Below are positions 1-64,000 of a DNA stretch of 64,000 nt, piece by piece; the stretch's first letter is position 1; every line of letters starts with the position of its first letter. The stretch is from assembly GCF_000353285.1 (NCBI RefSeq), contig NZ_KB731324.1:5536577-5600576 (forward strand), in the 5' to 3' direction. The stretch comes from Leptolyngbya boryana PCC 6306 (GTDB lineage Bacteria > Cyanobacteriota > Cyanobacteriia > Leptolyngbyales > Leptolyngbyaceae). The position numbers and the translations under genes are program-made. The notes beneath the pieces are model-generated. The model did not search any database, was not told the origin of the DNA, and saw nothing but the letters and a program-made list of their open reading frames with translations.

Positions 1-54
1 GTGAGTTTCTGAATAATTTAGGGTTTGAGCTACGTTAATTTAGAGGTTTTTCAG

Positions 55-864
55 ATGGTTACTACCTACGATCCGACTTTATTTCAGGGCGCAGCTTCGT
101 ACTATGTGCGCTATCGATCTCGCTATCCTCAAAGTCTATTTGATCGAATCGCCGATCACTTTCAACTCAGCCCTCAAGAACGCCTGTTAGATCTTGGCTG
201 TGGAGCAGGATTAGTTGCAATTCCATTTAGCGATCGCTTTCGGGAAGTCGTCGCGATTGATCCCGATGCTGACATGCTCAAAGAAGCTCAGGCAGAAGCA
301 GAAAGAACAGGGGTCAATAACATTCACTGGATTCACGATCGGGCAGAATCGCTTTCTGAAGAACTTGGTCAATTTCGACTGGCAACATTTGGGCGATCGT
401 TTCACTGGATGCAGCGGGAACTCGTTGCGGAAAAATTGCGATCGCTGCTCACTGATGATGGCGGAATTGTCATTCTCAAAACGGGCGATGATCCCTGGAA
501 TAGTCAGCTACCTTGGAAGAAAACAGCAATTTCTGTAGTCAAGCGATGGCTTGGAGATCAGCGGCGCACAGGGCAAGCAGGACAGGGCACCTGGAAATCT
601 CTAGACGTGCCTCATGATGTGGTGTTAGAGACAGCAGGATTTACACAGCACACTACGATCGAAGTCACTTTTGAGAAAACCTGGACAGTGGATTCGTATT
701 TAGGTTACCTCTATTCAACCGCGTTCGCGCTTCCTTCTTTTTTTGGGGAGAACCGCGAAGAATTTGAGGCAGATCTCAAAAAATCATTGTTTGAGATTGA
801 ATCATCTGGCAACTTCACTGAAGTACTATCTGCTGCTGCACTGATTGCGCAAAAAAGTAAGTAA
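55..864 (+). CDS. class I SAM-dependent methyltransferase
   Basis: A 269-residue protein with a Methyltransferase_11/25-type fold: motif I reads LLDLGCGAGLVAIPF at about residues 44-58, followed by the acidic VVAIDPDADML loop that would bind SAM. The substrate is unknown. I chose the ATG at 55 because TAGAGG lies eight bases upstream; the frame is also open to 25. It has only two internal Met and one Cys. It sits 38 bases before an SsuA-like lipoprotein gene and probably shares its transcript. Yeast/bacterial trans-aconitate-type methyltransferases have the same general layout, so the substrate cannot be inferred. Confidence 0.85.
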   Translation: MVTTYDPTLFQGAASYYVRYRSRYPQSLFDRIADHFQLSPQERLLDLGCGAGLVAIPFSDRFREVVAIDPDADMLKEAQAEAERTGVNNIHWIHDRAESLSEELGQFRLATFGRSFHWMQRELVAEKLRSLLTDDGGIVILKTGDDPWNSQLPWKKTAISVVKRWLGDQRRTGQAGQGTWKSLDVPHDVVLETAGFTQHTTIEVTFEKTWTVDSYLGYLYSTAFALPSFFGENREEFEADLKKSLFEIESSGNFTEVLSAAALIAQKSK

Positions 865-902
865 TTCGTCTTCAATTATCTATCTATCTTGGAGTTTGTA
901 CA

Positions 903-1991
903 ATGAGATCAAGAATTAAGATCCATCGTCGTCAGTTTGTTCGCATTGTGCTGCCTGGTTTAGTCGGAGTTTCAACCGCAGCATTGGGCAGTTGTGGCAA
1001 GCCAGCTTCGACTGTCTCTAGTTCTCCCAATGCAGCAACTAATATTGCTGCCAATACTGGCTCTAGCATCGGCTCTGGAATCAAAACGAAGGTAATTCGC
1101 CTAGGCTTTCAGCAAGCAGGAGACTTAGTAAAAGTTACCGGGGTCTTAGAGAAACGATTAGAGCCATTAGGTGTCAAAGTTGAGTGGGCACAATTTGTCC
1201 AAGGTCCACAACTCATGGAAGCAATGAATGTGGATAAGATCGACTTAGGATCAGTTGGTGAAACGCCGCCTATTTTTGCTCAAGCAGCGGGAGCACAAAT
1301 CGTTTATGTTGTCGGCTCAAAAACCACGCCCCAAACTGGAAAAAGCAGTATTATCGCTGTTCCGCCGGAGTCTCCCATCCAAAAAATTGAAGATATCAAA
1401 GGACAAGAAGTTTATTTTCAGAAAGCTTCAGCCTCTCACTACTTTATCTTGGTCGCACTAAAAGAAGCAGGACTAAGCATCAAAGATATCAAAGTCAGAA
1501 GTATCCCCAATGTAGAAGCACGAGCCGCATTTATTGAAGGTAAAGTACCTGTATGGGTGTCGGGCGATCCTCACTACGCGATCGCAGAAAAGCTCGGTCG
1601 AATTCGGGTGCTTCGAGATTCCGTCGGAACGAACTCGCCCGGTGGTTACTATGTCGGTCGGCGAAAGTTTGCTGAGGAAAATCCTGAATTGCTTAAGATT
1701 GTCATTGAAGAGATTGACAAAATTGAGCAGTGGGCAGAGGCAAATCGAACCGATGCAGCTAAGCTCATTGCACCCGAACAAAAACTTGATTTAGATGTCA
1801 TGCAGAAAGTGATTGATCGGCGCACATTTGGACGCAGAGCGATTAGCCCAGACCTGATTAGGGATCAGCAACGTGTCGTCGATGTGTTCTTTGAAAATGC
1901 GTTGATTCCTAAGAGGGTCAATGTTCAAGATGCATTGTTACCCTCTGATCTCTATGCTGCAATCACGCCACAAAACATCAGCCAACGCTAA
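903..1991 (+). CDS. SsuA/NrtA-like substrate-binding lipoprotein (sulfonate type)
   Basis: A 362-residue periplasmic binding protein of the aliphatic sulfonate/nitrate/taurine ABC family. The N-terminus has a twin-arginine-like motif (RRQFVRI, about residue 9) and a lipobox ending at Cys (LGSC), so it is probably a membrane-anchored lipoprotein. The body carries the family signature GSVGETPPIFAQAAGA and a VWVSGDPHYA segment near the ligand site. It resembles the second SsuA-like protein of this window (26862-27947) along its whole length. No permease or ATPase gene lies beside it. It contains three internal Met and a single Cys, the lipid-anchor residue. The ligand (sulfonate, taurine or sulfate ester) is inferred from the neighbourhood. 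Confidence 0.85.
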   Translation: MRSRIKIHRRQFVRIVLPGLVGVSTAALGSCGKPASTVSSSPNAATNIAANTGSSIGSGIKTKVIRLGFQQAGDLVKVTGVLEKRLEPLGVKVEWAQFVQGPQLMEAMNVDKIDLGSVGETPPIFAQAAGAQIVYVVGSKTTPQTGKSSIIAVPPESPIQKIEDIKGQEVYFQKASASHYFILVALKEAGLSIKDIKVRSIPNVEARAAFIEGKVPVWVSGDPHYAIAEKLGRIRVLRDSVGTNSPGGYYVGRRKFAEENPELLKIVIEEIDKIEQWAEANRTDAAKLIAPEQKLDLDVMQKVIDRRTFGRRAISPDLIRDQQRVVDVFFENALIPKRVNVQDALLPSDLYAAITPQNISQR

Positions 1992-2157
1992 GAATAGCAA
2001 GCTAGACATTGCGAGTTCTGGGTAGAGCTTTGAAGAAATTGAATCTCAGCTATCGCTGCACTCTGGTAAAGGTTTTGGACAAGTTTAGAGCAAATTGATT
2101 AAAAACTCCGGTTTAACGGTAGATTTTTCGGTGTTTGATGCCTGTTTATGAGAGAAT

Positions 2158-2188
2158 GGCGTGAGAATACACTTTTCACGCCTTTGTT
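2158..2188 (+). terminator. probable rho-independent terminator after the SsuA-like gene
   Basis: The arms GGCGTGA (2158-2164) and TCACGCC (2176-2182) pair perfectly around an 11-base loop and are followed by TTTGTT. It separates the SsuA-like gene from the next operon. The U-run is short, so strength is uncertain. Confidence 0.5.
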
Positions 2189-2248
2189 GAATGACTCCTT
2201 TTGAGAAGAATCAACAACCTAAGCTCTTTATGACACGAGGATCAATCT

Positions 2249-2479
2249 ATGAAACTCAGCACTTGGACAGCAAGAATTTTCGCAATGTTGGCAACTTTCA
2301 CGGTGTTTTCAGCGCTTGCTCAGAGCGGGGTCGCAATTTTTCTCTTTTCCCCTAGCTTCACTCTCCATATCTCTAATCTTCCCCAAGTCCAGATCGCTAG
2401 TTGCTATCCTACAGAGCCAGAACCGAGTCCCTCTCCTACTCCGAGTCCTGCTCCGGCTCCAAAATTTCAGCTTATATAG
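2249..2479 (+). CDS. small secreted proline-rich protein, unknown function
   Basis: A 76-residue protein starting with ATG, with GAGG nine bases upstream. Residues 1-25 form a good signal peptide (Lys, then a hydrophobic run, then ALAQS). The mature part has one Cys and ends in a Pro/Ser repeat of the type EPSPSPTPSPAPAP. It lies 18 bases before the YeeE-type transporter gene and is probably co-transcribed, so it may be an envelope accessory of that transporter. I do not recognise a family, and a role is not supported beyond the gene order. Confidence 0.55.
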   Translation: MKLSTWTARIFAMLATFTVFSALAQSGVAIFLFSPSFTLHISNLPQVQIASCYPTEPEPSPSPTPSPAPAPKFQLI

Positions 2480-2497
2480 ATTTAGCAGGATTGACCT

Positions 2498-3664
2498 ATG
2501 AGCAGTGTTGAACTTTCTCTACCGCGCTCGTCGCAACCTCGCCCACAGCGGTTAGGCGTGCTGGTAATTTTAGCGATCGCAGTTGCCGCTGCAATCGGAC
2601 TGACTTTGTTTGGATGGCGGCAGAGCGTTTTATTTCTGATTGGTGGATTGTTTGGAATCAGCTTGTATCATGCAAGTTTCGGTTTTGCTTCTGCTTATCG
2701 GAGACTCTTTGTTTATGGCGATGTGAATGGAGTCTTGTCTCAAGTTTTGATGCTTGCGATCGCGACTGTGTTGTTTGTACCGTTCCTCGCAACTGGGTCT
2801 TTCTTGGGACAACCGATTGAAGGAGCCGTTGCACCCGTTGCTGTTCAAGGCGCGATTGGAGCATTTCTATTTGGGATTGGAATGCAATTAGGGAGCGGGT
2901 GCGCTTGTGGAACGCTATACACGATCGGGGGTGGCAGTAGCGGTATGGTGTTGACATTGCTGACATTTGGAATTGGTTCTTTCTGGGCAAGTCTCACTGG
3001 AGGTGTTTGGGCAGGATTGCCGAGATTGAATCCAATTTCTTTGGTTAACACTTGGGGTTGGGCTGGTGGTGCAATTCAGCTCGCAGTCTTGGGATTGATT
3101 GCGTTTGTGCTTTGGAAGCGACGGGATACGACTCCCTCTGTGCAGCGATCGTTCTCATTGCTGTATGGTCCTTGGTCGTTGGTTTGGGGCGCGATCGCGC
3201 TTGCTGTTCTAAACTGGTTGACGCTACTTGTTGCTGGAAGACCTTGGGGCGTGACCTGGGGCTTTACGCTCTGGACAGCGAAGATCGCTCAATTCTTAGG
3301 GTGGAATCCAGCAGCGAGTGCATTTTGGAGTAAAGGATTTGGAGCAGACGCTTTACAAAAAAGTGTCTTCGCAGATCCAATTTCTGTGACTAATTTCGGT
3401 GTGATTGTAGGAGCCGCACTCGCAGCAACTTTAGCAGGAAAGTTAGCAGTTAAAAAACCTCAATCAAGGTTAGCGATCGCGGCTGCGTTGATCGGCGGTT
3501 TGATGATGGGCTATGGTGCAAGGCTTGCATTTGGTTGTAATGTTGGTGCTTACTTTGGCGGGATTGCATCAACTAGCTTACATGGTTGGCTTTGGATTGT
3601 GTTTGCGCTCTTGGGGACGGGAATTGGCGTGAAGGTGCGATCGCTGTTTCAACTCTCAAATTAA
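2498..3664 (+). CDS. YeeE/YedE-type sulfur (thiosulfate) transporter
   Basis: A 388-residue polytopic membrane protein with about ten hydrophobic segments. It has the two Cys-centred family motifs: GSGCACGTLYTIGGG at about residues 131-145 and LAFGCNVGAYFGG in the C-terminal half. In characterised YeeE/TsuA proteins the conserved cysteines relay thiosulfate through the membrane, so thiosulfate or related sulfane sulfur is the likely substrate. The start ATG follows AGGA. It is flanked by a small secreted protein and a TPR lipoprotein-like gene, and by SsuA-like and Uma2 genes further out, which fits a sulfur-acquisition operon. Confidence 0.85.
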   Translation: MSSVELSLPRSSQPRPQRLGVLVILAIAVAAAIGLTLFGWRQSVLFLIGGLFGISLYHASFGFASAYRRLFVYGDVNGVLSQVLMLAIATVLFVPFLATGSFLGQPIEGAVAPVAVQGAIGAFLFGIGMQLGSGCACGTLYTIGGGSSGMVLTLLTFGIGSFWASLTGGVWAGLPRLNPISLVNTWGWAGGAIQLAVLGLIAFVLWKRRDTTPSVQRSFSLLYGPWSLVWGAIALAVLNWLTLLVAGRPWGVTWGFTLWTAKIAQFLGWNPAASAFWSKGFGADALQKSVFADPISVTNFGVIVGAALAATLAGKLAVKKPQSRLAIAAALIGGLMMGYGARLAFGCNVGAYFGGIASTSLHGWLWIVFALLGTGIGVKVRSLFQLSN

Positions 3665-3666
3665 TC

Positions 3667-5178
3667 ATGCGATGGATTGTCCTGTTGGCGATGATATTAG
3701 GCTTGTTGATAGCTCCGGTAGGGAGCTTTCTGCCTGGTGCTCACCACAGGACAAGTCACACCATTTCTACAGGTTCAGTGCTTGCCCAGTACTATTTTAA
3801 TCAAGGATTATTCTTTGCTTACGGTTTCAATTATGCAGAAGCTTATCGATCGTTTCAGACCGCTGTAAAGCTCGATTCTCATTGTGCGATGTGCTACTGG
3901 GGAATGGCTTATGTGTTGGGTTCAAATATCAATACTGAAATGCCAACAGATCGAATGCCACTCGCTTGGGAAACGGTGCAGAAAGCGGTTTCACTCCAAA
4001 ATACGGTTACTTTAGCAGAACGGACATATATTCAAGCATTATCAAAGCGATATACAGCTAGTTTGAACTACGATCGCGCTTCTCTCAATCTTGCTTATGC
4101 CAATGCAATGCGCGAAGTTGCTCAGAGCTATCCGGCTGATTTAGATGCCGCAACACTCTTCGCTGAAGCTTTGATGGATACTACGCCTTGGAACTATTGG
4201 CAGAACAATGGCAAGCCAAAACCAGAGGGGCAAGAAATTCTTGACACACTGCAATCCGTTCTAGAACAAGATCGCAACCACATCGGAGCATTACATTTCT
4301 ACATTCATGCAGTAGAAGAAAAGCATCCAGAACTCGCGATCGCGGTTGCGGATCGACTGCGGGATTTACATCTTCCGCTGGGGCATCTCGTTCATATGCC
4401 GTCTCACATCTATCTAAGAGTTGGGCGCTATCAAGATGCAGTGCGAAGTAATCAAGACGCGATCGCAGTTGACCAAAAAACACGAACGCAGAATGGGATT
4501 TACCGATTCGCTTACATGCCGCACAATCAGCACTTTCTCTGGTACGCGGCTACACTCGCCGGAGAACAACAGATCGCGCTTCAAGCTGCGGAACAGACTG
4601 CAAAACTGGTTGATCCCAATTTGCTACGAAAACCAGGTTATGGAACCTTGCAACACTATTTGTCGATTCCTCTGTATGCTTGGGTCAAATTTGGACAATG
4701 GAATAAAATTCTTGTTCAACCTGCTCCTGAAGCTGATTTAGCTTATCCTACAGGCGTTTGGCACTATGCGCGAGGATTAGCATGGGCACATCAAAATGAG
4801 GTGCAGAAAACAGAAATAGAACTAAAACAATTAAGAGCGATCGCGTTGAGTCCAGCTCTAAATGGCGTAACAATTTGGGATGTGAACACTACGGCAGATT
4901 TGCTAGAAATTGGGTCTGAAGTTTTAGCAGCAGAGATTGCGTCAAGATGGGGAGAGATTGAGCCAGCGATCGAATGGTTGAGAAGTGCGATCGCGAAAGA
5001 AGATCAACTTACCTATGATGAGCCTGCGCCTTGGCATTCTCCAGTGCGGCAATCGTTGGGTGCTTTGTTGCTGGTGCAGAAGCGATCGGTAGAAGCGGCA
5101 CAAGTATTTCGAGAAGATTTGGCAATCTATCCGAATAATGTTTGGTCGCTTCAAGGATTGGCACGTAGTTTGAAGTGA
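3667..5178 (+). CDS. secreted TPR-repeat protein
   Basis: A protein of about 503 residues starting at ATG 3667, two bases after the preceding stop; an in-frame start at 3586 would overlap the transporter gene and is less likely. It begins with a signal peptide (MRWIVLLAMILGLLIAPVGS). TPR-like helical repeats follow, e.g. YYFNQGLFFAYGFNYAEAYRSF near the N-terminus and a clear repeat pair at the C-terminus (VEAAQVFREDLAIYPNNVWS). A Cys-containing CAMCYWGMAY segment occurs near residue 80. It is probably exported to the periplasm and co-transcribed with the YeeE-type transporter. No catalytic function is visible. Confidence 0.75.
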   Translation: MRWIVLLAMILGLLIAPVGSFLPGAHHRTSHTISTGSVLAQYYFNQGLFFAYGFNYAEAYRSFQTAVKLDSHCAMCYWGMAYVLGSNINTEMPTDRMPLAWETVQKAVSLQNTVTLAERTYIQALSKRYTASLNYDRASLNLAYANAMREVAQSYPADLDAATLFAEALMDTTPWNYWQNNGKPKPEGQEILDTLQSVLEQDRNHIGALHFYIHAVEEKHPELAIAVADRLRDLHLPLGHLVHMPSHIYLRVGRYQDAVRSNQDAIAVDQKTRTQNGIYRFAYMPHNQHFLWYAATLAGEQQIALQAAEQTAKLVDPNLLRKPGYGTLQHYLSIPLYAWVKFGQWNKILVQPAPEADLAYPTGVWHYARGLAWAHQNEVQKTEIELKQLRAIALSPALNGVTIWDVNTTADLLEIGSEVLAAEIASRWGEIEPAIEWLRSAIAKEDQLTYDEPAPWHSPVRQSLGALLLVQKRSVEAAQVFREDLAIYPNNVWSLQGLARSLK

Positions 5179-5255
5179 ATGGTGATTTAAGGTATCGCGA
5201 CAGCTGCGTATATCATGAAAGAATCAACCAGAGCCGTGGAAGTTGAAACCTCGCC

Positions 5256-5834
5256 ATGACACAGGCACTCGAACAGCGAATCTATACTCCTGAAGAGTAT
5301 CTTGAGCTTGAACTGGCTTCTGAGACTCGCAGCGAATACTGCAATGGAGAAATAATTCCGATGACCGGAGGGACTCCTGATCACAATGAGTTGGCAATTA
5401 ACCTCGCATCCTTGCTGAAATCTACTCTGCGAGGAAAGCCTTATCGCATTTTTGCGACAGATCAACGGCTTTGGATTCCTGCTCGCAATCTCTACACTTA
5501 TCCTGATGTAATGGTAACTGAAAAGCCTTTACAACTTCAGACCGGGCGAACTGATACGGTGATTAATCCCTGCTTCATCGCTGAAGTGCTATCTAAATCA
5601 ACGCAAGATTATGATCACGGGGATAAGTTTTCTGCTTACCGCACGATCGAGAGCTTCCGCGAATATTTGATGATTGATCAATACAGCGTTCACATCGAAC
5701 ACTACGTTAAAACGGCTGCCCATCAATGGCTACTCTCCGAATATGACGATCCGAGTGTCACGTTGACTTTGAGAACGTTTGACGCTCAAATCCAAATCGC
5801 TGCGCTTTATGAGAATATCGAGTTTGATCGTTGA
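5256..5834 (+). CDS. Uma2 family (DUF820) putative endonuclease
   Basis: A 192-residue member of the Uma2/DUF820 family, which has a PD-(D/E)XK nuclease-like fold and is heavily expanded in cyanobacteria. Typical blocks are YTPEEYLELE at the N-terminus, RSEYCNGEII, and the TYPDVMVT and IAEVLSKSTQDYDHGDK blocks that contain the predicted catalytic acidic and lysine residues. The length is usual for the family. The biological role of these proteins is not established. Confidence 0.85.
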   Translation: MTQALEQRIYTPEEYLELELASETRSEYCNGEIIPMTGGTPDHNELAINLASLLKSTLRGKPYRIFATDQRLWIPARNLYTYPDVMVTEKPLQLQTGRTDTVINPCFIAEVLSKSTQDYDHGDKFSAYRTIESFREYLMIDQYSVHIEHYVKTAAHQWLLSEYDDPSVTLTLRTFDAQIQIAALYENIEFDR

Positions 5835-5964
5835 TAGAACTTAAGCACCAGCTTTGGAAGCTCAAATGCGAAGTGAACGAGAAGCCTATCAAGAGGGTTG
5901 AGGCACCTGTGGAACATCCTGAAATCACCGAATAACAACGCAATCTCGAAGGAAACGCAACCCA

Positions 5965-6350
5965 ATGAGCCAAATTCAGGCACTCCACCAACATGCAATG
6001 GATTTAGCTGAAGCAGCAGCAGTCGCCCGTTAGGTGAGACTGAACAGGCTGTACAATTGACGCGACAAGCGTTTGAACAAGAAGCCGAAGCTGCATCGCT
6101 CATTGCCGAAACTCTTGATGCGGAACCGACTCGTTCTGTGCTTCATTGCAGTGCTGCATCGCTCGCGATCGAATCTGGCGAATTCCAAACCGCAGAACGT
6201 CTGATTGCGATCACGTTATCCGGGAACCCACGACCAGAAATCGCGGAAGAACTCAAGGATTTATTCATCCAAATCAACTTAAACCAATATTTGAAGCGTC
6301 AGGGTATCGATCTCGATATCAATGAATTGCGAGAGTTGGTCAATCAATAA
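5965..6350 (+). pseudogene. frameshifted small cyanobacterial protein (unknown function)
   Basis: Two reading frames together make one protein. The first starts at ATG 5965 (MSQIQALHQHAMDLAEAAAVAR) and hits TAG at 6031. The second frame continues directly as GETEQAVQLTRQAFEQEA and runs to 6350. Insertion of one base near 6031 would join them as AVARLGETEQAV. The joined product has the helical pattern of a small cyanobacterial family with the core AEPTRSVLHCSAASLAIE. The gene is therefore either a recent pseudogene or a sequencing indel. Function is unknown. Confidence 0.6.
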
Positions 6351-6841
6351 CGCAAATCGCCAAGATGCCTGTGAAGGTGGGTTGACTGTTGATCGTCGAT
6401 TTACCTGCAAGCCGAAGAAAAAATAAATGAGAAAACTCCGAAGCGATCGATTAATTGCGATCGAGAATCAAGCTTCGACATACATTTAGGAGTCAGGGAT
6501 CAGACTTTAGCTCCTGTGTTTTCAGTTGCTTATTCCTTAACTCAAAGGCAACCTCAGAAATAGATGGTAAAGATTTACTGAAGGAATAGAAATTCGCTTC
6601 ATCAACAAGGTTATTATCCAAACTACACATCCGTATAACGTGCCGTATACGGGTGTTATACGGCTATTCGTCTGCCTAATCACCCATTTTGGGATGTTAT
6701 CCAGGATAGAAAGGGCTGGATCTGTCTAAAAATAAGTTAGACAGCAAAATCAAGCGGAGTATAAGCTTGTTAAGCATGCATAGAGGAGATCCTTAAGATT
6801 CGGTATTGATTTAATTAATCTTCTCTTCAAAGGCGGTTTAA
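6351..6841. other. AT-rich intergenic region
   Basis: A 491-base stretch without a convincing gene. It contains a nested palindrome at 6631-6663, described separately, and becomes AT-rich towards the pentapeptide-repeat gene that follows. Confidence 0.5.
6631..6663. promoter_or_regulatory. nested palindrome, operator-like
   Basis: Outer arms CCGTATAAC (6631-6639) and GTTATACGG (6655-6663) form a perfect inverted repeat. Between them lies a second perfect palindrome, CCGTATACGG (6643-6652). The half-site CCGTATA occurs three times in 33 bases. It lies about 180 bases upstream of the pentapeptide-repeat gene. This looks like a multi-site operator for a dimeric regulator, but no regulator gene is adjacent. 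Confidence 0.4.
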
Positions 6842-8164
6842 ATGTCCAATAATCAATGCTTGGTTGATATTCTCAAGAAAGGTAGTGGATACTGGAATTC
6901 TTGGCGTTTAGAAAATCCTGAGAAAAAGCTTATTGTTGGAAATATAAATTTCCGAGGACAAGATCTTAATGGCTTAGATTTACAGGGCGCAAACCTTAAT
7001 GGCATAGACTTTAGTGGTGCAAATCTTCGTGAGATAAATCTTCAGCAAGCTAATCTTTTTCAAGCTGACTTTAGAGAAACTAGCCTTGAAGATGTTGATT
7101 TTAGTTCTTCTAATCTAACTAATGCTTATCTGAACAATTTGGATCTTCGTGGTACTAAATTTCTAGCAGCCCAACTTGACGGTGCAAATCTTCAAAAGAG
7201 TAACTTGCAAGGTGTTAATTTAGAGAGAACTTTGTCACGAGGGACAAACTTTTACGAGGCAAATTTAGAGAAATCCCATTTTTATCAAGCAGCACTTCAT
7301 CAAGCAGATCTAAGTTTTGCAAAACTTAATTCCGCGAATCTTGTTCAAGCAGGACTTATCAGATCAGATCTTAGCAATTCAGATCTAAGTGAAGCAGACT
7401 TAACTGAGGCAGAATTGGTTGGAGCTTGGTTAAGAAACACAAAGTTCTGTAAGGCAAATCTCACAAGAGCTAAACTCTTGAATTCGCAACTTAGTGAAGC
7501 AGATTTTGCAAAAGCTACTTTAGTGGATTGTTGGGTGTATGGTATTTCAGCTTGGGAGATTAAAAACTTAGACACAGCAACTCAAAAGAACTTGATTATT
7601 ACTCGCGACGATGAACCAATTATTACAGTAGATGATCTGGAAATTGCTCAATTCATTCACATATTGCTGAGCAATCAGAAAATTCGTAGAGTTATTGATA
7701 CGATTACATCAAAGGTCGTGTTGATACTTGGACGTTTCACGTCCGAGAGAAAGGCTATTCTAGATGCTCTTCGTGAAGAACTCCGTAATCGAAATTATTC
7801 ATCAGTAGTTTTTGATTTTGAGAAACCTTCTGAGCGAGATTTGACTGAAACTGTATCTACCCTTGCTCATCTCTCACGATTTGTGATTGCAGATATTACA
7901 GATGCAAAGAGCATACCGCAAGAACTCCAACGAATAATACCTTCTTTACCTTCACTCCCAATTCAGCCAATCATTCTTGATTCACAACATGAGTATGCCA
8001 TGTTTAGGGACTTTGGGGCTTATCGGTCTGTTTTGCCACCTCACCGTTATCAATGTATAGAGCAGTTGATAGTTTCTCTTGATGAGAAAGTCATTGCTCC
8101 AGCGTTAGAACGGGCACAGGAAATTGCCAAACAACGTAGAGACTTTGAAGCTCATTTTAAGTGA
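6842..8164 (+). CDS. pentapeptide-repeat protein with C-terminal Rossmann-like domain
   Basis: A 440-residue protein. Residues about 35-245 are continuous A(D/N)LXX pentapeptide repeats (e.g. LQGANLNGIDFSGANL), expected to form a right-handed quadrilateral beta-helix. The C-terminal 170 residues form an alpha/beta domain beginning KVVLILGRFTSERKAILDAL and continuing SSVVFDFEKPSERDLTE, FVIADITDAKSIPQEL and QPIILDSQHEY. That order of strands and polar loops suggests a nucleotide- or NAD-binding Rossmannoid (TIR/SLOG-like) domain; this is inference. The coding sequence is noticeably more AT-rich than its neighbours and uses different codons, which suggests transfer. A defence or signalling role is possible. 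Confidence 0.75.
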   Translation: MSNNQCLVDILKKGSGYWNSWRLENPEKKLIVGNINFRGQDLNGLDLQGANLNGIDFSGANLREINLQQANLFQADFRETSLEDVDFSSSNLTNAYLNNLDLRGTKFLAAQLDGANLQKSNLQGVNLERTLSRGTNFYEANLEKSHFYQAALHQADLSFAKLNSANLVQAGLIRSDLSNSDLSEADLTEAELVGAWLRNTKFCKANLTRAKLLNSQLSEADFAKATLVDCWVYGISAWEIKNLDTATQKNLIITRDDEPIITVDDLEIAQFIHILLSNQKIRRVIDTITSKVVLILGRFTSERKAILDALREELRNRNYSSVVFDFEKPSERDLTETVSTLAHLSRFVIADITDAKSIPQELQRIIPSLPSLPIQPIILDSQHEYAMFRDFGAYRSVLPPHRYQCIEQLIVSLDEKVIAPALERAQEIAKQRRDFEAHFK

Positions 8165-8284
8165 CTTTGAATCGCGCTCTTCGGTATTGTCTAACAACCT
8201 AAAAAGTCCCGATGTAGATATGAAAGGTGCTGATAGCCGCTCAACCGGAACGTTATCCTACGCTATTTTCAGAGATCGCATCAC

Positions 8285-10171
8285 TCATCCTCGTACCTGT
8301 CCATTCTGCGTTGCCTCGATCGGTAAAAATCCACCCGCTTGCATTCTCCATAACTTATAGTAAGCGCCCTTCCGATTCAGCAAAGCATCATGCGTTCCAT
8401 CTTCAATGATGCGACCTTGATCAAACACCAAAATTCGATCGAGATGCGCGATCGTAGACAGCCGATGCGCCACCACAATCACCGTTTTATTATCCATTGC
8501 TAAATCCAGCGTCTCCTGGATTGCTTTCTCAGTAATCGAATCCAAACTCGAAGTCGCCTCATCCAAAATCAGGATTGGTGCATCTTTAAGAATCACTCGG
8601 GCTATAGCAATTCGCTGCCGCTGTCCCCCCGATAACTTAACGCCCCGTTCTCCCACCAAAGAATCATATCCCTCTGGCATCGGCACAATAAAATCATGGG
8701 CATGAGCTTTCCGCGTTGCCTCGATCACCTCTGCTTCCGTTGCATCCAAACGCCCATAGCGAATGTTCTCCCGCAACGTGCGGTGAAACAACGAAGGATC
8801 TTGAGGAATCAGGCTAATCTGCGCGTGCAGAGCATCCTGAGTCATATCCCGAATATCCACACCATCAATCAAAACTTGTCCCGATTGCGGATCAAACAAC
8901 CGCAAAATCAGATTCACAAAAGTCGATTTTCCAGACCCAGAAAAGCCCACCAGTCCAACCCGTTCTCCCGGTTGAATCGTAATCGAGAGATTGTCAAACA
9001 CAGGCTTTTCTGGCGAATAGCTAAACTGCACCTGCCGAAACTCAATCTGACCTTGCACAATGGTGGGCGCGATCGCAGTGTCTCGATCGACAATCTCGTG
9101 CGGTTGAACGATCGTGGAAACACCATTGATCACATTGCCAATATGCTCAAAAAATTCCAGAAATCGCTTGCTCAAATTTCGAGCTTCACTAATAATCAAC
9201 AGTGACAAACTCGTTGCCACCACAAAATCAGCCGCCGCAATCTTGCCCTGACTCCAGAGCAAGAGCGAATAGTAAAGCGTCCCAATTTTCAAAATCGCAG
9301 CAGAAATAAACTGAAACCAGCGAATTCGTTCAGAATACCAATTAGACTTTCTGACTTCGATTAGTTCACGCCGTAATTGCTCATTCAAATAACGGCGTTC
9401 AAACCCCAGACGCGCAAAAAGCTTAGTGCTAACCAGATTTGTTACCGCATCGACAATCATCCCGGTTGTTTCACTTCGAGCCGCAGCAGCACCACGAGCA
9501 TAGATTCGGCAACGAGTCGCAAGCCAGAAGGAAATACCAATAAACGCAACTGCCCACACTCCAACAAATGCCGCGAGAGGCGGATAGGCACGATAGAGCA
9601 ACACGACAGCAACAACATATCCCACAATCACCGGCAAAAATTCTGTGATTGCCATTTGCATCGTCTGCGTTACGCCTAAGGAAGCTTCACTAATCCGATG
9701 CGCCAACGCTCCAGAAAAACTACTACTGAGATACCGATGAGAATGCTGTTGCAAATAGGCATAGAGAGATCGAACAATATGTTGACGATGAATTGGATGG
9801 AGAATGGTTTGCAACAATCCGGCAGACCGTCCGAACACCACTTCTCCCACACTCAACGCGGCAAATAGCATCAACGGTTGTCTCACCGTCTCAAAGATCA
9901 GACGACTATCTCCCGTCGATCGCGTCACACTACGAATAATTTCCCCGATCGCATAGGGCAACATAATGCCGCAAGTGGAATGGATAATCTCCAGAACCAC
10001 CATTGCCACATACCACCAGCGAAACTGATTCACAAAATAGCAAATGAATCGAAACGCGGTGGTTGGTAAAGGGGGCGCTTCCGTAGCCCTTTGGAATGGT
10101 TGAGCAGAACGAGAATGTTTGAGGAAAGAACGGCGACTTGCAAAGCGAGAAAAGGCAACGCGGCGGTTCAA
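8285..10171 (-). CDS. ABC exporter, fused membrane and ATPase domains
   Basis: A 628-residue type I ABC exporter half-transporter. Residues about 45-340 hold six transmembrane helices, and the C-terminal ATPase has Walker A GFSGSGKST, signature [14 protein letters not shown] and Walker B LILDEATSSLDS, followed by the H-loop VAHRLST. It should act as a homodimer that exports a lipid, drug or peptide; the substrate cannot be inferred. The extended basic N-terminus before the first helix (about 40 residues) is longer than usual. The gene begins 13 bases downstream of the HAD hydrolase stop, so the two are likely an operon. Confidence 0.88.
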   Translation of the reverse strand: MNRRVAFSRFASRRSFLKHSRSAQPFQRATEAPPLPTTAFRFICYFVNQFRWWYVAMVVLEIIHSTCGIMLPYAIGEIIRSVTRSTGDSRLIFETVRQPLMLFAALSVGEVVFGRSAGLLQTILHPIHRQHIVRSLYAYLQQHSHRYLSSSFSGALAHRISEASLGVTQTMQMAITEFLPVIVGYVVAVVLLYRAYPPLAAFVGVWAVAFIGISFWLATRCRIYARGAAAARSETTGMIVDAVTNLVSTKLFARLGFERRYLNEQLRRELIEVRKSNWYSERIRWFQFISAAILKIGTLYYSLLLWSQGKIAAADFVVATSLSLLIISEARNLSKRFLEFFEHIGNVINGVSTIVQPHEIVDRDTAIAPTIVQGQIEFRQVQFSYSPEKPVFDNLSITIQPGERVGLVGFSGSGKSTFVNLILRLFDPQSGQVLIDGVDIRDMTQDALHAQISLIPQDPSLFHRTLRENIRYGRLDATEAEVIEATRKAHAHDFIVPMPEGYDSLVGERGVKLSGGQRQRIAIARVILKDAPILILDEATSSLDSITEKAIQETLDLAMDNKTVIVVAHRLSTIAHLDRILVFDQGRIIEDGTHDALLNRKGAYYKLWRMQAGGFLPIEATQNGQVRG

Positions 10172-10183
10172 TGCAGACTCTCC

Positions 10184-10855
10184 CTAGTTGTTGTCAAACT
10201 GTTGCAGAATGGCAGGAATCTCATTCAGATTGTCAATGGTGGCATCGGCGATTGGCTTTTCTAACCAATAGAAATCTTGTTTCCAAATCGTTTTCATCCC
10301 AACCCCTTTTGCCCCCTCAATATCTGCTTTTGGATGATCCCCAACAAAAACACTGTTTTGGGCAGTGGCTCCTAATCGAGCTAAAGCTCGCGAAAAAATC
10401 TCAGGCTCCGGTTTTCTGACTTGTTCAACTTCTGAGATGAGGATGGTATCAAAGTAATCTCGAATTTCCAATCCATCGATCGAACGATTCTGAACATGCC
10501 CTAACCCATTGGTCACAATCCCTAACAAGTACCCTTGTAGTTTCAACTGGTACAACGTTTCGGTGAGAAAAGGAAACGGAATACAATGCCACTGAAACTG
10601 AGTTTCGTAATCCTCAAGCAAAGCTTGCCAACGAATCGTCTCAATGCCAAATTCTACAACCAGGGCTTGATAAACCTGATCTTTCCAAACTCGACCATGA
10701 CAGTCTAGCTCAATAAATCGACTGACATAATCCGCTTTAGAGACGTGATTGAAAGAGCGAGAGAGTCGATCGTACTGGGCTGCAATGAACTGCTGAACCG
10801 ATGCATTGCGATCGAGCAAAGTATCATCCAAATCAAACAGAATTGATTTCACCAT
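10184..10855 (-). CDS. HAD-superfamily hydrolase
   Basis: A 223-residue haloacid-dehalogenase-like hydrolase. Motif I is FDLDDTLLDRN at residues 7-17, motif II is IVTNG, and motif III/IV are RKPEPEIF and VFVGDHPKADIEGA. The cap is of the helical C1 type, as in phosphoglycolate phosphatase and YjjG-like nucleotidases. The substrate is probably a small phosphorylated metabolite. It precedes the ABC exporter in the same direction. Confidence 0.88.
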   Translation of the reverse strand: MVKSILFDLDDTLLDRNASVQQFIAAQYDRLSRSFNHVSKADYVSRFIELDCHGRVWKDQVYQALVVEFGIETIRWQALLEDYETQFQWHCIPFPFLTETLYQLKLQGYLLGIVTNGLGHVQNRSIDGLEIRDYFDTILISEVEQVRKPEPEIFSRALARLGATAQNSVFVGDHPKADIEGAKGVGMKTIWKQDFYWLEKPIADATIDNLNEIPAILQQFDNN

Positions 10856-10984
10856 TTACCGCACAGCATCCCCTCGACGGTATTCAGCCGTAATGTCATC
10901 TAATTTTTGTTTCAAGTTTTCATCCAATTTGACCTTGATCGCTTTAAATCCAGTGGAAAACCAACGAATTCCACCGGATTTAAT
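10856..10984 (-). other. short open frame without a start codon (possible gene remnant)
   Basis: An open frame of about 42 codons ends directly before the HAD start codon. It reads FKAIKVKLDENLKQKLDDI and similar. It has no ATG, GTG or TTG near its upstream end. It could be the end of a decayed gene or noise; no family is recognised. Confidence 0.2.
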
Positions 10985-10997
10985 TCACATCACGTTG

Positions 10998-12536
10998 CTA
11001 TGCCGTAACAAAATTCTCTGTGTTCGACTTAGCTTCAATATTGCTCAACTTAGATTCGATCGCGGTTCCCTTAAAGAAATCAGGATTCGCTTCCGTGTAG
11101 AGTCTGTAAGGATTCTCAAACACGTAAGCTCTGAAGTCTGCTTCAGAAATCACGCCTTCTTCCACGAGTTCCCAACTTTCTGCCAACGGCAGCGTGATAT
11201 CGGGTACATCCCAGTGACCCACATCCGAAGAGTAGATCGCATTGATCTTCACACCCAACGGATTCGCTTTATCGTTGAAGGCTGCTGCGATCGTACGATC
11301 GTCAGATTCAGACCCAAAGAAGAACGGATTCACCCAGAGATCGCGGATGTCTTCGATGCTTTCAATGCCAGCCGCAGCAAAATCTTCTAACTCGCTACCC
11401 ACTGGATCGCGACTATAACGATTGAAGGATGCTCCGAGTACGGTGTGAGTCAGTTCCTCTGGGCTGAGATTGTAGCCTTTCGTGATTTCACCACCAAAGC
11501 GCTCAAACAACTGGTACAGTTCATTCGAGTTGGTCAGCGCCGGATTGTAGTTCTGGAGCGCTTTGATATTGCGCTTGGAGTAGCGATCGACGAGATGAAT
11601 GTAAACATGAGCGCCCCAATCGGCTCCGCCTTCTAGCATCGCAACGCGCAATTTCGGAAAACGTCGCGTTACTCCACCAAAGAACAATGCTTTTGCAAAC
11701 GCCTGCGATCCGTCTGCAAAGTGGCCAATGTGATTGTTCATGTAGTTACTAATGGAAGAACGCCCTGTCCAACCTTGGCTTCCATAGTGCGTGGTCACCG
11801 GAACACCCAATTCCACAACCTTTGCCCAGAATGGATCGTAGTCGTACTCGCTATCCAAGCCAAAAAAGTCAGTGTACGAAGCGTACTTCGCAATTTCCGG
11901 AAACTGATCCGGCGGATATTTATCTGCGATCGCTTTAATTGGTCGTCTTACACCACCCGGAATATTGATCACTTTCAAGCCCAAAGTGTTCACCGCAAAT
12001 TCGAGATCCGCGATCGCTTCTTCAGGTGTGGTCATCGTGATTCCAGCCACAGGTGTTAAGCGATCGCTGTACTTGCGATAGATATCTGCATGATAGTGAT
12101 TGATCGCTTTTTGCAGCGCCTGACGATGCTCAGGTTTTGCTCCTCCTGCTGCTAGCGCATTGTTTGGAAACAGCACAGAATAGTCTGAGCCTTGCTCCGC
12201 CTGACGTTCATGAAGCAACTCTGGTAGCGTGTAGGTTGCGAGATCCAGCGTGTTGCGCGTGACTCTTGCCCACCAGGGCGCTCTCAAAGTGCGATAGTAT
12301 TGCCGCTCTTCTGGCGTTTGCTGATACCAATCTTTTCCTTCAATTCTAGAATTCAACCGTGAATTCTCTGCCTTGCGTAACTCGTCTACTAAATGCGAAC
12401 CTCCATAGTTCGCAATATAATCCTCAAATGCAGGCGTAAAGTCATTGGTATGAACATCGGTGTCAATCACCGGATAATTGAGTTGGGCGCGAATCTTAGC
12501 AGAACGAGAATTATTCAGACGGCTATGCTCAACCAT
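10998..12536 (-). CDS. amidohydrolase (metal-dependent, amidohydrolase-2 type)
   Basis: A 512-residue amidohydrolase-2 family protein. The N-terminal motif VIDTDVHTND (residues about 23-32) corresponds to the DxH-type first metal site. Later family landmarks are GVPVTTHYGSQG, VAMLEGGADW and YSSDVGHWD, the last carrying the conserved catalytic Asp region. The substrate is unknown; relatives are decarboxylases or hydrolases of cyclic organic acids. The protein has only three internal Met and no Cys, like other proteins of this region. It is divergent from the SH3-like gene at 12906 and may be controlled from the 369-base gap between them. Confidence 0.85.
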   Translation of the reverse strand: MVEHSRLNNSRSAKIRAQLNYPVIDTDVHTNDFTPAFEDYIANYGGSHLVDELRKAENSRLNSRIEGKDWYQQTPEERQYYRTLRAPWWARVTRNTLDLATYTLPELLHERQAEQGSDYSVLFPNNALAAGGAKPEHRQALQKAINHYHADIYRKYSDRLTPVAGITMTTPEEAIADLEFAVNTLGLKVINIPGGVRRPIKAIADKYPPDQFPEIAKYASYTDFFGLDSEYDYDPFWAKVVELGVPVTTHYGSQGWTGRSSISNYMNNHIGHFADGSQAFAKALFFGGVTRRFPKLRVAMLEGGADWGAHVYIHLVDRYSKRNIKALQNYNPALTNSNELYQLFERFGGEITKGYNLSPEELTHTVLGASFNRYSRDPVGSELEDFAAAGIESIEDIRDLWVNPFFFGSESDDRTIAAAFNDKANPLGVKINAIYSSDVGHWDVPDITLPLAESWELVEEGVISEADFRAYVFENPYRLYTEANPDFFKGTAIESKLSNIEAKSNTENFVTA

Positions 12537-12905
12537 GATTTATTGTCCTCAATTCGTGTTGAGTGAATTACAAGCGAAGTTCACTAAAGCTTGCTTGTCA
12601 AGCTTACTCGTCTCTATCTGAAATGTTGTGTAACTTGGATTACAATTGTAAAATAACCTAACATTTAGATTATCTAATTGATTGAGGACAAAAAATCGAG
12701 ATGATATACTGCAAAATTTAGGACCGCAGAACGACATTGATTAAGTGCTAGCAGCTTAAACTCTCGCTGTACTTAGACTCTCGTCTCTGGTCATATTCGA
12801 TGAGACAATGATAATCGGTCGGGTTGGTAGCGCTTGTTGTTAGCACCCGTCAATGTTACTGATTTCATAAGCTACTGCTTCATTTGATTCAAGGTAGAGA
12901 TAGTT
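12537..12905. other. divergent intergenic region
   Basis: A 369-base gap between the amidohydrolase (minus) and the SH3-like gene (plus). It is AT-rich near the amidohydrolase start and probably holds both promoters. I see no strong repeat or RNA gene here. Confidence 0.4.
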
Positions 12906-13649
12906 ATGTTCAGAAGAAGAGCAGGTTTACTAATTTTTGGAATTGCTGTTCCCTTTAGCTTAGGGACAGGACTATACGCCGCATCACGGTTTGAGAACGT
13001 AGCCAGAGACGAATCACCTCCATCTTTTTCATCGCCCACTCCAGCGCAACGAGGATCTACTTATCCTCAGCGTCCATTTAACTTTGTTGATGATGCAGAA
13101 TCCTACCATGACTTTTATCAGTTCCGTCAACAACTGCGACAAGCAATTAGGCTACGAGATGCTAATTTCATTCGCTCAATTTCTGCACAAGACATCAAGC
13201 TCACGCTTGGACCCCCACAGACATGGAATGATTTAAATATAGATGACCCAAAAGCTCCGATCTGGCAAGAGATGGACAAAACTTTTGCTCTAGGTTGTCG
13301 TAGCAAAAATAAAGGTGAATCTTGGGTTTGTCCTAATATTTTTGTTGATTGGAATAGAGAATTAGATTCTTTTAATTATTTAGTTGTGGTGCAGGATAAA
13401 GTACCAGTTCACGCTCAAGCAAATACAAATGAGTTAGTCATTGGATTTCTGTCAAAAGAAATTGTGAAACTTGATCGTGAGGTACAAAAAGGAGCGCCAT
13501 TTAATTCTGGATGGATACGCATTATTCATCCTAATGGGCAGCTAGGCTATATTGAGAAGAAATTTACTTATTCACCAATTGGCTACCGCGCTGCCTTTGA
13601 AAGGGTGCCTAGCGGTTGGAAACTAGTTTTGTTTTTGGGGGGTGACTAA
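12906..13649 (+). CDS. secreted SH3-like domain protein
   Basis: A 247-residue protein with a signal peptide or N-terminal anchor (residues about 5-26) followed by a Pro/Ser-rich linker. The C-terminal third resembles a bacterial SH3-like domain: VVQDKVPVHAQANTNELVIGFL followed by WIRIIHPNGQLGYIEKKF. The central segment has two Cys (GCRSKNKGESWVC) that could form a disulfide outside the cytoplasm. The fold matches cell-wall or envelope-associated proteins of unknown role. The gene ends 15 bases from the truncated AlkB-like gene on the other strand. Confidence 0.65.
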   Translation: MFRRRAGLLIFGIAVPFSLGTGLYAASRFENVARDESPPSFSSPTPAQRGSTYPQRPFNFVDDAESYHDFYQFRQQLRQAIRLRDANFIRSISAQDIKLTLGPPQTWNDLNIDDPKAPIWQEMDKTFALGCRSKNKGESWVCPNIFVDWNRELDSFNYLVVVQDKVPVHAQANTNELVIGFLSKEIVKLDREVQKGAPFNSGWIRIIHPNGQLGYIEKKFTYSPIGYRAAFERVPSGWKLVLFLGGD

Positions 13650-13664
13650 AGAGAATTGCTGTAA

Positions 13665-14201
13665 CTATTTCCCTTTTGGCACTTGATGCAAGTGAGTCGA
13701 TTGGCAGCCGGGGCGCATCAAGAGCAGCGACCCATGCTGCAAATCAAAATACTGAATCGAGCCGTCCTGCTTGCGTTTGAGGCTAAATTTGCGGGTCGCA
13801 CCGAGGCTGACTGAGGAGATCGCAGGATCTTTTCCCATGCTGGCTTCATCATCAGAGTGCCAACTAATTGAGTCAGATCCAGAGCGATAGCGATTGCCGA
13901 CCGCAATGTGGAAACGATAGTGAGTTTTAGTTTCGATTTTATGATTGAGCCAACGCAAACAATCAGTCCAGGGCAAGGGTTGGAGTAGAACTGAGCCACT
14001 GTACAGATAGTCACACCCTGACTCCCCGTAGATTGTTTCTAATCGAGGCACAGGCAGCGTTTTACCGAAGATTCTAATCTGATGTTGTTGCCAATCAAGA
14101 TGCAAGCTTTGGTCATACAACCAATCGGCTTCTTCAACCGAAAGAAAACTGGGGTCATAATCGAATGGGACATCTGATTGATCGAGGAGTAGAAGTTGCA
14201 T
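13665..14201 (-). CDS. AlkB-like 2OG-Fe(II) oxygenase, C-terminally truncated
   Basis: A 178-residue protein of the AlkB dealkylase family, which repairs alkylated nucleic acid. It has the HxD iron motif (WHSDDE), a GATRKFSLKRK substrate-loop region and the distal His (HLHQVPK). It stops straight after QVPKGK, so the final strand with the RxxxxxR pair that anchors 2-oxoglutarate is missing. Neither of the other two frames restores that motif. The gene may therefore be inactive. It starts just downstream of the repeat array at 14241. Confidence 0.7.
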   Translation of the reverse strand: MQLLLLDQSDVPFDYDPSFLSVEEADWLYDQSLHLDWQQHQIRIFGKTLPVPRLETIYGESGCDYLYSGSVLLQPLPWTDCLRWLNHKIETKTHYRFHIAVGNRYRSGSDSISWHSDDEASMGKDPAISSVSLGATRKFSLKRKQDGSIQYFDLQHGSLLLMRPGCQSTHLHQVPKGK

Positions 14202-15083
14202 GATGCTTTACAAGGTAGAGTCTTGCAGACGAAGATTCATTTCTTGTCGCGTTCCGCGCTTTTTGTCGTTGCTTCCGCGCTTCGTGTCGTGTAGTTGAAT
14301 GGCTGTAGTGGCTGCTGAACTCAACTTTGAGCCATGTAGTATGATCATTTTTTCGCATTCCACGCTTTTTGTCGCGTGTGCCAACTTTGGCTTTTTCTTG
14401 ATTTTGTGAAGGGAGAAGTAATTGCTTAGAAATCTCCCTTGCCATCTCCTAACTCTTAATCGTTTTCAATCCTCACGACCTCATCGATTTTAGTTTTCCC
14501 TCTGTGAACATAGTTGTGTTTGTCTGGATCGATTTGGTGCTGTTGATGGTGCTGTTGAATCTTGTCGCGTCCGTCGCTTTTTGTCGTCGATCCTGCAATT
14601 AATGTCGGGCACAAAAAGGAGTCAAAAAGCTTACACCACCTGAATTACTAACCCATACAGCATCTTCTAGGAAGAATCCCGCAATTCCTGACAAAATCTT
14701 TCCCATAAAAATCTCTCGCTTTTTGTCGCAGAAATCTGAAAACGCCTTTGAAATAGGCGTTTTAGCAACAAGACATCCTCTTAATTGAGAATTAAACAAC
14801 ACAAAGCGCGGGACTGCCTATGAAAAACTCTTTCGTTCAAAATTCAGATGCTATAAGCATTTCAGCACTTAGACGACAAGAAGCGCGGGATCGACGACAG
14901 AAAGCCCCGAACTCGACACCTGATATCTCCAAAGTAATGAGTGCAATGAGTGTTTTTATCGAATCGAGCATTACGATCGAGATGGAATTCTAAACTAATG
15001 CCCGATTCGATAAGATTACGATCGTCAAACAAGCTTTACACCATCTCGAATCTGCTAGATTTAAGATAGGTACCCTCTCTTAA
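14202..15083. other. intergenic region with transposon-end-like repeats
   Basis: An 882-base gap between the AlkB-like gene and the end of the arylsulfotransferase-like gene. Its left part and right part carry oppositely oriented TTTTTGTCG-type repeats (see the repeat entry). The centre has no convincing gene; a 67-codon frame at 14599-14802 has no recognisable features. Confidence 0.5.
14241..14920. repeat. array of CGCTTTTTGTCG repeats, inverted at the far end
   Basis: The 12-mer CGCTTTTTGTCG occurs exactly at 14257, 14363, 14575 and 14717. Related units such as TTCTTGTCGCG and AATTAATGTCGGGC are interspersed. At 14874 and 14895 near-copies appear in inverted orientation (CGACAAGAAGCG, CGACAGAAAGCC). 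Multiple TnsB/TniB-type transposase binding sites of this general sequence flank Tn7-like and Tn5053-like elements of cyanobacteria, including type V-K CRISPR-associated transposons. The layout would suit a deleted, non-autonomous element. No transposase gene is in the window, and the exact termini and target duplication are not visible to me. Confidence 0.45.
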
Positions 15084-16415
15084 TCATAAGAAGGTCAACT
15101 GCCTTGAGAAGCAACGGGAATCCGAAATGTAGTTAGATCGACAGCTGCGATCGGGTGCTGCGATCGAGCAGTCCCCCCCCGGAACCCAATCGTAGGGAAC
15201 AGATTGTGCCCGATAGACCCAGTTGGATGAGAGGATTTTACCAGTCGGCAGGACAAGTTGCCCAAAATGCGGACTCACATACTCCCAAACAATCTCTCCA
15301 TCCGGTGTCACTTGAAAGATGCGTCCATACATTCCTTCATCAATCAGCGTGTTGCCATTAGGCAATCTTCTCGCACTGCTAATAAAAGAACTATGGAACG
15401 ACCAAACGGGGCGACCAGAATTTTCCCCGGTGTATTGCCACATAATTTCTTTGGTAATGGGATTAATCTCTAGCACTCGCGACCCAGAAAACATCCCAAG
15501 CGCGGCAGGTGGAAATCCAGCACTCCCCTGATTATCAAACACAAGTAAGTTTCCTGCACCCGGCAGCCCTTCTGGAATCAGGTGAGCATCGTGTTGTCCA
15601 CTAATTTGATCCACTGGACGAGGAATCGTGGGATTTTGAATGCGTCCGTGGGGGACATCGTAGCGATCGGGGAAATTGGGTCCCAATTGCCAAACAATCT
15701 TGCCCGTTGCTTTTTCGATAATCGCAATGAAATTCCCTTCACGCGCATCCACAATGATGTTGTCTGGATGGAAGCGATCGTCTCCCGCTGCAAACCAGTG
15801 ATTGTTTCCGAGTACATCCATGTTATTGAACGTCGCAAATCCGCCAGTACGGGCTTTGTTCTGCACAACAAACTTTTGCAGATAGGCAAACCCTTCTGGT
15901 GCGATCCCCAACTCGTGAAGATGTTCGCCCAATGTCCATTTCCAGACGATCTCTCCAGCAGGCGTAATCTCAAAAATTGCCTGATCGGTAATGGGTTCCG
16001 TACTGATTCCTGAAATCGGCTGCTCTACGGAACTCAAAATCAGAGTATTCCCGTTGGGAAGTCGTGTCCAGTCGTGATGCTGTCGAGCTGCGCCACCAGG
16101 TGCTTGTTCTCCCCATTGCCAGACGATGTTGCCTTCCCAGTCGAGTTCACCAATGGTTTTGTTATTAAAAATACTGCTCCAGGGTCCTGGTTCGGTGCTA
16201 GAGAGTTGCACTAGAATGTGTCCCCTTTTGCCATCAATCACATTTGGATTCAGGATTTCACTGGGAAATCCTAGATACGACCAAGTGCGCACTTCATTCC
16301 CATTATTATCAATTAAATGGCTCCTACCATCGGGTGAACCGAAAAGGACATACCCATTCCAAGCTCTCTCCGGATCGTAAATAGTAACTCCGGTCGGGAA
16401 AATACTGTAAGGTAT
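15084..16415 (-). CDS. arylsulfotransferase-like protein, probably frameshifted near the C-terminus
   Basis: A beta-propeller protein of the arylsulfotransferase (ASST/Arylsulfotran_2) type. Repeated blade motifs are GELDWEGNIVWQWGEQ, LPNGNTLIL, ITPAGEIVWKW and VTPDGEIVWEY. It would move a sulfate group between aromatic compounds. The first standard start is GTG at 16292, but the family N-terminus (FPTGVTIYDPERAWNGYV) is encoded upstream in the same frame back to an ATA codon at 16415, four bases after AAGGAG. Near the end a run of eight G (15173-15180 on the reverse strand) precedes an unusual Cys-rich tail. Removing one G gives a family-like ending (VDLTTFRIPVASQ) with a stop at 15095. It is third in an operon with an O-methyltransferase and an SDR. 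Confidence 0.7.
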   Translation of the reverse strand: MPYSIFPTGVTIYDPERAWNGYVLFGSPDGRSHLIDNNGNEVRTWSYLGFPSEILNPNVIDGKRGHILVQLSSTEPGPWSSIFNNKTIGELDWEGNIVWQWGEQAPGGAARQHHDWTRLPNGNTLILSSVEQPISGISTEPITDQAIFEITPAGEIVWKWTLGEHLHELGIAPEGFAYLQKFVVQNKARTGGFATFNNMDVLGNNHWFAAGDDRFHPDNIIVDAREGNFIAIIEKATGKIVWQLGPNFPDRYDVPHGRIQNPTIPRPVDQISGQHDAHLIPEGLPGAGNLLVFDNQGSAGFPPAALGMFSGSRVLEINPITKEIMWQYTGENSGRPVWSFHSSFISSARRLPNGNTLIDEGMYGRIFQVTPDGEIVWEYVSPHFGQLVLPTGKILSSNWVYRAQSVPYDWVPGGDCSIAAPDRSCRSNYISDSRCFSRQLTFL

Positions 16416-16426
16416 AGCGCTCCTTT

Positions 16427-17098
16427 TTAGTCCGAAATCACGCGTGCGATCGCGAGTCCGTCATAGCCCTTACTTCCCACCGTCTGAATCGTGGTTGCCT
16501 TGACTCGTGGTTCTGCTGCTAAGAGCGTATTAAACTGGCGAACACCCTGGATATTCTCGTCGGTGCTATTGGCATCAATAACCGCACCATTGCGGACAAC
16601 ATTATCGACAATGATCACACTACCGGGCTGAGTCAGTTTCAGCGCCCACTGGAAATACTGTGGAATATTAGCTTTGTCCGCATCGATAAATACTAGATCA
16701 AAGGGAGCTTGCCCTTCAGTCGCGAGCTTGGGTAAAGTTTTGAGAGCTTCTCCAACCCGAATTTCAACGACACTTGTGAGTCCAGCCCGATCGATGTTTT
16801 CCTGAGCCACTTCAGCATGTTTAGCATTGGCTTCTAAGGTAATCAGTTTGCCATCCGCAGGCAGCGATCGCGCTAGCCAAATCGTGCTGTAGCCCGCTAA
16901 TGTCCCTAGTTCTAGAATTCTGCGTGCGCCTTGAATTTGAGCTAGGATGTGCAGAAATTTTCCTTGATTAGGTGCAACATTGATTTTGGGGAGATCAGCA
17001 TCGATCGTCGATTGCAGAACTGCTTCCAGTGCCGGATCAGGCGGTACTAGGAGATCCGTAATATAGTCATCAACCGCTGTCCATTGAGTTTGAGTCAT
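16427..17098 (-). CDS. class I SAM-dependent O-methyltransferase (caffeoyl-CoA type)
   Basis: A 223-residue O-methyltransferase of the CCoAOMT-like family that methylates hydroxyls of aromatic substrates. Motifs are ILELGTLAGYSTIWLA (SAM binding), LITLEA, FDLVFIDADKAN (metal-binding Asp) and IIVDNVVRNGAV. I chose ATG 17098 because AAGGA lies just upstream; the frame is open to 17164. From this start the protein has no internal Met and no Cys at all. It lies between an SDR and the arylsulfotransferase-like gene on the same strand, suggesting a pathway acting on an aromatic compound. Confidence 0.88.
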   Translation of the reverse strand: MTQTQWTAVDDYITDLLVPPDPALEAVLQSTIDADLPKINVAPNQGKFLHILAQIQGARRILELGTLAGYSTIWLARSLPADGKLITLEANAKHAEVAQENIDRAGLTSVVEIRVGEALKTLPKLATEGQAPFDLVFIDADKANIPQYFQWALKLTQPGSVIIVDNVVRNGAVIDANSTDENIQGVRQFNTLLAAEPRVKATTIQTVGSKGYDGLAIARVISD

Positions 17099-17170
17099 AG
17101 AGTCCTTGCATAAATCGAATAAAAGACTAAGAATTGGGTTACCAACGTAAGGAGTTGAAACCATTTCGTT

Positions 17171-17971
17171 CTAGACCCCAGGCGTTTGACCGCCATCCAC
17201 CAAAATTTCGCTGCCTGTAATTGAAGCAGCGCGATCGGAAACTAGAAACAGCGCTAATGCAGCAATCTCTTCAGGCTGCACAATCCTTCTGAGGGGGATC
17301 GCTTTAATCGTCTCTGCTTTAGCTTCTTCGACCGTGATACCGCGATCGCTAGCAGTTTGTGCTGCTAATCGATCGGCTCGTTCAGTTGCAGTAAATCCCG
17401 GTGAGATTGCATTGATTCTCACGTTATATGCAGCGAGTTCTTTCGCAATGCCTCTCGTAAAGTTGAGTAACGCAGCGTTTGTCGTTCCACCCGGAAGGAA
17501 ATTAGCACGAGGCGTTCTGCCAGCACCACCAATAATATTCACGATGCGTCCATCACGACGACTAATGAAATCAGGAATGACTGCTTTGACTAGGCGAATA
17601 TAACCGAGCAATTTTAAGTTCCAGGCATCAATAAATGCCTCATCTTCAAGATCGAGCAATGATCCCGCTCGTGCTGATCCCGCATTGTTGATCAAAATGT
17701 CAATTTGCCCAAATTCTGCGATCGCTTGAGAAACAACTTTCTCAATACTTTCTGCTTGGGTCAAATCTGCGCAAATTGAAATCACTCGATTGCCTTGCTC
17801 TGGGAGTTCAAGAATCTCTGAGATAGCGCTTTCGAGCCGCTGAGCATCACGAGCCACGATCGCCACATTCACGCCTTCATGATAGAGAGCTTTTGCGATC
17901 GCCAACCCAATTCCTGCACTTCCTCCAGTGACGATCGCAGATTTTCCAGCCAAGTTCAATTCAATTGCCAT
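17171..17971 (-). CDS. short-chain dehydrogenase/reductase family protein
   Basis: A 266-residue SDR with the cofactor motif TGGSAGIG (residues 15-22), the NNAG motif (95-98) and a normal C-terminus (SEILVDGGQTPGV). The usual catalytic YxxxK is not seen: at that place the sequence is GGTTN (161-165). Related SDRs with an altered catalytic centre exist, so the enzyme may be divergent rather than dead. It has no internal Met and one Cys. The gene starts the operon SDR - O-methyltransferase - arylsulfotransferase-like. Confidence 0.85.
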   Translation of the reverse strand: MAIELNLAGKSAIVTGGSAGIGLAIAKALYHEGVNVAIVARDAQRLESAISEILELPEQGNRVISICADLTQAESIEKVVSQAIAEFGQIDILINNAGSARAGSLLDLEDEAFIDAWNLKLLGYIRLVKAVIPDFISRRDGRIVNIIGGAGRTPRANFLPGGTTNAALLNFTRGIAKELAAYNVRINAISPGFTATERADRLAAQTASDRGITVEEAKAETIKAIPLRRIVQPEEIAALALFLVSDRAASITGSEILVDGGQTPGV

Positions 17972-18049
17972 AGTTTCGCGTTGATCCTTACTTTACAGAG
18001 AGAGGTTAACTGAGTTCACTCGCCATTCGTCCATCAATCTTCAGAGCAC

Positions 18050-18655
18050 CTAAGAAACAGGAGTGCTGACCGCCACTTTGAAATAAACTGGCTCATTTCC
18101 TGGCTTCCATTTGATGTTGCATCCGATGCTCGGCTTCTGGTCATAAGCAACAGGCCGGTCAGAGAGCACTGCTGCGATCGCGGCTCTTAAATCTTTGCCC
18201 GTTACCGGAATATCATTTCTCGGACGACTATCATCTAATTGCCCACGGTAAACTAAGCGACGACCTTGATCAAATAGAAAAATGTCGGGAGTGCAAGCTG
18301 CAAAATAGTCTTTCGCTGTCTGCTGACTTTCATCGAACAAAAGCGGAAAAGATAAGTTGAGTTCCTCAGCAACCTCCTTCAAGGAATCGGGTGCATCGTC
18401 AGGATGAGTCATCGCATCATTGGAACTAATCGCGACAATTCCAAGATCTCGATCGCGCGTGTCTTGTCCCAATTGGGCAAGCTCGTATTTAATATGTTGT
18501 ACATACGGGCAGTGACGACTAATAAATAAAACAAGCAAAGCTTTCTGGTCAGCAAAATCAGCAAGAGTAATCGTCTGACCCGTCACAACATCGGGAAGTT
18601 GAAAATCGGCTGCCAATGCTCCTAAAGTCAGCATTATTGAAGGAGTAAGCACCAT
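18050..18655 (-). CDS. thioredoxin-fold redoxin (AhpC/TSA-like)
   Basis: A protein of about 201 residues of the thioredoxin/peroxiredoxin-like group common in cyanobacteria. The active site is FISRHCPYVQHIKYEL: a peroxidatic-like Cys followed by PYV, so the second Cys of a CxxC is absent. Further Cys occur in AACTPD and IGCNIKW. It probably reduces peroxides or disulfides in the cytosol. I chose ATG 18655 because CAGGAG sits upstream at a normal distance. The gene is preceded by a 47-base tandem duplication that may contain its promoter. Confidence 0.8.
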   Translation of the reverse strand: MVLTPSIMLTLGALAADFQLPDVVTGQTITLADFADQKALLVLFISRHCPYVQHIKYELAQLGQDTRDRDLGIVAISSNDAMTHPDDAPDSLKEVAEELNLSFPLLFDESQQTAKDYFAACTPDIFLFDQGRRLVYRGQLDDSRPRNDIPVTGKDLRAAIAAVLSDRPVAYDQKPSIGCNIKWKPGNEPVYFKVAVSTPVS

Positions 18656-18673
18656 AAAAAACTCCTGAATCAC

Positions 18674-18753
18674 AAAGAAACTACAGTAAAGCGGGATAGT
18701 TAAAAGTAAACCTAAATAGTAAAGAAACTACAGTAAAGCGGGATAGTTAAAAG
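18674..18753. repeat. tandem 33-base exact repeat upstream of the redoxin gene
   Basis: The 33 bases 18674-18706 (beginning AAAGAAACTACAGTAAAGCG) recur exactly at 18721-18753, a period of 47. The copies lie at the position expected for the redoxin promoter on the minus strand and could be doubled regulator sites. Confidence 0.7.
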
Positions 18754-19038
18754 CTGTTCGTAGCAGCACAATCAACTATAAGAATTATTAGTAGATTTAC
18801 TTTTCGGCATTACTTTCTCTCGATGAATTTACAGCTTTCATATCAGTCTGATATCGACCTCAAAGAAGCTGAAGCCCTTGGAAAGTCTGATATTGAGACA
18901 ACATTTATCTCAATATCAAAGCTCACAGATAAATGCACACAACTAATACTCAAGACCCGATTCGCCGCAAGACATCGCGCCAAAAACATTTCTTCTCTAG
19001 AGATCTAGTGAAGAATAGAAATGTAACGATAGTTCGAG

Positions 19039-19053
19039 TTGGCGACTAGTCCA
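19039..19053. promoter_or_regulatory. shared near-palindromic 15-mer, copy 1
   Basis: The sequence TTGGCGACTAGTCCA lies 24 bases before the start of the small secreted protein gene. The identical 15-mer recurs at 19685-19699. Its core GACTAGTC is a perfect palindrome, as for a dimeric regulator. Confidence 0.4.
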
Positions 19054-19076
19054 TCTATTAGTTAGGAGACTTTTCC

Positions 19077-19433
19077 ATGAGATACAAAAAATTTGCTGGC
19101 GGCATAACTGTGCTGTCGCTCTGTTTTGCGTTGGCTCCAATTACAAAAGTAGGTGCATCTGAAAAATCAGTTGCGATCGTAACTCCCAATATTCCTAGCA
19201 ATGTCGCAGGCGCAAATGCCTTTAACCTGTCCAATCTCGCCCGCAGCGGCTACCTTGAGGGCATTCCTAGCGGTAGCCAACTCTCTTGGGAACTTGCAAC
19301 AGGACGCATCACGGCTCACGATATCGTCAAAGCTGGAGTTCAAGCGAATCAGGTTTCCTCTGATGCACTGAACAACCCAGCATACATTCGAGCTATCGAA
19401 CTCAACCTGGCTGAACCTCGGATCAGCGACTAG
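19077..19433 (+). CDS. small secreted protein, unknown function
   Basis: A 118-residue protein with a clear signal peptide (MRYKKFAGGITVLSLCFALAPITKVGA) and the SD TTAGGAG before the ATG. The mature part is Asn/Ala/Ser-rich and predicted soluble, with no internal Met and no Cys after cleavage. I do not recognise a family. It is flanked on both sides by copies of the same near-palindromic 15-mer and lies upstream of the Met-free porin, so it may belong to the same regulated set. Confidence 0.6.
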   Translation: MRYKKFAGGITVLSLCFALAPITKVGASEKSVAIVTPNIPSNVAGANAFNLSNLARSGYLEGIPSGSQLSWELATGRITAHDIVKAGVQANQVSSDALNNPAYIRAIELNLAEPRISD

Positions 19434-19484
19434 CTTTCGATTCTTCAAGAGAGGAGATAAAATCGCGCGACTATCGCTGAGATC

Positions 19485-19509
19485 ACCGAACTGTCGATAG
19501 CAGTTCGGT
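19485..19509 (+). other. hairpin downstream of the small secreted protein
   Basis: Perfect 9-base arms ACCGAACTG and CAGTTCGGT surround a 7-base loop. No T-run follows, so it may stabilise the mRNA end rather than terminate. Confidence 0.4.
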
Positions 19510-19577
19510 CACACTCATAAGATAGTGCGCGATCGTCACATCACTCTTGAAGTCCCTTCAAGCAAAACTCAATCAAC

Positions 19578-19635
19578 GGTTCCCTCTCGTTCTGGAACAT
19601 CCCCCAAAGATGTCGCAAAGCAAGAGGGATTTTTC
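19578..19635 (+). terminator. weak candidate terminator
   Basis: Arms TCCCTCT and AGAGGGA pair across a loop of about 35 bases and are followed by TTTTTC. The loop is long, so the call is tentative. Confidence 0.3.
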
Positions 19636-19684
19636 ATGAAACAAGAATTCTAATCTCCGAATCACGGGATGCACATGAAGCTAA

Positions 19685-19699
19685 TTGGCGACTAGTCCA
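19685..19699. promoter_or_regulatory. shared near-palindromic 15-mer, copy 2
   Basis: An exact second copy of TTGGCGACTAGTCCA, upstream of the Met-free porin gene (about 500 bases before its start). Confidence 0.4.
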
Positions 19700-20205
19700 C
19701 ACACTCCGTCTAGGATAAGAGGTTTAAGAATTTTTCCTTGCTCTTGTACTACGGTGAATCGATAGAGATTAAGTAGTATTATGAGCCTATTTCCATGAAT
19801 AAATCAACCTTTCCTTTATGAATAATTGCGATCGCTGTCACAATTTATCTCCAGAATAGTTACGGTTGTTCGAGCTTGAAACGAGTCTCTCCGGGAAAAT
19901 GTATTCAATTTAGCTTGATTTATAGAAAAGCTTGTGAAACGATACTCTGAACGAATAAAACTACTTAATACCTATAAATTTACAGTAGTTTTAAGACTCG
20001 GTTAATCGCATTACTCTTGTCGATCGCATCAATTGAAGGGGTGCTTCTACGCCGCTTGAAGTGCGCCTTTGACCAAAGTACTGTCCTACCACAAAGCGGA
20101 TCTCTTGCTGTCGAATTTCAGCAGTGAGTTCAAATCATTCTTGCTTTGAATCGTACTTGCCCTTGTCCTTAGCGATGTTTGCAAATTTGGATGTGAGGTT
20201 ATTGA

Positions 20206-21903
20206 ATGTTGAAAATTTCATGGAATTCTCGATTCTCTTGGTCACTGTTTCTAAGTACTGGTATTTTGCTGGCATCAACCAGTCATGCAACAAAAGCAGC
20301 GGCTTCAGAGGTCACTCCGTTACCGCTTGAGCAGACTCGCTCAAATCTCCCTACTCCAAACGTTTCTCAAATCGAGCAATCTCTTGACTCAACTGTGCAG
20401 CCCATCAATCGACTGTCGAATCAAGTCACCTCGGTTTCTCAGCTTTCGGATGTTCGACCAACCGATTGGGCTTTTCAAGCACTACAGTCTTTGGTCGAAC
20501 GCTATGGGTGCATTGCCGGATATCCCAATCGCACTTATCGCGGCAATCGTGCACTGACTCGCTATGAGTTTGCAGCCGGACTGAATGCTTGCCTCGATCG
20601 GGTCAATGAACTGATTGCAGCAGCGACAGCAGATTTAGTTAAGAAAGAAGATTTAGCAACCCTACAAAAATTACAAGAACAGTTTGCGACAGAATTAGCA
20701 ACCTTGCGGGGGCGGGTCGATAAGCTAGAAGCACGAACTACGACACTAGAGAAACAACAATTTTCGACCACAACGAAACTGCAAGGGGATGCAATCTTCA
20801 TTGCGGCTGATACCTTTGGAAATCGCGCAAACAATACTGCTGCAAACGATACTCAAGATGACACTCAAGCTTTCTTTGCATATCGGGTGAGGCTGTCTCT
20901 CTTGACGAGCTTCACGGGTAAAGATTTGCTCTTTACTCGTCTTGCTGCCAATAACGTTCCCAATCTACAAACGTCAACGGGAACAGCTGAAACTCGTTTA
21001 ACGATCGACAGAAGCAGTTTTCCAGAGAGTTCCTTATATCTCGACTCTCTTCACTACCGATTTCCGCTCGGAAATCAGACCACGGTTTGGGTTGGAACTC
21101 GTCAGCTTCAGCCTGTTGTATTTGCACCGAATCTCAATCCATTGATCGGAGGTGCAAATGGTGCTATTTCTCGATTCGCAACTCACAATCCAACCATCTA
21201 TCGACCTGGTTTTGACGGTGCAGGTGTTGGGGTGTCCCATCAGTTTAGTCCGCAGCTTAGATTCGGCTTAGGCTACTTAACCGATGATACTCAAGCTCCA
21301 AATCCTAATGCAGGACGAGGAATTTTTAGCGGCAATAATCTGCTTTATAGCCAACTCACTTTTACGCCGAGTCGCAACTTTGATATTGCGTTTAGCTATG
21401 GACGCAAGTACTTTGGGTCCAACACTGGGTTCAACCTAACAGGAGGAACAGGAAGCGCTTTTGCGAGAAACCCATTCCAGCAAAATGCAACTGTTTCCGA
21501 TAATTTCGGGCTGCAATTTCTCTGGAAAACAAGCCCTACGCTCCAAATTGGAGGATGGTTTGGCTATACTCGCGCTTTCCAAGTTAAAGGAGCAGAAAAC
21601 GAAGCAACCATCCTGAACGGAGCGATATCAGTTGCATTTCCCGATCTATTCAAGAAAGGAAATCTCGGCGGAATCATTGTTGGGATTCCGCCTAAAGCAA
21701 CAAGTAACAACTTCCGCCCTACACCCACAGCCGCTCGCCGCGTTGACTCAGATACTTCACTACATCTAGAAGCGTTCTACACGTTCAAAGTGAACAACAA
21801 CGTCAGCATTACTCCTGGTGTTTTTCTAATTACTAATCCTGAGCAAAATCGTAATAATGATTCGATTTTGGTGGGAACAGTTCGCACAAACTTTAGTTTC
21901 TAA
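20206..21903 (+). CDS. SLH-domain outer membrane porin without internal methionine
   Basis: A 565-residue cyanobacterial porin. After a signal peptide, residues about 85-145 form one S-layer homology domain (VRPTDWAFQALQSLVERYGC, LTRYEFAAGLNACLDR) that binds the peptidoglycan-linked polymer. Residues about 145-200 are a coiled coil (LATLQKLQEQFATELATLRG). The remainder alternates as beta strands of an OprB-like 16-strand barrel and ends in Phe (VRTNFSF), the usual sorting signal. There is no Met after the start and only the two Cys of the SLH domain. GAGG lies eight bases before the ATG. It probably replaces a normal porin under sulfur limitation; this is inference. Confidence 0.9.
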   Translation: MLKISWNSRFSWSLFLSTGILLASTSHATKAAASEVTPLPLEQTRSNLPTPNVSQIEQSLDSTVQPINRLSNQVTSVSQLSDVRPTDWAFQALQSLVERYGCIAGYPNRTYRGNRALTRYEFAAGLNACLDRVNELIAAATADLVKKEDLATLQKLQEQFATELATLRGRVDKLEARTTTLEKQQFSTTTKLQGDAIFIAADTFGNRANNTAANDTQDDTQAFFAYRVRLSLLTSFTGKDLLFTRLAANNVPNLQTSTGTAETRLTIDRSSFPESSLYLDSLHYRFPLGNQTTVWVGTRQLQPVVFAPNLNPLIGGANGAISRFATHNPTIYRPGFDGAGVGVSHQFSPQLRFGLGYLTDDTQAPNPNAGRGIFSGNNLLYSQLTFTPSRNFDIAFSYGRKYFGSNTGFNLTGGTGSAFARNPFQQNATVSDNFGLQFLWKTSPTLQIGGWFGYTRAFQVKGAENEATILNGAISVAFPDLFKKGNLGGIIVGIPPKATSNNFRPTPTAARRVDSDTSLHLEAFYTFKVNNNVSITPGVFLITNPEQNRNNDSILVGTVRTNFSF

Positions 21904-21912
21904 AGTGAGTTG

Positions 21913-23199
21913 CTAAAGGTTGACACTCTGACGCGATGCAGTCACCATTTGAATTGAGCGCGTCAGATCAGGCAACTTTTGGCCATACCAAGTCGATCCG
22001 AGAAAACAAACGATCGCGCAGACCATCAAGGCTTGAGGTGCTCCTAGATAGTGAGCAAGCGTTCCTCCTATCAAATTACTAAACGGCATCATTCCTACCA
22101 GAGACATGGCATAAATGCTCATCACTCTGCCGCGTTTACTCTCCTCCACGATCGATTGAACCACAGTATTACTACATGCAACTTGCAGTGTTCCCGCAGC
22201 CCCTACAAATACTAAAATCGCAAGAGAAAGTAAAAATGATCGTGATACTGAGAAGGCAATCAACCCGATCCCAATAACCGCAGGACACAATCCAATCGTT
22301 CGCTCTAATCCAGCAATGCCTCGACGCTGACTAAGATAAACACAAGCCAGCACCGATCCCACGGCTCCTGATGCACTCAGAAATCCGAGCGAACTCGCTC
22401 CGCCTCGAAGAATATCTGCTGCAAACACAGGCAATAAAGCCGTATAAGAAATACCAAATACGCCTTGAATTGCCAAAAGCAAAATAATCATACGAACAGG
22501 CAGAAAATTCTGAACATAGTTAAATCCTTCTTTCAACGATTTCCAAGCACTGACCTTCGATTTTGAGATGGCTGGGCGATTCAACCGCATTGATGCTAGC
22601 GCCCAGATTGCTGCAAGATAGCTCAGCGTATCAAATAGAAAGCAAAAGCCTGCTCCAACCGTTGCAAGCAAGATACCACCGAGTGCAGGTCCAAACAATC
22701 GAGAACTACTGAGCATAATCGAATTGAGCGCGATCGCGTTTGCCAGATCCTCACGCTCTGTGACCATCTCGCTGACAAAAGCATGACGAATTGGCATATC
22801 TAACCCTTTCACCATCCCCAATAAAACACTCAGCAACAGCAGAGACTGGAAGTTCGCCATCCCAGTAAAGACAAGCGCAGTCAAAGTACCCGAAACAACC
22901 ATACCCAGGAGTTGCACGATCGTTAGGATATAATGCCGACTCCAGCGATCAGACAATACGCCTGCTAAAGGCAAGAGAATGAGTGTAGGTAGAAATCCTA
23001 GAAAGCCTGCTAGACCCAGTAACCAAGGCGAATGAGTCAAATCATAAATCAACCAAGGAACCGCGACTTGAGTCATAAAGGTTCCCGATAGAGAAAAAGT
23101 TTGCCCTAAAAAATAAAGTCGAAAGTTACGAGATCGAAATGCAGGCAGGTGAAGTTTGAACCGCACTTGCTTGCTGAATCGCTGATACAAATTTGCCAT
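21913..23199 (-). CDS. MFS transporter
   Basis: A 428-residue major facilitator with 12 predicted transmembrane segments and the loop motif GVLSDRWSRHYIL after the second helix, typical of the drug-efflux and enterobactin-exporter-like (MFS_3) group. The substrate is unknown. Unlike its neighbours it has normal sulfur content (16 internal Met, 6 Cys), so it is not part of the sulfur-poor set. The gene is convergent with the porin, with only nine bases between the stops. Confidence 0.85.
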   Translation of the reverse strand: MANLYQRFSKQVRFKLHLPAFRSRNFRLYFLGQTFSLSGTFMTQVAVPWLIYDLTHSPWLLGLAGFLGFLPTLILLPLAGVLSDRWSRHYILTIVQLLGMVVSGTLTALVFTGMANFQSLLLLSVLLGMVKGLDMPIRHAFVSEMVTEREDLANAIALNSIMLSSSRLFGPALGGILLATVGAGFCFLFDTLSYLAAIWALASMRLNRPAISKSKVSAWKSLKEGFNYVQNFLPVRMIILLLAIQGVFGISYTALLPVFAADILRGGASSLGFLSASGAVGSVLACVYLSQRRGIAGLERTIGLCPAVIGIGLIAFSVSRSFLLSLAILVFVGAAGTLQVACSNTVVQSIVEESKRGRVMSIYAMSLVGMMPFSNLIGGTLAHYLGAPQALMVCAIVCFLGSTWYGQKLPDLTRSIQMVTASRQSVNL

Positions 23200-23586
23200 A
23201 ACCTAACAATTTGCTTCCACTGATAAAACCAACAAGATTGATACCTAGAATAAGTTTCAGGGATCGATCTTCCGTTATCTTACTATACGAAAAACAAACT
23301 GTTAGATATTCTAAATAAATAATTTTGCATTGAGGTAAATCTTTCTAAGCCGCAATCAGAGCATCACTCACTATAGGCAATAGGTTGAAATAGAGTTTAA
23401 GCTTTCTAATTGCGTGAAGCGTGATGTTCACAAAAGCTTGAGGCAAATCTGTCTCTTGAAAGCCAGCATTCTGTAAATTGCTGCAGAACATTCATTTCTC
23501 ATCTTAAAAAGAAAACCTTCATGTAGCTAACTCAACTAAGCTACATGAAGGGCTAGACGCTTTTAACTTGTATCGGAGATAGACTG
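23200..23586. other. intergenic region downstream of cpcA
   Basis: A 387-base gap between cpcA and the MFS gene. It holds the cpcA terminator near the cpcA end and the promoter of the MFS gene. No linker-polypeptide gene is present, which is unusual for a cpc operon. Confidence 0.6.
23506..23550 (-). terminator. rho-independent terminator of cpcBA
   Basis: The arms CTTCATGTAGCT (23517-23528) and AGCTACATGAAG (23539-23550) are a perfect 12-base inverted repeat with a 10-base loop. Read on the minus strand the hairpin is followed by GTTTTCTTTTT. It lies 36 bases after the cpcA stop. Confidence 0.85.
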
Positions 23587-24078
23587 CTAACTCAGAGCAT
23601 TGACAACATAATCAATGTAGGAGTTCAATTCCACAGCAGGATCACCTGTCAAACCGTGATTGGATTTGATGTGTTTGAGAGCTTCGATGTACCAGCTTGG
23701 AGAAAGCTCGAATGTACGGTTGATTTCAGACAAACCCCCAATCAGATAATCATCGATAGGACCCGTCCCTCCAGCAACCAAAGCATAGCTGATAATCCGC
23801 AAGTAGTAGCCAATGTCACGGACGCACTTCGACTTGCCGCGTGCATCAGAAGCATAGTTTGGACCTTGCAACTGTGTGGTGTAGGGGAACTTTTGGTAAA
23901 CCGCGTTTGCAGCAGCTTCAGCTAAACTCGGAGCTTTGCTCGACAGTTGTTTCGCTGCTTCCAATGAGCTTGCGGCTTGGCGGAACCGACCAAAAGCAAC
24001 TTGAAATTCAGTGCTGCTCAAAAAGCGTCCTTGGGAATCAGCAGCGCTCACCGCTTCAGTTAGTGGAGTTTTGGACAT
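23587..24078 (-). CDS. cpcA: phycocyanin alpha subunit, sulfur-poor type
   Basis: A 163-residue alpha subunit of C-phycocyanin, the phycobilisome rod antenna protein. Landmarks are [19 protein letters not shown] at the N-terminus, the chromophore Cys85 in [14 protein letters not shown] and the [17 protein letters not shown] segment. It has no Met after the start and no other Cys. Positions where ordinary CpcA has Met or Cys (YYLRMVTYC-type segment) carry Ile and Ala here (YYLRIISYA). AGGAGA precedes the ATG. It is the second gene of a two-gene unit with cpcB, 59 bases downstream. This is the pattern of the sulfur-starvation phycocyanin PC3 of Calothrix PCC 7601. Confidence 0.95.
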
Positions 24079-24137
24079 TGATCAAGATTCTCCTAAATGT
24101 GTACATGAATAGATAAAACAGAGAGATGTGCAATTGA

Positions 24138-24659
24138 TTAGCCAACTGCTGCCGCTGCTCGATCGAAGTATGTGGCAACTTCCGCTAGAAGACTGCTGCA
24201 ATCTCCTTGCGTAACACCATTGGGATCACCTGCGATCGCCAGCGATGCTTCTTTCAGCTTTTGAATTCCAGCCGCAACCGATGCACCCGGAACGCCTAAA
24301 GCCAAATAAGTTTCTCGCAAGCCGTTCAATGCTCGGTCTTCCAAAATGCTGACATCACCCGTGAAAATTGAATAAGTGACATAGCGCAAGATGATTTCCA
24401 AGTCGCGCAAGCAAGCAGCAGCCCGACGGTTCGTGTAAGCATTTCCACCTGGAGCAATCAGTTGAGGTTGTTCTTCAAACAGACTGCGAGCAGCATTTGC
24501 AACGATCGCAGATGCGCTACCGGAAATTCGGTTAACGACATCAATGCGCTTATTGCCATCCCGCACCAAACCAAGCAAAGCATCGAGCTGACCCGGATTC
24601 AGATAGTCACCGCGAGCATCTGCCTGAGAAATCACTTTTGTAAACGCATCTTGTACCAT
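24138..24659 (-). CDS. cpcB: phycocyanin beta subunit, sulfur-poor type
   Basis: A 173-residue beta subunit of C-phycocyanin. The two chromophore cysteines are retained: Cys83 in [14 protein letters not shown] and Cys154 in TQGDCSSLL. All other sulfur residues of usual CpcB are gone: the segment usually RMAACLRDMEI is [18 protein letters not shown] is DRALNGL (Ala110), and the C-terminal FDRACAAV is FDRAAAAV. Asn73, which is methylated in phycobiliproteins, is kept in GGNAY. The SD TTAGGAGAAGG is strong. The gene heads the cpcBA unit and its expression is probably controlled from the 889-base AT-rich gap upstream. Confidence 0.95.
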
Positions 24660-25198
24660 TATTGCCTTCTCCTAATTGTAACGTTGACGAAAGTTTGAGT
24701 CTAAAACTCAAGTCATAGAAGGGAATACTATATTTCCTAAAATCCTGAAAAACATCAAGTGGAAATTAGCCTGTTACTTCTAATTCTTCTATTAGAAATA
24801 ACGAGAACAGTTCGGAAGAATTTCAAACTGCATTTATCCCCTACAAATTAGTTTTTACAACAGTGTTATGCCTATTTTTGTTAAAAAATATTGAGCAAAT
24901 AAGTCAGTTAAACATCATAAAAAAGAGGAGTATTTTTAGAACTGATTAAATCCCTCTTCAATCATTAATGATAAAAAGCAATTAAGTTATTACGTATACA
25001 AATCACAAGATTAATTCAGCAAACTGCTCGCCAATTCGGCGTTTTACCCCAAAAAAGTACTTTTCAAAACTTAAAGATTTGCTCTCAGAATCCTCTAGAT
25101 TTTTCGATTAGTTCATCAATTCAAATTATTAATAATTGAGTTTCGCTTATTAAAATTGATAGAAGCATTGCTAAAAACAATTTACTCAATAACGCAAG

Positions 25199-25240
25199 AA
25201 AATAGAAGCAAACTACCTGTTGAAGTTTGCTTCTATTTTT
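25199..25240. terminator. perfect 16-base stem hairpin, bidirectional terminator candidate
   Basis: Arms AAAATAGAAGCAAACT (25199-25214) and AGTTTGCTTCTATTTT (25224-25239) match perfectly around a 9-base loop. A/T ends give a U-run on either strand. It would end transcripts coming from the TauD-like gene before cpcB. Confidence 0.7.
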
Positions 25241-25312
25241 ACAACTGTACTTAATTTGTTGAATTATAAAGCCCAAAAGTAGGAAAGTCATTAAAAATCA
25301 AAAACCACTCAT

Positions 25313-25349
25313 ATTTTCGCCGAAACGCCTTAGCTTTTTAGGCGAAAAT
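25313..25349. terminator. second hairpin downstream of the TauD-like gene
   Basis: Arms ATTTTCGCC (25313-25321) and GGCGAAAAT (25341-25349) surround a 19-base loop. It lies about 200 bases after the TauD-like stop. Confidence 0.45.
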
Positions 25350-25548
25350 TATTATGCGGTTTCTATTCTTGATGACAGTACTTCTCGTCTTTTTACATCC
25401 AAAATAATTCGATGAGCGAAGCAATCCTAAGCGGATGTTTTACTGCGCTCACGTTATCTTTTCGTCCCGAATTCCATTTTGGGGCGGGTGAATGCTTGTG
25501 ACTCAACCTCATTCAACGATCGATTCCCATCTTTGGGACAAATTGACA

Positions 25549-26466
25549 TTAAGCTATGACAGGTTCTTGCGGTGTATAAGAAGATGAATCTCCCTTCAGG
25601 GCTTGACTATGCTTACCATCAACACTGAGCGGAAGATCTCCTGAGATAGTAACTCGCTGCATCCGGCGAGACTGATTGCCATAGTCTGCGATCGCATAGT
25701 GCTGAGTCGCTCGGTTGTCCCAAAATGCGACATCTCCTGCTTGCCAGCGCCAGCGGACTGTATTCTCTAAGCGAGTGACATAAGACTGTAGCAATCGAAT
25801 CAGATCATTGGACTCTGTTTGAGATAGCCCTTGCAAACGCCGCACAAATCCACCAATAAAAAGTCCCCGCTCTCCTGACTCAGGATGCACTCTGACAACC
25901 GGGTGAACTGTTTCGTAGACCGTTGAAGTAAACACTTCCCGGTAAGCTCTAAATTCTTCCGATAAATCTAGAGCAGGAGCCGCATAGTCATAAGCATTAC
26001 TATGAACCGCCCAAAGTTGATCGGCTAGATTTCTAAGAGATTCAGGCAGATCTTGATAAGCAGTGACCGAATTTGCCCAAACAGTATCACCACCAACTGG
26101 AGGAATGGTTACTGCTCTGAGAACTGAGCCGAGCGGTGGGCGATCGACAAACGTCACATCAGTATGCCAATGATTTGCGCGAGCCACCGTGCGATCGTAG
26201 TCCAAATCTAAAACTTCTGGCTGTCCTTCAAGCGATGGCACTGTGGGATGAGCCGTTGTGACCTCACCAAACCGACGCGCAAATGCAACCTGTCCATCAG
26301 CATCTAAGTTCTGGTTGCGAAAGAAAATGACTTTATAGTGTACGAGTGCTTTGCGAATCTCACCAATCGTTTCATTCGTAAGAGCGTCACGCAAATCAAT
26401 TTCGCCGATTTCAGCCCCAATCCGTCCAGCGATCGGTTGAACTTTTAGACTTGTCGTTGTTGTCAT
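25549..26466 (-). CDS. TauD/TfdA-family 2-oxoglutarate dioxygenase
   Basis: A 305-residue Fe(II)/2-oxoglutarate dioxygenase related to taurine dioxygenase and alkylsulfatase AtsK. These enzymes hydroxylate an organosulfur compound and release sulfite or sulfate. Iron ligands are visible as HTD (His101, Asp103) in ANHWHTDVTF and His256 in RATQHYAIADY; the 2OG-binding Arg is in the following RRMQRV. It has one internal Met and no Cys. It is divergent from the SsuA-like lipoprotein gene across a gap with a 16-base inverted repeat, which is a typical layout for sulfonate uptake and use. The exact substrate is inferred. Confidence 0.88.
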   Translation of the reverse strand: MTTTTSLKVQPIAGRIGAEIGEIDLRDALTNETIGEIRKALVHYKVIFFRNQNLDADGQVAFARRFGEVTTAHPTVPSLEGQPEVLDLDYDRTVARANHWHTDVTFVDRPPLGSVLRAVTIPPVGGDTVWANSVTAYQDLPESLRNLADQLWAVHSNAYDYAAPALDLSEEFRAYREVFTSTVYETVHPVVRVHPESGERGLFIGGFVRRLQGLSQTESNDLIRLLQSYVTRLENTVRWRWQAGDVAFWDNRATQHYAIADYGNQSRRMQRVTISGDLPLSVDGKHSQALKGDSSSYTPQEPVIA

Positions 26467-26861
26467 TGCTTAAAAGTCTCCAGAGTCTTGTACTTCGCTT
26501 TGCATCGAGTTGAGCGAATTGTTAGACGAACTAACTGAGCAATTCTCCGTTATATCTACCGACTTAGTCAAGAATAAGTCGTAAAGAAATTCTAGATTCT
26601 CGTCATACTGCACACAGGCAGATTGACCAAAAATGTCAAGTCAGATCGATACAAAATATGGCTGAAAGCTCGATTCAATTGGCTGCAATCGCTCAACAGA
26701 GATCTTGATTTTGCAAAGCGGATGTGACATTATCGGTCAAGTTAAATCTACAGTATCTCTACCAATTTTACGTAGATTTAACTTGACGGATTTTCATCAT
26801 TTGTCAAACAACAGTCTGACCACACCAAAGTTTACCGTTAGTTTTTGCATTGTAACCAGCT
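26467..26861. other. divergent control region of the TauD-like and SsuA-like genes
   Basis: A 395-base gap between divergent genes. It holds the 16-base perfect inverted repeat at 26736-26787 and presumably both promoters. Confidence 0.5.
26736..26787. promoter_or_regulatory. 16-base perfect inverted repeat, operator or leader hairpin
   Basis: GTCAAGTTAAATCTAC (26736-26751) and GTAGATTTAACTTGAC (26772-26787) are exact inverted copies with a 20-base spacer. It lies 75 bases before the SsuA-like start. The spacing would suit a LysR-type regulator with two half-sites, or a hairpin in the mRNA leader. Confidence 0.5.
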
Positions 26862-27947
26862 ATGCTCAATCGAATTTTCATTGTTTTACGATCTGTTGTG
26901 GGTCGATCCTTTAGTCTTAGGGATAGCACGTTAGCTATCCCGGTTTGGCTGCGCTTTGCTTTACTGGGGTTTGGTTTGAGTATTGCGATCGCAGCTTGCT
27001 CTCCCACAACACCGACCGTCTCGAATAGTCCAAACGCTTCTCCAGTTGCGACAAACGCACCTGCAAGTAATGTGGTGCGCTTTGGAATTCAGAAGGCAAC
27101 GATCTTGCTCAAAACAAAAGGCGATATTGATAAGCGCTTAGCTTCAGAGGGTGTGAAGGTGGAATGGACAGAATTCCCTGCAGGCCCGCCAATGCTTGAA
27201 GCGCTCAATGCAGGAGCGATCGATATTGGTCCAGTCGGAGAATCACCCCCTATTTTTGCTCAAGCCGCAGGAGCCGCATTAACTTACGCAGCCGCGATTG
27301 CTCCGAATCCAAAAGGTAATGGTGTACTTGTCCTTAAAGATTCACCAATTCAGAGTGTTGCCGATCTCAAAGGTAAAAAAGTAGTGTTTGCTAAAGGATC
27401 AAGTGCAAATTTCTTGATTGTGCAACTACTAGAAAAGGCAGGATTAAAATTTAGCGATATCGAGCCTATCTACTTAACCCCAGCAGATGCTCGCGCAGCA
27501 TTCGTCAAAGGAGATGCAGATGCCTGGGTAATTTGGGATCCTTTTTTCGCAGCAGCTGAAGTAGGAACAAATTCTCGCGTGCTCGCAGATGGGACAGATG
27601 TCAATAAGTTAGGCGGCTACTATATTGCATCACGTAAGTTTGCCGCCGAGCAACCTAAAATCTTGAAAGCAATTTTAGAGGAAGTTCGGAATCTAGAAAA
27701 TTGGTCTGACAAGAATCGTGATGAAGTTGCAACTGTGCTCACTGATGCACTGAAGCTAGATGCAGAAGCTGTCAAGAAAGCAACACAGCGCAGAGTGTTT
27801 GGACTCACTGCAGTAACCAACGATATCATTGCTGAGCAACAGAGAGTTGCAGATACCTACTACCAACTCAAGCTGATTCCGAAACCAGTCAAAGTTCAAG
27901 ACGCGATTCTGCCACCTGATCAAGTCGCTGCTTTTGCTTTGAATTAA
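26862..27947 (+). CDS. SsuA/NrtA-like substrate-binding lipoprotein, second copy
   Basis: A 361-residue sulfonate-type periplasmic binding protein. The signal ends in the lipobox IAAC at about residue 46. The family block GPVGESPPIFAQAAGA matches the first copy, and AWVIWDPFFAAAEVG aligns with the ligand segment. It has a single internal Met (PPMLEA) and one Cys, the lipid anchor. The gene is alone on the strand, with no permease or ATPase, and diverges from the TauD-like gene. ATG 26862 is the first start; the long hydrophilic stretch before the hydrophobic segment could mean a later start. Confidence 0.85.
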   Translation: MLNRIFIVLRSVVGRSFSLRDSTLAIPVWLRFALLGFGLSIAIAACSPTTPTVSNSPNASPVATNAPASNVVRFGIQKATILLKTKGDIDKRLASEGVKVEWTEFPAGPPMLEALNAGAIDIGPVGESPPIFAQAAGAALTYAAAIAPNPKGNGVLVLKDSPIQSVADLKGKKVVFAKGSSANFLIVQLLEKAGLKFSDIEPIYLTPADARAAFVKGDADAWVIWDPFFAAAEVGTNSRVLADGTDVNKLGGYYIASRKFAAEQPKILKAILEEVRNLENWSDKNRDEVATVLTDALKLDAEAVKKATQRRVFGLTAVTNDIIAEQQRVADTYYQLKLIPKPVKVQDAILPPDQVAAFALN

Positions 27948-28309
27948 GCCTATCAATTGAACTGAAGTTCAGTGATGTATCACCGCGATGTTCAACTTGA
28001 ATGTTTCGGTGAGTTGAAATCAGATCTATTCAACGATAGTCACATTGGCGGTAGAACAGTCATCAGCCCTGCTCTGCGACAAGCGATCGCAGATGAGTTT
28101 CGATTGTAGTTGTCACGACAATTATCGATCGACTGGAATAGCAGGGCTGATGACTGTCGCGACATACCAAGTTGCTATATACCAAGTTGCTATTACCTGA
28201 TTTGAACTATCAGACAATCTTCATTCCGCCGAATTCGATCTCATCCTCAATGTTTTACTCGGTAGAACTGAAGATTGCCAGATGCTCACTTTAATCGAGC
28301 TAAATACCT
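27948..28309. other. intergenic region with inverted and direct repeats
   Basis: A 362-base gap between convergent genes. It contains an 18-base inverted repeat (28056-28157) and a direct repeat of ATACCAAGTTGCTAT at about 28164-28193. No gene is visible. Confidence 0.5.
28056..28157. repeat. 18-base perfect inverted repeat, 102 bases overall
   Basis: ACAGTCATCAGCCCTGCT (28056-28073) and AGCAGGGCTGATGACTGT (28140-28157) are exact inverted copies with a 66-base interior. It may be a miniature inverted-repeat element or a large termination structure. Confidence 0.6.
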
Positions 28310-29686
28310 CTACGACACCTTCGTCAAATTCGTCAAACTCTTCGCAGGAATCGTATTGACTCTGGAATAAGCGACCTTGCGAGGAGCTAAAATCACTCCA
28401 TCTCCCATAATCGACTCTGCCAACGACCGACGATATAAATCACTCAACTGTGCCGAAACCCCAGTCCAGCTAAAATTCTGCTGCACCCGTTCCGAAGCCC
28501 GTTTGCGTAATTTTCTCGCCCACAATTCATCATCCAAAATCCGACCGATCGCTTCCGCAAATGCCGCCGTATCTTGAGGCGGAACGAGCAAGCCCGTCTC
28601 ACCCGGAACCACCGTAAACTTCAACCCACCGACATCCGAAGCCACGACAGGAGTCCCGCACGCCATCGCCTCGATCGCGACCAATCCAAACGGCTCATAA
28701 TGGCTCGGAATCGCACACACATCCGCCGCCGTGTAATAAAGCGGCAAGCGATCGTGACCCACACGTCCCGCAAAAATCACATTTTCAGCAATTCCTAAGT
28801 CAGCCACGAGTTGTTCAATTCGTTGGCGTTCGTCTCCATCCAGCTTATCTGCTGCGCTTCCTCCAACAATAACCAGCTTTAAATTCGACGGATCAGCCGA
28901 ACTATGATGAATCAAGGCAAACGCTCTAACTAAGGTTTCAATTCCCTTCCTCGGATCAAATCGTCCGACATACAGCACCACTTCATCAGTCGGCTTTAAT
29001 CCCAATTCCTTGCGAGCATCCAACTTCGGAATCACATGAAATCGCTTCAAATCCGTCCCACAAGGAATGACTTCAATCCGCCCTGCATCAGACACGAGCG
29101 ATCGCAGCATCATTTCTTCTTGCGGACTCGTCGCAACGATACACCGAGCCTGTTCTAAAATTTGTTTCTCAACTGCTAAGCGGGTTTCCGCGATCGTCGG
29201 GCGATTCGGAACCGACTGATATTTCACTGCACCTAACGAATGATAGGTGTGAATAAGCTCAACATTATGTGTTTTTTGAACTTCTAACCCCACCCAAGCC
29301 GACATCCAATAATTCGTATGAATCAACGGATAATTCTGCTTTGCCTGGTACTTGAGAAACGACTCGACAAATTCCGGCATGAACTCAAACAATTGATCCC
29401 GCGGCACAAACTCTTCTGCACCCGCTTTCAAGCGAATGGTTCGACAATGCGGATTATGCTGCACGATGGTCGCATCATCCGGATTTGCCTTGCGAGTAAA
29501 CATATCCACCTGCCACCCCAAGCGAGACAGGGCCTCTCCCACCTGGCGAACATAGACGTTCTGACCACCCGCTTCTTCCCGACCAATCTCAGCCGCCGGA
29601 TCACCATGTTCTGAAATTAAAGCGATCGATTGTCTTGGAGCCTTCTGGATCGAAGACTTTACATTTTTCTCAGGACTGATAACCAT
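28310..29686 (-). CDS. glycosyltransferase family 4, sucrose-phosphate-synthase-like
   Basis: A protein of about 458 residues with a GT-B fold. The N-terminal half has SEHGDPAAEIGREEAGGQNVYV, the glycogen/sucrose-synthase-like nucleotide-sugar region. The C-terminal half has VVLYVGRFDPRKGIETLV and SHYEPFGLVAIEAMACGTPVVAS, where the E-x7-E motif binds the donor. Relatives include sucrose-phosphate synthase and cyanobacterial polysaccharide enzymes, so the acceptor is uncertain. I chose ATG 29686 because GAGGTGG lies upstream; the frame is open to 29764. A second glycosyltransferase precedes it on the same strand. Confidence 0.85.
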   Translation of the reverse strand: MVISPEKNVKSSIQKAPRQSIALISEHGDPAAEIGREEAGGQNVYVRQVGEALSRLGWQVDMFTRKANPDDATIVQHNPHCRTIRLKAGAEEFVPRDQLFEFMPEFVESFLKYQAKQNYPLIHTNYWMSAWVGLEVQKTHNVELIHTYHSLGAVKYQSVPNRPTIAETRLAVEKQILEQARCIVATSPQEEMMLRSLVSDAGRIEVIPCGTDLKRFHVIPKLDARKELGLKPTDEVVLYVGRFDPRKGIETLVRAFALIHHSSADPSNLKLVIVGGSAADKLDGDERQRIEQLVADLGIAENVIFAGRVGHDRLPLYYTAADVCAIPSHYEPFGLVAIEAMACGTPVVASDVGGLKFTVVPGETGLLVPPQDTAAFAEAIGRILDDELWARKLRKRASERVQQNFSWTGVSAQLSDLYRRSLAESIMGDGVILAPRKVAYSRVNTIPAKSLTNLTKVS

Positions 29687-29831
29687 AAATTCCACCTCAA
29701 CAAATTTAAACAGCACAAGCGAGGGGAGTGAGAAGGTAAGAAGTGAGGAGATGGGAAGAAACACTTTTCTCTAGCCCCCTACTTCCTCGTCCCTACCTTA
29801 AAACCCCTTCCCTTTCAGATTCGCAATTTTG

Positions 29832-30902
29832 CTACTTGAACTTGCTCAACACTTTGCCATTAACCTGAAACAGCCGCTCTCCTAGCAACTGGCGGTACAC
29901 CGCTTCGTATCCATCCGTCATCCGCTGGACGCTGAAATTCTCAATCACATGCTGACGACACACCGCTCGATCGATCTCTGCTACCCGATCCAAAGCCGCA
30001 ACACACTCATCCACTGTCTCACACAAAAATCCCGTCTTTCCATCTCGAATCACTTCTGGAGCCGAACCCAATCGCATTGCGATCACTGGAGTTCCAGCCG
30101 CCATCGACTCGACCATCACTAACCCAAACGGCTCTCTCCAAGTGATTGGGAAGAGCGTAGCCACGGCCTCACCCATGAGAATATTCTTCTGAACGTGATT
30201 CGCCTCACCCAGATATTGAATCTGCTCACCATCAATCTGCGGTAAAAGCACCTCTTCGTAAAACTCTTGATCGACGATATCAACCTTTCCAGCCATTTTT
30301 AACCGCATTCCGGTGCGCTTCGCAATCTCGATCGCGTGATGCGGCCCCTTTTCTGGCGACAAGCGACCCAGAAACGCTAAGTAAGGCGGATCATTCGGCT
30401 CAGCATAAAACTTGTAACTATCGACATCAATCCCGTTATAAACCGTTGCGACACAGTTCATATTCAGGCTAGGTTCGCGCTGAGCATCTGAAATACTCAC
30501 ATAAGGCTGCGATCGAGCATACGCATAAGCCTTAGATGTATCCGAAGTAAATGTGCCATGTAGCGTATGAACCGTCGGCGTTTTCACTAATTGTGCGTAG
30601 GGTAAAGCTGGGCAACCCATGTGAGAATGAATAATATCAAACTCATGTGCACGTTGATAAACGTTCCCCAGTTGCATTGTTTCGTAGATTTGGTATTCCT
30701 TCACCGTCGGATCATTCCGAATCGCACGAGGATGCACCGATTCTAACTGCGCCAAGGTGATCGAGTCCCCTGTGGCGAATAATGTGACTTCGTGACCGCG
30801 ACGTACTAACTCATCCGTCAACAGGCTCACGACTAATTCAATGCCACCGTACGCTGGGGGAGGAACACGCTCCCACAACGGGGTAACTTGAGCAATCCGC
30901 AT
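29832..30902 (-). CDS. glycosyltransferase family 4
   Basis: A 356-residue GT4 enzyme with the N-terminal acceptor motif PPPAYGGIELVVSLL, the GRLSPEKGPHHAIEI block and the donor motif WREPFGLVMVESMAAGTPVIA. It transfers a sugar from a nucleotide donor to an unknown acceptor. It lies 145 bases upstream of the second glycosyltransferase in the same direction, so the pair probably acts in one glycan or compatible-solute pathway. Confidence 0.85.
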   Translation of the reverse strand: MRIAQVTPLWERVPPPAYGGIELVVSLLTDELVRRGHEVTLFATGDSITLAQLESVHPRAIRNDPTVKEYQIYETMQLGNVYQRAHEFDIIHSHMGCPALPYAQLVKTPTVHTLHGTFTSDTSKAYAYARSQPYVSISDAQREPSLNMNCVATVYNGIDVDSYKFYAEPNDPPYLAFLGRLSPEKGPHHAIEIAKRTGMRLKMAGKVDIVDQEFYEEVLLPQIDGEQIQYLGEANHVQKNILMGEAVATLFPITWREPFGLVMVESMAAGTPVIAMRLGSAPEVIRDGKTGFLCETVDECVAALDRVAEIDRAVCRQHVIENFSVQRMTDGYEAVYRQLLGERLFQVNGKVLSKFK

Positions 30903-31527
30903 ACAAAACCTCCTACAAGGTCAAACAATTTAGTCGCCTCACACCTTTAGCAGAGACTCTCTTTTCTTGCTTCCTAGGAGAGCTAAGTCAGATTTAATGT
31001 AAATTTCGCAATTTGCCAAGACGGGCATTTCGACTTGACAGCGTGAGAAATACCACCTCACTCACGAAAACACTACGTGAATACTACGAGATGCCCTCAG
31101 CATTTGTACTTACTGAAACTGGCATTTTTGCAGTTCTGGAATTGCCAGTTCCGTCTAATTCCTAGCCTATTCTTGATCTATCTCTATATGACGCTACAGA
31201 AGGCTTGTAGTCACTTCCACGATCGCTTGTTACTTCGGTGTTCGGACATTACGAAATCTTGCACTTTATCCATGCAATTCACGCTCGTTGAAAATGAGCA
31301 TGTATGTCACTTTTCCTACCAAAAGTTAAAATATGTAAAGTTTTGTAGGGAAGTATCTACGCGAGGAAATCTACATGAAATCTATAGATTTAGGCTCAGA
31401 TTTGTAGGTTATCGCAAAAAAGGCTCTACCGATCGATAGATTTCCGCTTTTTTTAAGAAAATTCTAAAACTTCAGAAAAATAGCGGAACTTGCGGTTCCG
31501 CCTTGAAGATTTAGAAGCAAATTTGTC
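30903..31527. other. intergenic region between the glycosyltransferase and chemotaxis operons
   Basis: A 625-base gap. It contains the terminator of the chemotaxis operon at 31470-31501 and the promoter of the glycosyltransferase gene. A 120-codon frame at 31077-31439 has no ribosome site or family features and is not called. Confidence 0.4.
31470..31501 (-). terminator. rho-independent terminator of the chemotaxis operon
   Basis: GCGGAAC (31483-31489) and GTTCCGC (31495-31501) form a stem with a 5-base loop. On the minus strand the hairpin is followed by TATTTTTC. It lies 27 bases after the CheA stop. Confidence 0.75.
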
Positions 31528-34500
31528 CTAACTGTTCCCAGAATGATTAGCAGAAATTAAAACTTCTCCTTTTAACATCCGCTGCGCCGCATCCAGCAGT
31601 GCTTCTTCCAGGTAAGGCTTTGTAAAATAGCCACTTGCGCCCAGAGATGCTGCCATTTGGCGATGTCGGTCTGCACCACGCGAGGTGAGCATTGCGATTG
31701 GCAAATTCGCCAAGTTCGGATCTTTTTGAATCCGAGACAGCAACTCTAATCCGTCCATTCGCGGCATTTCGATATCGCAGAATACAATATCGCACGGCAA
31801 CCCTGATCTGAGTTTTTCCCACGCTTCCTGACCGTCGCGGGCTTGTTCCACCCGATATCCGACTTTATTAAATGTCATCGACAATAACTCACGTACCGTA
31901 ATCGAGTCATCGACAATCAGCACCATCGGCTCAGTCTTCGCAACTGTCTCAACAACAGGCTGACCCGCTCCCTGCTCCCACATGGAGCCAGCATCGCGAC
32001 GAATTCGACCTACAGATAAGTCAATCAGTTCCAAGACATCCGCAATCGGCATAATCCGCCCATCCCCAAGCACAGTCGCACCCGCAACTCCAATCGGCTT
32101 AGGTACAGGACCTTCAAGCTGCTTGATTACAATTTCTTGCTCACCCAACACCTGATCGACTTGCAGTGCCAAATAATTTCCGGCACTTCTCAAAATGACG
32201 ATCGAAACCATATCGTCTTCCTGATTTCCGCCGTATACATTACCACGGCTAAGATGACGGTTATATCCCAGCAAATCTTTCAAGGGTCTTACCGGCAGCA
32301 ATGTATCACGCCAGCTGATACAGGGATTCCCTTCTGCGTCCGTTTGAAGCCGCTCTTTCGGGAGATCGAGCATATCTTCGACCCCATCCATTGGGAATGC
32401 AATCCGAGCGCGATCGCTAATACAACAGAGCGCTTTAGAAATACTCAACGTTAGCGGTAAGCGAATCGTAAAGGTCGTGCCTTTGCCTTGCCCCGAATCT
32501 GTACTAATCGCACCCCGAATCTCACTGAGACTGGTGCGCACCACATCCATCCCAACGCCACGACCTGAGAAATCATCTGCTTGATCTTTCGTACTAAAGC
32601 CTGGATGGAAGAGCAGATCATAGATGTCCAAACGAGAAGCATTCTTCGCTTCTGCGGCAGTGATCAAACCTTTCTCGATCGCTTTCGATCTGACCCGTTC
32701 CACGTCTACCCCTGCTCCGTCATCAGACACAGAAATCACCGTCTGATTTCCTTGGTGGAATGCCCGAATCGTAATCCGGCCTGTCGGCGACTTTCCTGCT
32801 GCACGACGAACTTCAGGATCTTCGATACCGTGGGTGATTGCGTTGTTCACCAAATGAGTCATTGGGTCATATAAATGCTCCAGAATCATTTTGTCAATCA
32901 AGGTATCGCGCCCTTCAATTACAAGCTCAGCTTGCTTTCCACACTTCATCGCGATATCTCGAACCGCACGAGGCAACCGATCCGCCGTTTGAGCAAACGG
33001 AACCATTCGCGATCGTGTTAATCCTTCTTGTAACTGGGTCGTCACCTGCCGGAACATTCGAGTCACTTGATCTGCTTCATCGACAATAAACTCGATGTCA
33101 GAAGAAGACTCTCGAACTCTCACGATTAACTCAATCATCTCTTGCGAGAGCGAGTGAAATCCGGTGAAGCGATCCATTTCTAATGGGTCATACTCAACCC
33201 CTGTCGAATGTCCATTGCCGCCATTGCGTTCTGAACCACCAAAGGGAACGCGATGATTTTGACGACTTGCAAGCAGTGAACTCTCAAGCAGCGATCGCTC
33301 ATACAAGTCCTGCATCCGTTGACCAACATCACTTAATTGCTGCACCTGGTACAACAAATTATCCAGCGATTGCCGCAAACGTTCTTGGTCTTGCTCCAAG
33401 CTGTTTCGATTAACAACGAGTTCCCCAACCAAATTGCTCAGGTTATCAAGATGCTTGATTGGAACCCGCATCGTTTGCTCACTAAAGCCTTTTGCAGCAC
33501 GAGGAGAACGCCGCCCTGGAGTTACTGCTGCCCGATTCGCTGGAGAACCGCCCATCGTTTGGTCAGCTTCTTCAAGCATTTTCTCCAAGTCGCCGAATTC
33601 TGCATCATCTGCATGACTTGCAACAACGCTAGTTTGCGGAGAGGTCACTTCTGGTGCATCTGCGAGTAGAGATTCGAGATCATCAAAATTCTCTCCTGCT
33701 GCAGCTTCGTTCGATAAAGGCTCATCTAAGAGCGAGTCAAGATCATCAAGCTCATTCGATGTTTCACCTAACAACGCATCCAGCTCATCATCTGAGTCTA
33801 ACAGACTATCAAGTTCATCTAATTCGTCTTGTGATGCTGGCGTTTCGGGCTGAGAGTTCATCGCAGCCATGCCAACCCCTAACCCCGTTGCGATCGCGGC
33901 GGTTCCAATTCCAACTCCCAACAGCGAATTTAAGTCAGCATCTGCATCGCTCTCTGTTTCGTTCAACAATGCATCTAGATCATCAGGTTCAATTCCATCT
34001 CCAGACTCAAAATCGCCCAACTCCAGATCATCTGTCAGACTTGGCTGAATTTCCTCTGCTGCTTGACCCTGTACCTCTGCCCCGAATAAATCCAAACTGA
34101 GGTCGGCAAAATCATCTTGAGGCTCAGTCACTAAAGCTTCACTAAATCCCAAGTCAAAGTCCGAAATATTTTCTAACTCGACTGCCGGAGATTCATCAGC
34201 GAATGCCTCTAAATCTTCACTAAATCCCAAGTCAAAATCTGAAGTGCTCTCTAATTCGACTGCTGAAGATTCATCAGCGAATTCAGAGAAGTCAGAACCA
34301 ATCAGTGTATCCAAATCAAACAGATTTTCATCAGCGGATGCAGAAGGTTCTTCAGCACCAGTTTCAAATGAAAAGTCAAGTAAATCTGCAACTGCATCGT
34401 CTGCATCTGAAATGGAACCGTTGTGTAACTCTGATTCAGACTCTTCTGATTCAGACTCTAGAGATAAATCATCTGTTGCAAAGTCAAGCAGTTCCATCTC

Positions 34501-37176
34501 ATCTCTTGCCGCTACGCCGTTGAGATTTTCTAGCTCAGCATCGAAGTCAAGCAGATCAGAAAGAGGATCTGCTGATGTTCCTGGGGCTTCATCGGCAAGT
34601 CCTAATTCTTCATCAAAATCTGGCTCTGTGCTTGAGAAATTTAACAAATCGGCAAGAGCATCCTCTGCATCGATCGACGATGAACTCTCAAGATTAAGTT
34701 CCGCTTCTAGCTCAGCCTCATCTGAAGAGAAATCTAAGAGATCTGCAAGTACATCGTTGGGTGCAGAAAAGTTGTTCGTTGCTTCAAAGAGACTATCTTC
34801 TTCAATGCCAAGCTGATCCAATCCATCAAGATTCAGATCGCCCTCATGCTCAAAACCTAACTCATCCAATTTAGAAGCAGCTGAACCGTTTTGGTTGAAG
34901 TCTGATTCACTGAGCAATTCACCCAACTGTAAATCTTCAGACAGAGATGACTGTGATTCGAGTGCCAAATCCTTGATCGAGTCTCCCTCTGCTGATCCTT
35001 CAGAAAAGAGAGAATTAAGAACAGCGTCTTCCGAAGCATCTAGTCCCAATTCTAAATCTTCTAATCCCGCCTCTTCCGAAGCATCTAGTCCCAATTCTAA
35101 ATCTTCTAATCCCGCCTCTTCAAAGCCATCAAGCCCGAAATCTGAGTCATCAAGAAGCTGTGAAGCAGCGGCTTGACCATTGAGAGTTTCTGAGTCATCT
35201 AGTCCCAAATTCAGATCTTCAAGTTCTAAATCTTCAAGCCCACCTAGTTCCAACTCGTTCTCATCGAAAAGCTGCTCTGCATCAGCTTGACCATTGAGAA
35301 TTTCGGTTTCAACCAGAAAATCGTCGGAATTTATCTCTAGATCCAAACTATCCCACGTATTAGGTGATAGCACTGCTGCTGAACCTACTTCCAGAGATTC
35401 AGCAGGTGTATTCGTTGAGACATCTTCTTCAGCAGGTTCAATCTCAAATTCGTTAAGATTCAGTCCATCAGACGGATTTTCTTCAAAGATATTTTCTAAA
35501 TCAGCAGAATCGAATGTAAGCGCTTCTTCTACAGCAGATTCGCCTGCAGCAGCCAATCCTAAATCATTATCGTCTAGTCCTGCAAATAGCTCACCTAGGT
35601 TGTCTAAAGAGCCTTCAGCTTCTTCAAACCCACTCACAGGTAAATTACTCTCTGCTACTAAATCCAAGCCGTCTAGCTCATCCAAACCTAGATTATCGAT
35701 GGCTTGATCTTCGATCGGCGTAGGAGGCACTCCAAATTCAGTAATATCGTCAGAAAAATCAGGCAATTCAAACTCATCAGCCGCCTCAGATGATAGAGCA
35801 CTTCCTAAATCTGACGCTTCTCCACTCAACAGTTCTGCTAAATCATCTGAACCGAACTCTTCAGATGCTTCAGAGAACATACTGCCAAAACTATGACTTT
35901 CCGAATGATTCGCCTCAAAAGAAGTTACTTCTAGATCAATGACTTCTTCCTGCTGCCAAGTTGCTCCCAGATCCGGCGTTTCACCTTCAAATAGGTCAGC
36001 AAGACTATTGAGTTCGTCCATTCCCATATCAGCGCCATTGCCATCGAAAGAAAGAACTTCTTCAGATGGGAGATCATCTAACGCTGATAAATCCAATATG
36101 CCATCTAACTTCAGATCATCCGAGGCACTTACACTATCAGATACTGCTAGATCGAACATTTCATCCAGATTCGATGCGCTCAAGTCATCTGTTTCCGCAT
36201 CTGATGCAGCAAACATATCATCCAAGCTCAGATCATCCGCAGCATCCGTAGAGGTTGTTGCAAAATCTAAGCCAGAGAAGTCTAGCTCTTCTGAACTCTC
36301 TGTGTTGGCGATCGCAAAGAAGTCTGCCAATTCTAGATCTGTTTCAGCCGTTTCAGCCGTAGCCGGAGCCATTGCCTGTAAAGCATGGCTCGGTGCAATC
36401 TCTTTTTCTCGTCCTGCTAACACCAGTCCCTGTGCCAACTTGATCTCAGTAATCACAAGTGGTGCCAGGTCTCGGTATGCATTCTGAGAATTACCGATCG
36501 CTTGACTGGCTGTTTCAATCAGCTGACTCCAGCTCGCCAATCCAAATGCTTCTCCAAGTCCTTTCAAGCCCGCACAAATTTCCTGTAAGCGAACTCGTGC
36601 ATCCAGATTTGTCTCTGCTTGCCGGAAGATTTGCAGCATTTCCCGCAATTGCGCTGGAACATCGTTTTGGAAAATCAACAGTAGAGCATTATCTTGCAAA
36701 ACACTCTCAGCTTGAATCACCGTTCCCTTACTTGAACCTGCAGATGCCTTGCGTTCTAATTGCGCTAGATGTGATTCAACTTCCGAAAAGACAGGTTCCA
36801 ACGTGACCAGCGCTGCTTGTGCCTCATCCTCATCCAACCCAGTCGGCATTTGCAGTTGTTCTAAATGCTCTTTTAGCGTATCAAACACCTTTAACAAGAG
36901 CGTCTCTAGCTTTTGATCAGATTGAATTGTGGGCGTTTCCTTCAAGGTTTTGAAGTAATCCTCCAACCGATGGGCGGTCTTCTGAATGCTGTTCAAGCCC
37001 AACATCGCCGCACCACCTTTCACCGAGTGTGCCGCTCGGAAGACCTCATTTACCATTTCTGGGTCTGTCATGGTGTCTTGCAGATTCAGCAAACCCTGCT
37101 CGATCGTATTGAGATGGTCTTTTGCCTCCTCAATAAAGTAGCCCATGATTCGCTGCTGTTGTTCCGGCTGCATCAC
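31528..37176 (-). CDS. hmpE: CheA-like hybrid histidine kinase (HmpE/PilL type)
   Basis: A 1882-residue chemotaxis kinase. The N-terminus is an HPt domain with the phospho-His in FRAAHSVKGGAAML (His50). A very long acidic, repetitive linker of about 1000 residues, rich in Asp, Glu, Ser and Leu, follows. After it come the dimerisation domain (MRVPIKHLDNLSNLVGELVV), the ATPase (N-box HLVNNAITHGIEDPE, G-box GRGVGMDVVRTSL), a CheW-like domain and a C-terminal receiver (LIVDDSITVRELL with CDIEMPRMDGLELL). It should signal to type IV pili for phototaxis or hormogonium motility. It is last in the operon; the linker contains a 45-base tandem duplication. Confidence 0.92.
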   Translation of the reverse strand: MMQPEQQQRIMGYFIEEAKDHLNTIEQGLLNLQDTMTDPEMVNEVFRAAHSVKGGAAMLGLNSIQKTAHRLEDYFKTLKETPTIQSDQKLETLLLKVFDTLKEHLEQLQMPTGLDEDEAQAALVTLEPVFSEVESHLAQLERKASAGSSKGTVIQAESVLQDNALLLIFQNDVPAQLREMLQIFRQAETNLDARVRLQEICAGLKGLGEAFGLASWSQLIETASQAIGNSQNAYRDLAPLVITEIKLAQGLVLAGREKEIAPSHALQAMAPATAETAETDLELADFFAIANTESSEELDFSGLDFATTSTDAADDLSLDDMFAASDAETDDLSASNLDEMFDLAVSDSVSASDDLKLDGILDLSALDDLPSEEVLSFDGNGADMGMDELNSLADLFEGETPDLGATWQQEEVIDLEVTSFEANHSESHSFGSMFSEASEEFGSDDLAELLSGEASDLGSALSSEAADEFELPDFSDDITEFGVPPTPIEDQAIDNLGLDELDGLDLVAESNLPVSGFEEAEGSLDNLGELFAGLDDNDLGLAAAGESAVEEALTFDSADLENIFEENPSDGLNLNEFEIEPAEEDVSTNTPAESLEVGSAAVLSPNTWDSLDLEINSDDFLVETEILNGQADAEQLFDENELELGGLEDLELEDLNLGLDDSETLNGQAAASQLLDDSDFGLDGFEEAGLEDLELGLDASEEAGLEDLELGLDASEDAVLNSLFSEGSAEGDSIKDLALESQSSLSEDLQLGELLSESDFNQNGSAASKLDELGFEHEGDLNLDGLDQLGIEEDSLFEATNNFSAPNDVLADLLDFSSDEAELEAELNLESSSSIDAEDALADLLNFSSTEPDFDEELGLADEAPGTSADPLSDLLDFDAELENLNGVAARDEMELLDFATDDLSLESESEESESELHNGSISDADDAVADLLDFSFETGAEEPSASADENLFDLDTLIGSDFSEFADESSAVELESTSDFDLGFSEDLEAFADESPAVELENISDFDLGFSEALVTEPQDDFADLSLDLFGAEVQGQAAEEIQPSLTDDLELGDFESGDGIEPDDLDALLNETESDADADLNSLLGVGIGTAAIATGLGVGMAAMNSQPETPASQDELDELDSLLDSDDELDALLGETSNELDDLDSLLDEPLSNEAAAGENFDDLESLLADAPEVTSPQTSVVASHADDAEFGDLEKMLEEADQTMGGSPANRAAVTPGRRSPRAAKGFSEQTMRVPIKHLDNLSNLVGELVVNRNSLEQDQERLRQSLDNLLYQVQQLSDVGQRMQDLYERSLLESSLLASRQNHRVPFGGSERNGGNGHSTGVEYDPLEMDRFTGFHSLSQEMIELIVRVRESSSDIEFIVDEADQVTRMFRQVTTQLQEGLTRSRMVPFAQTADRLPRAVRDIAMKCGKQAELVIEGRDTLIDKMILEHLYDPMTHLVNNAITHGIEDPEVRRAAGKSPTGRITIRAFHQGNQTVISVSDDGAGVDVERVRSKAIEKGLITAAEAKNASRLDIYDLLFHPGFSTKDQADDFSGRGVGMDVVRTSLSEIRGAISTDSGQGKGTTFTIRLPLTLSISKALCCISDRARIAFPMDGVEDMLDLPKERLQTDAEGNPCISWRDTLLPVRPLKDLLGYNRHLSRGNVYGGNQEDDMVSIVILRSAGNYLALQVDQVLGEQEIVIKQLEGPVPKPIGVAGATVLGDGRIMPIADVLELIDLSVGRIRRDAGSMWEQGAGQPVVETVAKTEPMVLIVDDSITVRELLSMTFNKVGYRVEQARDGQEAWEKLRSGLPCDIVFCDIEMPRMDGLELLSRIQKDPNLANLPIAMLTSRGADRHRQMAASLGASGYFTKPYLEEALLDAAQRMLKGEVLISANHSGNS
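35027..35116. repeat. 45-base tandem duplication inside the CheA linker
   Basis: Two exact copies of a 45-base unit (35027-35071 and 35072-35116) encode the repeated peptide EEAGLEDLELGLDAS. It shows that the acidic linker grows by in-frame duplication. Confidence 0.85.
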
Positions 37177-37367
37177 ACTGTCCTTTCTGTAGATGAGTAA
37201 TCTCCGTTGAGACTGGTTGAGCCTCTGGGATGAAAATGACCAATGAGAATGAAAAAGTCATCTCAGTTGGGGTGGCGTTTCACCAAGGTGAGAACACTCC
37301 GTACAATTGGCTTTACTGTACTGGAAGTTATTCGATCTGGCACAAAAATGATTGAGCAGAATCGTTT

Positions 37368-40007
37368 TTACTTCCGATCAACAGTTTCTACCCGGAATCG
37401 TTCTACCGACGTTAGCAAGTCACGCGCAACCCCTACTAGGTTTTGCAGTGACCCTGACACGCGTTGAGCTTCTTGCGAAGTCTCTTGTGCAGTCAATTCC
37501 ACGGATTGCATCACTTGAGCGACATTCCGTGAAGTTTCGGTCTGCTCAACCGTATCGGCGGTAATTGATCTCACAAGTGTGTCAATGACGCTCGATACTT
37601 GAATAATGTCTTCGAGTGAGCGCTTCGCTTGTTCAGCGAGCCGGGTTCCCTCGATAACTTGTTGAGTTCCTTCTTCCATCGCGGTCATTACTGATCCAGT
37701 TTCACCTTGAATCTGTAATACGATTTGTTCAATCTCTTTCGACGCTTTTGCGGCTCGGTCTGCTAACTGTCGAACTTCATCTGCAACGATTGCAAATCCT
37801 CGTCCTGCTTCTCCTGCTCTTGCTGCCTCAATACTGGCGTTCAATGCAAGAAGATTGGTTCGAGACGCAATCTGCGAAATTAAGGCAACAATCTTAGAAA
37901 TCTCTTGCGAAGATTCCGCGAGTCGTTTAACTTTACGCGTCGTTTCTGCCACTGTTTCTCGAATTTCGAGAATACCAGCCACAGTACGTTCTACCGCTTC
38001 ACCGCCCTTCAAGGCAGTCGAAGACGCAGTTCTTGCGACTTCTTCGGCTTCACGAGCGCTCTCTGCTACACGCTGAATTGAGTTGGTCATCACCTGTACA
38101 GAGTTCAGGGTTACCGCGAGTTCTTCAGCTTGACGCAATGCGTCAGAAGACAAACTGCGAGCGAACATCTCATTTTCCGTGGAACCCTTACTGACCTGAC
38201 GTGCAGCTTGTTTTACCTGTTGAACGATTTCACGCAGGTTCTGAATGGTTAAGTTGAATGAGTCAGCAACCGCTCCAAGGACGTCAGCAGTAACCTCTGC
38301 TTGTACCGTCAAATCACCGCGAGCCGCACCTTCTACATCATCGAGTAAGCGAATCACCTGGCGCTGTAAATCTTCTTTCGCTTGCTCTTGTTCTTCTGCC
38401 TTACGTTGCGCCTCGCTGGTCGTAGTCAGAATCACACGAGTCATTTGGTTAAAGTTGGTCGAGAGTTGACCAAGCTCATCTTCTGCAAAAACAGTAGCCC
38501 GTGCTTGAAGATTGCCCTGACAGACCGAATCAAATTGGGCTTTGAGGTCATCGGTCGATCGCTTCATATGCCGAGCAGTCATTTGACCGACCGCAAATGC
38601 TGCACCACCACCGCAAACACCACTCGCCAGAGCCATCACAATCCCAGTTGTGCGCAGCTGAGAAACAACAGCTCCATTATTGTTTTGAGCCGCCTGATTG
38701 GAAGCGACAAAGCTAACCACTGCAACCGCTACTGCTGAGACAATCCCAGCAGCTCCAGCAGCAATCAACTGCTTAGTTGCGAATGAAGCATTCTCAAGTG
38801 GAGCTAACCAACCTTGTTCAACAGTCGGAGTCGGTTCTGAACTTGGAACATCTAATTGAGTCGTAAAACTTGGGACCTGTTCAGTTGTGCTGGACATGCT
38901 GAAAAGTTCATCATCCTGGAAGGCTGAACCATCTCTATTAGAAGGTGCAAAATCCGAACCTTGCCCAAAATCAACTTCAGCGCTGTCCGAAGCAGCGGAC
39001 ATATTTGAATTGAATCCAAACGCACTTCCAATCGAAGGACTGGTAAATCCGGCTGAATCCTCAGATAGATCAAAATCTGAAAGATTTCCCAGATCATCAA
39101 AGTCTTCAAAATCGTCTAGGAAATCAACATTGCTTTGATTGCCTGGCGTTGAGACCGGATGATTTCGACTGCCGTTTTGCGGCTCATCGTAGATCGGCGC
39201 AAATTTGTTCTGCTCAGTTGGCATCTCGAATGCAGCTGCAGCTTGCTCATCATAGAAGCCCGGAGCCGCCATAAACAAAGTTTCTTCACTGGTATCCCGA
39301 CTTGTAACGCGACTGATTGGAACAGCCATGTCTCCCTGGGACATGCCTGGATCAGTTGAAACTGTAGACATGCTGCCGTGCGAAGGCTCATCATCTGAGG
39401 CAAAGACTTGATCAAAATCATCCAGTGCATTCGAGAAGTCTTGGCTCACTACGGATTCGTCCTGCATTGAGAACGGCGCATCCGATGAAGCTGAAACTGC
39501 AAACGGATCATCTAACCCGATCGAAGCTCCAACTTTTGAACCATCACCGTTGTGCTGTGCGCCAAAGGGATTTCCAAAAGACGACGATTCTTCTGTAGTT
39601 GCTTTGAAATCGTCATCGAATGCGAAGTCATCCAGTGAATTTGCAGATTCTTGTGATAGATAAGCAGATTCGTCAAATCCTGAATAATCTGTTTCTAGAC
39701 TGGTATCTGCAAAGCTATCGGCAGAGCTATCTGAAAATTGACCCGCATAAGCCAGACCACTATTCGCGTAATCAACAAATTCTGGATCAGAGGTGAGATC
39801 GAGAACAGACTGGTATTGCTCTTGCGCCACATCATACTTTTGTAAGCCATAGCAGTAGATGTGACCCCGTAAGAGTCGAGCACTAGGATCTTGAGGATAA
39901 TTATCAACTAAGCGATCGACGATGCCAGCCGCTTCTTCATACTTGCCCTGCATATAGGCGCGCTCTGCCTGCTGATATTCTTGAGCGAATTCATTTCCTC
40001 GTGCCAT
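37368..40007 (-). CDS. hmpD: methyl-accepting chemotaxis protein (HmpD/PilJ type)
   Basis: An 879-residue chemoreceptor. Residues about 10-85 are TPR-like ([20 protein letters not shown]). A long acidic Ser/Asp-rich region follows to about 400, then two transmembrane helices with only a short loop ([18 protein letters not shown] and [14 protein letters not shown]), two HAMP-like segments, and the receptor signalling domain with the hairpin tip [27 protein letters not shown]. The sensing region is therefore cytoplasmic rather than periplasmic. It partners CheW and the CheA of the operon. The Shine-Dalgarno region GGAGG is close to the start. Confidence 0.9.
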
Positions 40008-40262
40008 ATGCCTCCTCCTGCAAGTACGTGCTGCTCTGAAAACGGGATTTGAAAATAGGAGCAGTTAGGGTAAAGTGAGAATAATACATGCTGCGACCTA
40101 GTATGGCGAAATGTACCGAAAAAAATTTCAAGTTTTCGCCTCCCCCCTCAGCAAATAAATCTTTACCGTTCAGGGAACTTTCCTTTGCAAAATAGTTCCC
40201 CTGTTCCTTTACAGAATCTACAAATTGATCTGAATAATGTGAAGAATCAATTAGGCATTGTT

Positions 40263-40793
40263 TCATGCTGCCCACCTCGCTGATCGCAAAATCGCCACCT
40301 GATCGAGCAGGCGCAAACATTGGCTCCCATCTTGACCGAGTACCCACTCTCCGCGCAAGAAGGGTGCAACACTATCGGGAGCCGCCGTCGTCGCTTGGAC
40401 ATTCTCGATATCGAGCCATTCCATTCCTAGAATCCGATCAACCGCTAGCCCTAACATAATGTCTTGATCTTCAATCGCAATCACCGAAATCTCTGGGCGA
40501 TCGGTGTTGAGGGAAGCCGCATCGCCCAAGAATTGACCCAAATCTGCCACCCAAACGACACGCCCTCGAACATTGAGTGTGCCAAGCAGAAGCGGCGAAA
40601 CGTTCGGAACAGGCGTAATCCGGTCTGGGGATGGAGAAAGGACTTCTCGAATTCCAGTGGCAGGTAACGCAAACTCAGCTCCAGAGGGTGTGTAAAATCG
40701 CAAATGCAACTCACCTTCGGGGCTTTCTAACTCCTGAAATTCGGGCGCTTGATCCTGCCCTCTTCCTGTTAAGAAATCTGGACTTCCCACCAT
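40263..40793 (-). CDS. hmpC: CheW-like adaptor (HmpC type)
   Basis: A 176-residue CheW-domain protein. It has the SH3-like pattern LHLRFYTPSGAEFALPATGIREVL, VSPLLLGTLNVRGRVVWVADLG and QDIMLGLAVDRILGM. It couples the MCP to the CheA kinase. It lies between the CheY gene and the MCP gene in the operon order typical of cyanobacterial hmp/pil loci. Confidence 0.9.
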   Translation of the reverse strand: MVGSPDFLTGRGQDQAPEFQELESPEGELHLRFYTPSGAEFALPATGIREVLSPSPDRITPVPNVSPLLLGTLNVRGRVVWVADLGQFLGDAASLNTDRPEISVIAIEDQDIMLGLAVDRILGMEWLDIENVQATTAAPDSVAPFLRGEWVLGQDGSQCLRLLDQVAILRSARWAA

Positions 40794-40804
40794 TACGACT
40801 GTTC

Positions 40805-41170
40805 CTAACCGCGCAACAATTGTTTGACTGTACCGACGAGTTCAGTGGGCTGAAAGGGCTTAGCAATATAGGCATCTGCCCCCTGCTTCATGCCCCAATA
40901 GCGATCGAACTCTTCTCCTTTGGACGAACACATCACGACTGGCACTTTCTGAGTTTTGGGATCGGCTTTGAGCCGACGGCAAACCTCATAGCCATTCATT
41001 CGAGGCATGACAATATCCAAAACCACAAGATCAGGACAATGCCCTTGAATGTGTTCCAAGGCTTCAACGCCATCGGTCGCGATCGTCACCTCAATGCCAC
41101 TTCCCTTAAGCAGATCAGTGATCATCTCTCTTTGGGTGACACTATCTTCCACGACTAAAACTGTACTCAT
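40805..41170 (-). CDS. hmpB: CheY-like response regulator (HmpB type)
   Basis: A 121-residue single receiver domain. The acidic pair is in VLVVEDSVTQREMI, the phospho-Asp in DLVVLDIVMPRMNGYEV and the conserved Lys in AYIAKPFQPTEL. It has no output domain and so acts as a diffusible regulator. It starts between the PatA-type regulator and CheW genes of the operon. Confidence 0.92.
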   Translation of the reverse strand: MSTVLVVEDSVTQREMITDLLKGSGIEVTIATDGVEALEHIQGHCPDLVVLDIVMPRMNGYEVCRRLKADPKTQKVPVVMCSSKGEEFDRYWGMKQGADAYIAKPFQPTELVGTVKQLLRG

Positions 41171-41298
41171 AACCCCCTACCTGTGAGCTTGGCTAAACCG
41201 ATGACGGGAGAAACTCGCCCCTGTTGACCTTGAATCATTACTAACAAAGTACCCGCAAATACTGAATTAATCTGATACCATTCAAAAATCAAGTATTT

Positions 41299-42531
41299 TT
41301 ACGAGGCATTTAAATTTAATTCCGCCTCTAACGCATCTAAAACTTGCTGTGTGGTTGTCAGGATTTCAGGATGTCCAACCCCAACATATTTTTCTAATAA
41401 CATCAAAATCTCATGCTCTCCAAAAGGTTTCGTTAAATAGTCTGTAGCTCCAACCATGCGTGCTCGGACACGATCGATGAATCCATCTTTCCCAGTCAGC
41501 ATCAAAATTGGAGTCTGCCGAAATGCTGTGGATTGTCGCAACATGGCACAAAGTTCGTAGCCATCGAGTTCTGGCATCGCAATATCGCAGAGGATCAAAT
41601 CCGGTTTAATTTGAAAGACAAGACTCAGTGCAGTCAGTGGATTCTCGATCGTACTGATATCGTACCCGTTGCGATCCAGCATTAATTCTACTGCCTTGCA
41701 CACGGTTGAACTGTCATCAATACAAAGGACTTTTGGAGCCTTAGCATTGAGTCCCAATTCTAAAGGAGTGCGAGAAGTAGAATGCACCGAAGGATGAACG
41801 GCGTTGAGTTGTAGCCAACCGCGCTGAACATACGGATAGATTGCCCTCGCGACGGCAGAAATATCACGGTTTAAATAACGCGCGATCTGCCGAATTGAGG
41901 TTTGTCCATCGGTATAGCGATCGAGCAGTTGATAAGTGGCTTTCGGTAAAGCTGCGGATAACTGCTCTCGATCGACAATGATGGGACATTGGTCGGGAGT
42001 ATGTAAATACGGATGAAGCTGTTTCCACTCTTGGACTTGCTTCAACGCATTTCTCGCCAAGGGTGCAATTTCCATCGTCAATAGCTGCGGAGTCAGGGCG
42101 TTTCCTAGCTCAAAAATAAAAGAGCCTTGATGTAAACTCAGCAGATCAAATAATGTCTCACGCACCATGCCTTGAATAATGCTGCGTCCTTGAGCGGGTG
42201 TCACGAGATGATTTTCGAGTAACGCCCACAAGCAGCCGTATTCTGGCGTATTGAAAGTCGCGATCGACGAAGCAGGAATTTGGTCGATCGTAGTTTCAGC
42301 CCGATACCGATGCAAGTAATCTCTTAAGCGAGACAGATCTGATTCGGTTTCCCCTGCATAGACAATTTGACCATTCAGGAAAAAGACAAACCAAGAGGGG
42401 TGATTGCGCGATCGACGATGCACGACACCAGAAGGTGAGTACGCTTCAACGAACAATTCTCCTGTGCGCTGACCCAGTTCGATCAGTTGCAGGATACTCC
42501 TAATGTCAATTTCGCTGAGTTGACCTTGCAT
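41299..42531 (-). CDS. hmpA: PatA-type response regulator (HmpA/PilG type)
   Basis: A 410-residue protein with an N-terminal PATAN/DUF4388 domain (MQGQLSEIDIRSILQLIELG, FFLNGQIVYAGETESD), a middle region ending in a winged-helix-like QIARYLNRDISAVARAIYPY, and a C-terminal receiver with CIDDSSTVCKAVEL and the phospho-Asp in LILCDIAMPELDGYEL. It is the first gene of the chemotaxis operon. The promoter should lie in the 219-base gap shared with the divergent hmpF. The order PatA-CheY-CheW-MCP-CheA fits the hmp operon of Nostoc punctiforme and the pil operon of Synechocystis. Confidence 0.9.
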   Translation of the reverse strand: MQGQLSEIDIRSILQLIELGQRTGELFVEAYSPSGVVHRRSRNHPSWFVFFLNGQIVYAGETESDLSRLRDYLHRYRAETTIDQIPASSIATFNTPEYGCLWALLENHLVTPAQGRSIIQGMVRETLFDLLSLHQGSFIFELGNALTPQLLTMEIAPLARNALKQVQEWKQLHPYLHTPDQCPIIVDREQLSAALPKATYQLLDRYTDGQTSIRQIARYLNRDISAVARAIYPYVQRGWLQLNAVHPSVHSTSRTPLELGLNAKAPKVLCIDDSSTVCKAVELMLDRNGYDISTIENPLTALSLVFQIKPDLILCDIAMPELDGYELCAMLRQSTAFRQTPILMLTGKDGFIDRVRARMVGATDYLTKPFGEHEILMLLEKYVGVGHPEILTTTQQVLDALEAELNLNAS

Positions 42532-42750
42532 AGAGTTGTGCTATAGAGACAATTCGGCATTCACGGAGACCCCAGAATGAGAGCTACGTGAATTGTCCAC
42601 ACATTGTATCTATTAATGCTCAGGTGAACCGGATTTTTCGCAAGGTGAGATTTCGTAGCATGATAGTTTTTTTCAGTGAGTTGGGTAGAACGCAAACAAT
42701 TCGGGCACATTAAGCGAAGCATTGGGCATCGAATAGGAGAGCTTTTAGTT

Positions 42751-44457
42751 GTGCTGTATCTAGCAGAAGTGATTCAGAAGAAAGGCGGAATCATGGGCGG
42801 TGGCAAGTCTGAACTGAAGTTACTGGCTTGTCAGCGAGGTGAACAGAATTGGAGCACGATTACCGCAGAAGAAGTGATTCCCTCAGAAGAAGCGAATAAA
42901 TTTAGTCCTGGGTCACTTTTACTGGTTGATTTAACGGGCAACAAGCAGGTACAGCGCGTTCAGGAAGCAGGTCGCCCGATTGCGAACATTTTGCAGACTT
43001 TTTCGCGACTGCAAGAAAAAATTCGCACGAAAGAAGAGGAAATTGAGCAATGGAATGAGTCGCTGACTTATCAAAGTCAGGAGTTAACTCGCCGCGAAAT
43101 GGAAATGGAAGCTCGGCAAGAAGAGTTGCAGCAGTTGGAAATTGAATGCCAACAAATGGAGCAACAACGCCAAGAGTTTCAAGCTGTTCGTGAAGAGGTG
43201 ATGCGTCAGCAAGAAGAGCTAGAACGCAATCGTCAAGAAATGGCTGGCGCTTGGGAGCAGTTGCAAGGGCAAAGACAACAGCTAGAAGAACGCAAAGAGG
43301 AATTACTCGGTGCTTGTGTGTTAGATGAGGCAAAGGCACAAGAACTGTGTCACATGCTCGATCGCTTCACTGAATCAGCAACTCTTCCCGAAACGGTTCG
43401 GCAGTGCAATGAACTCGTAGACTACCAGCAAAATCTGCTCAGCCATCATTGGCAAATACTAGAAGAACAACGGCAGTTAACCGAGCAAATGCGCCAAGAA
43501 GTCGGTCAGAAAGCAGATTACGTTGCTGAGCAGTGGCATATTTGGAACCAAGCACAAGAGTCGCTCGAAAATGCCAAAATTGAGATCAAGTCGCAGCAGT
43601 CGGTCTTAAAGAGCCAGCAAGAAATTGCACAATCGCTGACTGCACAGATTCAATATCATTCTGATTTACATCAACATCTGCAAACCGCGATCGCAGGTGG
43701 AGGTGGAGAGGTACAGGTTGATATTCAAGAACTGGAGAATTTGCCGATCGAGGAACTTAAATCAATTGTCCAGAGCTTACAGGGCGAGTTTGACCAGTCT
43801 TCTCAATTTGTACATGGGCAAGAAGAAGAACTTCGCTTGAAAGAGAAAGAGATTCAAGAACTTAAAAATAGAATTGCTCAGGCGAGTGAGTTCGATCGCA
43901 TGAGTCTCGAAAACGAATTGACGGATGAGCAGGATGCTTACGAATTTCTCAATCAGACCTTGGTTGGTCAGCGCCGGAGTTTGAGAGAGAAAGAATTGCA
44001 ACTGCGTCAGCATAAAGCCGTTCTGATTCGTCGAGGTGGGGCTGAAGCAGATCAAGACAGTGGCTTGGATTTATCGATCGTATTTGCTCAGATCGAAGCG
44101 CAACGTCAAAAGCAGTCGGAAGAGTTGCAACAAGTTGAGGCAAGAATTCGAGAGATTGAATCTGCGATTCAACAGGCTCAGGATTACGTGAATTCACAAT
44201 CGGGTGAGCAAGAAGCAAAGCGGAATGAGTTGAAGCAACTTGAGGAAGCATTGCAATCTCAGCGAGTTTCAGCAGCAGAACTGGCAGGACGAGTTGCCCT
44301 GTATCAAGAAATGCTGCAACCGATTCAGGATTCGATTACAACAATGCGTCAACATCTGGAAGTGATTGCACAGTCAGGTGGACAGCACTCTGCGATCGAA
44401 GACATGAAGCGGGCGATTACAGAATTGACTCGAAAGCCGGAATTTGCGATGGCTTAA
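42751..44457 (+). CDS. hmpF: HmpF-like coiled-coil motility protein
   Basis: A 568-residue protein starting at GTG 42751 (AGGAGA lies ten bases upstream); an in-frame ATG-type start at 42676 gives an N-terminus that does not fit the family. The conserved head reads LYLAEVIQKKGGIMGGGKSELKLLACQ and SPGSLLLVDLTGNKQVQRVQEAGR. Almost all of the rest is coiled coil rich in Glu, Gln and Arg. HmpF is needed for pilus-driven gliding in filamentous cyanobacteria and is found at the leading pole. It diverges from hmpA, as expected for this locus. Confidence 0.85.
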   Translation: MLYLAEVIQKKGGIMGGGKSELKLLACQRGEQNWSTITAEEVIPSEEANKFSPGSLLLVDLTGNKQVQRVQEAGRPIANILQTFSRLQEKIRTKEEEIEQWNESLTYQSQELTRREMEMEARQEELQQLEIECQQMEQQRQEFQAVREEVMRQQEELERNRQEMAGAWEQLQGQRQQLEERKEELLGACVLDEAKAQELCHMLDRFTESATLPETVRQCNELVDYQQNLLSHHWQILEEQRQLTEQMRQEVGQKADYVAEQWHIWNQAQESLENAKIEIKSQQSVLKSQQEIAQSLTAQIQYHSDLHQHLQTAIAGGGGEVQVDIQELENLPIEELKSIVQSLQGEFDQSSQFVHGQEEELRLKEKEIQELKNRIAQASEFDRMSLENELTDEQDAYEFLNQTLVGQRRSLREKELQLRQHKAVLIRRGGAEADQDSGLDLSIVFAQIEAQRQKQSEELQQVEARIREIESAIQQAQDYVNSQSGEQEAKRNELKQLEEALQSQRVSAAELAGRVALYQEMLQPIQDSITTMRQHLEVIAQSGGQHSAIEDMKRAITELTRKPEFAMA

Positions 44458-44479
44458 TCGATGTTTCTTGCTTCGATTG

Positions 44480-44499
44480 GAGGGAGTTAAATCTCCCTC
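44480..44499. terminator. hairpin between hmpF and tilS
   Basis: GAGGGAG (44480-44486) and CTCCCTC (44493-44499) pair perfectly with a 6-base loop between convergent genes. No clear T-run follows. Confidence 0.4.
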
Positions 44500-44573
44500 G
44501 ATTCCAAAACTTAGAGGACTTTAAAGAGTGGTGAGAATTTCGTCACTCTGAGCTTGGAATTCTTTGAGTGAGG

Positions 44574-45545
44574 TTAGTCGAGGGACTTGAGTTGAATCTG
44601 ATCTGCGTTGACTTCTGCGATCGTTTTTTCGATGAACGGATCAGTGCGCGATCGATTTGGAGCCGTAATCAATCCAACGCATTTTTCGACTTGCTCGAAG
44701 TTTGGGTTGAAATTGAGCGATCGCATCAGAAATTGACGAATGACTCTGCGCTGAATCGCGAGAGGAATTTTACGAAGAATGGTGCGATCGAGACTTTGAG
44801 AAGTTATGTCGATCGCGGTTTCATAGAATTCTGAAGCGACTGTTTCTAAATATTCCACTTCAGCGGATAAGAGTTCCATCGTTTGGGCGAGATGGGATTC
44901 GACTTGAGCATTGAAATTATGCTTGAGGGAAGGAAGCAACTCTTGGCGAATGCGATTGCGCGCATAGGCTAGATCATTGTTTGTGCTGTCTTGCCAGATG
45001 GGAAGGTTGCGATCGCGGCAAAATTCAGCAGTCTGCGATCGCATGATTTCGAGCAAGGGTCGTACCAGTTTGACTGTTGGAGTCAGTTGACGTGTCCAAT
45101 TGAGCGAGCTTAACCCATCTGCTCCGCTGCCTCGGATTAGATTAAATAAAAGAGTTTCAGCGCGATCGCTGGCAGTGTGCCCAGTAACGATGGTGTGAAA
45201 TCCTTCAATCGATTGCAGTTGAGCGTATCGCCATTCTCTTGCGGACGCTTCGTTGGGGGGAGGAGAATCGGCAGTTTTGAGATAGAAGGGGAGATTCCAG
45301 GATTGAGCGAGAGTCGCAATGTGATCAGCGTTGGCTTGGGAGTCGGCGCGCCAGCGATGATCACAATGAGCAATCGCGAGATGCCAATTCCAACGATCGC
45401 GTAAATCGATGAGAAGTTGAGCGAGACAGAGAGAATCCTGACCCCCGGAGAGCGCAATTAGAATCGATTCGTGTTTTGGAAGTAGCGATCGGCTACGAAG
45501 AGTGCGATGAATTTTGGCGTGGAGAGGTGTCCAAGAACTCGCCAT
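44574..45545 (-). CDS. tilS: tRNA(Ile)-lysidine synthase TilS
   Basis: A 323-residue N-type ATP pyrophosphatase. The PP-loop is IALSGGQDSLCLAQL (residues about 28-42), followed by the AHCDHRWR, TGHTASDRAETLLFNLIRGSGADGLSS and RIRQELLP motifs of TilS. It places lysidine on C34 of the tRNA-Ile CAU anticodon. The length is the short form usual in cyanobacteria, without the extended C-terminal domain. It is an essential housekeeping gene. Confidence 0.92.
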   Translation of the reverse strand: MASSWTPLHAKIHRTLRSRSLLPKHESILIALSGGQDSLCLAQLLIDLRDRWNWHLAIAHCDHRWRADSQANADHIATLAQSWNLPFYLKTADSPPPNEASAREWRYAQLQSIEGFHTIVTGHTASDRAETLLFNLIRGSGADGLSSLNWTRQLTPTVKLVRPLLEIMRSQTAEFCRDRNLPIWQDSTNNDLAYARNRIRQELLPSLKHNFNAQVESHLAQTMELLSAEVEYLETVASEFYETAIDITSQSLDRTILRKIPLAIQRRVIRQFLMRSLNFNPNFEQVEKCVGLITAPNRSRTDPFIEKTIAEVNADQIQLKSLD

Positions 45546-45709
45546 GGTAGCAAGAAGTCAATTCAAGTGAACCGTAGTCCAATTATGATAGGACGAGAAG
45601 TGATGAAGTGATGAAATGCACAATATCGGGAGAGATCAAAACTCAGCCGATATGACTCTACTAGAATCGATAAGCGATAAAAGCGAAATTTATTCAAACT
45701 TTGAAACTC

Positions 45710-45928
45710 ATGTCAAAACACTCTTCAGTAATTAGTTCATCTCCTGAAATTATGGGCGGAACGCCAGTTTTTGTAGGCACTAGAGTTCCTGTGCAGACTC
45801 TTTTGGATTACCTAAAAGCAGGAGAATCGATCGATGATTTTCTAGACGGATTTCCAACGGTCAGTAGAGAACAGGTCATTGCCTTACTAGAAGAGGCAGA
45901 GAAACAAATTGTCAGGATGGTCGCTTAG
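45710..45928 (+). CDS. DUF433 antitoxin-like protein
   Basis: A 72-residue DUF433 protein with the family motif PEIMGGTPVFVGTRVPVQTLLDYL and a C-terminal helix (SREQVIALLEEAEKQI). These small helix-turn-helix proteins act as antitoxins of VapC-like partners. The downstream DUF5615 gene begins two bases after its stop. ATG 45710 is the likely start; the frame is open to 45701. Confidence 0.85.
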   Translation: MSKHSSVISSSPEIMGGTPVFVGTRVPVQTLLDYLKAGESIDDFLDGFPTVSREQVIALLEEAEKQIVRMVA

Positions 45929-45929
45929 C

Positions 45930-46250
45930 ATGAACCTCTTGTTAGACGAGTGTATCGATCGTAGGCTGGCAAGAGAGTTCTCTGACTATGACGTGAAACC
46001 TGTTCCGCAAATGGGATGGGCAGGAATCAAAGACGGGCAACTGCTTGAACTTGCAGCATTAGAGTTCGATGTTTTCCTTACGGTCGATCGTAACCTAGCG
46101 TTCCAACAAAACCTGCCAGCATTCGATATTGCAGTCATCGTTTTGCAAGCATCTTCTAACCGTTTGGCAGATTTGAAGCCTTTAGCTCCGGCAGTGTTAG
46201 CAATTTTGCCGACCGCAATGAAAGGGCAGGCTACGATCGTGAGCGCGTAA
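45930..46250 (+). CDS. DUF5615 PIN-like toxin
   Basis: A 106-residue PIN-like protein starting MNLLLDECIDRRLAREF, where Asp6 and Glu7 are the first acidic site. LAALEFDVFLTVDRNLAFQQN gives the second acidic site. This is the DUF5615 family, predicted ribonucleases paired with DUF433. Together the genes form a probable toxin-antitoxin module. I chose ATG 45930 because the family begins there. Confidence 0.85.
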   Translation: MNLLLDECIDRRLAREFSDYDVKPVPQMGWAGIKDGQLLELAALEFDVFLTVDRNLAFQQNLPAFDIAVIVLQASSNRLADLKPLAPAVLAILPTAMKGQATIVSA

Positions 46251-46268
46251 AACCCAAACCATATGACA

Positions 46269-46655
46269 TTAATAGTCGTCGTTAGAGTAAATGTCATCGA
46301 TGTTGCGCGGACGCAAACGATCGGTGAGCGGTTCTGGCTGGAGCACATCCGGTTGGCGTGCCGAGGAGCGCTCTGGTAATCGTTCTTGCGGTTTCAACGG
46401 CGCAAATTCTAGGCGAATTCTGACTCTGCCACGTTGCCAGCCTGTGCCTGAATTGAAGCGCAGTGCTTCACACTCTAAACCATCCTCAAACCAGGCTTCG
46501 TTATCTTCTGTCCATTCCCCTTCTCGATCGCTGACCGCTTGTGCCAACTGGTCAAGGAATTCACTCACCTTGAACGTCGGATTGGTCATCAACACGCGAC
46601 CGCGATCGACGAACAAGACTTCATCATCATTCATTGGGGTAAATCCGTTATCCAT
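46269..46655 (-). CDS. KGK-domain protein
   Basis: A protein of about 128 residues with the cyanobacterial KGK domain: DDEVLFVDRGRVLMTNPTFKVSEFLDQLAQAV followed by GLECEALRFNSGTGWQRGRVRIRLEF. It ends in a hydrophilic tail. The domain is small and confined to cyanobacteria; its function is unknown. It precedes the ccsA gene on the opposite side of a short gap. Confidence 0.75.
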   Translation of the reverse strand: MDNGFTPMNDDEVLFVDRGRVLMTNPTFKVSEFLDQLAQAVSDREGEWTEDNEAWFEDGLECEALRFNSGTGWQRGRVRIRLEFAPLKPQERLPERSSARQPDVLQPEPLTDRLRPRNIDDIYSNDDY

Positions 46656-46688
46656 TCTCAATCCTCGTCGATCGCGTTCTCTTGTGCA

Positions 46689-47648
46689 TTATAAGAACCA
46701 TCCGTAGCTATGGAGTCCTTTACCCAAAAGATTCACCCCTAAATAACAGACCCAAACCACGACAAATCCTACTGCGGCAAGGATAGCAGGACGACGACCT
46801 TGCCAGCCTTTGGTGATGCGCGCATGCAGATAAGCCGCAAAAACTAGCCACGTGATCAATGCCCACGTTTCTTTGGGATCCCAACTCCAATAAGAACCCC
46901 AAGCCTCATTCGCCCAAACGCCTCCTGCAATAATGCCAATCGTCAACAGCGGAAAGCCAAGTCCAATCACGCGGTAGCTAATATTGTCCAAGGTATCTGC
47001 AAGAGTTAGACGTTGCGGAGAAAGGGTGGTCTTCTCTAAAACTGCAGTTCCACCTGAATTGACACTCACCTCTTCAGAGCGATGAAGTTGATAGGATTTT
47101 TCGCGGTAACTACCTGTTCCGACAGAACTGCCTCGAAGTTCGATATTCTGTCCGCGAGTGACGACTAAAAACGCGATCGCCAAAAGCGATCCCACCATCA
47201 AAGTTGCATAACTGAGCATCATGACGCTGACATGCATCATCAGCCAATTGGATTTCAAGGCAGGAACCAATGGCGCAGAAGCCTGCATCGTATCGGGTAG
47301 CGTCAGAGCGGCAAAAGCCGTGATTGCCATTGAAACGGGCGCTGTGACAATGCCGACGAGATTGCTTTTGCTCATATTTTCAGCGATCAAGTGCATCGTG
47401 GTAATGCCCCAGACCAGGAAAAAGAGCGATTCGTAAAGATTGCTGAGGGGGAAATAGCCTGCTTCGATCCAGCGAGCAGCAAGGAGTGCAGCCGTAGAGA
47501 GATTTGCGATCGCCATTCCTGCCGTCCCCAGAGTCGATGCGTAAGGCACCTGGGGAAAGGCTGCACCAACCCAATAGATCAGCATTGTGGCGAATAACAC
47601 AGCAAATGACAGATTATCTAAAACGCCTTGGAGTGCAACCAAATCCAT
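46689..47648 (-). CDS. ccsA: c-type cytochrome biogenesis protein CcsA
   Basis: A 319-residue membrane protein of the system II cytochrome c synthetase. The WWD haem-handling motif is in [19 protein letters not shown], and conserved His occur in the transmembrane helices. With Ccs1 it carries haem to the thylakoid lumen for attachment to cytochromes f and c6. Length and topology match chloroplast CcsA (NCBI often labels the bacterial form CcsB). Confidence 0.92.
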
Positions 47649-47834
47649 TGTTGTTTCCTTACGGGGATTAATCGAAGTTTACAGTGTCTCTCAATTGTAT
47701 AAGGCGAAGGGGCGTTCCGAGTTTTACCGAGTGTCGTAATGAAGTTTGGATTTTGGTATTGCAAAGACCCAGACAAGTTTAAAAGAACACGTCAGAATAG
47801 AGAACAAATCATCAGAATCATAGAAGAGGTGCTT

Positions 47835-48854
47835 GTGGCTTTATACGCAGAATTGCATCGTCACTTGGGTGGATCGGTTGTGCCTCGGATTCTCTGGCGT
47901 TATTTAGAACGAAGTGAATCAGATTTAATTGAACGGTTTTCCAATTATCCGGAGTTTGAGGATTTTTATACTCGACCTCGCAATACCTTGGATGAGTACT
48001 TGGAATTGCATACGATCGTGGAAGGGGTGCAAACGGCGGAAGCGTTGCCCTATTTCATTTATCGTTTGATGCGCGGAGCTTATATTTTCGAGAATTTGGC
48101 GTATTTGGAGCTTCGCTATACGCCTTATTTGCGAACGAATCCGAATTTGGATCAATCGCGTCGGATTGAGCAAATGACTGAAATTGCTCAGATTGTGGGG
48201 CGATCGAGTCGATTGAAAGAGTATCCGATCGTCAGTAGTCAAATCCTGTGTATGCACTCGAAGCTGCCGTATGAGGTGAATCGAGCGATCGTAGATTTGG
48301 CGGCGCAGATGCCGGAGAATATTTGCGCGATCGATTTGGCAGGCGGTGATGCCTACTATGGGGAGCGAATGGAAGAGTTTATCGAGTTGTTTGAATATGC
48401 TCGATCGCTCAATATCAAAGCGACTTGCCATTTGTATGAAACGGAAGGACATTATCCGGAATTGCTGCCATTTTTGAATCGCATCGGGCATGGGATTCAG
48501 ATTCCGCTTCGGTATCCGCATCTGTTGAAAGAAGTCGCGCAACGGAAGCAATGTTTGGAGGTTTGTCCGACGACTTATCTGAAAACGGGAACGCTTCAGG
48601 AGATTCGCCAACTCAAACAGGTGTTTGATCAATGCTTTGACGCAGGCGTTGATATTGCGATCTGTACAGATAATGCGGGTTTGAATGATGTACGACTGCC
48701 GTTTGAGTATGAAACGCTTCTGACACAGGATGTGATTGGGTTTGAAGAGTTGCAGGCTTGTCAGGATGCAGCGTTTCGTCATGCGTTTGCGTGGCAATAT
48801 GCTCAGCGTCCAGCTTCATTGCTCGATCGATTGTTGAAATCGGAGGCGAGTTAA
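47835..48854 (+). CDS. adenosine deaminase-like hydrolase
   Basis: A 339-residue amidohydrolase of the adenosine/AMP deaminase family. The metal motif is LYAELHRHLGGSVVP near the N-terminus, and the active-site region includes IDLAGGDAYYG, ATCHLYETEGH and ICTDNAGLNDVRLPFEYE. It probably deaminates adenosine or a related nucleoside. I chose GTG 47835 because AGAGG lies upstream and homologues begin at this point; the frame is open to 47739. Confidence 0.85.
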   Translation: MALYAELHRHLGGSVVPRILWRYLERSESDLIERFSNYPEFEDFYTRPRNTLDEYLELHTIVEGVQTAEALPYFIYRLMRGAYIFENLAYLELRYTPYLRTNPNLDQSRRIEQMTEIAQIVGRSSRLKEYPIVSSQILCMHSKLPYEVNRAIVDLAAQMPENICAIDLAGGDAYYGERMEEFIELFEYARSLNIKATCHLYETEGHYPELLPFLNRIGHGIQIPLRYPHLLKEVAQRKQCLEVCPTTYLKTGTLQEIRQLKQVFDQCFDAGVDIAICTDNAGLNDVRLPFEYETLLTQDVIGFEELQACQDAAFRHAFAWQYAQRPASLLDRLLKSEAS

Positions 48855-48977
48855 TTCAGGCGCGGACGGGATAACGAGTCTGCCTTCCCGTTCTGCATCT
48901 GCAAATTCTGACTCGATCCCATTGAGGGATGTTCTGACTGCGATAATGGGCGATAGTCAGAAAAAACTCAATTGCCA

Positions 48978-49766
48978 ATGAAACGGTTCTTTCGTGTGTT
49001 CAAAACCTTGCTGCTGGTGTATTACGCCTATATGGTGGAATATCGAGCAGAGTTAATTCTGTGGGTGCTTTCAGGATCATTGCCCATTATTTTGATGGGA
49101 GTGTGGATACAAGCTGCTCAGCAAAGCAATTTTGGACTTTCTCCTACCGATTTTGCACGCTACTTTTTATCCGTGTTTTTAGTGCGGCAATTGACGGTTG
49201 TGTGGGTGATTTGGGAGTTTGAACGGGAAGTTGTCGAAGGCAAGCTCTCACTCAGATTGTTACAACCGCTTGATCCGGCTTGGCATCATATGTTTTCGCA
49301 TGTTTCAGAACGGTTTGCTCGGATTCCTTTTGCGATATTGCTGATTGTTTTATTCTTTCTCCTTTACCCAACTGCAATCTGGGTTCCGAGCGTTGGAACA
49401 GTGTTGCTGTTTGTGGTGTCGATCGTATTAGCTTTCTCGCTAAACTTTCTGATTCAGTACACTTTGGCACTCTGTGCGTTTTGGACAGAGCGGGCAAGTT
49501 CATTGCAAGAATTCTGGTTTTTGCTGTATCTATTTTTGTCTGGGGTGATTGCACCGCTTGAAGTCTTTCCGCCTGTCGTGAAAACACTCGCTTTGTTTAC
49601 GCCGTTCCCTTATTTAGTCAATTTTCCAGCAAGCTTGCTGGTTGGATTACCAACGAATCCAGCGCAAGGATTTTTAGTGATGGCAGGTTGGATTGTCGGA
49701 TTTCTCGCGCTCAATCGTTGGTTGTGGCGGCAAGGCTTGAAACAATATTCGGGGATGGGAGCATGA
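48978..49766 (+). CDS. ABC-2 type permease
   Basis: A 262-residue membrane protein with six predicted helices of the ABC-2/DUF990 type. Its last bases overlap the start of the next permease gene (ATGA), so the two are translationally coupled. Together they would form the membrane part of an exporter whose ATPase lies elsewhere. Similar pairs occur near polysaccharide or drug exporters. The substrate is unknown. Confidence 0.82.
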   Translation: MKRFFRVFKTLLLVYYAYMVEYRAELILWVLSGSLPIILMGVWIQAAQQSNFGLSPTDFARYFLSVFLVRQLTVVWVIWEFEREVVEGKLSLRLLQPLDPAWHHMFSHVSERFARIPFAILLIVLFFLLYPTAIWVPSVGTVLLFVVSIVLAFSLNFLIQYTLALCAFWTERASSLQEFWFLLYLFLSGVIAPLEVFPPVVKTLALFTPFPYLVNFPASLLVGLPTNPAQGFLVMAGWIVGFLALNRWLWRQGLKQYSGMGA

Positions 49767-50545
49767 GACGGTATTTTCAAGTGCTGCGATTGTTCTGGAG
49801 TACTGCGATCGCTGCTGAACTAGAGTATCGCATTAACTTCCTAATCGCGGCACTGACAAGCTTAGGCGGATTAGTCGGAAGTTGGTTTGGATTATTTCTC
49901 TTTTATCGAACAGGCTACACCTTTGCTGGATGGAGATGGGAAGAAGCATTGATCGTTGTGGGAGTATTCACATTACTAGAAGGCTTTTCCAGTACCTTTC
50001 TCGCACCCAATCTGAACCGAATTGTGCGACATGTGCAGGAAGGAACCTTGGATTTTGTGTTGCTAAAACCGATTAGTTCTCAGTTTTGGTTGTCTGGGCA
50101 TACCATCTCACCTTGGGGAATTCCCGATATTATTTTTGGCACGATCGTCATTTTTTATGCGGGCACTCGATTAGGGATTGGGGCGAATGCGTATTTGCTC
50201 AGTCTGATTCCATTAGTTTTCGGATTAGCAATTCTCTATAGCTTGTGGTTCATATTGGGGGCGACAAGCATTTGGTTTGTCAAAATCTACAATGTGACGG
50301 AAGTGTTGCGGGGATTGATTGAAGCAGGACGGTATCCGATGGCAGCTTATCCGATCGCGTATCAATTCTTTTTTACGTTTATTGTTCCCGTTGCTTTTCT
50401 CACGACCATTCCAGCCGAAGCCATGTTAGGACGAGTCGAGTTTGAATGGATGCTTGGAGCGGGAGGTTTAGCGATCGCACTTTTATTTGTTGCACACAGT
50501 TTTTGGCGATTTGCGCTGAGATTCTACACCAGTGCATCTAGTTAG
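49763..50545 (+). CDS. ABC-2 type permease (DUF990)
   Basis: A 260-residue permease with six helices. The segment RHVQEGTLDFVLLKPISSQFW is the typical DUF990 (YbxI/ABC2_membrane_6) block. The ATG overlaps the preceding gene stop. It works as a heterodimer with that permease; the ATP-binding subunit is not in this window. Confidence 0.85.
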   Translation: MRRYFQVLRLFWSTAIAAELEYRINFLIAALTSLGGLVGSWFGLFLFYRTGYTFAGWRWEEALIVVGVFTLLEGFSSTFLAPNLNRIVRHVQEGTLDFVLLKPISSQFWLSGHTISPWGIPDIIFGTIVIFYAGTRLGIGANAYLLSLIPLVFGLAILYSLWFILGATSIWFVKIYNVTEVLRGLIEAGRYPMAAYPIAYQFFFTFIVPVAFLTTIPAEAMLGRVEFEWMLGAGGLAIALLFVAHSFWRFALRFYTSASS

Positions 50546-50613
50546 TAGCGAATGTACTCGATCCAATCGAGCAGAACTGGTTAAGCTATTGTCATTGTTC
50601 TCTCACTCAGACT

Positions 50614-51315
50614 ATGACTCGTGCGCCCTTAATCGGAATTACGACCCACAGCCGCAATGCGACCAATGAAGTTGTGCTACCTGGAACTTATGTAGATGCA
50701 GTGCAATCGGTTGGCGGCAATCCAATTTTGCTTCCTCCTACTCAAAGTCATCTTGAATCGTTGCTCGATGCGATCGATGGGTTGATTCTCTCCGGAGGCG
50801 GGGATATTCATCCGATTCATTACAATGGCGAAGATCATCCTGAGATTTACGGGATAGATGACGATCGCGATACGTTTGAGATTACGCTAGCAAAGTTAGC
50901 ATTGATGCGGGAAATTCCAGTACTGGGGATTTGCCGGGGAATGCAGGTTTTGACTGTGGCAACGGGAGGTGGATTGATTCCGCATGTGCCCGAAGTCTTT
51001 GGAGATAGCATTGATCATCGGTTAGATAATCCGCGTCGTCCGATTCCCCATGAGATTGAAGTACTAGCTGAGAGCCGATTGTCGGAGCTATTAGGCAAGA
51101 CTCAGATGAATATTGTGTCTTGGCATCATCAGGCAGTTGAGTTTCATTCGGATGTGTGGAAGTTGGCGGCTCGCTCCAACGATGGATTAATCGAGGCGTT
51201 AGAGCATTCAGAGCATCCTTGGGCGATCGCGTTGCAATGGCATCCAGAATTGTCCATGCAAGATCCAGCGCATCAGAGATTCTTTCGATCGTTTATAGAC
51301 GCTTGTAAGAAATGA
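50614..51315 (+). CDS. gamma-glutamyl-gamma-aminobutyrate hydrolase-like (class I GATase)
   Basis: A 233-residue class I glutamine amidotransferase-fold hydrolase of the PuuD type. LILSGGGDIHP precedes the nucleophile elbow GICRGMQVLTV (Cys), and IALQWHPELS carries the catalytic His and Glu. It would hydrolyse gamma-glutamyl compounds such as gamma-glutamyl-GABA. It stands alone between the permeases and a fasciclin gene. Confidence 0.88.
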   Translation: MTRAPLIGITTHSRNATNEVVLPGTYVDAVQSVGGNPILLPPTQSHLESLLDAIDGLILSGGGDIHPIHYNGEDHPEIYGIDDDRDTFEITLAKLALMREIPVLGICRGMQVLTVATGGGLIPHVPEVFGDSIDHRLDNPRRPIPHEIEVLAESRLSELLGKTQMNIVSWHHQAVEFHSDVWKLAARSNDGLIEALEHSEHPWAIALQWHPELSMQDPAHQRFFRSFIDACKK

Positions 51316-51396
51316 GTTCTCTCTTACGTTCGATGCGAGTTAGGCGGGCAATGTTCTTTCCTTAGAGAAAGAGCAATAGTACAGGACACGAAAACA

Positions 51397-51816
51397 ATGA
51401 CGAATCTTTTGCAAACAGCGGCTGAAGTCGGATCATTTAAGACGTTGTTGAGCGCGATCGACAAAGCCGGAATCGCACCCGAATTAGAAAATCTCGATGG
51501 GTCTTTTACACTGCTCGCTCCCACCGATGCAGCCTTTGAAAAATTACCAGTGGGAATGCTAGATGAATTGCTACAAGACTTGCCCAAACTACGGAGAGTC
51601 TTGAGCTATCACGTTTTGCCAGGAGACGTGAGGTTTGAGGATTTGACTGAGATTGAAGAAGCACCTACTTTAGAAGGCTCAGTGATTGCAGTCGATCATC
51701 AAGGCGGCATCAAAGTGAATGATCTGGCGATCGCACAAGCCGATATCTTGGCAGAAAATGGCGTGATTCATGCGATCGAGGGTGTGTTGATGCCTGCACT
51801 GCTCGCAGGAGGCTAA
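51397..51816 (+). CDS. fasciclin-domain protein
   Basis: A 139-residue single fasciclin (FAS1) domain with the H1 motif FTLLAPTDAAFEKLP and the H2-like NGVIHAIEGVLMP. No signal peptide is visible, so it is either cytoplasmic or exported by an unknown route. Such proteins are common in cyanobacteria and of unclear function. Confidence 0.88.
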   Translation: MTNLLQTAAEVGSFKTLLSAIDKAGIAPELENLDGSFTLLAPTDAAFEKLPVGMLDELLQDLPKLRRVLSYHVLPGDVRFEDLTEIEEAPTLEGSVIAVDHQGGIKVNDLAIAQADILAENGVIHAIEGVLMPALLAGG

Positions 51817-51860
51817 ACAGTTTGCTATCCTAAGATCTCTTCATTGCACAGGACAGGATT

Positions 51861-53096
51861 TTGAGTACGTTTGCCAAGTTGACCCCTCGGACGCAGCGGA
51901 ATTTAGGGGTGCTATTTACGGCGGGATTGCTATTTTGGGCAAGTCTAGCAAGCCTGCTTCCCACCTTGCCCCTCTATGTCAAATCGATCGGCGCGCCCGA
52001 TGATCAACTTGGTATGGTGATGGGAGCATTTGCGATCGGGTTATTACTCTTTCGTCCTCAAGCTGGTCAGACAGCCGATCAGCAGGGACGAAAGATTGTC
52101 CTACTGATTGGAATTTCAGCCGCAACCCTTGCTCCAGTCTGTCATTTACTGACCCAATCGATTCCAGTCCTGATGCTGATTCGAGCATTTCATGGACTGA
52201 GTATTGCAGCTTTCACAACCGCTTATAGTTCACTGGTCGTTGATCTTGCACCGCCAGAAAATCGCGGGGAGTTGATCGGTTACATGAGCTTGGTCAATCC
52301 GATTGGAATGGCATTAGGACCAGCGCTTGGCGGATATTTGCAAGAGTTGACGACTTATGCACCTGTGTTTGTGATGAGTTCAATTCTTGGCTTGATTAGC
52401 ATGACTTGTGCGATGTTTGTGAAAGCTCCGCCTGTCATGTATGCTCCTCAAGACCAAAAAGAAAAAGATCAGTTCTGGCAGTTGTTGATCAGCGATCGCA
52501 TTCGAGTTCCAACGATTACCATGCTGCTCGTCGGCATCGCATTTGGTGCGATCGCAACATTCGTACCGCTTTATATCAAAGATTCAGGAGTTGGACTCAA
52601 TCCAGGACTGTTCTACACAGCAGCAGCAATCACAAGCTTTTTAACCCGGTTTGTCGCAGGAAAAGCCAGCGATCGCTATGGGCGAGGTCGATTTATTACG
52701 GCTGGTCTGTTGGGCTATGCCATCTCAATGCTGGTTCTGTGGCAAGCAACCGATGCCAATCAATTTCTCTTAGCCGGAGCGATCGAAGGATTTGGAGGCG
52801 GCACATTTTTGCCGATTATGATTGCATTAGTTGCCGATCGCTGTCAGCCTTTTGAGCGGGGACGAATTTTTGGATTATTTGTCGGGGGTTTCGATTTAGG
52901 AATTGCGTTGGCAGGTCCGATTCTGGGTCTCGTTTCTAATATTGTCGGCTATCGCAGTTTGTATCTCGTTGCGGCTTGTGTGGCGTTTGCTGGCTTGATT
53001 GTGTTTATGACGTTATCGAGTAAGAGCGTTGCTGATTCATTTCGATTCGCCTTGGGGTATGGAAAAGATCCGTATGCAGTTTCTAAAGTGGGTTGA
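51861..53096 (+). CDS. MFS transporter
   Basis: A 411-residue major facilitator with 12 helices, starting at TTG 51861. It carries the loop motif GQTADQQGRKIVLL after helix 2. The next gene, a sugar-phosphate isomerase-like SIS protein, begins three bases after its stop, so the two are in one operon. The substrate is unknown, though a sugar or amino sugar would fit that partner. Confidence 0.82.
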   Translation: MSTFAKLTPRTQRNLGVLFTAGLLFWASLASLLPTLPLYVKSIGAPDDQLGMVMGAFAIGLLLFRPQAGQTADQQGRKIVLLIGISAATLAPVCHLLTQSIPVLMLIRAFHGLSIAAFTTAYSSLVVDLAPPENRGELIGYMSLVNPIGMALGPALGGYLQELTTYAPVFVMSSILGLISMTCAMFVKAPPVMYAPQDQKEKDQFWQLLISDRIRVPTITMLLVGIAFGAIATFVPLYIKDSGVGLNPGLFYTAAAITSFLTRFVAGKASDRYGRGRFITAGLLGYAISMLVLWQATDANQFLLAGAIEGFGGGTFLPIMIALVADRCQPFERGRIFGLFVGGFDLGIALAGPILGLVSNIVGYRSLYLVAACVAFAGLIVFMTLSSKSVADSFRFALGYGKDPYAVSKVG

Positions 53097-53099
53097 ACG

Positions 53100-54074
53100 A
53101 TGAATGTTCCTCATTTCATGCTCAAAGAGATTCACCAACAGCCAGACGTGATTCGTCATCAACTCGATCGGACAATTTCAATTGGAATTCCCGATCGCAT
53201 CAACATTCTGGCATGTGGAACTAGCCTGAACGCAGGTTTGATTGGGCAATTTCTATTTGAGCAGATTGCTCAAATTCCTACTCAAGTGCGATCGTCGTCT
53301 GAATCTCTTTCAGCCCCACTGCTGGAAACTCCAAATACAATTACGATCGCGATTACACAATCTGGTGAAACAGCCGATACAATTGCTGCACTTCAACAAG
53401 TTCAATCGAAGCGAGTTGCCATTACCAATGGAATTGACAGCACAATTACTCGATTTGCTGATCACACAATTTATACAAATGCAGGTGAAGAGAAAAGCGT
53501 TGCTGCAACTAAAACATTTACATCACAGATTGTACTTTTTTACAAGTTAGCATTTCAAATTGCACATGAGAATCAAAAACTCAGCGATCGAGAATTTGCA
53601 TCACATCTTGAATCACTCAAGCAAATCCCACAACAAATGGAGAAATTGCTAAATGAGAATACAATCGTCGAACTTGCTCAAACTCTAAAAGAAACGCGCG
53701 ATCTGATCATTTTAGGCTCGGGAATTAATACTGCGATCGCAGTAGAAGGCGCATTAAAACTCAAAGAAGCAACTTACACACATGCAGAAGGGTATGCTGC
53801 CGGAGAATTTCTTCATGGTCCGATCGCATTGCTCGACGCAGAAATTCCGACATTAGCGATCGTGACAGAAGATGATTCTCGTATACAAAAAACAATCGAT
53901 CGGATTCGTGCTCATGGAAATCATGTGATCGAGATAACCGCAAAATCAGTCCCCGAATTGTTCAGTCCATTCCTTGCAGTTGTGGCTTTGCAACTGTTGG
54001 CTTACCACTTAGCAACCCTACGCGGGATAGATGTTGACCGACCCAGAAATATTGCAAAATATCTCACGACTTAA
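53100..54074 (+). CDS. SIS-domain protein (GlmS isomerase domain-like)
   Basis: A 324-residue protein made of two SIS sugar-phosphate isomerase domains, as in the C-terminal part of glucosamine-6-phosphate synthase. Motifs are ILACGTSLNAGL, ITQSGETADTIAAL and the second-domain LGSGINTAIAVEGALKLKEATYTHAEGY. It lacks the glutaminase half, so it may use ammonia or run the reverse reaction (deaminase/isomerase, as in FrlB/AgaS-type proteins). It is coupled to the MFS gene three bases upstream. Confidence 0.85.
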   Translation: MNVPHFMLKEIHQQPDVIRHQLDRTISIGIPDRINILACGTSLNAGLIGQFLFEQIAQIPTQVRSSSESLSAPLLETPNTITIAITQSGETADTIAALQQVQSKRVAITNGIDSTITRFADHTIYTNAGEEKSVAATKTFTSQIVLFYKLAFQIAHENQKLSDREFASHLESLKQIPQQMEKLLNENTIVELAQTLKETRDLIILGSGINTAIAVEGALKLKEATYTHAEGYAAGEFLHGPIALLDAEIPTLAIVTEDDSRIQKTIDRIRAHGNHVIEITAKSVPELFSPFLAVVALQLLAYHLATLRGIDVDRPRNIAKYLTT

Positions 54075-54186
54075 GCCCATCCTAACTAAGGTTCACCAAT
54101 CTTTGCGTTTCCCTCTATCGCTGGTTGGAAAATTGCTTTAGGATTTGGGTGTGAATAAAGCTCCGTAAAGTAATATTCCTACTGAA

Positions 54187-55167
54187 ATGACTTCTTCTCC
54201 AGATCCTCGTCATCGTCTCACGTCCGATGAACTCATCGCGATGTTTGTGGCGTTCCTTAGCATTGGGGGCATCTTCTTCTGGGCACTGGGTCAGCAAGAC
54301 TCCGGCTTTGATCTCGGCTCCCTGATAGGTTCACCAAAACCTACAGCTTCTTCTGCGCCTTTACCGAGTGGAACGGCTGCACCGAATGCGATCGTCGGAA
54401 CAGCACCCGCATCACCTCTACCGCAAGCGACATTAGCTGTTCCGCAAATTGAGGCGACAGATGCACCACAGCCTAATGTGCAAACGATGGTTCCCAGTAT
54501 TCAAACGCCGATCGCAACTGTTCCGGCTCCCAATCCTGCGTTGCCAAATCTGGTTCCGTCTCCAAATACTCCTGCATCGCCAGGAGTTGCGAAGCCAATC
54601 ACTGGATTTTCAGATGTGCCCAGCGATTTTTGGGCAGGCGCTTATATTGGGGAATTGTCACGTCGTGGAATTATTAGCGGATTTGACGGTGGAGTCTTTA
54701 AGCCAAATGAATCGCTCACCCGCGCACAATTTGCTTCCTTATTAGGCAAAGCATTTGGGAAACCGAAACAGCGACAAAGCGTTGAATTTCAAGATGTGCC
54801 TGCAAATTATTGGGCAAAATCCGCGATCGATGATGCGATTCAGACTGGATTTATGAGTGGATATTCGGAAGGCGATTTCCGTCCCGATCAGCAAATCCCG
54901 TTATATCAGCTTCAAGTCGCACTTGCCGCAGGGTTAAAACTTCAACCTCAAACGCCTGTAGCGCAAACGTTGACAAACTTTAAAGATGCAGCCCAGTTGC
55001 CAAAATGGTCACAAGAGAAAGTTGCAGCCGCGATCGACTCAGGACTCATCACAGGATATCCCAGTCCTCAAGAACTCACTCCAACTCGCACTGCAACGCG
55101 AGCAGATGCGGCAGCGCTGATCTATCAAGCACTGGTGAAAGAGGGGCGGATTACACCGACGAAGTAG
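54187..55167 (+). CDS. SLH-domain protein with N-terminal membrane anchor
   Basis: A 326-residue protein with one transmembrane segment at residues about 18-36 (IAMFVAFLSIGGIFFWALG). A Pro/Ala-rich linker extends to about 135. Three SLH motifs follow (FSDVPSDFWAGAYIGELSRRG, FQDVPANYWAKSAI, FKDAAQLPKWSQEKVAAAI). It probably tethers a membrane to the cell-wall polymer. The rare signal-anchor plus SLH layout is common in cyanobacteria. Confidence 0.85.
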   Translation: MTSSPDPRHRLTSDELIAMFVAFLSIGGIFFWALGQQDSGFDLGSLIGSPKPTASSAPLPSGTAAPNAIVGTAPASPLPQATLAVPQIEATDAPQPNVQTMVPSIQTPIATVPAPNPALPNLVPSPNTPASPGVAKPITGFSDVPSDFWAGAYIGELSRRGIISGFDGGVFKPNESLTRAQFASLLGKAFGKPKQRQSVEFQDVPANYWAKSAIDDAIQTGFMSGYSEGDFRPDQQIPLYQLQVALAAGLKLQPQTPVAQTLTNFKDAAQLPKWSQEKVAAAIDSGLITGYPSPQELTPTRTATRADAAALIYQALVKEGRITPTK

Positions 55168-55204
55168 GGAGTAGGGAGTGGGGCATGTTTTTTCTCCCTA
55201 CTCC
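55168..55204. terminator. hairpin after the SLH protein gene
   Basis: GGAGTAGGGAG (55168-55178) and CTCCCTACTCC (55194-55204) are perfect inverted copies with a T-rich loop. The arms start at the gene stop. This GTAGGGAG-type repeat is widespread in cyanobacterial intergenic DNA. Confidence 0.55.
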
Positions 55205-55438
55205 CCACCTCTCCGTAAATTTACGATCACTTCACGCAACCTCCAATTCCATAAATTTTTTCGCCTGATCCGAACTTTTGCCGCTTTTTTCCGTCGGAAG
55301 TTCTTAACCTAGAATTTGACTCACCCGAAGCTGATACGCCACAATCGGACATAATTCGGACTATTTCAAGTAGCAGAACTTACCGGGTGCGTCGTTTCTT
55401 GTTGCGAATTCTGAATTAGCGTCAATAATTCCTTTGCC

Positions 55439-58400
55439 ATGAGTCACGCCCAACTCGCGCTCAAAACTGGTCAAGCGAAACTCTGGATTCTCCTTGTGGG
55501 AGTTAGCCAGTACCACGATCAGCGATTTCCGATCCTGCAATACTCCACAGTCGATACTCAGCGGCTGGCAGATGCCTTCACAGAAGTCATTCAGGAATTT
55601 CCTGATACCAGCCTGAAACTGCATCACGATAACGCGCTACCCCCGACCCTGAGCGAAGTGCGATCGAGCCTGCAAGACATTGTGGAACATGCCAAGCCAG
55701 ACGATACGGTTCTGTTCTATTTTGCTGGACATGGGGCACTCGACTCGCGAATGCAGCAAGTCGTATTCTGCTTAGCTGACACGCAGAAAGATGCCATGCT
55801 GCAAACGGGATTAAGCGCGATTAGTCTCTTGGGATCACTTGGAAACTGCGCGGCAAAACAGCAAATCCTCTGGATAGATGCATGTCATGCAAATGGAATG
55901 ACGCTGCAAACTGATACACCTGAAATTTTAGATAATCCAACCTGGCAATTGAGCGAGATGTTTCGGCAACGCGCATCTCAGAATCCCGGATTTCAAGCGT
56001 TACTGTCTTGCGATCACAAGCAACAGTCCTGGAAATTTCCCGAATTGGGTCACAGCATTTTTAGCCATTTCTTGATTGAAGGATTGCGCGGAGGAGCCGC
56101 AAATCCTCAAGGCATCGTCACAGCTTCTGTTTTGGGAAATTACGTTCACGATCGCATGATTCAATACATCGATCGCACGAATCAGCAGTTGGAATGGCTG
56201 CACCGAGATGGAGAAAATCGTTCTTCCAAAGCCATCGTGCAAAAACCTGCTCGATTCGGTAATGCCCAACTGCAACTCCCAATCGGTGTTCGCCCCAAAG
56301 ATCCATTAGAGTATCTATTTCCAGAGATCAAAGCACCTGATATTGAACCACCGCTTGCTCGATCTGCCTCGAGACGCAAGCCAACGCTTGATGCGCAAAA
56401 CCTCATTCCACCCCCGATCGAGAAACCAACCACGATCGAGCCAACGATTCCACCCTTCCAAAAGATTGTTCCTGAACAACCTGCTCCTGAACCAATCCCA
56501 GAAGTAATCTCGATCGAGCCAGTCCTGCCAAAAGCGCAAGAGCCTGTTTCCGAATTCGTTGAGCCTTCTGTTCTCGACGCAAACCTGCCAACCCCATTAA
56601 TTGAAGCTCCAGAAGTCGAAGAGATTCCGGTCGAACCGACTCCACCCATTGAGCCAGCAATTGATGAGATCGAGCTGGCGCGACCAGAAATCCCAGAACC
56701 AATTTCACTTCAGGAAACACAACCAGAAGCCAACGTTTCCGCTGCACCGGAACCTAGCTCAGACCTTAACTCGATTCAACAACCCGTTGCAGATTCTCCG
56801 ATTTCCTTCGCACCGAGTCCTATCGAAGAACCACGGTTAGAAGTGGTCGAGCCAATCGCAATCGCCCCTGCCGTTTCGGAAGTTTCCCTCGAATGGGTAG
56901 AGTCGGCTCCACTGACGCAAGAACCAAGTCCACCCAACGAGATCGAACCAGAACACGAAGCCGCCGCTTCCGACCTCGCAGAATCGATCGCACTCGGCTC
57001 TCACTCAGTTGAATCTCAACACGCTTTGCCTGAAGTTGCAGACTCGATCGCGCCTGTTAAACCCCCTCGAACACGCCCTGACACTCAACGGCAGGTTCAG
57101 CGCTTCCAGCGCGTGATAAAAAAACGCTGGAATTCGGCAGCGATCGCGTTTAATGGAACAGTTCGCGGAGCCACCCAATCGGTCGGGAACTTTGCAACAT
57201 CCCAACAAACGCAGGCGAAACAGCAAGTGTCCCTCCTTCGCAACTCACTCTCGAAAAAGATCGGTTCGCTGAGCCAGGCGACCCGCCAAGCCGCAAATTC
57301 TGGTCAAACTCTTTATCGTCAAAGTGTGGCTGAAGCGAATCACATCGCCACTGATACAGTTCAAAATCTCGATCGCTCCACCCGCAACCTCCATCAAACT
57401 GCGAATACTGCCTGGAGCAAAGCGGCTGAGCGTACACAAGCCCCTGAAACTCGCCAACTGGCAACAACGGCACTCAAAACGCTAGGAGTCGTTACGCTTA
57501 GCATGGCAGGCATTGGAGCCTATATGTACCGCAACGATCGGATTCATCAGGTTCAAACTCTCTCTAGCACTGCAACAACGCAAATGCAGTCGAATCAAGA
57601 CAGCCAAGCCTTAGCAACCGCCCTCAAAGCGGGGCAAATGTTGCAAAGCGTCGATCGTCCCTGGAATTTTGTGCCAGAGAGTTTGAAATTGAGCGCGATC
57701 GCCACGCTTCAACAAGCTGTCTCGATGGCTGAAGGTAGCTCAACACCAATCGGTGCTGGATTTTCCAATGCCACTCTCAGTCCTGATCAAAAAACTTTTG
57801 CCGTTTCAACGCGCAAGAACACGATTCAGATTTGGCGACAAAACGACGCTCAACTTCAACAACGTGAAACAGAATTGAGTGGACACAAAGCTGCGATCGC
57901 CAAACTCATCTTCAGTCCAGATGGAAAACGCCTTGCTTCATCAAGTGCAGATAAGACGATCAAAATTTGGGATGTCGAAAAAGGCATTCTGATTCAAACT
58001 TTAGCTGCCCATACTCAAGCTGTCACAGCCCTCAGCTTCCGCTCCGACGGTGAAGTTCTCGCATCGGGCAGTGCCGATCAGACGATCAAACTCTGGGGCA
58101 TCTCAAATGGTCGCATCCTCGACACCTTTAAAGGACATAATGCAGTCGCGAGTGTGATTCGATTCAGTCCTGATGGTCGCATCCTCGCGGCTGGAACCAC
58201 AACGAACACCATCCATCTCTGGTATCCCGATAGTCAAAATCCGGTTCTCCTCGGCAGTCACGACCGCACAGCAGTCGGGCAAGGCATCAACGATTTGGCT
58301 TTCACACCGGACGGCAAAACGATCGCATCCGCTGGAGTTGATAAAACAATTCGACTTTGGAATGTTGGCTCAGCAACGACCGAACGCGAAGCCATTCCCA

Positions 58401-58702
58401 CGCAAACGCTGACCGGGCATGAAGAGGAAGTCACCAGTTTAAGCTTTAATGCTAGTGGACAAATTTTGGCATCCGGCGGACGCGATCGCACGATTCGTCT
58501 CTGGAATATGCAGGATGGAACTTTCCTCAAAACCCTCCTCGGCGCTAAAGATCCGATCGAGCAACTGACATTCACCGCCAATGACCAATCCTTGTCCAGT
58601 GTCGGCAACCAGTATGGCTTGAAGATTTGGAACCTTGATCTCAACTCACTGATGAAGACAGGCTGTCAATTGGCGGGAAGTCGGACAATAGGATGTTCTT
58701 GA
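55439..58702 (+). CDS. orthocaspase (metacaspase-like) with WD40 repeats
   Basis: A 1087-residue protein. Residues about 10-250 form a peptidase C14 caspase domain with catalytic His98 (FYFAGHGALDS) and Cys149 (ILWIDACHANG). A long Pro/Glu-rich linker follows (to about 540), then basic and helical segments and one transmembrane helix (TLGVVTLSMAGIGAYMY, about 680-696). The C-terminal 400 residues are WD40 repeats (e.g. KLIFSPDGKRLASSSADKTIKIWD). Both catalytic residues are present, so it should be active on Arg/Lys sites. Orthocaspases are linked to stress responses and cell death in cyanobacteria. Confidence 0.88.
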   Translation: MSHAQLALKTGQAKLWILLVGVSQYHDQRFPILQYSTVDTQRLADAFTEVIQEFPDTSLKLHHDNALPPTLSEVRSSLQDIVEHAKPDDTVLFYFAGHGALDSRMQQVVFCLADTQKDAMLQTGLSAISLLGSLGNCAAKQQILWIDACHANGMTLQTDTPEILDNPTWQLSEMFRQRASQNPGFQALLSCDHKQQSWKFPELGHSIFSHFLIEGLRGGAANPQGIVTASVLGNYVHDRMIQYIDRTNQQLEWLHRDGENRSSKAIVQKPARFGNAQLQLPIGVRPKDPLEYLFPEIKAPDIEPPLARSASRRKPTLDAQNLIPPPIEKPTTIEPTIPPFQKIVPEQPAPEPIPEVISIEPVLPKAQEPVSEFVEPSVLDANLPTPLIEAPEVEEIPVEPTPPIEPAIDEIELARPEIPEPISLQETQPEANVSAAPEPSSDLNSIQQPVADSPISFAPSPIEEPRLEVVEPIAIAPAVSEVSLEWVESAPLTQEPSPPNEIEPEHEAAASDLAESIALGSHSVESQHALPEVADSIAPVKPPRTRPDTQRQVQRFQRVIKKRWNSAAIAFNGTVRGATQSVGNFATSQQTQAKQQVSLLRNSLSKKIGSLSQATRQAANSGQTLYRQSVAEANHIATDTVQNLDRSTRNLHQTANTAWSKAAERTQAPETRQLATTALKTLGVVTLSMAGIGAYMYRNDRIHQVQTLSSTATTQMQSNQDSQALATALKAGQMLQSVDRPWNFVPESLKLSAIATLQQAVSMAEGSSTPIGAGFSNATLSPDQKTFAVSTRKNTIQIWRQNDAQLQQRETELSGHKAAIAKLIFSPDGKRLASSSADKTIKIWDVEKGILIQTLAAHTQAVTALSFRSDGEVLASGSADQTIKLWGISNGRILDTFKGHNAVASVIRFSPDGRILAAGTTTNTIHLWYPDSQNPVLLGSHDRTAVGQGINDLAFTPDGKTIASAGVDKTIRLWNVGSATTEREAIPTQTLTGHEEEVTSLSFNASGQILASGGRDRTIRLWNMQDGTFLKTLLGAKDPIEQLTFTANDQSLSSVGNQYGLKIWNLDLNSLMKTGCQLAGSRTIGCS

Positions 58703-58713
58703 GCCTAATTTTC

Positions 58714-59523
58714 TTAGTGCAGCAGATCGAGCAGGAACAGTGTATCTGAGGGTTCCCAAATGAAGCTTTCTAAGATTGTCTCAACGGTCTGAACACCTCT
58801 AATCGTCATGAAAGATTGAGGAAGGTGAAAGTCCCAAACCGCAGGGACAATCTCATAAAGCCACCAAGTCAGTAGCTTATGCCGTTCAGAAGTGCCAGGA
58901 AAGATTGCATATCCCTCGAAACAATCTTCTAAAATGCTGAGTAACGCAAGTTGTGCATCACTTTGATTCAGCGCCTTCAATCCATTTTTAAGAACATCTA
59001 AACTTTCGTCTAAGGCTTGACATCCTTCAGATAAACTGGGAAACAGGACATCGACCAGTTTAGATGGACACAGATGCTTGTGAACTGATCCAGTTAAATC
59101 ATTTGAAATTTTGCTGTCTGCAATCTGTTCACGAAGCGGTAAGATGATTTTCTCTTGGATTGCTTTTGGAATCAACGTTGCATCATGGCAATCCTCTAGT
59201 TGCATCAGCATTAGGGCGATCGCAATCCTGGGTCTGTTGTCATTGGGTAAGTAGGCTTCTACCGTAGGTTTTGCAGTCAAGCTTAGGAGCACAGCCATCC
59301 AAATCCAGCGAGGATGACACCTCAATTGATCCAATGAACGAAAACCATCCAAAATTTCTTGGAGTGCATCCTTTAGGGATGTTCCAGTTGTATTCTCTTC
59401 GTAAAGTTCTTCATAACGCTGTTGATTCACTTGAGATAACAGCCGTTGGAGAGAAGTGGGTAGTTTCCTTGCTGCAGAAGATTGATAGTTTCGCGGGTTA
59501 CTGGTTACGAATCCAAGTTCCAT
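58714..59523 (-). CDS. hypothetical protein, possible partner of the split deaminase
   Basis: A 269-residue soluble protein that I do not recognise. It is helix-rich with several Cys and Trp and has no signal peptide. It lies 15 bases downstream of the deaminase-like gene on the same strand, in the place where immunity genes usually follow toxin genes. A partner or immunity role is only inferred from position. Confidence 0.55.
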   Translation of the reverse strand: MELGFVTSNPRNYQSSAARKLPTSLQRLLSQVNQQRYEELYEENTTGTSLKDALQEILDGFRSLDQLRCHPRWIWMAVLLSLTAKPTVEAYLPNDNRPRIAIALMLMQLEDCHDATLIPKAIQEKIILPLREQIADSKISNDLTGSVHKHLCPSKLVDVLFPSLSEGCQALDESLDVLKNGLKALNQSDAQLALLSILEDCFEGYAIFPGTSERHKLLTWWLYEIVPAVWDFHLPQSFMTIRGVQTVETILESFIWEPSDTLFLLDLLH

Positions 59524-59537
59524 AAGTCTTCCTCAAA

Positions 59538-59741
59538 CTAAGGATAAGGATGATCCCAGACAACACTGATTCCTACACTTGGAAAGAGTTCCCTAAACTG
59601 TCGCAAAATATTTTGGCAACTCTCACAAGGTTTCCTTTCAGTATAGAGGTAAAGTTTTCCTTCAACTTGAACTTGCTTTAACTCTTCAAGTAGAGTTAGA
59701 GCAAGTGCGGACAGAATCTTATATTCTGCATCAGTCTCCAT
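59538..59741 (-). CDS. deaminase-fold protein, C-terminal part (possible toxin domain)
   Basis: A 67-residue frame carrying a cytidine-deaminase-like zinc site: DAEYKIL near the start and TERKPCESCQNILRQF after it (PCxxC). The rest has the alpha/beta pattern of nucleic-acid deaminases found in bacterial polymorphic toxins (BURPS668_1122-type). The start overlaps the stop of the preceding frame (TAATG), and the first strands of the fold appear to lie in that frame, so this may be a broken or translationally coupled protein. Confidence 0.6.
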   Translation of the reverse strand: METDAEYKILSALALTLLEELKQVQVEGKLYLYTERKPCESCQNILRQFRELFPSVGISVVWDHPYP

Positions 59742-60073
59742 TAGTCGTTGAGAATGCGAGTCGATACTCGGTTCAAATATCCCCCCGGCAGATTTTGGAG
59801 TAGGGAGAGGCGAGGGGCTTCTCGCTCTTGAGGTTCCTTCTTGAAAAAGTATAGCTCCATTGGACAGTACGACTTTTGCAACGGCGACATTGCCTGATGG
59901 GAAATCTCTTCCAATGTAGTCTTCCGCACAGTTTTAGCCTTTGCCAGAAGTTCAGCTTTGATAATCTCTGGAATTTCTTCACCAAACAACTTTGAGATTT
60001 CATCCACTGCACGCGCACCTACTGCGGTTATCACAACCCCCAATTTTACTGGTCGCGATCGCTTATTTAGCAA
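59741..60073 (-). CDS. deaminase-associated N-terminal frame
   Basis: A 110-residue frame ending STRILND and overlapping the deaminase frame by one base. It lacks known domains; the middle is basic and the end is compatible with the first strand of the deaminase fold. A single-base change would fuse the two frames. It could be a separate coupled protein or the lost N-terminus of a frameshifted gene. No secretion signal is visible. Confidence 0.5.
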   Translation of the reverse strand: MLNKRSRPVKLGVVITAVGARAVDEISKLFGEEIPEIIKAELLAKAKTVRKTTLEEISHQAMSPLQKSYCPMELYFFKKEPQEREAPRLSLLQNLPGGYLNRVSTRILND

Positions 60074-60145
60074 ATTAAAGGGTCTTAATACGACTCACAT
60101 CAAGAACACATCTCTAAAAACCGCGCTATACTAGGAAAACATCAC

Positions 60146-60533
60146 GGGGCTGTAACGGTTTCGACAGGTTGGCGAACGTTCCATCGAGATGCAGGTCGAG
60201 AGGGAGTCCACTCTCGTAAATCTAGGCTCAAAAAAATAGATGCAAACAACATCGTACCTTTCGCTCGTAAAACTGCACCTGTTGCAGCATAAAACACCTC
60301 TAATTCAGGTTCGAGCGCTTACCGTCTGACACCGTTAAAGATAGTAAGCACAACCCCAACGGTTGCTCTAGAATTTCGCCTTTGGTCGGCATTCTAGCTA
60401 AGACAATACCAAAGCATCCTATTGTCCGGGACAAAGGACAGTTCCCGCTTCGAGGATTAGAGAAGCTAAACCTGTGAATGATTGATAGAGCTAATACCCA
60501 GTTTGGACACGGGTTCGACTCCCGTCAGCTCCA
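60146..60533 (+). ncRNA. ssrA: transfer-messenger RNA (tmRNA)
   Basis: The 5' end GGGGCTGTAACGGTTTCGACAG and the 3' end GGGTTCGACTCCCGTCAGCTCC form the tRNA-like half with a 7-base acceptor stem; CCA is not encoded. The tag reading frame (60242-60292) encodes ANNIVPFARKTAPVAA and then TAA. Stalled ribosomes are rescued and the tag marks the peptide for Clp proteases. It is in the one-piece form. Confidence 0.95.
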
Positions 60534-60616
60534 CTTTTGCTGATTGACTTTTACTCATTGAATGATTGATTCAATCGATATTGATAGAGTTGAATATCGA
60601 TTGAATCGAATCTTGA

Positions 60617-61633
60617 TTAAATCGAATAATAGAGCGGGAAAGATTTTGCGTCTTTGGGTCTGACATACACCCGTTGATCAGGAACAAGATTCAACTCATC
60701 AAAGCGATCGCGGGTCAGATGTGCCGACACGACTTGTCCATCATCCAGCGTCAGTTCCGCCTGAATTTCCCAACCTAAGTGAATCAATCGCGTCACTCGC
60801 GCAGCAACCGTCGAACCATTTGGAGAGGTTTCGACTAATACATCATGTGGTCGCAAGAACATCTCCGGATGCGCCGAATCAAAGCCATTATTTTGAAAAA
60901 TTCTAGACGAACTGGGCAGCACGTTCACTGGGCCAATAAAACTCATCACAAATGCGCTCGCCGGATGATCATACACATCGGCAGGCGTACCGATTTGTTC
61001 GACTTTGCCCTTATTCATCACTACGATTTCGTCCGAGACTTCCATCGCCTCTTCCTGGTCGTGCGTCACAAACACGGTCGTCACATGTACCTCATCATGG
61101 AGTCGCCGCAGCCAAGCCCGCAGATCTTTGCGCACTTTCGCATCTAAAGCTCCAAATGGCTCATCTAATAACAAAACTTTCGGCTCTACTGCTAATGCTC
61201 GCGCCAATGCGACCCGCTGCCGCTGTCCTCCGGAGAGTTGAGACGGATAGCGATCGCCCAACCCCGTCAACTGCACTAGTTCTAAAAGCTCGTCCACACG
61301 GCGTTTGACCTTTTCAGCATTCATTTTGCGGATGTCCATGCCGAATGCAATATTGCGCCGCACGGTGAGATGCTTAAATAAAGCATAGTGCTGAAACACA
61401 AAGCCAATATTGCGATCCTGGACACTGCGATCGGTCGCATCTTCGCCCGTGAGAAAAATTCGTCCTGAATCTGGACTTTCCAATCCTGAGATCAGCCGCA
61501 GCAGCGTCGATTTACCTGAACCTGATGGCCCTAGAAGTGCCACCAACGAGCCACTTTTGATTTCCAAACTGACCTGATCTACGGCCTGGAAACTGCCAAA
61601 TCGCTTAGAAACGTCCTGTACTACGATACCCAC
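60617..61633 (-). CDS. cysA: sulfate/thiosulfate ABC transporter ATPase CysA-like
   Basis: A 338-residue ABC ATPase with Walker [10 protein letters not shown], signature [15 protein letters not shown], Walker [15 protein letters not shown] and a C-terminal TOBE-like domain ([28 protein letters not shown]). The N-terminus [22 protein letters not shown] matches CysA. I chose GTG 61633 because upstream in-frame residues do not fit the family. The permease and binding-protein genes are not in the window. It fits the sulfur theme of the region but may belong to ordinary sulfate uptake. Confidence 0.85.
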
Positions 61634-61783
61634 GGCATTGACCTCGAAAGGGAATTCCCACTTTCTTGATAAGATTACTGTAGTTTTATAACATAATCCC
61701 GCGATCGATTGGTTAAAGGAATCGCAAAAAAAAGACATCCCCGAAAGAGATGTCTTGAAAACATTCAACCACAAACCTAAAAC

Positions 61784-62359
61784 TTAATGGACATTGTTGC
61801 CCGTGGAGTCGGAATGAGACACAGGCAGCGTATGCGGGAGAGACGAAGAGAGAGAAGGATTGAACTGCTGATTGTTCACACTGCCCTTGACTTGTCGCAT
61901 AAGACTTGCCATCTCCAGCGCGCTCATACCATATTCCCAGCCTAAATTGCTCTTGATGCCAGCGCGCTCTAAAGCTTGCTGCATCGTATCAGTCGTCAAG
62001 ACTCCAAAAATGACAGGTACGCCAGTCTGAAAACCTGCCGCAGCAATCCCTTTCGAGACTTCTGAAGACACATGATCAAAGTGAGGAGTTTGACCCTTGA
62101 TCACGGCCCCCAAACAAATGACGGCATCATATCGCCCTGACAGCGCAAATTGGCGTGCCACTAGAGGGAGTTCAAATGCACCTGGAACCCAGGCGTAATC
62201 AACCTGTGTGCCATGCGGATCAACATTGATTCCGTGGCGCTTTAGGCAATCTTGACAAGCTTCTAACAAGCGGGTGGTCACGAGGTCGTTAAATCGCCCA
62301 ACCACGATCGCAAACCGCAGAGATTCGGTCTGAGAGAACGTTCCTTCAAAAATTGTCAT
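61784..62359 (-). CDS. ribH: 6,7-dimethyl-8-ribityllumazine synthase
   Basis: A 191-residue lumazine synthase, which condenses the pyrimidinedione with dihydroxybutanone phosphate in riboflavin synthesis. Motifs are [49 protein letters not shown] and [15 protein letters not shown]. His in the PHFDHV block is the catalytic residue. The C-terminal 35 residues form a hydrophilic tail, longer than in most homologues. Confidence 0.93.
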
Positions 62360-62607
62360 CGTTTGAATCTGAGTATCAACACTTCAATAGCTACCAGTTT
62401 TCCCCAAAGAGAGTTTCTCCGAGGATTCACTTAAATTTAACTTGGGAACTTAGGCTTTGAATAGTGCTGATCGCTCTATTTATTTAGATTTTACATTTGA
62501 GTCCACAGATTTTAGAGTTTCTTCTCCGTACTAACACTGAGAGATCTTCAAGTAAACTCAAAAAACTGGGGACGAACCCCAAGTTCCTCCCCAGTATACG
62601 CATGAAT

Positions 62608-62796
62608 TTAGATCACGAGATAGTTTAAAAGCCCGACCACAATCACCAAAGCAAACCAGATTCCGGAGCCAAGATAGAGTAAGCGCTTGGAGGTGTCCCA
62701 GTTTTGGGGGGAAGCGTAAGCGACAGGTACGCCAACGACCATGATGAACGAAAATAAAACGAGTGCCAACAATGCGAGTTGGAAAATGAATGTCAT
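62608..62796 (-). CDS. psbZ: photosystem II protein PsbZ (Ycf9)
   Basis: A 62-residue two-helix membrane protein of the photosystem II core: [21 protein letters not shown], then a loop with [15 protein letters not shown], then a second helix. Size and sequence match PsbZ, which helps link photosystem II to its antennae. GGGAG precedes the ATG. Confidence 0.93.
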
Positions 62797-62895
62797 TTTT
62801 CTCTCCCTAAAACAGCGTTTGTGAGTGTCTCAATTTCTTTTTATAAATAACCGAGACGCGATCGAAAAGTCCTGATTAGTACGTTATCAGAAAAC

Positions 62896-64000
62896 ATGGA
62901 CGTGATTCTATGCCATACAACAGCGGATTTTGATACCCTCGGCGCGGCTGTTGGGGTGAGTCGGTTACGTCCGCAGTCTCGCATCGTTTTGTCGGGAGGA
63001 GCGCATCCTCCAGTTCGAGATTTTTTGGCGCTGCATCGAGATGAGTATCCGATGATTGAACGGCGGTCGGTCAAACCCGAATCGATTCGATCGATTACGG
63101 TCGTAGATGCTCAAATGCGCGATCGCTTAGGCAGTACGGCTGTATGGCTCGATTTGCCGCAGGTGGAAATTACTCTATATGACCATCATGTTGAAGTCGA
63201 TCGAGATATTTCGGCTGAACACACATTTTTTGATGCCGTTGGCGCGACTACGACAATTGTTGTCGAACAGTTGCAAGCGGAAGAAATCTCTATCACACCA
63301 ATTGAAGCCACTGTGATGGCATTGGGAATTCATGTCGATACAGGTTCGTTGACGTTTGATCATGCGACGGCGAGAGATGCGATGGCACTCGGTTGGCTAA
63401 TGCAGCAAGGGGCAAGCTTAAAAGCGATCGCGCAATATGTCGATCCAGGTTTATCTCCTCAGTTGCAGGCACTTCTGAGCACAGCGATGAAGCATTTACA
63501 CACTCAAGAGATTGAGGGAAATACGATTGCCTGGGTGATGCTCGAAACAGAGGAATTTGTACCTGGGCTGTCGAGTTTAGCTTCGAGCTTGATGGAGTTA
63601 ACCGAAAGTGATGCGCTTTTACTTGGGCATCGCTATTCCAGAGGTACGGGAGAAGCATTAACCGTGATTGGGCGATCCAATATTGACGGGACGAATCTGA
63701 ATGACCTCTTTCAGCCACAAGGCGGGGGACATGCCAAAGCAGCTTCACTGAGTGTGCGAGATGTCGATGCAGAGGCATTTCTCGATCGCTTAATTGAACA
63801 ATTCAAGGCGCAGATTCCCAAGCCTTTGAGTGCGCGCGAATTGATGTCTTCACCTGTGCGGACGATCCGACCTGAAACGACGATCGAGGATGCACAGCGG
63901 ATTTTGTTGCGGTATGGGCATTCGGGATTGTCGATCGTGAATCAAGAGGATCAACTCGTTGGCGTGATTTCCCGTCGAGATTTAGACATCGCGCTGCATC
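62896..64000 (+). CDS. DHH-CBS tRNA nucleotidyltransferase, N-terminal part
   Basis: A long open frame that starts at ATG 62896 and runs off the window. Residues 1-310 are a DHH/DHHA1 phosphoesterase-like domain (CHTTADFDTLGAAVG, TLYDHHVEVD, GGGHAKAASL). The CBS domain begins at about 315 (MSSPVRTIRPETTIEDAQ). In cyanobacteria this order is followed by a class II poly(A)/CCA polymerase domain, making an A-adding or CCA-adding enzyme of about 900 residues. The 3' end is outside the window. Confidence 0.85.
   Translation, partial: MDVILCHTTADFDTLGAAVGVSRLRPQSRIVLSGGAHPPVRDFLALHRDEYPMIERRSVKPESIRSITVVDAQMRDRLGSTAVWLDLPQVEITLYDHHVEVDRDISAEHTFFDAVGATTTIVVEQLQAEEISITPIEATVMALGIHVDTGSLTFDHATARDAMALGWLMQQGASLKAIAQYVDPGLSPQLQALLSTAMKHLHTQEIEGNTIAWVMLETEEFVPGLSSLASSLMELTESDALLLGHRYSRGTGEALTVIGRSNIDGTNLNDLFQPQGGGHAKAASLSVRDVDAEAFLDRLIEQFKAQIPKPLSARELMSSPVRTIRPETTIEDAQRILLRYGHSGLSIVNQEDQLVGVISRRDLDIALH

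What the first reader, a model, noticed from the sequence alone, without database searches (positions are those of the whole stretch)
10998..27947. A whole sulfur-sparing gene island, not only the antenna
Counting Met (beyond the start) and Cys by eye: O-methyltransferase 0/0 in 223 aa, SDR 0/1 in 266, porin 0/2 in 565, small secreted protein 0/1 in 118, TauD-like 1/0 in 305, SsuA-like 1/1 in 361, amidohydrolase 3/0 in 512. The adjacent MFS protein has 16/6. The contrast suggests selection for sulfur economy on a co-regulated set, which I have not seen described beyond phycocyanin.
Basis: partly seen in the sequence, partly recalled or inferred. Interest (0 to 1): 0.9.

Follow-up and report, generated by a model that had tools for sequence, protein, structure and literature searches.

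The report
Sulfur-poor sulfur-starvation gene cluster
[quoted passage not shown] the thrift principle is known from other bacteria, but this coupled cluster and its switch look new.

Summary
The counts are right. Seven of 14 ORFs in 10998-27947 lie at or below the 5th percentile for Met+Cys of a genome sample; the interval pools to 1.29% against 2.67%, and no sampled run of 13 genes goes below 1.75%. SDR, OMT, TauD-like, amidohydrolase and phycocyanin orthologues are equally poor; SDR, OMT and phycocyanin paralogues are not. Porins are low anyway. The interval is one end of a larger sulfur cluster (C1 about 5.48-5.565 Mb) with SsuA, SsuD, MetY and sulfate-binding proteins. A 28-bp dyad learned from other genomes is 47- to 82-fold denser there and precedes TauD/SsuA, the porin and, weakly, the redoxin-SDR-OMT operon. 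A sulfur-starvation regulon with sulfur-poor products is well supported. No expression data were available.

The parts
26862..27947 (+). SsuA-family aliphatic sulfonate-binding protein, Met/Cys 1/1 in 361 aa
   Evidence: NCBIfam TIGR01728 236 bits against cut-off 163.5; counts
25549..26466 (-). TauD-like dioxygenase, 1/0 in 305 aa
   Evidence: PF02668; NCBIfam taurine dioxygenase 278 bits, under its cut-off 313; 15 rows of at least 60% identity, 14 distinct genes, have 0-0.66% Met+Cys
26751..26778 (+). operator-like dyad between TauD and SsuA
   Evidence: 29.8 bits with the 10-site matrix, 27.0 with the 25-site matrix, both built from other genomes only; also a match of model R1
26548..26575 (+). 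second, weaker operator-like site before TauD
   Evidence: 18.2 bits, 14.4; not among the 16 R1 matches
24138..24659 (-). CpcB3, sulfur-poor phycocyanin beta, 0/2 in 173 aa
   Evidence: TIGR01339 above cut-off; three own paralogues of 70-78% identity have 4.14-5.85% Met+Cys against 1.18% in the same columns
23587..24078 (-). CpcA3, sulfur-poor phycocyanin alpha, 0/1 in 163 aa
   Evidence: TIGR01338 above cut-off
24838..24860 (-). conserved block upstream of cpcB3, probably part of its own promoter; not the shared operator
   Evidence: block conserved with variations in an alignment of 12 low-sulfur cpcB3 upstream regions; function inferred; coordinates counted from the upstream sequence printed
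20206..21903 (+). OprB/SOMB-type porin, 0/2 in 565 aa; of 12 porins read in full the only one with no Met beyond the start and the only one with the site
   Evidence: PF04966, NF033921, paralogue comparison
19964..19991 (+). operator-like site before the porin
   Evidence: 19.7 bits, 22.3; R1 match
19746..19773 (-). second operator-like site before the porin
   Evidence: 16.2 bits, 17.9; R1 match
19077..19433 (+). small secreted protein, 0/1 in 118 aa; a 44% homologue near cpcA3 in G007 has 0/0
   Evidence: no Pfam family
18725..18752 (-). weak operator-like site before the redoxin-SDR-OMT genes, copy 1
   Evidence: 16.4 bits, 14.5; not among the 16 R1 matches
18678..18705 (-). identical weak operator-like site, copy 2, 47 bp away
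   Evidence: 16.4 bits, 14.5; not among the 16 R1 matches
18050..18673 (-). AhpC/redoxin-like protein, not depleted (1/3 in 194 from the called start)
   Evidence: PF00578
17171..17971 (-). short-chain dehydrogenase, 0/1 in 266 aa
   Evidence: PF13561; 4 orthologues 0-0.76%, 25 more distant homologues 1.62-4.24%
16427..17098 (-). O-methyltransferase, 0/0 in 223 aa from the inner ATG
   Evidence: PF01596; 1 orthologue 0% in aligned columns, 28 more distant homologues 1.48-4.32%; the orthologue in G010 (L212) has a 27.5-bit site 74 bp upstream
15084..16292 (-). arylsulfotransferase-like protein, 4/3 in 402 aa, not clearly depleted
   Evidence: PF05935
10998..12536 (-). amidohydrolase, 3/0 in 512 aa; no operator found
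   Evidence: PF04909; 8 orthologues 0.20-0.70%, one of them partial; best upstream score -3.4 bits
2498..3664 (+). Sulf_transp (PF04143) membrane protein, 5/3 in 388 aa
   Evidence: counts
2103..2130 (-). operator-like site 368 bp upstream of the Sulf_transp gene
   Evidence: 22.8 bits, 21.9; not among the 16 R1 matches
903..1991 (+). third SsuA-like binding protein, 3/1 in 362 aa
   Evidence: 44% to the SsuA at 26862; PF13379; counts

Best explanation
The interval is the downstream end of a chromosomal sulfur-starvation cluster of a cyanobacterium (inferred from its phycocyanin genes and from the relatives; no tool named it). When sulfate is scarce, a sulfur-responsive regulator, most likely a CRP/FNR-family protein of the CysR type, acts at a 28-bp dyad (about CGGTAAATCTATCGATTTACCGTAGATT) before uptake and desulfonation genes (sulfonate- and sulfate-binding proteins, an SsuB-like ATPase, FMN reductase, TauD-like dioxygenase, redoxin-SDR-OMT genes, one or two porins), opening organic sulfur sources. 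Because these proteins are made in bulk exactly when Met and Cys are short, selection has removed Met and Cys from the abundant soluble, periplasmic and outer-membrane products, and much less from permeases and regulators. The neighbouring cpcB3A3 pair serves the same economy by replacing the sulfur-rich antenna, but probably from its own promoter, with no copy of the dyad. Shown here: composition, homologue contrasts, gene content, the shared site and its specificity. Inferred: induction by sulfur limitation, the identity of the regulator, high abundance, and the substrates.
For: Composition; Trp, Tyr and His not depleted. Homologues. Size of the cluster. Site: EM on 21 regions of other genomes scores 154.5 against 89.7-96.9 in three shuffled sets, which had fewer starts (25 against 60). 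In 2.06 Mb of the own genome (25-site matrix) 10 hits of at least 15 bits fall in the 48 kb of window 1-28000 plus L132 and 9 in the other 2016 kb, about 47-fold; counting L142, which I added to the cluster after seeing its hits, 14 in 68 kb against 5 in 1996 kb, 82-fold. Whole genome: 11 of 16 R1 matches at E up to 10 lie in C1:5494036-5563354; of the ten best, the two outside precede a sulfate-binding protein and a NIL-domain gene. Genes behind the site are sulfur-poor: 21 genes, median 0.93% against 2.71%, p 4e-6; the 15 outside the window, median 1.10%, p 5e-4. Of 12 porins read in full only the one with the site has no Met beyond the start. Regulator: site before 5 of 7 homologues (E below 1e-30) of a CRP-type gene; two sites of at least 15 bits on the S. 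elongatus plasmid, none of 100 simulated plasmids reaching 15; a paper titled as showing its genes to be regulated by sulfur and CysR is in the reference list of PMC8049743.
Against: No expression data. No site before cpcB3 (best 5.1 bits in 24660-25548; at most 3.1 bits within 600 bp of 12 low-sulfur copies) nor before the amidohydrolase here (of 9 loci including the own one, only L209 has a weak 13.6-bit site). The two sites before the redoxin are only 14.5 bits, and of the seven window sites R1 finds three. R1 scored only 150 of 3844 candidates and its E-values are weak one by one (best 4e-4). Half of the ORFs are not depleted. For 13 interval ORFs pooled, Glu (z -2.6) and Gln (-2.3) are lower than Cys (-2.1), after Met (-4.8). 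Low Met/Cys in porins and secreted proteins is partly general. One strong site lies inside a called ORF (L132:14924) and one where no gene was called (L132:11360). The CRP-type case rests on seven homologues; two of them have no site, and in the own genome the site is 353 bp away and much nearer to the sulfate-binding-protein gene.
Confidence: 0.82

Rival explanations
1. The low Met/Cys content is a property of the protein families (porins, secreted and periplasmic binding proteins, TauD) and has nothing to do with sulfur supply; the cluster is low because it holds such families.
For: 11 of 11 other porins read in full are 0.65-1.30%; many of the lowest proteins in the genome sample look secreted or repetitive; six of seven TauD relatives under 60% identity are also 0-0.70%.
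Against: Cytoplasmic-type enzymes show it most: SDR 0-0.76% in 4 orthologues against 1.62-4.24% in 25 more distant homologues, OMT 0% against 1.48-4.32% in 28, CpcB 1.18% against 4.14-5.85% in three close paralogues; GST and FMN reductase 0/0. Own SsuA-like proteins rise from 0.97-1.21% to 2.35-3.50% with distance (4 of 7 loci aligned).
Confidence: 0.08
2. Met and Cys were removed because they are easily oxidised: the proteins work under oxidative stress, not under sulfur shortage.
For: A redoxin gene heads the SDR-OMT genes; sulfur limitation induces antioxidant defences (abstract and passages of PMC12581299 and PMC12016511).
Against: Trp, Tyr and His, also oxidisable, are not depleted in 11 pooled proteins (z +0.2, +1.1, -0.3, against Met -4.9 and Cys -3.6; the 11 were chosen as low in Met/Cys, so only the other residues test anything); the site sits before sulfate-binding proteins.
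Confidence: 0.05
3. The whole interval including cpcB3A3 and the amidohydrolase is one regulon under the same operator.
For: TauD and cpcB3 are neighbours on one strand; SsuA-TauD-cpcB3-cpcA3 is kept in G007 and cpc3 sits among Ssu-type genes in G001; the amidohydrolase occurs in 9 of 144 genomes (own included), 8 of which also have a TauD match.
Against: No site before cpcB3 in 12 low-sulfur copies or before the amidohydrolase; cpcB3 has its own conserved upstream block; read-through over 889 bp from TauD was not tested.
Confidence: 0.25
4. The dyad is bound by the LysR-type or the Rrf2-type regulator encoded divergently at C1 about 5489-5491 kb rather than by a CRP-type CysR.
For: A site lies between the two genes here and in G018 and before the LysR gene in L338; the LysR orthologue is present in 11 of 11 genomes of the family with a sulfur-poor cpc3 against 19 of 42 overall (sets typed; genomes whose CpcA was not cut out were taken as lacking it, and relatedness confounds this); the Rrf2 protein resembles CymR below its cut-off; one of the plasmid sites lies before an Rrf2 gene.
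Against: Only 1 of 55 cyanobacterial LysR loci, mostly Nostoc, has a site of at least 12 bits upstream; an Rrf2 homologue was found in 1 of the 55.
Confidence: 0.25

Closest known systems
Sulfate-starvation-induced sulfonate systems of E. coli (TauABCD, SsuEADCB)
   Same: Same kinds of genes and the same graded pattern: TauA 0/0, TauD 1/0, SsuE 0/0, SsuA 0.94%, SsuD 1.05%; ATPases and permeases 1.9-2.4%.
   Different: Here the genes are spread over about 80 kb (read only in part between 5494 and 5517 kb) with three SsuA-like proteins, sulfate-binding proteins, porins and an antenna pair; the dyad was not compared with E. coli regulator sites; the window dioxygenase is under the TauD cut-off.
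Sulfur-sparing phycocyanin of Tolypothrix (Fremyella) PCC 7601 (Mazel and Marliere 1989; Gutu et al. 2011; both seen only as references in PMC4424289)
   Same: A phycocyanin pair with 0/2 and 0/1 Met/Cys beside normal paralogues.
   Different: Here it sits inside a sulfonate-scavenging cluster and lacks an adjacent linker gene, whereas several relatives have 288-aa linker-like ORFs with 0/0 beside it (named as linkers from memory of the sequence type).
Sulfur-regulated plasmid genes and CysR of Synechococcus elongatus PCC 7942
   Same: A sulfur gene cluster with some sulfur-poor members (CyD 0.48%, EpsC 0.63%) and two matches to the dyad; [quoted passage not shown]
   Different: Milder depletion (median 1.90% in 18 proteins against 2.64% in 10 others, 28 chosen of 54 annotated), no phycocyanin listed; homology of our CRP-type gene to that CysR was not tested.
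Sulfur-sparing responses of Gordonia NB4-1Y and Rhodococcus IGTS8
   Same: Induced oxygenases average 0.88-1.33% against 3.01% for the proteome (passages of PMC7661421); MetY without Cys (passages of PMC8557817); our MetY is 0.69%.
   Different: Actinobacteria, shown by expression data; no operator or antenna link in the passages seen.

Membership tests
Aliphatic sulfonate (Ssu/Tau) utilisation | SsuA-family binding protein | tested here: met
   TIGR01728 236 bits, cut-off 163.5
Aliphatic sulfonate (Ssu/Tau) utilisation | Alkanesulfonate monooxygenase SsuD in the cluster | tested here: met
   L142:18682-19833, TIGR03565 614 bits, cut-off 518.2
Aliphatic sulfonate (Ssu/Tau) utilisation | True taurine dioxygenase TauD | tested here: not met
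   NF007104 278 bits, below cut-off 313; therefore called TauD-like
Aliphatic sulfonate (Ssu/Tau) utilisation | Growth on sulfonates, induction by sulfate starvation | not testable with these tools
   needs cultures
Sulfur-sparing phycocyanin Cpc3 | Phycocyanin alpha and beta subunits | tested here: met
   TIGR01338 285.5 (cut-off 269.45) and TIGR01339 294.4 bits (cut-off 279.3)
Sulfur-sparing phycocyanin Cpc3 | Met/Cys far below paralogues of the same genome | tested here: met
   CpcB 1.18% against 4.14-5.85% in the same columns
Sulfur-sparing phycocyanin Cpc3 | Sulfur-poor linkers beside the pair | tested here: not met
   no linker-size ORF called between 23199 and 25549 except cpcA3 and cpcB3
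Sulfur-sparing phycocyanin Cpc3 | Expression at low sulfate only | not testable with these tools
   needs RNA or protein data
CysR-type regulon of cyanobacteria | Common site before sulfur genes | tested here: met
CysR-type regulon of cyanobacteria | CRP/FNR-family regulator linked to the site | tested here: inconclusive
   site before 5 of 7 homologues with E below 1e-30; PF13545 and PF00325 above cut-off; no NCBIfam cut-off reached
CysR-type regulon of cyanobacteria | Homology to S. elongatus CysR | not tested
   that chromosome was not fetched; the annotated collections hold phages, plasmids and E. coli only
CysR-type regulon of cyanobacteria | Covers the antenna genes | tested here: not met
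   no site before cpcB3
Cyanobacterial iron-uptake (SOMB) porins | Profile NF033921 | tested here: met
   610 bits, cut-off 100; the family name does not show iron transport

The most novel reading that the evidence does not exclude
A CysR-type CRP-family protein controls one sulfur-starvation regulon across many cyanobacteria through a conserved 28-bp dyad, and selection by sulfur cost acts regulon-wide: genes captured by the dyad, including one of many porin copies and ordinary SDR, OMT and other enzymes, lose their Met and Cys, so that dyad plus depletion predicts new sulfur-starvation genes of unknown function. The sulfur-poor antenna has been brought into the same chromosomal neighbourhood but under a second, separate control.
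Probability: 0.37. Interest if true: 0.65.

Novelty: new variant of a known kind. Interest (0 to 1): 0.52.

Why it matters
Sulfur-poor phycocyanin is a classic case of element economy; how far that economy reaches in cyanobacteria and what switches it can now be tested directly. The cluster gives a concrete gene list, a candidate operator that can be deleted, a built-in control (porins of one genome with and without the site), and a prediction that the antenna is switched separately. Joining the dyad with low Met/Cys content gives a cheap way to find unknown sulfur-scavenging genes in other genomes.

Tried and rejected
LysR as the binder: a site before the gene here, in G018 and in L338, but only 1 of 55 genome-contig loci has a site of at least 12 bits (55 of the 65 loci were used, the ten left out being non-cyanobacterial or Prochlorococcus); kept only as a rival. 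Oxidation resistance: disfavoured by Trp, Tyr and His content. Porin as a showpiece: weakened, since all porins read are low; only the absence of Met sets it apart (12 read in full and one in part of about 18 porin places). One regulon for everything: not supported for cpcB3 and the amidohydrolase. A strand mistake lost minus-strand loci; one search replaces it, and the rows L121 and L129 of TauD are the same gene. One search failed by a syntax error. Notes written during the work hold errors that the report mends: 12 of 16 whole-genome matches in the cluster (recount: 11); a 'sbpA' in L142 that one search shows to be a rhodanese; 5 of 6 CRP-type homologues (with L030, 47% identical, E 1e-37 and no site, it is 5 of 7).

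Limits of the motif work: I first saw the motif by eye, which showed own and foreign sequences together, and chose the training genes from sulfur clusters; the EM used foreign sequences only, from 8 genomes (2 of the same genus, 6 of the same class, two of those of one genus), so sites are not independent. Of its 21 regions the 10 with a site of at least 20 bits made the first matrix; of 28 foreign sites of at least 20 bits I aligned 25 and left out L183:13462, L186:2589 and L199:2315. Shuffles were of 2-base blocks and had fewer starts than the real run. The simulated plasmids follow first-order base composition.

Papers: nine searches (listings); passages read of PMC8557817, PMC12581299, PMC4424289, PMC7661421, PMC2491639, PMC12016511, PMC8049743; PMC3067615 (Gutu et al.) is not held. 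I saw no description of this dyad or of a phycocyanin within a sulfonate cluster in those listings, which proves little, as most subscription papers are missing. Recalled, from no call: that CysR of PCC 7942 belongs to the CRP family; that CRP-family sites have two 5-bp halves 6 bp apart; the names MetX and CysK for ORFs of L142 and of relatives, SbpA/CysT/CysW-like for ORFs of relatives, and the linker identity.

Full report
What was checked. I compared them with the same chromosome. The 1439 ORFs of at least 100 aa have a median Met+Cys of 2.72% and a 5th percentile of 0.79%. In 10998-27947 I count 14 ORFs, three of them added by hand; 7 are at or below the 5th percentile. The interval pools to 1.29% with the MFS protein and 0.87% without; the lowest of 319 runs of 13 neighbouring called genes elsewhere is 1.75%, and none of 20000 random sets of 14 genes is as low. 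One piece with only 7 called genes (L045) is lower, 1.18%.

It is not the whole interval. ORFs 12906, 13665, the arylsulfotransferase-like gene, the redoxin and the MFS protein are ordinary or only mildly low. The permease and the regulators of the wider cluster are ordinary (SsuC-like 2.60%, LysR 3.22%, Rrf2 2.65%).

It is a matter of sulfur. In five window proteins (amidohydrolase, OMT, SDR, TauD-like, SsuA) plus six from upstream, chosen because they are low, Met and Cys have z -4.9 and -3.6, while Trp, Tyr and His are not depleted. For the 13 interval ORFs without the MFS, Met is lowest (-4.8), followed by Glu, Gln and Cys (-2.6, -2.3, -2.1), with Asn and Phe raised. Where homologues carry Met, the SDR and OMT most often carry Ile or Leu.

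Homologues (all). SDR: 4 orthologues of at least 60% identity have 0-0.76%, 25 more distant ones 1.62-4.24%. OMT: 1 orthologue 0%, 28 others 1.48-4.32%. TauD-like: 15 rows (14 distinct genes) 0-0.66%; of 7 more distant ones 6 are still 0-0.70% and one 2.61%. Amidohydrolase: 8 orthologues 0.20-0.70%. CpcB: three close own paralogues 4.14-5.85% against 1.18%. CpcA: of 29 homologues 10 are as low as the window copy. SsuA: own relatives 0.97, 1.21, 2.35 and 3.50% (4 of 7 loci aligned). Porin: 11 own paralogues 0.60-1.48% in the aligned columns against 0.40%. So the porin is the weakest case: low Met/Cys belongs to its family, although the window porin is the only one of 12 read in full with no Met beyond the start.

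The cluster is larger than the finding. Two further SsuA-like proteins lie at C1:5528896 and at the start of the window. The 20 kb before the window hold an FMN reductase (0/0 in 187 aa), an ABC ATPase and a permease (SsuB/SsuC-like), SsuA2, a dienelactone-hydrolase-like ORF, a GST (0/0 in 227 aa) and an NtaA/DmoA-type monooxygenase (4/0 in 451 aa). Further upstream (L142 and loci) are a rhodanese, MetY (0.69%), a LysR and an Rrf2 regulator, SsuD, ORFs that look like MetX and CysK, two sulfate-binding proteins (0/1 in 381 and 0/0 in 378 aa) and another porin (0/2 in the 473 aa that were readable). The stretch from 5494 to 5517 kb was seen only in 3-kb loci. The window itself adds a Sulf_transp membrane protein at 2498-3664.

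Relatives. The TauD-like gene occurs in 18 of 144 genomes, own included, at E 1e-40. In G007 of the same genus SsuA, TauD, cpcB3 and cpcA3 keep their order; the small secreted protein and the porin follow, but as an inverted pair and without the MFS gene. In G001 cpc3 lies among Ssu-type genes. In G018, G029 and G012 the sulfur-poor cpc3 lies near a CysK-like gene, and in G018 and G029 also near genes that look like sulfate uptake or MetY (named there from sequence starts only). Several relatives have sulfur-poor linker-like ORFs beside cpc3; the window has none.

The shared site. Upstream regions of sulfur genes suggested a dyad. An EM search on 21 regions from 8 other genomes found a 28-bp motif with a log-likelihood ratio of 154.5, against 89.7-96.9 in three shuffled sets. 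Scanning 2.06 Mb of the own genome with the 10-site matrix put the three best hits before the FMN reductase, SsuA1/TauD and SsuA2, and others before the SsuB-like ATPase, the porin (two) and the redoxin-SDR-OMT genes (two). With a 25-site matrix, 10 hits of at least 15 bits fall in the 48 kb of window 1-28000 plus L132 and 9 in the remaining 2016 kb; if L142, recognised as sulfur DNA after its hits, is counted in, 14 against 5. Over the whole genome a profile of the 25 foreign sites gives 16 matches at E up to 10 (150 of 3844 candidates scored), 11 of them in C1:5494036-5563354; among the ten best the two outside precede another sulfate-binding protein (0/1 in 369 aa) and a NIL-domain gene. 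Not all sites fit: one is inside a called GST ORF, one has no called gene behind it, and five hits of at least 15 bits elsewhere, one of them before an aldo-keto-reductase-like gene (0.87%), are mostly unexplained.

Site and depletion go together. The 21 genes within 450 bp behind a site of at least 16 bits have a median of 0.93% against 2.71% (p 4e-6); the 15 of them outside the window, which were not chosen for low Met/Cys, have 1.10% (p 5e-4). The high values are regulators, neighbours on the far side of a site, the redoxin, the Sulf_transp protein and SsuD (1.8-4.5%).

Who binds. The LysR gene has a site upstream here, in G018 and in L338, but only 1 of 55 LysR loci from named cyanobacterial records, mostly Nostoc, has one. 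A CRP/FNR-type gene next to a sulfate-binding protein (L274:1881-2459) has a site within about 450 bp in 5 of 7 homologues with E below 1e-30 (L274, L199, L200, L287, L338; not L334 and not L030 of the own genome); none of these five sites is in the 25-site set, but in L274 the site is nearer to the sulfate-binding-protein gene (families). On the sulfur plasmid of S. elongatus PCC 7942 two sites reach 18.7 and 15.2 bits, where 100 simulated plasmids reach at most 14.5; they lie before the DUF4242 gene and the Rrf2 gene, whose regulation I did not check. A reference in PMC8049743 is titled as showing that genes of this plasmid are regulated by sulfur and CysR. So a CysR-type protein is my preferred binder, by inference.

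The antenna stands apart. No site of the shared motif is found in 24660-25548 (best 5.1 bits) or within 600 bp of 12 low-sulfur cpcB3 copies (best 3.1 bits). They share a different upstream block. The amidohydrolase has no site here, and of its eight orthologous loci one has a weak one (13.6 bits).

Known or new. Low Met/Cys content of sulfur-acquisition proteins is known: E. coli TauA 0/0 in 320 aa, TauD 1/0 in 283, SsuE 0/0 in 191, with TauB and TauC at 2.2-2.4%, the same graded pattern as here. [quoted passage not shown] The sulfur-poor phycocyanin is known (passage and references in PMC4424289). What I did not find described in nine searches is the cyanobacterial cluster that joins both, the dyad, and the spread of the depletion to SDR, OMT, GST and a porin copy. 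I therefore call it a new variant of a known kind.

Noticed in passing
window 24838-24860 and upstream of 12 low-sulfur cpcB3 genes: A conserved block roughly 200-290 bp before the start of sulfur-poor cpcB3 genes, distinct from the shared dyad; possibly a separate sulfur-responsive promoter.
   Followed up: partly
G000:C1:5503377 and 6183818 (L273, L274): Two similar sulfate-binding-protein genes with an identical dyad, about 680 kb apart, one beside a CRP/FNR-type regulator gene.
   Followed up: partly
window 18678-18752: The 28-bp site is present twice in identical form 47 bp apart before the redoxin-SDR-OMT genes, as if duplicated.
   Followed up: no
G000:C1:2222085 (L272): A strong dyad (31.6 bits) between an ORF that looks like glutamate synthase and a 92-aa NIL-domain protein, far from the sulfur cluster.
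   Followed up: partly
L132:11360-11387: A strong dyad (23.6 bits) where no gene of normal size was called; a small gene or a remnant may be missed.
   Followed up: no
L184, L190, L194, L195 (relatives): 288-aa linker-like ORFs with 0 Met and 0 Cys beside sulfur-poor cpc3; the window lacks them.
   Followed up: no
L352 (S. elongatus PCC 7942 plasmid 1) 17041 and 9882: Matches to the dyad on the sulfur-related plasmid, before a DUF4242 gene and an Rrf2 gene.
   Followed up: partly
L271:2574-2927, behind the FMN reductase gene of the own genome: A 117-aa secreted-looking ORF (0/1) that resembles by eye the small secreted protein at window 19077-19433.
   Followed up: no
window 15084-16292: An arylsulfotransferase-like gene in the middle of the cluster without clear Met/Cys depletion; role unknown.
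   Followed up: no
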